Source: a virus. Taken from it: DNA of 29,192 bases. The translations under genes were made by a program, and so were the position numbers. Numbering within the stretch: position 1 is the first letter of the stretch; each line of letters starts with the position of its first letter. Below the pieces are notes generated by a model. It saw nothing but the letters and a program-made list of their open reading frames with translations, did not search any database and was not told the DNA's origin. The stretch spans positions 1 to 29,192 of the IMG/VR virus record IMGVR_UViG_3300031215_000053; one strand, written 5' to 3'. This document shows, piece by piece, positions 1-29,192 of the stretch.

Positions 1-187
1 GGGTGGGGGGGTCGAGAGAGAAAGGGAAGTGGACGGGGACTTAGCCAGATATTCGGGTACCGTTTAAGGTCTTGGTTCAAAAAATTGTGTGCAGGGGTTT
101 TCTGTGGGGTCTTTGGTCTATTGCCTTTGTATGTTGTGGGACATAGTCGGCAATGTGTTCGCCTAGCTGTCAGTGGTGAGTTGTCTC

Positions 188-207
188 ATTCTCCCTTTGG
201 GGAGAAT
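188..207. other. Perfect 8-bp hairpin, TTTG loop
   Basis: ATTCTCCC and GGGAGAAT pair perfectly around TTTG. No T-run follows on the + strand, so it is not a typical intrinsic terminator. It could be an RNA structure or a palindromic protein-binding site. Confidence 0.45.
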
Positions 208-345
208 AGTTGTAAGTAAGGACGGGGGAAGCGCCCCACGCTCGCTTGAGGCTCGCCTGATGCGCTTCCCCCTCTATACATACGGCGAGACTGTCCCAAA
301 CCCCAGGTCACAGCCACGGGACACAAAGCAGCCAAGCCATCAAGA

Positions 346-362
346 CACCCCCAAAGGGGGTG
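346..362. other. Perfect 7-bp hairpin, AAA loop
   Basis: CACCCCC, AAA, GGGGGTG form a perfect inverted repeat ending 25 bases before the GGGAC of the first regulatory motif. No T-run follows. It may insulate the motif from upstream transcription or bind a regulator; the function is unknown. Confidence 0.45.
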
Positions 363-387
363 ACACAGATGCTGTTACCGCCGATGG

Positions 388-406
388 GGGACAGATTGTC
401 CTAATA
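388..406 (+). promoter_or_regulatory. Late motif copy 1 (GGGAC-N8-CTAATA), before terS
   Basis: GGGAC at 388-392, eight bases, CTAATA at 401-406, then GGCG and the ATG of the small terminase gene. Only four bases separate the motif from the start codon and there is no Shine-Dalgarno. One of six identically spaced copies, each heading a late-gene module. Probably a promoter or start-associated regulatory site. Confidence 0.7.
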
Positions 407-410
407 GGCG

Positions 411-911
411 ATGGCGAACGAACTAGCAGACCCCCGACACGTACGACTTTGCGAGTGGCTGCTCGCTAAGCAGATTGGCGAACACAACCCTGCGACGTAT
501 GTGGAGTTGGGTGACGAACTGGGCGTGTCGGACCGAACGTTGCGTGATTGGCGTGACAAGCCCGAGTTCCAGGCGCGTCTGCGCGAGTTGACGATCCAGG
601 TGGTTGGTGACCCTGAGCGGATTCGGCAGTTGATGGATTCGATGTTTGCTCAGGCGTTGGACCCTGAGTCCTCGAAGCAGGTGCAGGCAGCGTCGGTGTG
701 GGCGAAGATGGCTGGCGTTTTGACTCCGAAGCCGAAGGTTGCGGAGTCGTCTCGTTCAGAGCTGCTTGATCTGTCCTCTCAGGAGCTTGACAAGCTCGCT
801 TTGGAGCTTTTGGCTGCCCAGCCCCACAAGGCCGCCGCCGACGAGCGAGAGGGGCACACAGCCACCTCTCCGTCGACTGCGCCGTCGGAGGGTGCCGTGA
901 GTTCTGAATGA
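411..911 (+). CDS. Terminase small subunit (TerS)
   Basis: A protein of 166 residues that probably recognises phage DNA for packaging and loads the large subunit. Residues about 25-60 form a helix-turn-helix of the kind seen in phage small terminases (YVELGDELGVSDRTLRDW, then a short helix after KPEF). A helical middle follows, then a polar Ala/Ser/Glu-rich tail from about 130. It lies directly before a small gene and TerL, the usual order. The ATG sits four bases after the CTAATA motif and has no ribosome site, so it may be read from leaderless mRNA. The stop overlaps the next start in ATGA. Family assigned by motif and context; a generic HTH protein is the alternative. Confidence 0.8.
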   Translation: MANELADPRHVRLCEWLLAKQIGEHNPATYVELGDELGVSDRTLRDWRDKPEFQARLRELTIQVVGDPERIRQLMDSMFAQALDPESSKQVQAASVWAKMAGVLTPKPKVAESSRSELLDLSSQELDKLALELLAAQPHKAAADEREGHTATSPSTAPSEGAVSSE

Positions 912-1270
912 GTAGGCTTGTTGGGTATGCGGGCGGGCTGACAGGTCGCGACCGCCGCGCCCACCTCGAAGGCTTGCGCCGCGGCCGCCAGGCCGCACAA
1001 GACCTGCGCCCGCTCACAGGGAAAACCGATGCCGTGTTCAGCGCGGCGACAACCGCTGACGGCACCGTGACGTTCCCGACGGCGTTCCTGTCGATCGACT
1101 CGGTGACCGTGTCCGTCGTCACGCCTGACGCTACAGCGACCTACGACCAGATGACAGCGAAAGTCACGGCGTACACGACGGCGGCTTTCGATTGGCGTGC
1201 CACCAACGGCTCGTCGATCTCTGCGACCGCCGAAGTGCATTACATCGTGTACGGGCAGAAGGCGGCTTGA
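908..1270 (+). CDS. Small protein with adhesin-like C-terminal domain
   Basis: A protein of 120 residues between the two terminase genes, overlapping TerS by ATGA and TerL by TGATG. The N-terminus (1-40) is basic and Arg-rich. Residues about 42-118 are Thr/Ala/Val-rich alternating strands around FPTAF, SVTVSV, FDWRA and VHYIVYG, a pattern common in small beta-sandwich domains at the ends of phage fibres and other virion proteins. It could be a minor capsid decoration or adhesin protein. An unusual cargo between terS and terL. Coding is well supported by the overlaps; the function is inferred. Confidence 0.65.
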   Translation: MSRLVGYAGGLTGRDRRAHLEGLRRGRQAAQDLRPLTGKTDAVFSAATTADGTVTFPTAFLSIDSVTVSVVTPDATATYDQMTAKVTAYTTAAFDWRATNGSSISATAEVHYIVYGQKAA

Positions 1271-2880
1271 TGTCGGAACACGAATTAGGCGACATCCTGT
1301 ATGCCAGGGAGTTCAAAAAGTGTGCGCCAGACTGGGAAACGTCGACGCTCGCAGAGAAACGCGACGCGTTCCTGTACTTCTGTGAGACTTACGCGTTTAT
1401 CCGTCACCCGTCGAAAGGCAAGATCCCGTTCGTTCTGCGCCAATCGCAGATCGAAACGGTAGATGCCTGGCTGGGGAACCGTTGGACGATCGTTTTGAAA
1501 GCCCGACAGATCGGGTTCTCCACGCTCTGTTCGATCTATTCGTTCTGGCTGACCTACTTTTACCGTGACCGTCAGGTCATTTTGATTTCCAAGGGTGAAC
1601 GTGAGGCCAGCATGCTGCTGGACCACGCCAAGTACGTGTACCAGTTCATGCCCGAATGGATGCGGCTGATGGGGCCGATGGGCAACCCGACGCTCACGTC
1701 CTGGAAAATGTCGAACAACTCGAAGCTGTTGTCGATGCCATCAGCCTCCAACCCTGCCCGTGGCGCTACAGCGTTCCTCATCGTGGTAGATGAGATCGCG
1801 TTCCTCCCAGACTCTGAGAACGCTTGGGCGTCCATTGAGCCTGTCGTCAACATGGGCGGGTCGTGCATCATGCTGTCCACAGCGAACGGTGAAGGCAACC
1901 TGTTCCACAAGGTGTGGGTTGGGGCGAAACAAGAAGCGAACCGTTTCAAAGGGATCTTTTTCCCGTGGTGGGCGTCAGACCGCGACGAAGCCTGGTACGA
2001 GGAACAGTGCCGTGACCTCCCTGAATGGCAGGTCGCACAAGAATATCCGTCGAACCCAGAGGAAGCGTTCCTCAAATCGGGTCGACCAGTGTTCGACCTC
2101 GAAAAGCTGGCGTCGATCCCGACAGCGGAACCGAAACGCAAGGGCCGTCTCGACATCACGAAAGAAGGTGTCGTGTTCGCTGAGGACGGCGGCAACCTGT
2201 CGGTGTGGGAAGACCCTGTGGTCGACGGCACCTATGTGATTGGTGCAGACGTTGCGATGGGTTTGGAGCACGGCGACTGGTCGTCGGCCCACGTCATCAA
2301 CGCACGCACAGGCGAGCTGGCGGCTACATGGTGGGGGAAAGCCGAACCCGACCTGTTCGGCGGGTACGTGCTTCACCGTCTGGGCGAGTGGTACAACAAT
2401 GCGCTGATCGGTGTGGAAAACAACAACCACGGGTTGACGACGGTCACCTCGTTGCGTGACAACCAGTACCCGAACATGTATCGGCAGCGGAATCAGGCGA
2501 AACGCATGATGACGCAAACCGAGACGTTGGGTTGGTCGACGAACAGGGCGACGAAACCGTTGATGATCGACGAACTCGCCAAAGCAGTCCGTGACGACTC
2601 GGTCAAGCTGCGTGACCCGCTGACGATCTCAGAGATGCGAACTTTCGTTCGCGAAGGCGACGGCAAGATGCACGGCTCGCCTCACGACGACCGTGTCATG
2701 TCGCTCGCTATCGCAGTTCAGATGCTCAAGTTTTGTTGGTTGCCGACATACAGGGCTGGGAAGAAGAAGCCTGGGCCTGGCACTTGGGGCTACATGATCG
2801 AAAAAGTGTTGAGCATGAAAGAACCCGAGGGGAAACGGGAAGGACCGATCGGTTCGACAGCAAAAACGTCGGCTGCATGA
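1270..2880 (+). CDS. Terminase large subunit (TerL), packaging ATPase/nuclease
   Basis: 536 residues. The N-terminal ATPase powers DNA translocation into the prohead and the C-terminal RNase H-fold nuclease cuts the concatemer. Visible motifs: a degenerate Walker A KARQIGFST (77-85), Walker B FLIVVDE (169-175, D174, E175), the coupling motif STANGEG (203-209), and nuclease acids D327 (GADVA), E383 (GVENNN) and D473/D474 (HDDR). SNPEEAFL before the nuclease half is also typical. The ATG at 1270 overlaps the preceding TGA (TGATG); an in-frame upstream start at 1192 would run through the preceding gene and is unlikely. Length is normal for the family. It ends eight bases before the second GGGAC motif. 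Confidence 0.97.
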   Translation: MSEHELGDILYAREFKKCAPDWETSTLAEKRDAFLYFCETYAFIRHPSKGKIPFVLRQSQIETVDAWLGNRWTIVLKARQIGFSTLCSIYSFWLTYFYRDRQVILISKGEREASMLLDHAKYVYQFMPEWMRLMGPMGNPTLTSWKMSNNSKLLSMPSASNPARGATAFLIVVDEIAFLPDSENAWASIEPVVNMGGSCIMLSTANGEGNLFHKVWVGAKQEANRFKGIFFPWWASDRDEAWYEEQCRDLPEWQVAQEYPSNPEEAFLKSGRPVFDLEKLASIPTAEPKRKGRLDITKEGVVFAEDGGNLSVWEDPVVDGTYVIGADVAMGLEHGDWSSAHVINARTGELAATWWGKAEPDLFGGYVLHRLGEWYNNALIGVENNNHGLTTVTSLRDNQYPNMYRQRNQAKRMMTQTETLGWSTNRATKPLMIDELAKAVRDDSVKLRDPLTISEMRTFVREGDGKMHGSPHDDRVMSLAIAVQMLKFCWLPTYRAGKKKPGPGTWGYMIEKVLSMKEPEGKREGPIGSTAKTSAA

Positions 2881-2887
2881 CCAAAGC

Positions 2888-2906
2888 GGGACACTTTCAC
2901 CTAATA
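2888..2906 (+). promoter_or_regulatory. Late motif copy 2 (GGGAC-N8-CTAATA), after terL
   Basis: GGGAC 2888-2892, eight bases, CTAATA 2901-2906, then AGTG and ATG at 2911. It sits in the 30-base gap between terL and the portal module. The bases from CTAATA through ATGG are identical to copy 4. Confidence 0.72.
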
Positions 2907-2910
2907 AGTG

Positions 2911-3168
2911 ATGGAACAGCTACCAATTTGCGAATGCGGGGCGGAATATTCGCCGCCTACCCATTCGACCGAGTCAGCGAAGCTGCACTGCTTCAAATGC
3001 AAGATGAAATCGTTCCGTGTGAACTGGGTGGGTGGCGGCAGCTACGGGCGACAAGCGTTCCACGACAAGACGACCAACGAAGTCGTTCGCGAACAGTGGA
3101 ACGACATCAAGAAAGCTGGCAACGAAAAAACGATGGAACCAGCGCCAGTGCGACAAGTGTTGATCTAA
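2911..3168 (+). CDS. Small Cys-rich (zinc-ribbon-like) protein
   Basis: 85 residues. Cysteines at 7, 9, 27 and 30 (CxC, then CFKC) could bind one zinc, followed by a basic stretch and the segment SFRVNWVGGGSYGRQAF. Small proteins of this type occur in actinophage structural regions, but I know of no assigned function. I chose the ATG at 2911; a GTG directly before it would add one residue. It heads the portal module right after motif copy 2, with no Shine-Dalgarno. Its TAA overlaps the next ATG (TAATG), so translation is probably coupled. Confidence 0.75.
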   Translation: MEQLPICECGAEYSPPTHSTESAKLHCFKCKMKSFRVNWVGGGSYGRQAFHDKTTNEVVREQWNDIKKAGNEKTMEPAPVRQVLI

Positions 3169-3503
3169 TGAAACTCAGACCTTTCGCCGCAGCGTTCCCC
3201 ATGTTTGTTATCGCGATCGGGTTCATGTGGCTGTCCGTATCGACACTCGTCAGCGGCAACCCGTCACAAATAGTTCATCCGATTGTCTGGTCGTCTACGG
3301 CGTCGATCTGCGGGTTCCTTGCGGCGGCCCGAATGTTCCTGGTTTCCCAGTCCTTGCGCCGTCTCTCTGTGTCCGCAATGATCGTGTACGGCGTGTCCCG
3401 CGGCTGCGCTTACCTTCTGGGAGCTTCACTCAGCCCGATCGGCGTTTGGCTGATCGTCGCAGGCCTGGCAGTAAAAGACTGGCACAAGCCAGAAAGGGGA
3501 TAG
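3168..3503 (+). CDS. Small multi-span membrane protein (holin candidate)
   Basis: 111 residues with three or four hydrophobic spans (about 7-28, 36-58, 67-86 and 88-103) and basic loops such as QSLRRL and KDWHKPER. It is coupled to the preceding gene by TAATG and followed by two more small membrane proteins, so it may be part of a holin/antiholin set or an inner-membrane accessory. There is no recognisable family motif. The endolysin lies far away at 20649, which leaves the lysis role open. Confidence 0.7.
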   Translation: MKLRPFAAAFPMFVIAIGFMWLSVSTLVSGNPSQIVHPIVWSSTASICGFLAAARMFLVSQSLRRLSVSAMIVYGVSRGCAYLLGASLSPIGVWLIVAGLAVKDWHKPERG

Positions 3504-3506
3504 ACC

Positions 3507-3794
3507 ATGTCTGTACCCGTGGTGGCGGTCACATTTCCCGCCGCAGTTGCTGCCGAGTCTGGTGTCACCGACCCTCTTTCCTATTTTTATCAGCTTGGCG
3601 GTTTTGCTGCCGCCGTACTGGTCGGCTATTGGGCGATCCAGTTCGGTGAGAAAAAGTTGAACAAGTCGAAAACCGATCACGACCTCGACGTGGCGCGTGC
3701 GATGGCCCTGTTCAATGAGGAACGGGCGGAGCACGACAAGACCCGTCAGATGCTTTTCGAATCACTCCGTAGCAACAAGAAAGATGACAAATGA
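3507..3794 (+). CDS. Single-span membrane protein with charged tail
   Basis: 95 residues. A hydrophobic span at about 27-46 (GGFAAAVLVGYWAI) is preceded by a short, probably exported N-terminus and followed by a highly charged tail (50-95) that probably forms a coiled coil in the cytoplasm. The architecture fits a one-span holin-like or spanin-like accessory. It begins three bases after the previous stop, with AAAGGGGA as ribosome site, and overlaps the next gene by ATGA. Function inferred from topology and neighbours only. Confidence 0.65.
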   Translation: MSVPVVAVTFPAAVAAESGVTDPLSYFYQLGGFAAAVLVGYWAIQFGEKKLNKSKTDHDLDVARAMALFNEERAEHDKTRQMLFESLRSNKKDDK

Positions 3795-3973
3795 CATTTG
3801 CAAGCCTGATCCCCACGAAAGTCCGAAGAATCGTTTACATGGTGCTTGGAACCTTGTTCGCTGTTGAAGCTGTTTGGGATGTGGTCGACGAAGGCGTCGA
3901 GTCGCGTCTAGTGTTGACGGTGGGTGCGCTCGGCTTCGTGATGGCACGCGCCAACACGAAGGGTGTTGAATGA
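3791..3973 (+). CDS. Small two-span membrane protein, probable holin
   Basis: 60 residues with a basic N-terminus (IPTKVRR), span 1 at about 12-28 (IVYMVLGTLFAVEAVW), a short acidic loop and span 2 at about 39-53 (LVLTVGALGFVMA). Small two-span proteins of this layout are common holins of actinophages. It overlaps both neighbours by ATGA and sits immediately before the portal gene. Best holin candidate of the three membrane genes here; not proven. Confidence 0.65.
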   Translation: MTFASLIPTKVRRIVYMVLGTLFAVEAVWDVVDEGVESRLVLTVGALGFVMARANTKGVE

Positions 3974-5850
3974 CCTCGAAGAAAAACTTGGGGACGTTGA
4001 AGCGTTTCCAATCCGAAGTGAACCGCGCCATCAAGTGGCGTCTCAACGAAGACTTGGACACGTTGTGGCGTCGCATGATCAACATGTATGCGGGCAAACA
4101 GTACGACACCGACTCTATTGAGGACCGTATGGTCATCAACTCGTCGTTTCGTATCAAAAACGTTATTGCCCCGTCGGTCGCTGTCAACAACCCAAAGTTT
4201 TTGGTGCAGGCCCGCCGTGCAGAGCAGGGGCCGCATGCGCTCATCACCGAAGAGGTGTTGAACTACATGTGGCGTGCACACCGTTACCAGTCAGAGTTTC
4301 GGCTTGCGGTCGACGACGCTCTCGTCGTCGGTTTTGGTTGGACGAAATGCGGTTACAAGTTCAAGACTGAGGTGAAAAAGGCTGACCCGAACACTGACGG
4401 GTCGACCGATTTCGCTGACGGCGGTGAGCCTGGCGTCGATGATCGTGAGAAGGTTGACGGCAACGTCGAGTCCGAAGTGAAGATTCACGACGATCGTCCG
4501 TTCGTGGAACGGATCTCGCCGTTCGATATCTATGTCGATCCTGACGCCCGAAACCTGAACGAGGCCCGTTGGATCGCTCAGCGGATCAAGCGGCCCGTGT
4601 CGGACGTGAAGGTGGATAAGCGGTACATCCCAGCGCATCGTGTGAATTGTGAGCAGCAGGAACGTGACGCATGGTCGCCTGCCGACGAGGACGAGCGTGA
4701 GTCGTTGACGGGTAACGAGTCGTCGAATGGGTTCGTTGACGTTTGGGAGTATTACGATCTGCGTACAGAAGAGGTTGCGACGTTCGTGATGAATTACGAG
4801 GGCGGGTTCTTGGTTGAACCGAAGCCTCAGCCGTATCCGTTCGGTCATCCGTTCGAGATGATCCGCAACTACAACGTCCCTGATCGGTTCTACCCCATGG
4901 GTGAGCTTGAGGCGATTGAGGTGTTGCAGAAAGAGTTGAACAAGACTCGTACGGAGCAGATGTTGCACCGCCGTCAGAATCAGCGGAAATATATTGCTGA
5001 CGAGCGGTTGGACCCTGAGGCGATTGATGCGTTGAAGTCGGACAAGGATAACGAGGTTGTTCGTGTCAACGGTGCGATCGTTGACATCAACAAGGCTGTT
5101 GTTCGGATGCCTTCTCATGCGATCAACGCTGACGCTTACAACATGTCTGACGTTATTTCTCAGGACATCGACGAGACGACTGGTGTGCAAGATTTCGGCC
5201 AGTCGCAGATCCGTCGTACGGCTACTGAGGCTGCGCTTATCCAGGATCAGCAGAACGCTCGTTCGTCGGACAAGTTGTCGAACATTGAGGGTTCGTTGGC
5301 TCGCATCGGTGAGAAACTGATTCAACTGTTGCAGTCGTACATGACGGGGGAGCAGGTGGTCCGTATTGTCGGGTCGGATGCGATGCCGTTGTGGTTGACG
5401 TACGACAAGGATTACATTCAGGGCCAGTTCGATTATCAGGTTGAGGCTGGTTCGACCCAGCCTCGCAACGAGTCGTTCCGTGCCCAGCGGGCGATGCAGC
5501 TGATGGAGGCGATGGCCCCGTTCTTGCAGATGGGTGTTGCTGATCCGATGGCCGTGATGCGTCGAGTGTTGCAGGACGGGTTTGGTGTGAAAGATCCTTC
5601 GCAGTTCTTCGCTCAGCAGAAGATGCCGCAGGACCCGAATGGTGGCGGCGGTCCTGGTGGTCCTGGTGGCCCCCCTGGGTCTGGTGGCCCGCCTCCTGGC
5701 ATGCCGCCTTCTGGCCCACCACCTGGGATGCCGCCGATGCCGCAGGGTGGCCCTCCTGAGATGGGTGGCGACCAGTCACCGATTGAGGGTATCCCGCCCG
5801 AGCTTTTGGCTCGGCTAAACGTTGGTCCTTCGCCCGTGATGCAACGGTAG
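3970..5850 (+). CDS. Portal protein
   Basis: 626 residues. The portal forms the dodecameric ring at one capsid vertex through which DNA enters and leaves. The N-terminal half has the typical alpha/beta content with YAGKQYDTDS, NVIAPSVAVNNPKF and DDALVVGFGWTKCGYKF. The centre has FYPMGELEAIEVLQKELNKTR and DIDETTGVQDFGQSQIRRTATEA, typical of the stem and clip regions of podovirus-type portals. The last 85 residues are a low-complexity Pro/Gly/Met tail (about 560-610), probably disordered. It follows the membrane genes by ATGA overlap and precedes scaffold and coat, the standard order. Confidence 0.92.
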   Translation: MTSKKNLGTLKRFQSEVNRAIKWRLNEDLDTLWRRMINMYAGKQYDTDSIEDRMVINSSFRIKNVIAPSVAVNNPKFLVQARRAEQGPHALITEEVLNYMWRAHRYQSEFRLAVDDALVVGFGWTKCGYKFKTEVKKADPNTDGSTDFADGGEPGVDDREKVDGNVESEVKIHDDRPFVERISPFDIYVDPDARNLNEARWIAQRIKRPVSDVKVDKRYIPAHRVNCEQQERDAWSPADEDERESLTGNESSNGFVDVWEYYDLRTEEVATFVMNYEGGFLVEPKPQPYPFGHPFEMIRNYNVPDRFYPMGELEAIEVLQKELNKTRTEQMLHRRQNQRKYIADERLDPEAIDALKSDKDNEVVRVNGAIVDINKAVVRMPSHAINADAYNMSDVISQDIDETTGVQDFGQSQIRRTATEAALIQDQQNARSSDKLSNIEGSLARIGEKLIQLLQSYMTGEQVVRIVGSDAMPLWLTYDKDYIQGQFDYQVEAGSTQPRNESFRAQRAMQLMEAMAPFLQMGVADPMAVMRRVLQDGFGVKDPSQFFAQQKMPQDPNGGGGPGGPGGPPGSGGPPPGMPPSGPPPGMPPMPQGGPPEMGGDQSPIEGIPPELLARLNVGPSPVMQR

Positions 5851-5851
5851 C

Positions 5852-5870
5852 GGGACGCTATTGCCTAATA
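5852..5870 (+). promoter_or_regulatory. Late motif copy 3 (GGGAC-N8-CTAATA), before scaffold/coat
   Basis: GGGAC 5852-5856, eight bases, CTAATA 5865-5870, beginning two bases after the portal stop. Here the next ATG is 28 bases beyond the motif and carries a good ribosome site, GAAGGA at 5887-5892. So the motif is not itself the ribosome site and fits a promoter better. Confidence 0.72.
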
Positions 5871-5898
5871 TATAAGAACAACCTATGAAGGACTCTTG

Positions 5899-6741
5899 AT
5901 GTCAGAAGAAGTTGCTGAAACATTCAGCGAAACGCAGGACCAGCCCGAAGAGTACACGTCAGCTTTCGCTGGCGGAGACTTTGGGGATGAGCCTGCACCC
6001 CCCGAGGCGAGTGCACCCATCGAAGATGGACAAGCCGAAGTTGTAGGGGATACAACCGATGAACCTGTTGAGGATCTTCACACCGTCACGGTGAATGGGG
6101 AAACTGTTCAGGTTCCTTTGAGTGAAGCCCTTGCGGGCTATCAGCGTCAGTCTGATTACACCCGCAAGACACAGGAACTCAGCCGAGCGCAGGCTCTCCA
6201 AGCTGCATTGGAGAACAACCCGCAGGCAACGCTGAGGCTTTTGCAGGAAACGTATGGAGCAGAGCAGGATGCTCGGGAACGCCAGCAGAGCGAACCCGCC
6301 CATTCAGACTCTGAGTCAGATGAGCCTGTGCCTCAATATGTACGCCAACTTGAACAGCAGGTGTCTCAACTGAGCCAGTATCAGACGAGACAGGTGCTTG
6401 ATGGCGAGTGTGATCGGTTGGCGCAGAAGTATGGCGAACACTGGAATGAGGGTGACGTGCTGCAAGAAGCGGTGCGTCGCGGGGAAAGAAACCCGCTTGC
6501 TCTTGAAAACATTTTCCGTGACCTTTCGTTTGACAAGTTTTATGCCAAGTCCACCGCTGAGCAGCGGGCCGCAAAAACAAGTCAGGACGATGACCGCACC
6601 CGTCAAGCCGCCTTGATTGCGGCGTCGGGTTCGGTGTCGGCGGGGAATGGTTCTAACGGTGTCGCAGCTCCTGTTACTCCCACAATCAATTCTGTTGAGG
6701 ACGCTTACGCAGCGGCGCTCGCCGCTCACGGCCTCGACTGA
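5899..6741 (+). CDS. Capsid scaffolding protein
   Basis: 280 residues. It guides coat assembly and is lost before or during packaging. The N-terminus (1-55) is very acidic and Pro/Glu-rich. The segment VTVNGETVQVPLSEALAGYQ followed by RQSDYTRKTQEL (about 62-92) is a hallmark of phage scaffold proteins. A long helical, Gln/Glu-rich middle and an Ala-rich C-terminus follow. It lies between portal and coat protein. ATG at 5899 is chosen because GAAGGA lies seven bases upstream; an in-frame TTG just before it is too close to that site. Confidence 0.9.
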   Translation: MSEEVAETFSETQDQPEEYTSAFAGGDFGDEPAPPEASAPIEDGQAEVVGDTTDEPVEDLHTVTVNGETVQVPLSEALAGYQRQSDYTRKTQELSRAQALQAALENNPQATLRLLQETYGAEQDARERQQSEPAHSDSESDEPVPQYVRQLEQQVSQLSQYQTRQVLDGECDRLAQKYGEHWNEGDVLQEAVRRGERNPLALENIFRDLSFDKFYAKSTAEQRAAKTSQDDDRTRQAALIAASGSVSAGNGSNGVAAPVTPTINSVEDAYAAALAAHGLD

Positions 6742-6766
6742 CACTCTCCCTGGAAGGGACTGAATC

Positions 6767-7795
6767 ATGGCTGCTATCAATAACCCCGCCGTAGCTGGCG
6801 ACGTTACCCGAGCAGGTGCCGATCTTCTGGCAACCACTCTTGACAATTACCGCGGCAAGCTGGTGGACAACGTGTTCAACAAGCACGTCCTGTCGTGGAT
6901 GCTGATGGAAAAGAACCGTACTCGCATGGAATCGGGTGGCCTCAACATTGTTGAGCACCTGATGTTCGAAGAGAACGACGATGTTACCCAGTACGATGAG
7001 TGGGATACCGTCGACATCACCCCGCAGGGTGGTATCGACACGGCTTCCTACGAATGGAAGGCTCTTGTTTCGACCATCGCCATGAGTGGCATGGAAGAGT
7101 TCAAGAACCAGGGCAAGGAACAGATCATCAATCTTCTCAAGGCTCGCATCATGCAGTCCGAGAAGTCGCTACAGAAGATGGTGAACAACCAGCTCTGGGG
7201 CATTGATACCACTGGTTTCAACTCGATCCTCGACCTCATCGACGACACCGCCACTGTTGGCGGGATCAACCCTGCTACGCAGACGAAGTGGGCTTCGCCC
7301 GTGACGGACCTGTCGGCGGCGGATACTGGAAACACTACAGACCCTGGAACCTTTGCAGAGTTTCAGCGTACCGCCACGAACCTGTACAACACGGCTTCGG
7401 ACGGCAACGATCAGGTGAAGGCGCTTATTGGCGACCAGGGTTCCCACGAAATTTACGAGCTGGGTTTGACCCCGAACGTACGTTTCACGGACACCAAGGC
7501 TGCTTCTATCGGCTTCCAGAACGTCGCGTTCAAGGGTGTCCCGTTCTACTGGGACAAGGCTGCGCCTGTCGGTACCGTCATCGGTATCAACCCTGAGACG
7601 ATCTCGCTGGTCGGGGGTAAGGGCCGATGGTTCAAGCAGAGCGGGTTCACCAAGTCTCCGATCGACGGTGACGGTGGGGCGCTCGGTGGCGGCACTTTCC
7701 GTGACGCCCGTTACGCTGTGATCACTGCGTTCGGTAACCTCACGACCAACGAGCGTCGTAAGAACTTCAAGATTGTGAACTTCGCTCAGGCGTGA
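6767..7795 (+). CDS. Major capsid (coat) protein
   Basis: 342 residues, the main shell protein, presumably with the HK97 fold. The sequence starts MAAINNPAVAGDVTRAGADL and carries the long N-terminal helix, DITPQGGIDTASYEWKAL, and a C-terminal part with KGRWFKQSGFTKSPIDGD and FGNLTTNERRKNFKIV. Position directly after scaffold, length, neutral composition and strong coding bias all fit a coat protein. The ribosome site GGAAGGGA lies about ten bases before the ATG. An intrinsic terminator follows 28 bases after the stop, so scaffold and coat form a short unit, which suits strong expression. Confidence 0.92.
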   Translation: MAAINNPAVAGDVTRAGADLLATTLDNYRGKLVDNVFNKHVLSWMLMEKNRTRMESGGLNIVEHLMFEENDDVTQYDEWDTVDITPQGGIDTASYEWKALVSTIAMSGMEEFKNQGKEQIINLLKARIMQSEKSLQKMVNNQLWGIDTTGFNSILDLIDDTATVGGINPATQTKWASPVTDLSAADTGNTTDPGTFAEFQRTATNLYNTASDGNDQVKALIGDQGSHEIYELGLTPNVRFTDTKAASIGFQNVAFKGVPFYWDKAAPVGTVIGINPETISLVGGKGRWFKQSGFTKSPIDGDGGALGGGTFRDARYAVITAFGNLTTNERRKNFKIVNFAQA

Positions 7796-7822
7796 TTCTA
7801 GTTTGAGGTTGTAACACCGTTG

Positions 7823-7862
7823 GGCGGGGGCCGCTTCGGCGGTCCCCGCCTTTCTGGTTTTG
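7823..7862 (+). terminator. Intrinsic terminator after the coat gene
   Basis: A 12-bp stem, GGCGGGGGCCGC with GCGGTCCCCGCC (one G-T wobble), closes a TTCG tetraloop at 7823-7850 and is followed by TTTCTGGTTTT. It is the only clear rho-independent terminator I see in the window. It lies just before motif copy 4. Confidence 0.9.
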
Positions 7863-7863
7863 T

Positions 7864-7882
7864 GGGACGAAAAGGACTAATA
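7864..7882 (+). promoter_or_regulatory. Late motif copy 4 (GGGAC-N8-CTAATA), after terminator
   Basis: GGGAC 7864-7868, eight bases, CTAATA 7877-7882, then AGTG and ATG at 7887. It starts 13 bases past the terminator stem, the place expected for a promoter that restarts transcription. CTAATA through ATGG is identical to copy 2. Confidence 0.78.
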
Positions 7883-7886
7883 AGTG

Positions 7887-8147
7887 ATGGCATACGAAAA
7901 CATGGCTCTGGCAAACTCTGACGGCTTCACTGCTGGCACCAATTTCGCTCTGATGCCTGACGGTTTCGAGCCTTCCTCAACCCAGATGGATGCGTGGCAC
8001 AACCCGCGCCAAAACATGTGCACGGCGAATGACAACACTTGCCGCGGCATCTCAACGAAGAAAACCCGTGATTCGGCTGCTCCGTTGTGTGCGGGCCATT
8101 CTCGGGCGTCCAGCGAGGCGAAGGCCGAGCCGAAGGTTGAAGAGTGA
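7887..8147 (+). CDS. Small protein with Cys/His cluster
   Basis: 86 residues with C45, C52, C68 and H71 (the last pair as CAGH), a probable zinc site of a type seen in small actinophage proteins. The rest is polar, with an acidic/basic tail. It lies between coat and the connector gene, where decoration or head-completion proteins are usual, but I cannot assign either. ATG at 7887 is preferred; an in-frame GTG lies directly before it. The gene begins four bases after the motif, and AAGGA is about ten bases upstream. Its TGA overlaps the next GTG start. Confidence 0.75.
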   Translation: MAYENMALANSDGFTAGTNFALMPDGFEPSSTQMDAWHNPRQNMCTANDNTCRGISTKKTRDSAAPLCAGHSRASSEAKAEPKVEE

Positions 8148-8776
8148 ACGTTCAGGAACTACGTAACGCTGTACGAGCCCAACTTGACCTTCCAGAAGAA
8201 GACGACATCCCGACCGCCCTTCTCGACCTGTATCTAGCGGAAGGGTTCGAGCAGGTCATCAACCTGGAACAGTTGTGGCCGTTCTATCAGACAACGTGGT
8301 CTGTGGATGTCCCGACGACCAACGCTGTTGCGTTGCCCGTCAACCTGGAGTCGATCACTTCGGTTCGCGAGGTGGGCGGGCTCATGTTGACCGATGTGCC
8401 GTTCGATGATGCTGAGGAACGGTTTGCCGACGAGTCGGAGATTGTCGGCCAACCTGAACTGTATGCGACTTGGGGCAACCAACTGTATTTGTGGCCTGCG
8501 AACAACGAGGCGCGCACATACACGGTGAGGGGTTACCGCCAGTTCAATCCGTCGTGGATCTCTGCGGCTGGCAACACACCTGATACGGGTGTTGAGCGCC
8601 GCTTGGATCGCTGTTTGGTGCATTACGCGTGTTACAGGGTGTACGCGCAACAGGAGGACGAGATTTTGTCGGCGTTCTATTTCAGTTCGTTTGAGCGAAC
8701 GATGTATTCGGCTCGGGATGCGATCATGCGACACGACCACCAGGGCCGTATCCAGATGGGTTCGGGTTTGGGCTGA
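8144..8776 (+). CDS. Head-tail adaptor (connector) protein
   Basis: 210 residues. It probably forms the ring beneath the portal. The N-terminal helical part (LRNAVRAQLDLPEEDDIPTA, LYLAEGFEQVINLEQLWPF) is followed by a beta part with WSVDVPTTNAVALP, QLYLWPANNEARTYTVRGYR and a C-terminal helical hairpin. This layout is like podovirus adaptors (P22 gp4/T7 gp11 role). The start is GTG in GTGA overlap with the preceding stop. Function is inferred from fold pattern and position. Confidence 0.78.
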   Translation: MNVQELRNAVRAQLDLPEEDDIPTALLDLYLAEGFEQVINLEQLWPFYQTTWSVDVPTTNAVALPVNLESITSVREVGGLMLTDVPFDDAEERFADESEIVGQPELYATWGNQLYLWPANNEARTYTVRGYRQFNPSWISAAGNTPDTGVERRLDRCLVHYACYRVYAQQEDEILSAFYFSSFERTMYSARDAIMRHDHQGRIQMGSGLG

Positions 8777-8777
8777 T

Positions 8778-10394
8778 ATGGCTAACTCTGTTCAACCTTT
8801 GAACTTGATGGATTTTCGGGGTGGCCTCAATCTGAGGTCGTCCGATTTTGCTTTGGGTGAGAACGAGGCGTCAGACATTTTGAACATGGAGGTCGACCCG
8901 CGTGCAGGGTTGGCGTCCCGCAAAGGTTGGCAGCGTTGGAACAGTTCGACGGTCACAGCTGACACTTGGAATCCTCGTAACGCTGTTGTCCATGAACGTT
9001 CTAACGGTGTCGACGTGGTGATGGTGTCGAACGCTGAACGTGTTCACTGGTCGACGGACGGCGCGTTTCAGGAGTTGACGATCGGTGCGGGGGCGGATAT
9101 GGCGTGTACGGCGTCCCCGCATCTCGCAGATTACGCTCCGTGGGGTAACGACGTTTATATCGCTCGCGGCAAGGGCCAGTTGGCGTCGTCGTGGGATTCT
9201 TCGTCTGCAAATGCGGTCGAACTGTCGGATTGTTCGACTGTGTTCGGTGACGACTATTTGTCTCCCGTGGGTTCGTCGTTCCCGAAATGCGAGCATGCGA
9301 CAGAACATGCGGGCCGCATGTGGGTTGCTCACACGACCGAGACGACGGACGGTGATTGCCCGTTCCGTGTCCGCTGGTCGTATCCGAACGACCCCGAGTC
9401 GTGGCTCGAAGACGATTACATTGACATCAAGGCGGGTGGTGGGCCGATCACGGCGATCATCCCACACGACGACCATCTGTTGGTGTTCAAGAAAACTGCG
9501 GTGTTTGCTCTGTTCGGTTACGGGCAGGAAGATTTGCAGCGTGTCGATGTCGACCTGACTGTGGGGACGTTGTCGCCGCAAACGGTTGCGGTCGCTGACG
9601 GCGCAGTGTTTTTTGTGTCGTTCCCGAAAGGCGTGTTCAGCATCACAGGCGGAGGACATCCGCAAGAGGTTTCGATGGCGTTGCGTCCGCTGTTCGGGTC
9701 GGACGATTTCAATGCGTCGGCGTTGGACAACATGTGGCTCGGCTGGCTGGGTCGCCGCTTGTGGTGGTCGGTGCCATACAAAGAGGACGAGCTGGTCAGT
9801 GACGCTGCCAGCATTTTCGTGCTTGACCCGTCGATGAATGCGTGGACAAAGTTCAGGTCTGCGTCGGGCGAAGGGTTGGGCCCGTTCGCTGCTGGAGCGT
9901 ACGGGCAGGGCTCTGTCGACCTGTACGGGTTTTGCAGGTGCGGGCCGAACGTTGTTCGCGTCGACATCGGTGACGCAGGCAACGACAATCTGTCGGGGAC
10001 ACCTATCGGGTTTCCCACTTCGTACACGACGGGCTGGCTGCATGCGGGTTGGCCCGATTTGAAGAAACGCTGGCGGCGTCCGACGTTCATTGCACGCAAA
10101 CAGTCGGGTTCGTACAGTCTGACGTGTTCTGTGTTCGCCAATTACGAGACTCAGGACGTGAAACGACAGTTCACCGTTCTGATTAACGCTTTGACTGGTG
10201 TCGCTTTGTATGGCGACGGCAGCGAGTATGACGATGGCACTAGGTATGCGATCGAGGTGTCTGGTTCGACGTTGAAAAAGGCTTCGTCGTTGGGCACGAT
10301 GGCTGCTACCCAGTTGAAGATTGATGGGACCGCTGGGGAGCCGTGGGGTTTGGACGGAATCGTGTTTAAGTATCGGGCGCGAAGGTTTAACTAG
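8778..10394 (+). CDS. Tail nozzle / beta-propeller virion protein
   Basis: 538 residues. The start MDFRGGLNLRSSDFALGENE followed by SDILNMEVDPRAGLASRKGW is characteristic of large beta-rich tail proteins after the adaptor in short-tailed phages, in the position of T7 gp12 or P22 gp10. The rest is rich in repeated beta segments (WLEDDYIDIKAGGGPITAII, LLVFKKTAVFALFGYG, FVLDPSMNAWTKF). The ATG at 8778 lies one base after the previous stop; a longer frame from 8589 would run through the adaptor gene and is rejected. The exact structural role is inferred. Confidence 0.75.
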   Translation: MANSVQPLNLMDFRGGLNLRSSDFALGENEASDILNMEVDPRAGLASRKGWQRWNSSTVTADTWNPRNAVVHERSNGVDVVMVSNAERVHWSTDGAFQELTIGAGADMACTASPHLADYAPWGNDVYIARGKGQLASSWDSSSANAVELSDCSTVFGDDYLSPVGSSFPKCEHATEHAGRMWVAHTTETTDGDCPFRVRWSYPNDPESWLEDDYIDIKAGGGPITAIIPHDDHLLVFKKTAVFALFGYGQEDLQRVDVDLTVGTLSPQTVAVADGAVFFVSFPKGVFSITGGGHPQEVSMALRPLFGSDDFNASALDNMWLGWLGRRLWWSVPYKEDELVSDAASIFVLDPSMNAWTKFRSASGEGLGPFAAGAYGQGSVDLYGFCRCGPNVVRVDIGDAGNDNLSGTPIGFPTSYTTGWLHAGWPDLKKRWRRPTFIARKQSGSYSLTCSVFANYETQDVKRQFTVLINALTGVALYGDGSEYDDGTRYAIEVSGSTLKKASSLGTMAATQLKIDGTAGEPWGLDGIVFKYRARRFN

Positions 10395-10402
10395 GAGATT
10401 TT

Positions 10403-11275
10403 ATGGCTACTTTGGGGACTTTGAGCACGATTGAGGCTTCGACGCCTATTGTGGCGGCGGCGCATCAATCCAACTACAACGCTATCCGCGATTTTCTCAA
10501 CAGTCAGGTCGTTCACAAGGACGGTTCGGTTGCGATGTCTTCGGCTTCGTTGCTGTTGGGTGCTGATGCGACGGCGGCGTTGGAGGCGGTCACGAAGCAG
10601 CAGATGGAAGCTGCGGACTCTGTCGTTGCTGCCACGGTGACGGCCAGGTTGGAGAGGGCAAGCAATCTGTCTGATTTGGTAAACGTTGTGACGGCCAGGT
10701 CCAATTTGGGGTTGGGTTCGTTGGCGACGTTGAGCGCAGTGAACAACACGAACTGGTCTGGTTCGGCGTTGTCGATCGCTAATGGTGGTACGGGGGCTAC
10801 GTCGGCTACTGCGGCTCGTACGGCGTTGGGTGCACAGATTGCTGGTTCTTATGCTGCTCTTGAGCATCAGCATACAACGGGTGCTCACACCCACAATTAT
10901 GCCGCGAGTTCCCACAGCCATTCGTATGCTGCGACTTCTCACTCGCATGGTTATGCTTCGACTTCGCATATCCACAATGGTTCGACGATCATGGATAATT
11001 CTATATCGGACAGCAAGGTGGGTGCGCCTGCCACGGCGTTTTCTGGTGGTGTTCGGTACGTCCGTTACGGCAATCTTGTGTGCGCTATGACTTCTACGTC
11101 GGCGGGCAATGCGACGGTGCCTGGTGGGTTCCGCCCGTCTTCCGAGGTGAGGACTGTCGGGATTGGGGCCTCGTCTCCGTTTAATACGACGGCGATCGGG
11201 ATCAACACGAATGGGGCGATCACTGTGTATTCAGGCGGATCGGCTCGGTGGACTGGTTGTTGGCACACCAGCTGA
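10403..11275 (+). CDS. Tail fibre/spike protein with HxH repeats
   Basis: 290 residues. It has a helical N-terminus, the fibre motif IANGGTGATSATAARTALGA (125-144), then five His-x-His pairs at 155, 162, 171, 180 and 189 within a nine-residue repeat (consensus HSHSYAATS). It ends with a beta domain with FSGGVRYVRYGNLV and PGGFRPSSEVR, like receptor-binding tips. In T4 gp37 and some spikes, HxH pairs bind iron along the trimer axis, so a metal-stabilised shaft is likely. Good ribosome site AGGAGA seven bases before the ATG. Confidence 0.85.
   Translation: MATLGTLSTIEASTPIVAAAHQSNYNAIRDFLNSQVVHKDGSVAMSSASLLLGADATAALEAVTKQQMEAADSVVAATVTARLERASNLSDLVNVVTARSNLGLGSLATLSAVNNTNWSGSALSIANGGTGATSATAARTALGAQIAGSYAALEHQHTTGAHTHNYAASSHSHSYAATSHSHGYASTSHIHNGSTIMDNSISDSKVGAPATAFSGGVRYVRYGNLVCAMTSTSAGNATVPGGFRPSSEVRTVGIGASSPFNTTAIGINTNGAITVYSGGSARWTGCWHTS
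10865..10975 (+). repeat. His-x-His repeat coding region
   Basis: Codons for five HxH pairs; the last three spacings are 27 bases (nine residues) with variants of CAC-AGC-CAT-TCG-TAT-GCT. The DNA is diverged while the protein pattern is kept, which suggests selection on the protein. Confidence 0.75.
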
Positions 11276-11276
11276 T

Positions 11277-11295
11277 GGGACGAAACTGTCTAATA
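11277..11295 (+). promoter_or_regulatory. Late motif copy 5 (GGGAC-N8-CTAATA), before internal proteins
   Basis: GGGAC 11277-11281, eight bases, CTAATA 11290-11295, between the fibre stop (11275) and the ATG at 11310. It is followed by GATGAGGA, where GAGGA serves as ribosome site seven bases before the start. Confidence 0.72.
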
Positions 11296-11309
11296 GATGA
11301 GGATGCTTG

Positions 11310-12173
11310 ATGGTTGAATACGCAAAATATTCTGGGCAACGTCGCCAGATCAACGATCAGTATGCGTCTCAGTCTGCTGCGAACGAGTTTGGGCGTTTCA
11401 ATGCTGGGAAGGCAAGCAAGCGTTCTTCTGCTGCGTTGAACACTGGCTATGACCGCACCCGCTCCAATTGGGAGCGGGCAGGTCAGGCTGCTGAAACTAA
11501 TTGGGGGCGGACACAGGCCCAGCAGGGTTGGCAGCGGGCCGATTACGATCAGGGTTGGGATCGTCAGTCGCGTGGGATGGCTGAGGGGATGGCCGATTAT
11601 TCTCGCGGTTATGGCCGTCAGCGTGACGATTTTGGTCGACAGCAGAGCGATTATCGTCGAGCGTTCACGGATCAGACTGGCGGGTTTATGAACTCGTTGG
11701 CTGCCCGAGGTTTGACTGGTCCTGGTGCTGGCGGTGGCGTGGTCGATCAGACGGTGGGTCGTCGGATGGACGACAATGTTCGTCAGGAGGATTTGTTCGC
11801 TTTGCAGGAGGGGCGGATGGCTGACGATTACGGTTTGGGTTTGGGCCGTATGGAGCGCCAGTTATCTGAGGGTCAGGCCGATTATGAGACTGGTTCTCAG
11901 CGGATGACTGATCAGTTTGGTTGGGCTTCTGACGATTATGCGACGGGCCGTGAGGATTGGACTCGTCAGGGGCAATGGTCGCTTGAGGACTATGTGCGTG
12001 ATAAGGGTTATTTGTCGAACGATTTGGTCGATGCGAATAACCAGTTCGATATTTCTCAGGCTTCGTTGGATGAGATGCAGGCGAATGCGTTGGCGGATTT
12101 GGAGGCGGCGAAGGCTGCTGAGATTGCTGAGGCCGCTATGGGCGTGAACGCTATTAGGCCACTTTTAGGTTAG
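11310..12173 (+). CDS. Putative internal virion protein
   Basis: 287 residues, unusually rich in Gln, Arg, Asp, Tyr and Trp in short helical repeats such as GWQRADYDQGW, DYSRGYGRQRDDFGRQQSDY and MTDQFGWASDDYATGRED. The centre has a Gly-rich break (LTGPGAGGGVV) and the C-terminus is an Ala-rich helix. Repetitive helical proteins of this kind, placed after tail genes and before a giant protein, are often ejection or core proteins of podoviruses. No catalytic motif. ATG at 11310 is chosen over the adjacent TTG because of GAGGA at 11299-11303. Confidence 0.65.
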   Translation: MVEYAKYSGQRRQINDQYASQSAANEFGRFNAGKASKRSSAALNTGYDRTRSNWERAGQAAETNWGRTQAQQGWQRADYDQGWDRQSRGMAEGMADYSRGYGRQRDDFGRQQSDYRRAFTDQTGGFMNSLAARGLTGPGAGGGVVDQTVGRRMDDNVRQEDLFALQEGRMADDYGLGLGRMERQLSEGQADYETGSQRMTDQFGWASDDYATGREDWTRQGQWSLEDYVRDKGYLSNDLVDANNQFDISQASLDEMQANALADLEAAKAAEIAEAAMGVNAIRPLLG

Positions 12174-12182
12174 GATTTTTTT

Positions 12183-13154
12183 ATGCCTCATGTTCCTGAA
12201 CATTCGCGGAGAACTCCGTCTCATAGTCGTGGGACGCCGAACCCTGACGCGTATCGGCCTCCCCCTCCTCGCACTTCTCGTCCTTCTACGGGGACTGGGT
12301 ATGAGGTTCCGCTGTTTGATCCGTCGACTCGGGAAGCGTTTGACATATACCAGACTGGAATCACTGATGTGAGCAGGATTCCTGGCGGCGCTCCTTCTGG
12401 GACGTACACCGACACGTTGGGCTTGAACCTTGGCGATGGCGCGGGCGGGTATCCGCTACCGACCACTTCTGGTGGAGGTGGCGGCGGCGGTGGTCGTGGT
12501 CGTGGCGGCGGTGGTCGTGGTCGTGGCGGCGGTGGTCGCGGTGGTGGCGGCGGTAAGGCTGACGCTTTGAAAGCAGCCAACTCTACTGCGGCGGCGTTGC
12601 GTGAACTGCTCGCTTCGGGCATGTTCACCGCATCGGACAACGGCGGTCTGCGGACACAGATGCAGGGCGCTTTCGATCAGGACGCTGCTACAGCGAAGGG
12701 CGCGTACGATTTTCTTGACGGGTCGATCGGCACACGCTCTGCGTGGGACGATCTTCGATACGACGATCCTGGGCCTGCGACGATGGAGCAGTCGGTTCGC
12801 GATTGGGCGTCTCAGAACGGTTTGGACGGTCGGGGTGCCGAAGCACAGTTGGCGTTGCAAAACAACGAACGTGCTTCGTCGAGGTCGGCGGCAGAAAACT
12901 TTCGTCGCCGTATGGCTGCTAAAGCCCAGTCGGGTTTGTCGTCTCGTCGGACAGAGGCTGGGCAGATGCGTCAACAGTCGTCTGATGGGCGTGCAGCCCA
13001 GCAGCGGGCGATGGAAATGGGTTTGACGTTGCGTCAGAAGGAAGAGCAGAAGGCTCGGGACGCTGAACGGATGCAGGTGATTATGCAGTTGATTTCTGTT
13101 ATGGGCGGGGTTGGCGAACAGGCCGATCTTTCTGGTCTTCTGGGAGGAAGCTGA
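12183..13154 (+). CDS. Putative internal virion protein with Gly/Arg tract
   Basis: 323 residues. Residues 1-90 are Pro/Ser/Thr-rich and probably disordered. Residues 97-124 are an almost pure Gly/Arg tract (GGGGRGRGGGGRGRGGGG), and the rest is helical and Ala/Gln/Arg-rich with a C-terminal amphipathic helix. RGG-like tracts often bind nucleic acid, so contact with packaged DNA is possible. The ribosome site AGGA precedes a T-run and the ATG. The stop overlaps the next ATG (TGATG). No family recognised. Confidence 0.65.
   Translation: MPHVPEHSRRTPSHSRGTPNPDAYRPPPPRTSRPSTGTGYEVPLFDPSTREAFDIYQTGITDVSRIPGGAPSGTYTDTLGLNLGDGAGGYPLPTTSGGGGGGGGRGRGGGGRGRGGGGRGGGGGKADALKAANSTAAALRELLASGMFTASDNGGLRTQMQGAFDQDAATAKGAYDFLDGSIGTRSAWDDLRYDDPGPATMEQSVRDWASQNGLDGRGAEAQLALQNNERASSRSAAENFRRRMAAKAQSGLSSRRTEAGQMRQQSSDGRAAQQRAMEMGLTLRQKEEQKARDAERMQVIMQLISVMGGVGEQADLSGLLGGS
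12489..12540 (+). repeat. 21-bp tandem repeat encoding GGRGRGG
   Basis: Two exact 21-base copies (12489-12509, 12510-12530) of GGTGGTCGTGG then TCGTGGCGGC, and a third degenerate start at 12531. Each encodes seven residues, so length change would keep the frame. Confidence 0.8.
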
Positions 13155-14305
13155 TGGGCGCAGGTTTTAATCCTTTCCCGACTGCGGCGGCGCTGCCGAT
13201 CGACGACGAAGGCGTCGGTTCAACCAAGGGCACGAACGCTTTGCAAGACTACATGGCGTTGCTGTCTGACCCGATGTTCGGTGTGATGTCGTCGATGAAC
13301 CAGCCTGGCGGGTTCGGTATTGATGCGAGCCTGCTGTATGGGGAACCTGAGCAGATCCCGATGCCCGACATTTCCACCACGTTCTTCGACTCGCTGGCTG
13401 AGTCGCAGACGCCACTCGACCAGGAAATCGCGGACGCCATTATGGCGGGCCGATCGTTGCCATCCATTTATGAGATCCTGCGCGAGGGGTTGGGCGACAA
13501 CAAAGACGTTCTTTCTGATTACAAAGACGCGGCGAAGCAGGCGTGGGAAGAGTACAAGGTAGCGGAACAGGCTACGTTGACCTGGGAACGCCAGATGGAT
13601 GAGGCGCAACCCGTCAAGTCGGCTTTGGCGGAAGAGCTGGAGAAGGCGGGAATCCCGCTGGACACCCAATACAACCAGGCCAATCTGGACCCGATGCAAC
13701 AGTTCCGCACCGACGATCTTTCTGCGTCCCGCGGCACCCAGAAAGACATGTCGGACGAGATCAAACGGTTGAAGGAGTCGATCACTGCGGGCGAGGGCCG
13801 TTTGCGCCAAGGCCAGGAACGTGAAGCCTGGTCGGCGCGCGGCGAAAACATGATGAACCGTCCAGGCGCTCCCCAAGGCGGGTCGCGTCCAGGACCACAA
13901 GAACCCCTCCCTGCCGAGCTTGCCGACATCATGTCGTTGGCGGAGGGCAGCGGCAACGCCGACCTTATTCCCCGCCGACGGCCAACAGAGAAGGCTGCTC
14001 CTGGCGGGTCAAACAAATGGTGGGGGCAAGACGAAAGTCCTTCGGCGATGGTCAAGCGGTTGCAGAAAAACGATCCTGACGTGCTTATGAAGGCACTCGG
14101 GGATCAGCGGGCGAAGCAGAAAAGTTTGCAAGCCCAGTTCACTCAGGGCTCTAAGGCGCGTGCGGACGCCAGCGCCGAAGATTACGAGACTCGACGGCTT
14201 TCTGAGTGGAAGGCCCACAAGTTGCAGGAACAGGGCCGCAACCCGATGTCTGACGCTATCGGTGCACGCAACAGGCAGCTCCGACAGATGGGGCTCCAGA
14301 TTTGA
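13154..14305 (+). CDS. Putative virion/ejection protein
   Basis: 383 residues, of unknown family. The N-terminus (1-90) has Gly/Pro/Met-rich segments. Residues about 110-240 are strongly helical and charged, with likely coiled coil (DYKDAAKQAWEEYKVAEQ, KDMSDEIKRLKES). A Pro/Gly linker (about 240-300) and another basic helix at the C-terminus follow. It overlaps the gene before it by TGATG and the giant gene after it by TTGA, so the three are probably made in proportion and act together. Confidence 0.65.
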   Translation: MGAGFNPFPTAAALPIDDEGVGSTKGTNALQDYMALLSDPMFGVMSSMNQPGGFGIDASLLYGEPEQIPMPDISTTFFDSLAESQTPLDQEIADAIMAGRSLPSIYEILREGLGDNKDVLSDYKDAAKQAWEEYKVAEQATLTWERQMDEAQPVKSALAEELEKAGIPLDTQYNQANLDPMQQFRTDDLSASRGTQKDMSDEIKRLKESITAGEGRLRQGQEREAWSARGENMMNRPGAPQGGSRPGPQEPLPAELADIMSLAEGSGNADLIPRRRPTEKAAPGGSNKWWGQDESPSAMVKRLQKNDPDVLMKALGDQRAKQKSLQAQFTQGSKARADASAEDYETRRLSEWKAHKLQEQGRNPMSDAIGARNRQLRQMGLQI

Positions 14306-17300
14306 TCAACCAGTTCGATCTTGCCCGACAAAAAGCTGAGGCACAAAAAATCCATCAGTCCCGCCAGGGACGCGGATTGGCGTACTCGCCTATGCAGCAG
14401 TTCCAACAGCCACGCCCGCAACGCGAGGGCGGCGAAGACCGTCTGTTGGAGGCGGCTAAAGCCCATCTTGGCACGTCCGAACCAGAGGGTGAGGGCGGTT
14501 GGAAAGGGTTCATCGGCGGCGTGCTCAACAACCCTGTCGCTTCTGTGCTCGCAAAGCCCCTCGAAGCTATCTCGATGGGTGGACGTGGAGTAACGGTTGG
14601 TGTCGAGGAGTTGGCGAAGGCTCTGCCCGAGTGGGCAGAGTTCCTGAACCCTCTCGGCATGCTCGTTGACGAAGACAAGTCTCGGGACGACGATCGTTCA
14701 TGGACCGACAAAATCAAGGACAACAGTTACGGGTACGGGCAGATCACTTACAACACGGGCAACAAATGGGTTGACCGTGCCGTCGGTTTGGCTGGCGACC
14801 TGCTGCTCGACCCGACCACCTATTTGACGGGCGGTTCGGGCAAGTTTGCTGGGACCGCTGGCCGTTTGGCTGCTGCCGAAAAGTTGGCGATCAAGGGTGC
14901 GGATGCGGCGACGATTCAAAAGGTTTCTCGTCTCGGGATCTCATCGTTGGACGATGTGACCCGAGAGATGATTGGTGCTGGGCCTGCTGGCGCACGTTTC
15001 ATGGGTAAAAGGATTGCGGGCACAGGTGGCGCTACTAACGCTGTGGCCCGCGGTGTGTCGAAGGGTGCTGCCCGCGTGGGTGACACGTCTGTGGGTCGTG
15101 GCGCTGCGGCGTTGCGTACACCGAAGAACATCAAGGATGAGGTTGCTTCGCTGCGGGCGAAAGATCCGACGTTGGACCCGCGGTCGGCTATCACAGTCAT
15201 TCATGCCCGTAACGTGATCAGGTCTGAGGGGCGGACGTTCGGTCAGTCTCATGCAGCCGATTTGCGGAAGGTGATGGCGATGTCGCCGTCTGAGCGGTCT
15301 GCGTTGACGCATGCGGCTGAGAAGGGTGTTGATAATGAGGCGTCGCGTTTGGCTGCGTCAGTGTTCTCTGGGGCGAAAGAGAAGGGTGTTAGCGGTCTGA
15401 CGGAACGGGCGAATTATGTGACGCATGTGCCGACGAGTTCAGGCAAGTCGTTGATGCAATCGTTGCGCGAGACTGGACAGATCAAGGTCGACGATCTCCA
15501 GTCGCATGGTCGTGCGTTTGCCCGCTCGCTGGAACCTGGCGGCACGTACAGTTACAACGGCCAGGCGGTGACGTTGGGTGATGCGTCGGTTGACGACATC
15601 AACCGCAAGTTTGGTCCTTTGGTTGGCGGCGAGAAGGTGATGGAGGACGATTTCGCGAAGATTGCTCAGGTGATGGTCGGCACCACCGCCGAAGACGTTG
15701 GTGTCGCCCAGGCTGTCAGGTCGGCTAAAACGAACTTCCCTGATCAGGTCGAGGCTGAAACGCTCGGGCTGGAAGGGCAAGGTTGGAAACAGATCGTTGA
15801 CGAGAACGCCACCAAGGCGACGAACAAGACGGCGAAGGCGGCGTCCAAGAAAGAGGTCGACAAGATCAAGACTGTTGTCAAGGGTTTGGAGGCGGAGATT
15901 GGTTCTGCGTCAAAACAGTCTTTGCGGGACGCTAAGGCATATTTGACTTCGGTGATCGACGAGTTGGGTACCGCTTCTAAAGCGTCGAAAGCTGAGCTTA
16001 AAAGGATTCTTGCGGCCGATGTTGCTGAGGGAAAGAACCTTGACAACTTTTTGGATGCTTGGCGGACACAGTATGAGGCGTCGCAGGATTGGGTGAAGAA
16101 CTCTTCCCGATATTTGGAGATGGAAAACGATGATGCTTACGCCGCGTTGGGTGGCGTTGTGCGTCCTGGTGGCAGGAAGTCTGACGCTAGGCAGTTGGAG
16201 GCGTTGGCCGAGTTGGCTGAGAAAGATTTTGAGGTGTTCGAAGCTATCACTACTGGTCGCCGTGAGGTTCTCCAGAGTGAGGTTGGTGTCGCTGAGGGTA
16301 ATTCGGCGGCGTTGAGGGCGCAACGGTCTGAGCGTGAAGCTGTGTCTGGGGCTATGCAGGACGAGTTCCGTGAGGGTGCGGTGGCGGCTCGCAGCGAGCT
16401 TGCTGTGTTTGAGGCTACGAAGGCTGAGGCGAAGGCGTTGCGTGGAGAGGTTCGTGATCTTCCCCAGAATAGTCGTGTGCGGTTGCAGGAGTCGATGGAT
16501 GAGCTTGACCAGATTCTGTCGGAGTGGGGTGGGAAAACACCTGATCCTGAAACCCAGCAGATCCTTGACCAGCTTGTCGATGTTCGTCGCATGGAGGTCG
16601 AGGTCGAGGGGTTGGGTTGGACGAAGAAGCGTCACGAAGATTTCATCCAATATGTTAAGGACGGTTCGCTTCCTGAGCGGATGAAGGCTGTTGCGGCTGA
16701 CGGGTGGTCGCGTCTCGAATCTCGGGTGTTCGCTGCGGGTGACAGTGTGATGATGCGCGATCAGGTCCGTAACGGGTTTTTGAACGCCACCGAAATGACA
16801 GGCAAAAAAGAGTATTGGCGTCTGTACGACAACTACACGTCGTTCTTCAAAACGTATGCGACTGCTACCCCAGGTTTCCATGTCCGCAACTTTATGTCGG
16901 CGTCGTTTATGAACGCCACTGAGGGTGTCACGATCCGCGAGCATGCGGAAGCTATGGCTTGGTGGAAGAAGGTTTGGTCAGATCCGAAACTGATCGCAGA
17001 TGAAGGTTCGGCCCCCCAGTACATTAAGGACGCTTTCAAGGCGACGTACGGTTCTGGTGCTGGTGGACGGTTCGGTGCCGACGAGATCGCAGATCCAACG
17101 TTGTATGGGCGGGCGACGAACAACAAGGTGACACGCGGGTCGCAGCGTATGGGTGAATGGGTTGAGGGGCCGATGCGTTTGGCGTTGGCGTTGAACACTA
17201 CGAAGCGTGGCGGTGATACTGCTGAGGCGTTGGCGCGTGTGACACGTATCCATTTCGACTATTCGCAACTGTCCGAGTTTGATGAGGCGATGAAACGGGT

Positions 17301-17868
17301 GATCCCGTTCTGGACTTTCATGTCTCGATCGCTGCCTTTGCAACTCCAGCAACAGTTTTTGAAGCCTCGGGCGTACGCACGCTTCGATCATGCGGTCAGG
17401 AACTTCACGGACGAAGACGCCGAGGGCACGATGCCTGAGTGGATGGAGGCGGCTGGCGGCTTCATGGTCGGTGACGGCAAAGCCATTGTTCCCGACTTCC
17501 CGCATCTCGATATTCAGGAACAGTTGGCGATGTTGGGCGATCCGAAACGTTTGGTGGCGAACGCGAACCCGCTGCCGCGTGCTGCGACCGAAATCTTTAT
17601 GGATCACCAGTTGTACAAGGATCGTCCGTTCTACGAAGACGAAAACAAACCCCAATATTTTGCGACGAACACTTTGCCTGTCCTCGCCCAGTTGGAACGT
17701 TTGTCTGGTGGTCGGGTGTCGCAAGCGTTCACGGGTGACCGTGATGAGCGGCGCGACGATCGACAGTTCGAAGCGATGTTGAACTGGTTGGGTATCCCCA
17801 CGAAGGGTGTGGATGTCCCTAAAACTCAGGAAGATATCGCTCAGGCTTTGCGGGACAGTTTGGCCTAA
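14302..17868 (+). CDS. Giant internal virion (ejection) protein candidate
   Basis: 1188 residues, the longest gene here. Near the N-terminus it has VGLAGDLLLDPTTYLTGG (about 160-177), which I associate with very large phage internal proteins. Residues about 480-800 are helical and charged, probably coiled coil. Near 990-1025 comes HFDYSQLSEFDEAMK followed by RVIPFWTFMSRSLPLQ, a motif also seen in large virion proteins of unrelated phages. No lytic transglycosylase signature was recognised. It probably enters the host envelope with the DNA. The start is TTG in TTGA overlap. The stop TAA lies inside motif copy 6. Confidence 0.7.
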   Translation: MINQFDLARQKAEAQKIHQSRQGRGLAYSPMQQFQQPRPQREGGEDRLLEAAKAHLGTSEPEGEGGWKGFIGGVLNNPVASVLAKPLEAISMGGRGVTVGVEELAKALPEWAEFLNPLGMLVDEDKSRDDDRSWTDKIKDNSYGYGQITYNTGNKWVDRAVGLAGDLLLDPTTYLTGGSGKFAGTAGRLAAAEKLAIKGADAATIQKVSRLGISSLDDVTREMIGAGPAGARFMGKRIAGTGGATNAVARGVSKGAARVGDTSVGRGAAALRTPKNIKDEVASLRAKDPTLDPRSAITVIHARNVIRSEGRTFGQSHAADLRKVMAMSPSERSALTHAAEKGVDNEASRLAASVFSGAKEKGVSGLTERANYVTHVPTSSGKSLMQSLRETGQIKVDDLQSHGRAFARSLEPGGTYSYNGQAVTLGDASVDDINRKFGPLVGGEKVMEDDFAKIAQVMVGTTAEDVGVAQAVRSAKTNFPDQVEAETLGLEGQGWKQIVDENATKATNKTAKAASKKEVDKIKTVVKGLEAEIGSASKQSLRDAKAYLTSVIDELGTASKASKAELKRILAADVAEGKNLDNFLDAWRTQYEASQDWVKNSSRYLEMENDDAYAALGGVVRPGGRKSDARQLEALAELAEKDFEVFEAITTGRREVLQSEVGVAEGNSAALRAQRSEREAVSGAMQDEFREGAVAARSELAVFEATKAEAKALRGEVRDLPQNSRVRLQESMDELDQILSEWGGKTPDPETQQILDQLVDVRRMEVEVEGLGWTKKRHEDFIQYVKDGSLPERMKAVAADGWSRLESRVFAAGDSVMMRDQVRNGFLNATEMTGKKEYWRLYDNYTSFFKTYATATPGFHVRNFMSASFMNATEGVTIREHAEAMAWWKKVWSDPKLIADEGSAPQYIKDAFKATYGSGAGGRFGADEIADPTLYGRATNNKVTRGSQRMGEWVEGPMRLALALNTTKRGGDTAEALARVTRIHFDYSQLSEFDEAMKRVIPFWTFMSRSLPLQLQQQFLKPRAYARFDHAVRNFTDEDAEGTMPEWMEAAGGFMVGDGKAIVPDFPHLDIQEQLAMLGDPKRLVANANPLPRAATEIFMDHQLYKDRPFYEDENKPQYFATNTLPVLAQLERLSGGRVSQAFTGDRDERRDDRQFEAMLNWLGIPTKGVDVPKTQEDIAQALRDSLA

Positions 17869-17870
17869 TA
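17852..17870 (+). promoter_or_regulatory. Late motif copy 6 (GGGAC-N8-CTAATA), before fibre/lysis unit
   Basis: GGGAC 17852-17856, eight bases, CTAATA 17865-17870; the TAA is also the stop codon of the giant gene. GGTGAGGA follows, with GAGGA as ribosome site for the ATG at 17883. Confidence 0.72.
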
Positions 17871-17882
17871 GGTGAGGAACGC

Positions 17883-18053
17883 ATGTATTTAACAGTTGGG
17901 GGCGTTGACCGTCTCGTAGTGGGTGGCGGCGTACAGCAACCTTTGACGCCTTTAATGGCTGTCAGGTTGAACCGTCGAGGACAGATCCGTCGGAAAGTTC
18001 GTGGAGAAGTTGACGGCGGGATTTCACCGTCAGAATATTTGGTGGTTGTCTGA
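17883..18053 (+). CDS. Small basic protein, unknown
   Basis: 56 residues, starting MYLTVGGVDRLVVGGGVQQP, with a basic middle (RLNRRGQIRRKVRGE) and ending EYLVVV. GAGGA lies four bases before the ATG, and the stop overlaps the next ATG (TGATG), which strongly supports coding. First gene of the fibre/lysis unit. It may be a short connector or fibre-attachment protein; I do not recognise a family. Confidence 0.7.
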   Translation: MYLTVGGVDRLVVGGGVQQPLTPLMAVRLNRRGQIRRKVRGEVDGGISPSEYLVVV

Positions 18054-19264
18054 TGGCAGATAAAACGATTTCTGAGTTGACATACGATGTTGTGTCCGCC
18101 AATGATTATTTGGTGTTCCAGCAGTCCGATGGGTCAACAACCAATCGGACGAACCCGACTGATATTGTGGCCGATCTGGCGAACGTCGATCCTGGGACTG
18201 CACGTACCAACCTTGGGTTGGGTACGGCAGCTCTCACGTCGACCACAGCGTACGCTACGGCGGCGCAAGGCGAGGTGGCGGACACAGCGTTACAGGATGC
18301 CGATGTTGGTGTGTCGGTGCAGGCACATTCGGCTGTGTTGGATGCGACGACTGCGTCTTTTACTGTTGCGGATGAAACGAAGCTGGGTTTGTCGGCTTCG
18401 TTGGAGGAGGTGCGTGACGATCTTGCCACGGTGTTGACTGCTGGCACGAATATCACGATCACCGCTGATGACGCGTTGGATACGATCACGATCTCTGCCT
18501 CGGGCGGTGGTGGTGGCGGTGGTGCTGTTGACAGTGTGAACACTCAGACGGGTGTGGTGGTGTTGGATGCTGCCGACGTGGGCGCTGACCCTGTCGGGTC
18601 TGCTGATGCTGCCGAGGCCGCATCGCAGCCGCTCGACGCTGTCCTGACAGCTACCACGGCGTCGTTCACGACGGCCGACGAGACGAAGCTGGACGGGATC
18701 GAGGCGTTGGCGGATGTTACCGACACGGCGAACGTGACGGCCGCTGGCGCTCTGATGGATTCCGAGGTCGATGCCGACATCAAGACGCTGTCGCTTCCAG
18801 CAGCGACGACAATCTCGACGTTCGGCGCTTCGCTGATTGACGACGCTGCCGCATCGAACGCTCGCACGACACTCGGCCTTGGCACGGCTGCGACGACTGC
18901 GGGCACCGCTTACGCCACGGCAGCGCAGGGCACGCTCGCCGATGCTGCGTTGCCGAAAGTAAAGACGATCAACGCCCAGACGGGTACGACGTACACGCTG
19001 GTCAGTGGCGATCTTGGCAAGGTCGTCACCTGCTCGAACGCTGCCGCCGTCACCCTCACAGTGCCGCCGAATGCGTCGGTGGCTTTCGCTGTCGGCTCCA
19101 CGATCGAGGTGATCGGTGTCGGCGCTGGTGTTGTGACGATCGCTCAGGGCGCGGGCGTGACGGTGAACGCCACACCGTCGCTGGTATTCCGTGCCCAACA
19201 TTCTGGTTGCACGCTCGTCAAGACGGCGACGGATACTTGGCAGGCAGTGGGGGACTTCGTATGA
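18053..19264 (+). CDS. Tail fibre protein
   Basis: 403 residues. Low-complexity Ala/Thr/Asp repeats, a Gly7 linker (151-157), the common fibre motif SVNTQTGVVVLDAADVGAD (161-179) and a beta C-terminal domain (about 300-403) with TYTLVSGDLGKVVT. An internal duplication is exact in spacing: residues 50-80 (ARTNLGLGTAA and on) match 270-300. A second pair is LDATTASFTVADETK (96-110) and a near-copy at 198-212. Such blocks usually form a trimeric shaft. It overlaps neighbours by TGATG and ATGA. Confidence 0.88.
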   Translation: MADKTISELTYDVVSANDYLVFQQSDGSTTNRTNPTDIVADLANVDPGTARTNLGLGTAALTSTTAYATAAQGEVADTALQDADVGVSVQAHSAVLDATTASFTVADETKLGLSASLEEVRDDLATVLTAGTNITITADDALDTITISASGGGGGGGAVDSVNTQTGVVVLDAADVGADPVGSADAAEAASQPLDAVLTATTASFTTADETKLDGIEALADVTDTANVTAAGALMDSEVDADIKTLSLPAATTISTFGASLIDDAAASNARTTLGLGTAATTAGTAYATAAQGTLADAALPKVKTINAQTGTTYTLVSGDLGKVVTCSNAAAVTLTVPPNASVAFAVGSTIEVIGVGAGVVTIAQGAGVTVNATPSLVFRAQHSGCTLVKTATDTWQAVGDFV

Positions 19265-19920
19265 GTCTGGGAATGTACGCATCGGCGCACGTTGAGGCTG
19301 GCGGCGTCATCGCCTCGGAAACATGGACGGGCACAGACGGCGCAGCGTGGCCTGGGCAGTGGATTGATTACCTGGAATCGAACGCTGCTTGCTCTGCAAC
19401 GATTCAGTCAAATCGTGGTCGTCTGACGGCGGGTGGGGGAGCGTACAAACAGGCTCAAATCTTCATTGATGTTGATGATCAAAGTGACATTGACGTCACC
19501 ATGGACGTCGGGTGGGGCGATGTCGGAGAGCAGTATCACAACTTCGTGTTCCGCTGCGGCGACACGTCTGCGCTCGGCAGTGGCGGACCACGATCCTCTT
19601 ACGCTATTGAGCTTGCACCCCGATCGGCCGAGAACTACGGCTCATTAGTCCGACGAAACGCGTCAGGCGTGAACACAGAATTGCAGGAGGTCACAGGGGG
19701 GGTGCGCACTACCGAACGGCTCAATCTGCGGGTGCAAGCCATCGGCTCGCAGATCAAAGCTAAATGGTGGCTCGTTGGCGATCCCGAGCCTGGTACTTGG
19801 CAGATCGAGCGCACCGATGGGACATACACGACGGGCGCTATCGGTTTCGCCTCGTTCAACGGGGCAACGTCGAGCGATCGAACCGTCGATTACGACAACC
19901 TGACCATAAACCCCGCATAA
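19261..19920 (+). CDS. Fibre-tip protein with jelly-roll (LamG-like) fold
   Basis: 219 residues. A beta-sandwich pattern is visible: SETWTGTDGAAWPGQW at the start, alternating strands such as DIDVTMDVGWGD and NFVFRCGD, and the ending GAIGFASFNGATSSDRTVDYDNLTI. This final block is typical of concanavalin-A/LamG-like and related carbohydrate-binding domains. It follows the main fibre by ATGA overlap, so it probably binds host surface sugars. An in-frame earlier start at 19207 lies inside the fibre gene and is less likely. Confidence 0.75.
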   Translation: MSLGMYASAHVEAGGVIASETWTGTDGAAWPGQWIDYLESNAACSATIQSNRGRLTAGGGAYKQAQIFIDVDDQSDIDVTMDVGWGDVGEQYHNFVFRCGDTSALGSGGPRSSYAIELAPRSAENYGSLVRRNASGVNTELQEVTGGVRTTERLNLRVQAIGSQIKAKWWLVGDPEPGTWQIERTDGTYTTGAIGFASFNGATSSDRTVDYDNLTINPA

Positions 19921-19930
19921 GGACGAACCA

Positions 19931-20611
19931 ATGACGTACGCACGCATCATCGACGAAACAATCGAAGCCCCATACCGAATCGGCAACACCACCGACGACG
20001 GAACCACCGACCTCCGATCACTCGACCCTGCGCTGCTTGCCGAGTTCGGGATCTACGAGATCGTCGAAACGGCACGCCCTGCCGACACCGCCACCACGAC
20101 ATCCGACCGCAGCGTCGAACTCGTCAAAGACGTCCCGACTGTCGTGTGGACGGAACGTGCGAAGACCGACCAGGAACTGTTCAACGATCAGGAAGCACAG
20201 TATCCGTCAGAGTTCGAGTCGTTAAAGCAGGCGGCACGCCTCGTCGTGTTGCCGAAGCTGGCAGCCGACGAGATCGACCCCGACGACGCACCGCTGTTCG
20301 CAGGGCTGTTCCCGTCGTGGAGCGTCGGTGACACCGTCAAAGCGGGCGAGGTGTACCGCTGGGACGGGACGCTCGTCGAGGTCGTTGAGACGCACAAGAC
20401 GCAGGCCGACTGGACGCCCGACAAGGTGCCCGCACTGTTCAAGGTTCATCGCGCTGTCGGATCTGTCGCCGCATGGGTGCAGCCGACTGGCGCTCACGAC
20501 GCCTACGCGCTCGGTGAGCGGGTGACGTTCAAGGGTGCCACTTACGAGTCGCTGTTCGCTGCGAACATCTACAGCCCGACCGTCTATCCCGCTGGCTGGA
20601 AGTTGATCTGA
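19931..20611 (+). CDS. Fibre-associated protein with chitin-binding-like modules
   Basis: 226 residues. The N-terminal half is acidic and resembles short fibre-associated proteins. Residues about 125-226 carry two Trp-rich modules: PSWSVGDTVKAGEVYRWDG, and VAAWVQPTGAHDAYALGERV followed by TFKGATYESL and SPTVYPAGWKLI. The second has the W..G..Y..G..V.F.G..Y.S...N..P...GW spacing of CBM5/12 chitin-binding modules, common in phage fibres. AAGGAC lies six bases before the ATG. Probably a receptor-binding or fibre-assembly partner. Confidence 0.72.
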   Translation: MTYARIIDETIEAPYRIGNTTDDGTTDLRSLDPALLAEFGIYEIVETARPADTATTTSDRSVELVKDVPTVVWTERAKTDQELFNDQEAQYPSEFESLKQAARLVVLPKLAADEIDPDDAPLFAGLFPSWSVGDTVKAGEVYRWDGTLVEVVETHKTQADWTPDKVPALFKVHRAVGSVAAWVQPTGAHDAYALGERVTFKGATYESLFAANIYSPTVYPAGWKLI

Positions 20612-20648
20612 CAGCGAGAGCGAAAACATCGACTGACATGGTGAAAGA

Positions 20649-21536
20649 ATGTTTATGAGTCTGCTAGACAACCCGATCCCTCCGAAACCTGCTGGGTTCA
20701 CACCCAACGGCACACCGTTCGGTGTTGAACCCAACTTGGATGCTTTGGTCACCGATAGTGGCACACCTTGGCGTCATACACGCCCAACGATTCGGCCTCG
20801 CATGATTGTCGTACACACGAACGCTGCGTCGGTTGAGGCGTCGTCGAAGTCTCAGGTGAATTGGGGTAACAGGGCGCGTAATAACACGAAGCCGCATTAT
20901 GCGATCAATGAGCCGTCTCCGTGGAAGCTGGTGCCGACCGATAAAAGGTCGATCGCTAATTCGACTGGCTCTAGTGTGGAGTCGCATTACGGGGAGCGTG
21001 ACGCGTCGTTTTGGACGATCTCGGTTGAGACTGCGGACGCAGGCTCCCGTGCGGGTATCGGAGACTTTTTGCATGATCATGACGAGTTGGTGGCCCGTGT
21101 GATCGCCTATGAGTCGATTGTGTGGGGTATCCCGCTGGTTGTCCCTGATCGTTGGAACGGGTCGGGTGTGGTTACACACACTGAGCCGTGGCCGTACCCG
21201 TATTTTACGACGGCGCGTGGCAAGACGTGTCCTGGTGTGGTGAAGAAGAATCGTGTTTTGCGTGGCGACATTTTGCCGCGTGCCCAACAGATCCGTAATG
21301 GATGGATGAGGAAGGAAGTACCAATGTTTGAACCGTATCTTTACGAGCCGCCGAGGGGTTACGATCGGAGCGTGAATCCTGTGTTCATTGTCCATGGCAC
21401 GGGGGCACGGCCTGCTACGGGTCGGGATGTGGAAACGGTGTTTGCTAGTTTGCCGTCGTTCGCTGATGAACCAAAGAACGCTGTTCGTTACGATCTTGTT
21501 TACAAGTCTGTTGTCGGGGAGGAGCCGCCGCGATGA
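20649..21536 (+). CDS. Endolysin, N-acetylmuramoyl-L-alanine amidase
   Basis: 295 residues from this ATG, or 293 from the ATG at 20655; both have weak ribosome sites. It cuts the amide bond between muramic acid and the peptide stem at lysis. It has the PGRP/amidase-2 pattern: zinc ligands H56 (VVHTNA), H177 (THTEPW) and C194 (KTCPG), with Y84, E127 and K192 as further active-site candidates. Residues about 226-295 form a separate C-terminal domain (YDRSVNPVFIVHGTGARP and on), probably for wall binding. It is separated from the holin candidates by about 17 kb. The stop overlaps the next gene by ATGA. Confidence 0.88.
   Translation: MFMSLLDNPIPPKPAGFTPNGTPFGVEPNLDALVTDSGTPWRHTRPTIRPRMIVVHTNAASVEASSKSQVNWGNRARNNTKPHYAINEPSPWKLVPTDKRSIANSTGSSVESHYGERDASFWTISVETADAGSRAGIGDFLHDHDELVARVIAYESIVWGIPLVVPDRWNGSGVVTHTEPWPYPYFTTARGKTCPGVVKKNRVLRGDILPRAQQIRNGWMRKEVPMFEPYLYEPPRGYDRSVNPVFIVHGTGARPATGRDVETVFASLPSFADEPKNAVRYDLVYKSVVGEEPPR
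21308..21318 (+). promoter_or_regulatory. Internal ribosome binding site in the endolysin gene
   Basis: GAGGAAGGAAG is one of the best Shine-Dalgarno sequences in the window. AGGA at 21313-21316 sits seven bases before the in-frame ATG at 21324, at the boundary between amidase and C-terminal domain. Confidence 0.6.
21324..21536 (+). CDS. Possible separate wall-binding subunit from an internal start
   Basis: An in-frame ATG (Met226 of the endolysin) behind a strong ribosome site would give a 70-residue protein equal to the C-terminal domain. Several characterised endolysins (for example Lys170 and CTP1L) make such an extra wall-binding subunit by internal initiation and assemble it with the full-length enzyme. 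The parent gene has a much weaker start site, which would favour excess of the short form. Inference from sequence only. Confidence 0.5.
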   Translation: MFEPYLYEPPRGYDRSVNPVFIVHGTGARPATGRDVETVFASLPSFADEPKNAVRYDLVYKSVVGEEPPR

Positions 21537-21715
21537 GCGAACCACAGCGTTACAAGAGGGGCCCGAAAGCTCGGCTGGAACAGACGGGACAGACGGAACA
21601 AAAAGGTACCGTTATCGGTGCTGTTTTGCCCGAGGTCGGGGAAATCGTGTTCGGGGACGACGAGGTGATCGAGTGGCGGCTCGATTCGGTCGAGGTGTGC
21701 GAGGCTTGCGACTAG
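21533..21715 (+). CDS. Small acidic-tailed protein, unknown
   Basis: 60 residues, with a basic N-terminus (MSEPQRYKRGPKARLEQ) and an acidic C-terminus with two cysteines (VEVCEACD). It overlaps the endolysin by ATGA. It is the last late gene, and its TAG overlaps the TAG of the HNH gene on the other strand within CTAG. Lysis-linked by position; no family recognised. Confidence 0.6.
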   Translation: MSEPQRYKRGPKARLEQTGQTEQKGTVIGAVLPEVGEIVFGDDEVIEWRLDSVEVCEACD

Positions 21716-22062
21716 TTTCGTTTGAGCGCGCCGTTGGCGTGTTGTTCTTTCGTGACCTGCTTGTGGCAGGGCACGCATAGGACTCGCAGGTTGTCTGCGT
21801 GATGCGAGCATGACCATTGGCCGTGTTTGCCCATTGCGGGTTCGATGTGGTCGACGTTGATGTCGTGTTGTTGGTACATGTATTCGCAGATGGCGCACAT
21901 GTACCAGGCTGCTTGTTTGCGGCAGTTGTCTTTGGCGTCTGTCCAGCGATGGTTGATACGGTTTTTGCGGGCGCAGGTTCGTGAGCACCATTTGCGTTGT
22001 TTGCCTGTCAACTTTTTTTCGCACCAGTTGCAGCCACGCGTTTTTGTGAGTGTGCAGGTCAT
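21712..22062 (-). CDS. HNH endonuclease
   Basis: 116 residues. An N-terminal zinc cluster (C11, C14, C26, C30) is followed by the HNH core: C56/C59, D71-H72 (VDHIEP), N91 (DNLRVLC) and C96/C99/H100 (CVPCH). It is complete and apparently active. HNH proteins of this size may be free-standing homing nucleases or take part in packaging. It is the last gene of the leftward unit, coupled to the preceding one by TGATG, and its stop codon overlaps that of the convergent late unit. Confidence 0.92.
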   Translation of the reverse strand: MTCTLTKTRGCNWCEKKLTGKQRKWCSRTCARKNRINHRWTDAKDNCRKQAAWYMCAICEYMYQQHDINVDHIEPAMGKHGQWSCSHHADNLRVLCVPCHKQVTKEQHANGALKRN

Positions 22063-22295
22063 CAGAACGTGCTGGCCCAGTCGGCTACGAGCACGTCTTG
22101 CCCGTTGAGGTGGGCGTATAGTTTGGGTTTGATGCGGTCGGTGGCGGTTTGGCTGGCGGTGATCCAGGCGACGGGTAGCGTGTCGATGTCGCTTTCGACG
22201 ATGTCGTCGTCGACTGCGACGTGGTAGGTGCGGTCTTGTCGGTGTGTGGTGACTGGTTTACCGATGAGCGGGTGAAACTCTTTTTCTGGTGTCAC
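22062..22295 (-). CDS. Small unknown early protein
   Basis: 77 residues, starting TPEKEFHPLIG after the initiator. I prefer the GTG at 22295 because it makes a GTGA overlap with the preceding stop, as elsewhere in this unit; a GTG at 22310 would add five residues. The protein is beta-rich and acidic in the middle (VAVDDDIVESDIDTLPVAW). No motif recognised. Confidence 0.65.
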   Translation of the reverse strand: MTPEKEFHPLIGKPVTTHRQDRTYHVAVDDDIVESDIDTLPVAWITASQTATDRIKPKLYAHLNGQDVLVADWASTF

Positions 22296-22561
22296 CAGTC
22301 GGACGCCCACACGGTGACACCTACGGTGTCACCGTCTCGGTGGAGGTCGATTTTGACGTTGAATCCGTAAGCGTGGTGCTGGGCGTCGGCGGCTTTGGCT
22401 GCTGTGAAGAAGTTGAGGAACGTTTCTTCTTTGTCGCAGCAGTTTGCGACGCCACACCAGCTGGTGACGATCCAACGGTTTCGGTCGGCCAGCCAGGACT
22501 GGGTGGTCGGTGGCTGGTTCCGCCGAATTTGTTCTGTGTCGGTGCAGGTGGTGAGCAACAT
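22292..22561 (-). CDS. Small unknown early protein
   Basis: 89 residues with several cysteines and tryptophans (WIVTSWCGVANCCDKEE) and a C-terminal beta pattern (GFNVKIDLHRDGDTVGVTVW). It starts one base after the preceding stop and overlaps the next gene by GTGA, supporting this frame over the competing antisense and shifted frames. Function unknown. Confidence 0.62.
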   Translation of the reverse strand: MLLTTCTDTEQIRRNQPPTTQSWLADRNRWIVTSWCGVANCCDKEETFLNFFTAAKAADAQHHAYGFNVKIDLHRDGDTVGVTVWASDW

Positions 22562-22562
22562 T

Positions 22563-22820
22563 TCAGCGATCTTTCCATTGGAGGAACGGTTTTTTGTCGT
22601 CTAGCTGTTTCGGTAGTTCGTAGGTTTCCCCGCTGTAACGGAGTTCGCGCCATTCGCGCGTGTACGGGGCTCCGCCTACCCCTTTTTTGTGGTTGGGGTT
22701 GGGGATGCGGTGCGGGTACATTCTGATGGTTTGCCCGTTGAGCGGCCCGCCGTTGAGTGTGTGGTCGACGGACCCGTCGTCTCTAGGTTTCGAGTATGAG
22801 CGCCCTTTGACGTCTGCCAT
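22563..22820 (-). CDS. Small unknown early protein
   Basis: 85 residues, basic and Pro/Gly/Tyr-rich (VDHTLNGGPLNGQTIRMYPH, YTREWRELRYSGETYELPK). The first part, DHTLNGGPLNGQTI, resembles short beta-hairpin proteins of actinophages that I cannot name. It is coupled to the upstream gene by TGATG. Confidence 0.65.
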   Translation of the reverse strand: MADVKGRSYSKPRDDGSVDHTLNGGPLNGQTIRMYPHRIPNPNHKKGVGGAPYTREWRELRYSGETYELPKQLDDKKPFLQWKDR

Positions 22821-23032
22821 CAGGTGCGGTATTCGGGGTCGCGTCGATGTACCTCGACGACGACTCCGCTACCCGTCCAGCGGCGCACGCCTTTCTTGCG
22901 GAAGATAGGCCACCACTGGTCGCCTGGTTCGAGGAGGATGTCGTGCCATTCGGCGCTGGGTTCGTCGCGCCTCCAGCGGGCTTCAATGTCCTTTTCGGTG
23001 CGGCGCGTTTTGGGGGTTGGTCGGTTGGTCAT
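22820..23032 (-). CDS. Small basic early protein
   Basis: 70 residues, basic at both ends (RPTPKTRRTEKDIEARWRR, VEVHRRDPEYRT), with a small beta core containing DILLEPGDQWWPIFRKKGVR. ATGA overlap with the gene before it and TGATG with the one after. Could be a small nucleic-acid-associated protein; no family recognised. Confidence 0.62.
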   Translation of the reverse strand: MTNRPTPKTRRTEKDIEARWRRDEPSAEWHDILLEPGDQWWPIFRKKGVRRWTGSGVVVEVHRRDPEYRT

Positions 23033-23403
23033 TCGGTTTCTCCCTCTCCTTCGGTTTCTCCTTCGTCCTCGCCTCCGTGGTCGCGCACGCCTTCGTGGGT
23101 GTGCCCGTCGGATTCGTCTTCGTCTCCGTGGTCGTGCACATCTTCGTGTGTATGCCCGTCGGAGGCGTCCGCCTGTTCCTGTGCGATGCGTGCCCCGTTC
23201 TGCTGCGACATGAACTCCAGTCCGAAACGGGCAAGAGCTTCTTCGAACGTGGCTTGCAAGTATTCTTTACGCTTGTCGTCTTCGGTGATGAATGACATCG
23301 GCGTCAGCCGTGTGTCCATCTTCACTGACTGGGTTTCACCGTCGGGTTCGGCCCATTCGAACAGGAGTGTCATGGTTTCTTCGTTTACGATTACCGACAG
23401 CAT
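23029..23403 (-). CDS. Protein with His/Asp/Glu-rich tandem repeat tail
   Basis: 124 residues. The first 75 look like a small folded domain (VIVNEETMTLLFEWAEPDGE, DKRKEYLQATFEEALARFGL). The tail carries two 17-residue repeats, SDGHTHEDVHDHGDEDE and SDGHTHEGVRDHGGEDE, then GETEGEGETE. The dense His and acidic residues suggest metal (zinc, nickel or calcium) binding. ATG at 23403 is chosen because it overlaps the previous stop (TAATG); a longer frame from 23463 would overlap that gene by 60 bases. Confidence 0.72.
   Translation of the reverse strand: MLSVIVNEETMTLLFEWAEPDGETQSVKMDTRLTPMSFITEDDKRKEYLQATFEEALARFGLEFMSQQNGARIAQEQADASDGHTHEDVHDHGDEDESDGHTHEGVRDHGGEDEGETEGEGETE
23062..23163 (-). 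repeat. Two 51-bp tandem repeats (His/Asp/Glu-rich)
   Basis: Units at 23113-23163 and 23062-23112 encode two near-identical 17-residue blocks that differ at three positions. The 51-base period keeps the frame. Confidence 0.85.
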
Positions 23404-24239
23404 TACTTTGTCTCCTTGAGGGGAAGCAGGAACGTGTCTCGTTCCAGCATGGTTGAGATACATGCGTACCCGACGAGGTCGAGGTAGGCGTCGAGGTACG
23501 GGTCGTCGTCGAAGTCGGCTTTGCCAGCTTCCCAGTCGTTTTTGCCGTGCAAGATACGGGCGTGCTTGTCTGACATTCGGACGAGCAGCCCGACCTGTTC
23601 GAACTCTAAAATGTTTCCTGCACCGTACTTGTGGTGGCGTTCGACGAGAAGGTTGACGATCGTCTTTCTCAGGTCGTCGCGTGATTCGAACGTGTTGAGG
23701 AAACGGAAGGCGTTAGCCCCAATGTCTTGCAGGATGAGGGGCAGTTCGTCTTCGTTTGCGGTGCCCAACACTTGTTTGCCTTCGGCTATCAGCTGGCTTG
23801 TTGGTGACGGTGCTTCTTCTGCGATCACCATGATCCATGCTGCCGCGTCTTCGGCTGCTTCGTTCCATGTTTCTGTGTCCAACTTGTATCTCCTGTAGAT
23901 GGTGGGGTGGGCCCGTAGTAGCGGGGCGATTGCTGTGAGTGCTTGCTTGTGGAGGCGGTGGGCGTGCGTTTTTGACATGCCGATGCGTGGCCCGAGTTGA
24001 CGGAACGAAAGCCTTTCGGCGTCGATGCCGTTCAACAGGTATTGGTGTTCTAGGGTGAGGGCGGCAGCGCATTGTGCGACTGCTTCTCTGAGGATTTGTA
24101 GTTCTTCTGCCGATTCGTCGATTGCTTGGCCTGGTGCGGTTCGCATGATGGCGTCGATCGGGTTAAACGGCGTTTTGGGGTCGGCGGTCCACGCCCATCG
24201 GCGGTGGTCGCCTGGTGTTTCTTGGCGGGGGCGGTCCAT
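23403..24239 (-). CDS. Sigma-region-4-like HTH fused to Nmad1/DUF1599-like domain
   Basis: 278 residues in three parts. Residues about 48-110 resemble sigma-70 region 4: ALTLEHQYLLNGIDAERLSF, then a helix-turn-helix in RQLGPRIGMSKTHAHRLHKQ. Residues 115-190 are helical and unknown. Residues about 190-270 match the Nmad1/DUF1599 pattern: LVERHHKYGAGNILEF, GLLVRMSDKHARI, DDDPYLDAYLDLVGYACI. Nmad1 is a family predicted to act in modified-nucleotide metabolism of phages. No sigma region 2 is present, so it could bind a promoter or anti-sigma partner but is not a complete sigma factor. TAATG junctions with both neighbours. A longer frame from 24854 runs through other genes. Confidence 0.75.
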   Translation of the reverse strand: MDRPRQETPGDHRRWAWTADPKTPFNPIDAIMRTAPGQAIDESAEELQILREAVAQCAAALTLEHQYLLNGIDAERLSFRQLGPRIGMSKTHAHRLHKQALTAIAPLLRAHPTIYRRYKLDTETWNEAAEDAAAWIMVIAEEAPSPTSQLIAEGKQVLGTANEDELPLILQDIGANAFRFLNTFESRDDLRKTIVNLLVERHHKYGAGNILEFEQVGLLVRMSDKHARILHGKNDWEAGKADFDDDPYLDAYLDLVGYACISTMLERDTFLLPLKETK

Positions 24240-24724
24240 TAGGCGAACACATCTTCGTTGTCGGGGACCGTTTGCGGGTCTGTGGGGAAGTGGTCGGTGT
24301 GGAGCGCCCAGTAGTGCTTGCCTTCGGGGAAGGTGAGTAGTTCGCCGTGGGTTTGTGCGGCGTCTTGCCAGGTGTGGGTTGCGTCTTGCCACCACACGTT
24401 TTTTGCGGAGCTGTATACGAAGAGTTCGGTTGGTCCAAGTTTGGACCATTTGTTGAGGGCTTCGAGTTTTTCTTGCTTGATTTTGAGGGTGTTGTCTCGT
24501 CCGATGCCCATGCATTCGATGAAGCACCAGCGGGATAGGCGGTCGGGTGTGTAGCGCATGGCGTCGGTCATGTCGTTGAGGTAGAGGCCATCGCCGTTTT
24601 GCCAGATGCGGTTGAGTCCGAGGGTGTGCGTTTTCCCGTGGTGGACGAGGTCGCACGCGTTTTCGGCTTGGTCGCCCATTTGGGTGACGCGTTGGGTCCA
24701 GTTCTTTTGATGGAAGGCGCTCAT
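24239..24724 (-). CDS. Putative PD-(D/E)XK-type nuclease
   Basis: 161 residues. It begins SAFHQKNWTQRVTQMGDQAEN and has D-M-R-Y-T-P-D-R, then WCFIECMGIGRD and LKIKQEKLEALNKW. An acidic residue, then E-C-M with K-x-K two turns on, recalls a PD-(D/E)XK core (E in FIEC, K in LKIK). Related small proteins occur in replication modules of actinophages. It lies beside RusA. The start at 24724 makes ATGA with the preceding stop; an earlier ATG at 24787 is unlikely. The nuclease call is tentative. Confidence 0.5.
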   Translation of the reverse strand: MSAFHQKNWTQRVTQMGDQAENACDLVHHGKTHTLGLNRIWQNGDGLYLNDMTDAMRYTPDRLSRWCFIECMGIGRDNTLKIKQEKLEALNKWSKLGPTELFVYSSAKNVWWQDATHTWQDAAQTHGELLTFPEGKHYWALHTDHFPTDPQTVPDNEDVFA

Positions 24725-25020
24725 CGGTCCGTGCGTTCCCTCCATGCGGTTGTGTCGTCTCCGAAGTCGATGTCTTCGTTGAGCCACACGGCTGTTCCTT
24801 CGGCCTGGTCGTATCCCATGTAGTCGTGGATGTCGGTCGGGTCGATTTCGACACCGTTTTGGGTGATGGTGATGTTGTATTCGGGGTCGGTGAGCCAGCC
24901 GTGTTCTTCTGCGAATTCGAGGGCTTGTCCGATGGTGTCGAGGATGTAGCTGGAGTGCTGGGTGTCGGTGACCCCGTGTTGTTCGGAGTATTCGATTTGG
25001 TAGACGACGAGGGTGACCAT
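24721..25020 (-). CDS. Small acidic early protein, unknown
   Basis: 99 residues, strongly acidic, with VTLVVYQIEYSEQHG at the start, a helix (DTIGQALEFAEEHGW) and a beta C-terminus (YNITITQNGVEIDP, GTAVWLNEDIDFGDD). Coupled to RusA by TGATG and to the next gene by ATGA. Its acidity could suit a DNA mimic or regulator; this is speculative. Confidence 0.6.
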   Translation of the reverse strand: MVTLVVYQIEYSEQHGVTDTQHSSYILDTIGQALEFAEEHGWLTDPEYNITITQNGVEIDPTDIHDYMGYDQAEGTAVWLNEDIDFGDDTTAWRERTDR

Positions 25021-25370
25021 CAGAGCTTTCTCATTTCCAGGTAGCCGATTTGTTTGTCGTCTTCCCAGACGACACCGTTCAGGGAGTCGAGGATCGTTTT
25101 GGCGTAGTTGTCGATGTCGCCGCGCAGTTTGCGTTCCTTGTAGTCGTCGCATTCGGTGACGGACAGGTAGAAGTGGTCGTTCGACAGGCCGATTTCGACG
25201 GCGATTGGGCCGTCGAACTTTTCGAAACTGGTGGCGAGTTCTGCTTGTACGGCTGCAAGGATTCGGGCTTCGGCGTCCCTTGTTGCTTTCGGTGTGTAGG
25301 CGTGGCCGTTGGCTACTCGGGGCCGCTGCTTTGCGTGCGGCTTCCAGGGGATTTTGATGTCGAGTCTCAT
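25020..25370 (-). CDS. RusA-like Holliday junction resolvase
   Basis: 116 residues, normal for RusA. It cleaves four-way DNA junctions, resolving branched replication or recombination products before packaging. Visible: KPHAKQRPRVANGHAYTP near the N-terminus, the catalytic acids D85 and D87 in RGDIDNYAKTILDSLNGVVW, and D104/D105 in EDDKQI, matching E. coli RusA D70, D72 and D91. Overlaps neighbours by ATGA and TGATG. No other resolvase seen here. Confidence 0.92.
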   Translation of the reverse strand: MRLDIKIPWKPHAKQRPRVANGHAYTPKATRDAEARILAAVQAELATSFEKFDGPIAVEIGLSNDHFYLSVTECDDYKERKLRGDIDNYAKTILDSLNGVVWEDDKQIGYLEMRKL

Positions 25371-25588
25371 ACATCCTCAGGGCTGAAATAGTTGCGGAAT
25401 GCGTCCTCGAACTCGGTGAAGAGGCGGTAGTCGAGAGCGATTATCTGATTGTCGTTGAGCGCGTGCTCGACGCCTGCCCAACGGTATTGGTCGATTGTCG
25501 CTTCCGAGTTGGTGAGCAGTACGAGCAGGTGGCGTGCTTCGTCTTCGTCGAGTTCGATGATCAGTTTTCGTTGCGGGGCTGAGTCCAT
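25367..25588 (-). CDS. Small acidic protein, unknown
   Basis: 73 residues, mostly helical and acidic (LIIELDEDEARHLLVLLTNS, YRLFTEFEDAFRNYF). First gene after the only gap in the leftward unit, with AGGA four bases before the ATG. Small helical proteins like this are common in early phage regions; no function assigned. Confidence 0.65.
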   Translation of the reverse strand: MDSAPQRKLIIELDEDEARHLLVLLTNSEATIDQYRWAGVEHALNDNQIIALDYRLFTEFEDAFRNYFSPEDV

Positions 25589-25618
25589 AGTTCCTATTCT
25601 ACCCTAAGGTTGCATGTT
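25589..25618 (-). promoter_or_regulatory. Only gap in the leftward unit, possible promoter
   Basis: 30 bases between the primase stop and the next ATG. Read leftward it contains TTAGGG then TAGAAT, a good sigma-70-like -10 box, then AGGAACT. No convincing -35 at the usual distance (GCATAA only). Could be a weak internal promoter. Confidence 0.3.
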
Positions 25619-26563
25619 TTATGCGTGTGAGTAGCATCTTTCGATGATCCCCATGATTTGTTCGTCGCAGTCTTCGCGGCCAAAAAACTTGCCCCATCGG
25701 GTGTCTGCGTCTTTGACGATTGAGAAAGCGGCTGGCATTGACATGCCATCCTCTTTCAGGTTGTACCCCAGTTTTGCGAGCGTGTTGGAGCGATCTCTGC
25801 CTTCGAGTGGCCCGTCACGCCAGATCGAGTAGGTGAGTCCTCGGACGGCGGTCAGTAACGCTTGGATGTTGTCGGGGACTGGACCGTCGAATGTTGCGAC
25901 GGGTGGCGGTGTCCATAGGGCTGCGACCGTTTCGAGGGCGTCCAGGGCGGTGTATCGCAGCTTGAGGGTTAACCATTCTTCGAGGCCGTACAGGTCGTCG
26001 TAGCCGTCACAAAACTTGCGTTCGTGTTGTGTGGTGTCTGACAGGTATCCGTGGTAGGGGAGGCGCACATAGTTCCCGATTTTTCCTGTTTCTAGTGTTT
26101 CGGATTTCGGGTTTACTTCTTTCGGGTCGTAGTTGACGGCTTTGCACGCGGCCATCAAAGCTCGCCGCATGTGTGCGGCGTTCGCTTTGCCGCCTTCGGG
26201 GAACACCCACAGGTGGTAGCCGTTGCGTGTCTGTTCGATGTGGCCGAACACGTTTTTGATTTCGAGCATGATGCGGAGTGTGTTCGCCAAGCCCCACATT
26301 TTTGGGAAGTCGTGGTCGAAGTCTTTGCCGTCGACATCTATGCATCCCCAGGTGACGTGTGAGTGTCCGTCGATGGATGTTCCGAGGTGCGGGTACACCC
26401 CAATCCATCGCTTCCCTGCTGGCGAACACAGATGGTCTACGGTGTCGGCGTAGGCGTGGGGGCCTCGGGCGATTCCGCTTCCTGGGCCGTCCCAGGTGCC
26501 GAGGGCGTCTGGTCGGCCTTTGAAGAGGTGGTGGAATTGTTTGATGGCGTCGGATTCGTTCAA
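25619..26563 (-). CDS. AEP-superfamily DNA primase (prim-pol type)
   Basis: 314 residues. It is the archaeo-eukaryotic primase type, which makes primers and may also polymerise. Motif I is GCIDVDGKDF with D76 and D78; motif II is RNGYHLWVF with H117; a later GNYVRLPYH (163-171) could hold motif III. The C-terminal part (200-314) is helical, as in phage primases with an accessory domain. The start is TTG at 26563, in TTGA overlap with a tiny gene, with GGGAG six bases upstream. The RecA/DnaB-like helicase gene lies nearby. No separate DNA polymerase is seen in the window. Confidence 0.82.
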   Translation of the reverse strand: MNESDAIKQFHHLFKGRPDALGTWDGPGSGIARGPHAYADTVDHLCSPAGKRWIGVYPHLGTSIDGHSHVTWGCIDVDGKDFDHDFPKMWGLANTLRIMLEIKNVFGHIEQTRNGYHLWVFPEGGKANAAHMRRALMAACKAVNYDPKEVNPKSETLETGKIGNYVRLPYHGYLSDTTQHERKFCDGYDDLYGLEEWLTLKLRYTALDALETVAALWTPPPVATFDGPVPDNIQALLTAVRGLTYSIWRDGPLEGRDRSNTLAKLGYNLKEDGMSMPAAFSIVKDADTRWGKFFGREDCDEQIMGIIERCYSHA

Positions 26564-26646
26564 AGGAGTCTCCCGAGCGCTTGGACGAGCATGACGATGA
26601 GGAAGGTGCCTGCGATGAGGGGGATGAGTTCACGCACTTGGGCCAT
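26560..26646 (-). CDS. 28-residue membrane peptide
   Basis: A short frame, MAQVRELIPLIAGTFLIVML then VQALGRLL, with one hydrophobic span (9-24) and basic ends. It overlaps the zinc-ribbon gene by 17 bases and ends on TGA that forms TTGA with the primase start, so it bridges the two. It may be a real membrane peptide or a coupling leader for primase. Confidence 0.45.
   Translation of the reverse strand: MAQVRELIPLIAGTFLIVMLVQALGRLL
26569..26574 (-). promoter_or_regulatory. Ribosome binding site deciding the TTG start of primase
   Basis: GGGAGA on the - strand ends five bases before TTG at 26563 and is the only good site near the N-terminus. No in-frame ATG is better placed, so the unusual TTG is preferred. 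Confidence 0.55.
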
Positions 26647-26857
26647 CTCCGTAGCCTTTCTTGTAGAAGGTGCCTCGCATTTGTTGTTTGTGGTTTGCGG
26701 GGCGGTCGGGAAGGTTTTTGTATCCTGATTTGCAGATGGGGCAGGGTGAGCTGCATGCGATTGCGTCGCAGTGCTGGCAGACGAGCACGTCTGAGATCAT
26801 TGTTTTCACTGATTCGCAGATCCCACATGTCCTTTTGCGTGTCATGGTTGGTGCCAT
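26630..26857 (-). CDS. Small double zinc-ribbon protein
   Basis: 75 residues. Cysteines at 11/14 (CGIC), 27/30 (CQHC), 35, 39 and 42 (CPIC) suit one or two zinc ribbons, followed by a basic tail (KSGYKNLPDRP, MRGTFYKKGYG). Such proteins may bind nucleic acid or bridge replication proteins. ATG at 26857 overlaps the helicase stop (TGATG); a second ATG four codons in is possible. Function unknown. Confidence 0.7.
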   Translation of the reverse strand: MAPTMTRKRTCGICESVKTMISDVLVCQHCDAIACSSPCPICKSGYKNLPDRPANHKQQMRGTFYKKGYGDGPSA

Positions 26858-27945
26858 CAGAAGGCCTCCTGTTCGTAGCTGGCGGGTGCGGGTTCGGCGG
26901 GTGCGCCGAATGTGTTCAGGTATTGTTGGGGGAGGTCGCCGTCGTCGAGTTCGTATAGGCGTCCTGTTGATAGGTCCATTTCGAAATCGATTTCGTCTAC
27001 CAAACTGCCTCCTGGTCGTTTGTTTTTGACGAGGTTGGCGGACAGTGTGTATTCGTGGATGCGGAGGTCGTGGGCGAGTTCTTCTCGTCGGTCGTTGAGT
27101 GCTTCGCTGTTGGGGTTGCGTAACAGTTTACCTCTGACTTCGATGAGTTCGGACATGATCGCAGCTTTTTTGCGGCGCACTCCGATCATCATGGTGGCGT
27201 GTTGTTCGCCACCATAGTTGCCAGATGAGATTGTCATTTCTCGTCCTTCGGCTCCGCCGCTGCGTGATGTTTGGTGGATGGCGATCATGCCTACTTCGTT
27301 GTGTGATACGAACGATTTGAGGATGTCCATTTTTTGGGGGACGACTTCTGCGCCCATCACGAGGTCGACGTAGTCGACGATGGTGATGTCTGCCGAGTCT
27401 CCCCACACGTCGCATGCTTCTTTGTAGCCGTCGTTGAGTGCTGATGGGGTGAGGGATTTGTCGAACACGATCAGGTTGGGGAAGTGTTCTTCTGCGACGG
27501 AGCGGAGCAGGCTGATGGCTTCTTTGTCGCCTTGCGCTACTTTTTGTTCGAGTTCTCGGGCGGGGATGCCGTGGACGAGTGAGGCGAGTTTGGCGAGGGT
27601 GAGGGTGTTGGGTTCGTCTGGTTCCCACCAGGCGATGCGGGCTTTCGGGTTGGATCGCAACATTTCTAGCAGTAGTAGCGTTTTGCCTGAGTGGGAGTAG
27701 CCGACGATGAGTGCGAGGTGGCCTGGGCTGATGCCTCTCATTTCGTCGTCGAACTTTCGGATGCCTGTGTAGAAGCGTTTGGTGTTTTGCGCTTCGTGGA
27801 CGAATGCGTCTGCGGCTGCGGAGAATGGTTTGTAATGTTTGCGGGGTTTGGTGAATGCGGGTTCGTTGCGGGCTGGTTCTGTTGGGGTTTCGAGTGTGGA
27901 CCAGGCGGCTGCGGCTTGTTCGGCGGTCATGGGTGTTGGGGTCAT
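26857..27945 (-). CDS. RecA/DnaB-like ATPase (replicative helicase candidate)
   Basis: 362 residues. It has a RecA-fold core: Walker A GYSHSGKT (82-89), a downstream WWEPDEP with likely catalytic E108, Walker B ITIVDYVD (D191), the HQTSRSGGAEG sensor-like segment (224-234), and a basic loop (VRRKK). This is the DnaB C-terminal pattern without the DnaB N-terminal primase-binding domain, as in many phage helicases. It precedes a primase, supporting a helicase-primase pair. ATG at 27945 is chosen for its ATGA overlap; an earlier start at 28014 would overlap the preceding gene. Confidence 0.82.
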   Translation of the reverse strand: MTPTPMTAEQAAAAWSTLETPTEPARNEPAFTKPRKHYKPFSAAADAFVHEAQNTKRFYTGIRKFDDEMRGISPGHLALIVGYSHSGKTLLLLEMLRSNPKARIAWWEPDEPNTLTLAKLASLVHGIPARELEQKVAQGDKEAISLLRSVAEEHFPNLIVFDKSLTPSALNDGYKEACDVWGDSADITIVDYVDLVMGAEVVPQKMDILKSFVSHNEVGMIAIHQTSRSGGAEGREMTISSGNYGGEQHATMMIGVRRKKAAIMSELIEVRGKLLRNPNSEALNDRREELAHDLRIHEYTLSANLVKNKRPGGSLVDEIDFEMDLSTGRLYELDDGDLPQQYLNTFGAPAEPAPASYEQEAF

Positions 27946-28445
27946 GGGTTCCGTTTCTGTTGTCGAGGTGATGGCACAGCTTCGACGGGGTAGGCGACTT
28001 GTCCCGCTTCGCACGGGCCGATCTGGTCGGTGATGATCTCATTGGCCGAACTTGCGGGCCACAGGAACACACCGACGCCATCGGTCACGATTACTTCGTC
28101 GCTCAGAGAGAGTGATTCAATGACCACTTGGCCCACGATCAGGACGGGTTTGCCGAGCTTCACGACACCGTGTACAACGTCGTACGGCTCGTTGCCTGGG
28201 TGGACTTCCATCTCGCTGACGATCTCGACGGTGGGCGGATAGCCGAGGCCATTGCAGTCGGGGCAGGGTGGTGAGTTTCGACCGTAGACCTGGACGTTCC
28301 CGCTGCCGTCGCATGTCTCGCACCTGATCGGGCCGACAAGCCAGGTGATCTCGGCGGGTGCGATGTCCACACCGTTACCGAAACCCATCAGCTCGGGGAA
28401 CATGCGCTCGGCTAGCTGGCGGTCAACGACGTGTCGCTGCGTCAT
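27942..28445 (-). CDS. Protein with DnaJ-type zinc finger, no J domain
   Basis: 167 residues. CETCDGSGN (C42, C45) and CPDCNGLGY (C61, C64) form the CxxCxGxG pair of the DnaJ cysteine-rich domain, which can bind unfolded protein. No J domain (HPD) is present. The C-terminal half (about 75-165) is beta-rich with GKPVLIVGQVVIESL. ATG at 28445 is chosen for ATGA with the previous stop. Codon use favours GAG and CAG, unlike the genes further left. Function unknown; a small chaperone-like or adaptor protein is possible. Confidence 0.65.
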   Translation of the reverse strand: MTQRHVVDRQLAERMFPELMGFGNGVDIAPAEITWLVGPIRCETCDGSGNVQVYGRNSPPCPDCNGLGYPPTVEIVSEMEVHPGNEPYDVVHGVVKLGKPVLIVGQVVIESLSLSDEVIVTDGVGVFLWPASSANEIITDQIGPCEAGQVAYPVEAVPSPRQQKRNP

Positions 28446-28792
28446 GACGTTGCTTTCGGGGGCCCAACGGGCACGTATCGCACGTCCAGCGACCCACTGA
28501 ACGAGCAACCCACGGTCCACGGACCGTCCTCTGGAGAGTCCTCCCACTCGGGGCCGACCATCCAGCCCTCGACCTCGTCGGCGTTATCGAGCCAGGCGTG
28601 AACCCAGCAGGTCGTGCGGTCAACCTCGATGCCGTTCGCTTCGAGTTCGTCGGCGGAACAGTCCCACTCTTCGAGGGAGTGGACGGTGAAGTGCTCGCCA
28701 TGCGGCAGGCACTCCAATCGCCAGAGAGCGCCGTACGGTGTCGGTGTGAAGTGCAGAAGATGGTCAGGAGTAGCTCCGTGGTCTGCGGTCAT
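28442..28792 (-). CDS. Small Trp-rich early protein, unknown
   Basis: 116 residues, acidic and rich in Trp, His and Cys (YGALWRLECLPHGEHF, EVDRTTCWVHAWLDN, EVEGWMVGPEWEDSPED). It has ATGA overlaps on both sides. No family recognised. Codon use is GAG/CTG-rich like its right-hand neighbours. Confidence 0.6.
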   Translation of the reverse strand: MTADHGATPDHLLHFTPTPYGALWRLECLPHGEHFTVHSLEEWDCSADELEANGIEVDRTTCWVHAWLDNADEVEGWMVGPEWEDSPEDGPWTVGCSFSGSLDVRYVPVGPPKATS

Positions 28793-29112
28793 GACGTGAC
28801 CTCCAATGCGTCGAACCACGGCTGCATGGTCTTGCGGCCCGACGTGTCGCCGTGGTAAGCGCACCACAGTTCGAGGACAAGTTCCCGCACCTCGGGGATC
28901 TGGACGAGCATCGACAGGTCAGACAGCGGGCCGTCGATGAACGCTTGCGCTGCGGGCAGGGCACTCGGGTGCTGATCCAGAGACTCGCCTGGCGGGTCAT
29001 CGTCAATGCCGAGATGGGCGACGAGGTCGTAGTTGCCACGGTTGCGCCAGATCTCGGCGTCGATCACTTCGGCCAGCGTCGAGACGAGTGAAGCGGAGTG
29101 GTCTGCGCTCAC
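28789..29112 (-). CDS. Small helical early protein, unknown
   Basis: 107 residues, starting SADHSASLVSTLAEV, mostly helical and acidic (VIDAEIWRNRGNYDLVAHLG, SMLVQIPEVRELVLELW). The start is GTG in GTGA with the previous stop. I see no recognisable motif. Confidence 0.58.
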   Translation of the reverse strand: MSADHSASLVSTLAEVIDAEIWRNRGNYDLVAHLGIDDDPPGESLDQHPSALPAAQAFIDGPLSDLSMLVQIPEVRELVLELWCAYHGDTSGRKTMQPWFDALEVTS

Positions 29113-29192
29113 TGGTCGGCCCGCCTCGCCGTGCGAACCACGTTCGCTATGTCTCGCATGGCTGCGTTGTAGGCGTCTGACAACGTCGAACC
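29109..29192 (-). CDS. Partial gene at the right edge (C-terminus)
   Basis: 28 codons of open frame run in from the edge and end on the TGA that forms GTGA with the next start. The visible end reads GSTLSDAYNAAMRDIANVVR then TARRADQ, a helical basic tail. Its N-terminus is outside the window. Function unknown. Confidence 0.55.
   Translation of the reverse strand, partial: GSTLSDAYNAAMRDIANVVRTARRADQ

Follow-up and report, generated by a model that had tools for sequence, protein, structure and literature searches.

What do six identical copies of one bipartite sequence, GGGAC-N8-CTAATA, do at the late gene boundaries of a phage? The first-pass annotation had considered a promoter for a phage-modified host RNA polymerase, a regulator site like the start-associated sequence (SAS) of mycobacteriophages and a 5' UTR element. 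We address the question with the copies themselves, their orthologous sites in relatives, their distance to gene starts and the phage proteins that could read them.

Motif copies in the window

A pattern scan of the window, the whole 29,192-nucleotide stretch of viral DNA that was analysed, found six exact copies, all on the plus strand and all at gene boundaries, whereas 0.01 would be expected by chance. None of 100 shuffles yielded six. The copies and the features next to them are as follows.

388..406, plus strand: motif copy 1, heading TerS/TerL; predicted +1 at 411, the A of the ATG
2888..2906, plus strand: motif copy 2, heading a small Cys-rich gene, small genes and portal, with an orthologous site in relatives; predicted +1 at 2911, the A of the ATG
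2908..3168, plus strand: gene directly after copy 2, small and Cys-rich (zinc-ribbon-like); L009 and L012 have homologues in the same position
5852..5870, plus strand: motif copy 3, heading scaffold and coat; predicted +1 at 5875, with a 24-nt leader AGAACAACC...AGGACTC
5875..5898, plus strand: predicted scaffold mRNA leader, GAGCAACC/GAACAACC...GGACTC, conserved over the family
7822..7851, plus strand: intrinsic terminator downstream of the major capsid gene; stem of 13 pairs, 11 of them G-C
7864..7882, plus strand: motif copy 4, heading further virion genes, 12 bp past the terminator stem; predicted +1 at 7887, the A of the ATG
11277..11295, plus strand: motif copy 5, heading the 'internal' block; predicted +1 at 11300, with a 10-nt leader
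17852..17870, plus strand: motif copy 6, heading tail fibre and lysis and overlapping the stop codon of a 1188-aa gene; predicted +1 at 17875, with an 8-nt leader

The positions, the strand, the invariant halves and the 8-bp spacing reported by the first-pass annotation were all confirmed by the scan, as was its by-eye statement that the window holds no other exact copy. A seventh is absent from the window, and no further exact copy was found in the 4.7 kb to its left, read from the near-identical contig L028. Allowing two mismatches gave 11 matches in the window versus 2.55 expected; the five beyond the exact six are scattered over both strands and look like background. The copies sit in gaps, except copy 6, which overlaps the TAA that ends the gene before it. 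Conservation extends past the two halves, as R follows GGGAC and RGTGAKG tends to come after CTAATA. Neither the eight central bases nor the bases 5' of GGGAC are conserved among the six copies, the latter having been pointed out before. The functional blocks assigned earlier stood for terminase, portal, scaffold/coat and fibre/lysis; the names given to block 4 ('connectors') and block 5 ('internal proteins') have weak or no matches to known families behind them.

An A comes 18 nt after GGGAC in 6 of 6 copies, and we predict this A as the +1 at each site. The surroundings of copy 4 bear on whether transcription begins there. No plus-strand terminator found in 19 kb is stronger than the hairpin at 7822..7851, and the ATG of the next gene follows 35 bp after its stem; therefore, that gene needs either a transcription start in between or read-through. 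The same order of hairpin and element after the capsid gene recurs in seven relatives (G001, L010, L012, G011, G013, G014 and G018).

Orthologous sites and distance to gene starts

The window phage is a member of a large phage family that is mostly known from metagenomes alone. The hosts of the family are probably actinobacteria, and relatives found in one Acidimicrobiales MAG and one Actinomycetes MAG provide weak clues. The closest clade (MCP about 62% identical) carries GGGACAAACTTTACTTATAGGTGAG, GGGACAAAAAGAACTAATAGGTGATG and like copies at matching gene boundaries. Among relatives whose contigs could be used, G001 (the same as L009/L270) is the nearest; its contig covers five of the boundaries, and GGGACA-type copies occupy all five, namely those at the small Cys-rich gene, the scaffold, the post-capsid gene and the block that precedes the big protein, and the one following that protein.

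G001 contig positions about 123, 2278, 4253, 8441 and 14935: GGGACA-type motif copies

A copy also lies ahead of TerL in L012. Farther relatives have GTAACGA, GGAACGA, GTGACA or GGGGACA at homologous sites (after TerL, in the portal/scaffold gap and after the capsid gene), and GC-rich lineages have lost the TATA part and retained GGGAC. Occurrence at unrelated sites in relatives had been named at the outset as a possible refutation; the check was run, and the relatives keep the motif at homologous boundaries. In many GTAAC lineages, the TAA of GTAAC doubles as the stop codon of the preceding gene, an overlap that may explain part of this spelling. The window and L012 have the element too, although their stop codon lies apart from it.

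When 2.9 million viral contigs were scanned for exact matches to the extended motif, six loci came up. Four belong to this virus or to a near relative, and the other two, L037 and L038 (33% GC, inside a gene), were judged to be chance matches. On the late strand of L015 (MW202803), about ten GTTTC-N5-GAAAC palindromes lie 5' of genes, and some of these places are homologous to those of the window motif; despite these placements, the palindrome was rejected as the same motif and is a different element. Another different element, TTCAAT...GACACAGAGCAACC, precedes the scaffold leader in the soil clade, for example in L059-L062 and L180.

The distance to gene starts could be analysed with no motif assumed. 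When 12 genomes were pooled, GTAAC ranked first among 1024 5-mers at -21 to -23 from start codons, with 30 genes versus 2.3 expected and 29 of the 30 on the late strand; the enrichment was too weak genome by genome and clear only in the pool. Among genomes carrying the sigma-region-4 gene described below, the element-to-start profile peaked at 22 (23 genes) and again at 19 (15 genes), compared with a mean of 3.8 per offset elsewhere. The second peak arises partly from tandem in-frame starts such as GTG-ATG, and the early strand gave no peak. The scaffold genes are arranged differently: the element lies tens of bases 5' of the start codon, and a ribosome-binding sequence separates the two. Here, the untranslated leader GAGCAACC...GGACTC begins 17-20 nt from the element, about equal to the 16-18 nt that separate element and start codon at other genes of the relatives. 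This leader also persists in lineages without the element or without the sigma-region-4 gene.

A sigma-region-4 protein as candidate reader

From about 23.4 kb, the minus strand of the window carries replication genes (primase, helicase), and a gene for a putative transcription factor lies on the same strand.

23406..24239, minus strand: 278-aa protein with a sigma-70 region-4-like helix-turn-helix (HTH; residues about 45-110) and a C-terminal domain; candidate reader of the motif

In the window and in 13 of the long relatives looked at first, this gene lies immediately past the big virion gene and is encoded on the other strand; MW202803 has a weak match. A PDB profile search found region 4 of FliA, WhiG and SigF (best E 1.4e-10). 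Pfam Sigma70_r4 was matched by 14 of 15 members, the window's own member being weak when searched alone (E 0.035), and the PHROGs matches of these proteins fall into sigma-factor and late-activator families. The AlphaFold2 model is confident over the HTH part only; the 50 PDB fold matches listed are, by description, sigma factors or complexes with one, none with an E-value below 0.001. Region 2 of sigma was not seen, as Pfam gives region 4 only and the roughly 45 residues before the HTH are modelled with low confidence.

The domain stands alone (about 120 aa) in some relatives and is fused to a further domain in the window. This C-terminal part (HHKYGAGN...) looks like a domain of its own, perhaps nucleotide-related; some relatives encode it as a separate gene or lack it. 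Neither tblastn in phages nor patterns in viral contigs found a match to the window protein; the versions of the relatives were recovered solely via Pfam and a profile. In the sigma-4-like HTH of L015 (MW202803), the turn is lengthened by an insert of about 11 residues.

Gene and element are both missing at these sites in the soil clade. On the tree of the big protein, however, presence of the gene amounts to a single change, and the soil clade is also GC-rich. The joint absence therefore counts as one event, and co-presence, albeit strong by counts, was set aside as independent evidence. By a strict pattern test, 28 of 47 carriers of the gene have the element versus 2 of 17 non-carriers, with two of the 28 positives (the window and G014) scored by hand; the other 19 carriers gave no match to the strict pattern in the late region covered, roughly 10 kb.

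One position in the recognition helix, which we take to be a known specificity position of sigma-70, appears to vary with the spelling of the element. It is W or F in combination with GTAAC or GGAAC, H in the window and Y in G014 (both GGGAC), S in L289/L290 (GTGAC), and M in the GTAGC lineage, which has one GTAAC site. This column was chosen after looking, and its apparent tracking of the spelling is only a lead.

Elsewhere on the minus strand, 25619-26563 encodes an AEP-TOTE type primase (PF22548, E 4e-10) near a DnaB-like helicase, and no DNA polymerase was recognised. A match to a Q-like antiterminator at 27942-28547 was discarded as merely a CxxCxGxG-type zinc motif.

Competing explanations and known systems

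If the motifs were promoters of a single-subunit (T7-type) or other phage RNA polymerase, CTAATA-RG would resemble a TATA-G start and the RNA would begin directly after CTAATA. Relatives indeed have CTATAGG, CTAAAGG and CTTATAGG at the place where T7 and T3 promoters have CTATAGGG and CTAAAGGG, and the closeness of the motif end to the gene start, only a few bases, is easier for T7-type enzymes. The single-subunit RNA polymerase gene that such promoters require was, however, not detected in the window or 14 relatives. PF00940 matched nothing over the cut-off in the window, which is a fragment, or in these relatives, whereas the T7 control was positive; G011 gave one sub-threshold match of 39 residues. 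Among the relatives searched, G009 has a 123-bp end repeat and is therefore probably complete, and ten of its early proteins gave no polymerase match. Its virion protein of 2662 residues (17246-25234), homologous to the large proteins of the window (14302-17868, 1188 residues) and L339 (2315-11140, 2942 residues), was covered only by reading for short polymerase motifs. Moreover, the part that T7-type enzymes read most closely would be the unconserved N8, leaving no unbroken conserved stretch of about 20 bp that reaches to +1, and GC-rich lineages drop the TATA part yet keep GGGAC. We consider a T7-type origin highly improbable. An ordinary host promoter of the sigma-70 or ECF class, with the host polymerase at hand and no phage factor needed, could draw on the fact that GGAAC is an ECF -35 core. 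As the first-pass annotation had argued, the spacing does not fit: sigma-70-type hexamers 16-18 bp apart occur at chance level in the region and never at the motifs, and ECF promoters need about 16 bp between elements, compared with 8 here. The spelling also differs between phage lineages, and we give this explanation hardly any credence.

An element that acts in the RNA near the 5' ends of late mRNAs, as a translation signal or a processing site, would fit the fixed AUG distance in most genes, the tandem GTG-ATG starts and the several copies without a clear Shine-Dalgarno sequence. At scaffold genes, however, the ribosome-binding sequence lies between the element and the distant start codon, the motif copies share no common RNA fold (z-scores -1.6 to 0.3), and Rfam gave no match, which makes such an element unlikely. 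A site for a regulator that modulates transcription from upstream, such as a stoperator or a SAS-like operator, has precedents in actinophages, where short asymmetric one-way intergenic repeats of unshown function lie near start codons (PMC3203893, PMC7302621). However, copy 4 directly follows a strong terminator, where transcription must restart, and the distance to the start codon or to the conserved leader is fixed. We regard a pure regulator site as rather unlikely. The SAS-like and 5' UTR options raised earlier thus fit less well than a promoter, given the scaffold site upstream of the ribosome-binding sequence, the absence of a common fold and the location of SAS at the ribosome-binding sites of non-structural genes (PMC3203893).

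Known phage systems help to place the preferred reading, a late promoter that depends on a phage protein. T4 middle and late factors and sigma-4-like late activators redirect the host polymerase via sigma-like parts. The general mode of action would be shared, and some of the sigma-region-4 proteins match a PHROGs late transcriptional activator family, but the promoter layout differs; the parallel drawn here is one of mode of action and need not mean sequence membership. The nearest proven system is that of the phiEco32-like phage 7-11, whose eight late promoters, GTAAtg-(16)-aCTA, are used by host RNA polymerase with the phage sigma gp47 (PMC8948821). As in 7-11, the window motif is bipartite and repeated at late gene blocks, the GTAA and CTA halves are similar to GTAACGA...CTA in relatives, and the phage encodes a protein with sigma region 4. 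In contrast, the spacing is 16 there and 8 in all six window copies, gp47 forms a holoenzyme by itself whereas only region 4 is recognisable in the window protein, and the start sites were mapped in 7-11 and are here predicted from sequence, at or near the AUG.

Microbacterium Cluster EC phages combine an 18-bp motif, TAGaCTATaGGTgTaAgC, with a gene annotated as 'RNA polymerase sigma factor' (PMC7302621). They share with the window a repeated one-way intergenic motif containing CTATAGGTG, a small protein of sigma-factor type (by annotation in the EC phages), an actinobacterial host, probable in the case of the window, and an unproven function. Unlike the window motif, the EC motif precedes a start with a ribosome-binding site by 21-30 bp, and a TTAGAC-like element can be read about 19 bp 5' of it, which is near-normal spacing; the 77-aa EC protein annotated as sigma factor has no Pfam match. 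The SAS of Cluster K mycobacteriophages is likewise an asymmetric actinophage repeat near start codons in one orientation, but it is a contiguous 13-bp sequence at the ribosome-binding site of non-structural genes (PMC3203893), whereas the window motif is bipartite, at late genes and upstream of any ribosome-binding site. Since the halves of 7-11 are alike with a different spacing, and EC and SAS differ, we file the motifs as likely to work like phage-specific late promoters, a likeness in working that need not mean membership of the class.

We favour, with somewhat better than even confidence, the explanation that the six motifs are late promoters to which the host RNA polymerase is redirected by the phage sigma-region-4 protein. 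From each motif, transcription of one late gene block would begin anew at the A 18 nt past GGGAC, giving three mRNAs that are leaderless from the AUG and three with leaders of 24, 10 and 8 nt. The sigma-region-4 protein, made from the opposite (early) strand, would bring the polymerase to the motifs by recognising the GGGAC half, and the DNA would open at the CTAATA half. Promoter function as such appears well supported by the sequence comparisons, and we infer both the transcription starts at the motifs and the protein as their reader. Among the options in the first-pass annotation, a promoter used by a phage-modified host polymerase has the strongest support, from the orthologous sites, the upstream terminator, the fixed start distance, the sigma-region-4 protein and the failure to find a T7-type polymerase. 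The layout counts against it: with the predicted +1, GGGAC lies at -23 to -19 and CTAATA at -10 to -5, an arrangement that is neither canonical sigma-70 nor ECF and would place a bound sigma-4 domain nearer the start than normal by about one helical turn. The 8-bp spacing matches none of the promoter classes compared.

A bolder version, which we put forward only tentatively, is that these sites form a compact promoter class in a large uncultured phage family, in which a detached sigma-4 module reads a -35-like GGGAC or GTAAC across an 8-bp spacer and transcription starts on the A of the AUG. If so, promoter recognition and translation start would be locked together. With at least four natural spellings and sequenced candidate factors, recognition is directly testable. 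If our favoured explanation is right, a large, mostly uncultured phage family would gain a defined late regulon with a candidate factor, and a promoter layout unforeseen by current models of sigma-dependent initiation.

Follow-up and report, generated by a model that had tools for sequence, protein, structure and literature searches.

A recurrent phage fusion of a sigma region 4-like domain to Nmad1/DUF1599 that retains a Shine-Dalgarno sequence and start codon at its junction

Introduction

Sigma region 4 (σ4) reads -35 DNA and grips RNA polymerase by its beta-flap tip, and a σ4 module that lacks region 2 is unable to serve as a full sigma factor. By analogy, the protein analysed here, a σ4-like helix-turn-helix (HTH) fused to an Nmad1/DUF1599 domain, is most likely a gp33-like or RinA-like regulator directed at RNA polymerase.

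As outlined in the account cited, phage T4 gp33 is a σ4 mimic that sits on the beta flap and steers late transcription (PMC2988020). By that outline the likeness lies in a small phage protein with a σ4-like role and no region 2, acting on the host RNA polymerase and tied to replication (PMC2988020). Gp33 differs in having a sliding-clamp-binding tail and a partner, gp55, whereas the fusion carries Nmad1, and the 37 records searched yielded no region-2 protein above the cut-off; the comparison is one of descriptions rather than of sequences. Jumbo phages, as that paper presents them, encode minimal single-HTH sigma factors (PMC7824862), which resemble the fusion in having a sigma-type HTH without the other sigma regions and differ in that no Nmad1 fusion is described for them, Nmad and DUF1599 being absent from the main text (PMC7824862). 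RinA/ArpU-type late regulators (phrog_36; gp67 of phage PK3.5) also carry a σ4-related HTH, and the PK3.5 gene overlaps a DUF1599 gene, although these two are separate genes in the opposite order and with different flanks. Stand-alone phage Nmad1/DUF1599 proteins (phrog_1485, PF07659) share the homologous domain and its invariant residues with the fusion but are mostly ~95-160 aa long and lack a fused HTH.

Genes within genes offer a further comparison. The rpn genes yield a full-length protein, RpnL, and a separately translated C-terminal domain, RpnS, and this domain is summarised as dimerising and blocking the full-length protein (PMC10327210), while lysA of mycobacteriophage Ms6 is likewise presented as a gene within a gene with an internal start (PMC3111421). 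Unlike in rpn and lysA, the second product of the present gene is a prediction, and it concerns a transcription-factor-like fusion.

No σ4-Nmad1 fusion is described in the titles and abstract openings of the papers listed in literature searches on Nmad1/DUF1599 and in broader ones. What is new here is that the junction of the fused genes retains a Shine-Dalgarno sequence and a start codon. The gene may be described as a phage regulator of the σ4 type, joined to a partner domain new to such regulators and probably containing a nested gene.

The fusion gene and its surroundings

The stretch of DNA analysed (the window) is a complete virus record of 29,192 bases, in which 24239-23403 (-) forms a single uninterrupted frame of 278 codons with no stop inside. 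The features referred to below are as follows.

23403..24239, minus strand: σ4/Nmad1 fusion gene, 278 aa, stop included (open frame and 18-member fused family)
23910..24107, minus strand: sigma region 4-like domain, residues ~45-110 (profiles, AlphaFold2 model, relatives)
23442..23672, minus strand: Nmad1/DUF1599 core, residues ~190-266 (conserved residues; family fixed via relatives)
23890..23894, minus strand: internal Shine-Dalgarno sequence AGGAG at the fusion junction (sequence and duplex energy)
23880..23882, minus strand: putative internal start TTG, codon 120, 7 nt past AGGAG
23403..23882, minus strand: predicted second product, a free Nmad1 domain of 159 aa (matches stand-alone Nmad1 genes of split relatives)
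24239..24724, minus strand: gene upstream of the fusion gene (homologous, at 28% identity, to its positional counterpart in MW202803.1)
23029..23403, minus strand: gene downstream of the fusion gene
25020..25370, minus strand: RusA endodeoxyribonuclease (PF05866, 8e-18)
25619..26563, minus strand: AEP (TOTE-type) primase (PF22548, 4e-10)
26857..28014, minus strand: DnaB-like helicase (PF03796, 1e-6)

TAATG overlaps link the fusion gene to both the preceding and the following gene, which places it in a tight operon. The preceding gene has, by eye only, the look of a PD-(D/E)XK nuclease, a reading that no Pfam family supports. A small protein further along (21712-22062, minus strand) appears HNH endonuclease-like by eye, with no Pfam confirmation at E<=0.001.

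Fused and split relatives

The fused family consists of freshwater viruses of bacteria. In GenBank the sole matching phage is MW202803.1, a 42-kb uncultured podovirus whose origin is Manatee Spring; it has the DnaB-like helicase and the large terminase (45% identity) in common with the window as well. There the two domains are separate, overlapping frames, preceded by a homologue of the gene before the fusion in the window; the HTH protein matches PF04545 at E 0.005 and the stand-alone Nmad1 protein matches PF07659 at E 4e-6, over the cut-off. Both genes (~17521-18292; L002:2520-3291) are wholly unannotated in the GenBank record.

Single-protein scans of viral and genome contigs with the window protein or its DnaB recovered no relatives, and neither did a two-member DnaB alignment. 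An Nmad1 alignment search of IMG/VR returned 80 loci, two of them with the same fusion, and a fused-plus-split alignment returned 80 further loci; against genome contigs the latter found no relative, which is weak evidence of absence since one pattern was used. With three fused queries, none of 50,697 phage records covered 80% of the fused protein. Altogether 21 fused frames were collected, from which 18 distinct proteins were aligned (12 mutually below 60% identity), and the same two domains occur as adjacent, mostly overlapping genes in 21 further loci.

A tree built on 102 columns, from 19 fused and 21 split loci that include a few near-copies (L003, L052, L091, L112, L147 and L158 being omitted as duplicates), shows the fused and split forms alternating, although its bootstrap is unsettled and the position of the window is unsure because of its very long branch (2.7). 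A single origin of the fused clade was considered and is unsupported, since the fused label requires at least three changes on starred branches of the tree.

Fused and split forms occupy the same place in one replication operon. Upstream of them, on the same strand, the 40 loci encode RusA (39), the AEP primase (38) and the DnaB-like helicase (36), some contigs being cut off early. Gene order in the window is the same, from DnaB helicase through AEP primase and RusA to σ4/Nmad1, with Pfam support for each. From this shared operon order the fused or split gene therefore belongs with replication and recombination genes, and the earlier description of the product as an early-region protein fits a gene that follows DnaB, primase and RusA within one operon.

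The sigma region 4 half

The window protein alone matches the σ4 families below threshold, with E 0.12 against PF04545 (Sigma70_r4), E 0.001 only in a one-genome PF04545 search, and E 0.0016 against TIGR02937 (sigma70-ECF), which is under the curated cut-off; its HTH matches phrog_36 (RinA-like) weakly (E 0.042). At E<=0.01, PF04545 is found in 15 of the 18 fused proteins, the window lying outside these. Whole-record searches passed the PF04545 cut-off in 12 of the 17 fused relatives G001-G017 and placed the family in 33 of 37 records (16 over the cut-off), with very few other PF04545 places in the records of the fused/split group. For the full-length window protein, AlphaFold2 gives an all-helical model (pLDDT 83.9, pTM 0.79). 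Its residues ~31-120 resemble sigma region 4, and every leading PDB match is a sigma region 4 (VIA Z ~10), including those of SigH, SigL and WhiG, with 60-88 residues aligned at an rmsd of 1.2-3.7. Sequence and model together identify residues ~45-110 as a sigma region 4 module.

The first-pass annotation had described this protein as the only sigma-like one in the window, in agreement with the single PF04545 place and the zero PF04542 places detected there. As sigma region 2 (PF04542) was over the cut-off in none of the 37 records (the window and 36 relatives), the protein is not a complete sigma factor. The absence of region 2 beside a σ4 domain, the precedent of gp33 and the minimal sigma factors of jumbo phages favour a regulator directed at RNA polymerase. 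The sequence, the model and these analogies suggest, with a probability of about 0.5, that the gene codes for a regulator by which the phage targets the host RNA polymerase, made as two products and with Nmad1 as a partner domain. The modelled σ4 fold would be compatible with beta-flap binding, no more, as flap binding and plain DNA binding cannot be told apart from the fold alone.

A possible, though less favoured, explanation is a DNA-binding regulator that makes no use of the beta flap, in which Nmad1 or the full protein would dimerise and two σ4-type HTHs would bind phage operators as an activator or repressor. RinA-like phage regulators do use σ4-type HTHs (phrog_36), and MW202803.1 (L089, L003, L090), a relative with the split pair, carries the 15-bp palindrome GTTTC-N5-GAAAC at 23 sites (including 1128, 6796, 19957, 22764, 30051 and 41435), inside and between genes and genome-wide, which looks like an operator or stoperator set. 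However, no such palindrome set is present in the window, and nothing connects the palindrome to the σ4/Nmad1 protein. The reading preferred here is still a regulator directed at the host RNA polymerase.

A translation start at the junction

In most split loci the HTH and Nmad1 frames either abut or share between a few and a few tens of bases (the long overlap in L114 and L115 stems from the choice of the first possible start codon), and the Nmad1 gene begins shortly 5' of a conserved TW-like motif. In most fused genes the residue before this motif is M, with V, L or I in the remainder; it stands exactly where the Nmad1 gene would begin (one column earlier in L138), and the bases that precede its codon are Shine-Dalgarno-like, with AGGAG or GAGG in many. 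The window junction reads AGGAG-N7-TTG.

The anti-Shine-Dalgarno duplex energy at each place was compared with that after random synonymous recoding under local codon usage. In the window the junction has an energy of -7.4, ranking second of 269 in-gene positions, with a synonymous-codon P of 0.033. A first combined figure for these energies excluded L095 and L096. For the test by alignment column the 18 fused genes were cut to 12 families by identity (<60%). Over 250 columns, the junction column has a z of -5.28, and 10 of the 12 families have a start codon there. The only other low columns are 206 and 209-211, neighbours that see the same Shine-Dalgarno sequence; column 209 is slightly lower (z -5.46) but is without start codons. 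The best unrelated column, near the gene end, reaches z -1.68, while the mean over all columns is z +1.0, the rest of the genes avoiding Shine-Dalgarno-like sequence. In the split loci the Shine-Dalgarno energy is <=-4 at 17 of 18 stand-alone Nmad1 starts, as against 14% of background positions. The Shine-Dalgarno sequence and in-frame start are hence conserved beyond protein-level constraint, as in a gene within a gene.

This conservation at the junction indicates that the fused genes keep a second translation start, and its sequence suggests that each of them probably makes the full σ4-Nmad1 protein plus a free Nmad1 domain. On the other hand, the internal Shine-Dalgarno sequence could be a relic of a split ancestor, such as recent fusions could retain, with the full-length fusion being the only product and the internal signals functionless leftovers. 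The alternation of fused and split forms on the tree means that some fusions may be recent, and internal sites are weak in 3 of the 18 fused genes (L055, -2.9; L100, -3.9; L104, -0.9, with an ATC codon); in the window the TTG is a weaker start. We nevertheless consider mere leftovers rather unlikely, as synonymous recoding singles the site out over 12 families below 60% identity, within genes that otherwise avoid such sequence.

The Nmad1/DUF1599 half

The window protein alone has no match to PF07659, although its residues 189-266 match phrog_1485 at E 0.0012, a family that is also matched by proteins that Pfam names Nmad1. At E<=0.01, PF07659 is found in 17 of the 18 fused proteins, the window being the non-matching one; in whole-record searches the cut-off was passed in 11 of the 17 fused relatives G001-G017, and the family was present in 36 of 37 records (26 over the cut-off), with the window the sole record without it. 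The C-terminal part of the window protein is 37% identical to the Nmad1 protein of MW202803.1 over 81 residues (pairwise E 2e-15). An alignment of 82 of 92 candidates plus the window has 11 residues invariant across the 83 sequences, and the window keeps all 11 (Y205, G206, I210, G217, R221, D224, K225, R228, D250, D254 and Y258), while deviating at four near-invariant positions (K to R201, D to K204, L to G232 and E to D246). Its Nmad1 domain is the most divergent of the fused ones, on the longest end branch of the tree.

Modelled alone, the Nmad1 half reaches a pLDDT of 89.1. No solved relative was found by sequence, and the model has no clear fold match in the PDB, where the best (VIA Z 5.1) is a designed protein; it does match predicted phage proteins that bear the name 'nucleotide modification associated domain'. 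MazG-like chains are absent from the PDB matches listed, one weak MazG-like match occurs in BFVD (probability 0.30), and hhalign comparison of Nmad1 with two phage proteins annotated as pyrophosphohydrolases did not support MazG kinship. The absence of a MazG-like PDB match should not be taken to mean that the fold is new or that kinship is lacking. Residues ~190-266 are identified, by sequence and model, as an all-helical and divergent copy of the Nmad1/DUF1599 domain. The first-pass annotation had thus read both halves of the protein correctly: profile searches and structure prediction leave the window's own matches sub-threshold, and Pfam matches in the relatives settle both domains, the model adding support for σ4.

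An association of Nmad1 with σ4-like genes extends beyond the fused and split group. A σ4-like gene is fused to Nmad1, overlaps it or lies <=1.65 kb downstream of it in 43 of 80 viral loci, which are not independent events because many are related. All 43 associations are on the same strand, and none occurs elsewhere in these loci at the threshold used. These counts lean towards the loci in question, because the σ4 profile was built from matches there and then iterated; checks with PF04545 and PF08281 are independent of it, and 24 of 28 separate sigma-like proteins tested match PF08281. Nmad1 does not need a σ4 gene, since 82 of 160 Nmad1 rows, many of them from short contigs, show none nearby. 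Among cultured phages with an Nmad1-like match, two of six tested have a σ4-like neighbour (a count that leaves out PMBT69, DaviePasture and cr128_1). In Geobacillus phage PK3.5 the gene that DUF1599 overlaps is a RinA regulator with a strong phrog_36 match, and in Rossellomorea phage phiT1 Nmad1 lies ~1 kb from a sigma-70 gene. JCL1032 has an overlapping HTH protein that is non-σ4, σ4 is absent among the neighbours tested in Javan35 and LYGO9, and it is absent from the two upstream genes tested in SV21. The uncultured ct2KA10 and MW202803.1, outside the six-phage count, have σ4-like neighbours too.

It was also proposed earlier that the fusion could link gene control to modified-nucleotide metabolism, with a nucleotide-modifying or nucleotide-sensing Nmad1 tethered to transcription and responding to the nucleotide pool or DNA modification. 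This idea rests on the family name (Pfam's 'nucleotide modification associated domain 1') and on neighbourhoods, such as that of PK3.5, where DNA methyltransferases and a dUTPase lie at no great distance from DUF1599; in addition, the 11 invariants, which include R, D, K, R, D, D and Y, resemble a polar site. However, no base- or nucleotide-modifying enzyme was detected at Pfam E<=0.001 among the 37 other open reading frames of the window and none is annotated in MW202803.1, no characterised Nmad1 activity was found in the literature searched, the window departs from the consensus at its four near-invariant positions, and Nmad1 is without a solved relative or a clear PDB fold match. The proposal consequently finds no backing in these data and appears improbable. 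As for the first-pass caution that a sequencing error might have split the gene in relatives, splits do occur, in MW202803.1 and 20 other loci, while error is ruled out by recurrence. An artefact of sequencing or assembly that joined two genes, conceivable inasmuch as close relatives carry both genes apart, is refuted by the 18 distinct fused proteins, which come from separate viral contigs and different metagenomes, and the fusion is taken to be real because the fused form recurs in 12 families below 60% identity.

A proposed mode of action

For a regulator directed at the host RNA polymerase, the following scheme may be envisaged. The full-length σ4/Nmad1 protein and a free Nmad1 domain from the internal start would be made together and would co-assemble via Nmad1, the internal start setting the number of σ4 arms per complex; alternatively, free Nmad1 could restrain the full-length protein. 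Analogy with genes within genes such as rpn is the basis for proposing that the two forms co-assemble or antagonise each other. The σ4 arm would take the place of the host sigma region 4 by docking to -35-like DNA, the host beta flap or both, and transcription would shift once the replication operon is expressed, as with T4 gp33 or RinA-type late regulators. Nmad1 would here act as a transcription-factor partner rather than, or besides, as a nucleotide-modifying enzyme.

Nmad1/DUF1599 is widespread in phages, and its recurrent fusion to, or overlap with, a σ4-type regulator ties the domain to transcription. Together with the conserved internal start, which predicts two products, the fusion hints at a role in gene control for a poorly understood helical domain. 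A wider and distinctly tentative generalisation is that phage Nmad1/DUF1599 may be mainly a regulatory partner of σ4-type factors and not a nucleotide-modification domain, the fused genes being self-contained regulators that make their own free partner or antagonist and are timed by the replication operon. If true, this would represent a new layout for the takeover of host RNA polymerase by small phages without a recognisable polymerase of their own, and would potentially provide a small, expressible system for studying such takeover.

Repeated motifs and other observations

The late genes of the window are preceded by a repeated motif.

388-406, 2888-2906, 5852-5870, 7864-7882, 11277-11295 and 17852-17870, plus strand: GGGAC-N8-CTAATA, each copy just 5' of a late gene

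These six copies are exact, where 0.11 would be expected with <=1 mismatch. In three copies an ATG follows only 4 bases past CTAATA, and in two others a Shine-Dalgarno-like GAGG lies within a few bases; because these signals are so close behind, transcription would start at or before CTAATA. The fusion had been regarded as a natural candidate to read this motif, a suggestion that the comparison does not bear out: among 36 related records, 17 of which share the fusion, none holds an exact copy, region 2 was not detected, and the usual sigma-70 -35/-10 spacing is longer than the 8-bp gap. Each phage could still have its own diverged recognition motif. Six related phage records and MW202803.1 were compared for gapped motifs that recur; among the matches listed, no counterpart of GGGAC-N8-CTAATA appeared, the repeats being low-complexity, coding or palindromic only. 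Besides the late motif, the leading repeats of the window are GC-rich CGACG/TCGTCG pairs and similar sequences.

Between the terminase and portal genes of the window, 2911-3168 (plus strand) encodes a small protein with a zinc-ribbon-like CxC...CxxC look, and the gene in its place in MW202803.1 is annotated 'DNA-directed RNA polymerase'. The fused relative G016 (L178) has its own repeated palindrome, ACTGATA-N5-GTATCAGT, which is unlike that of MW202803.1 and lies at ~6455, 7002, 7713, 8302, 9730 and 11961.
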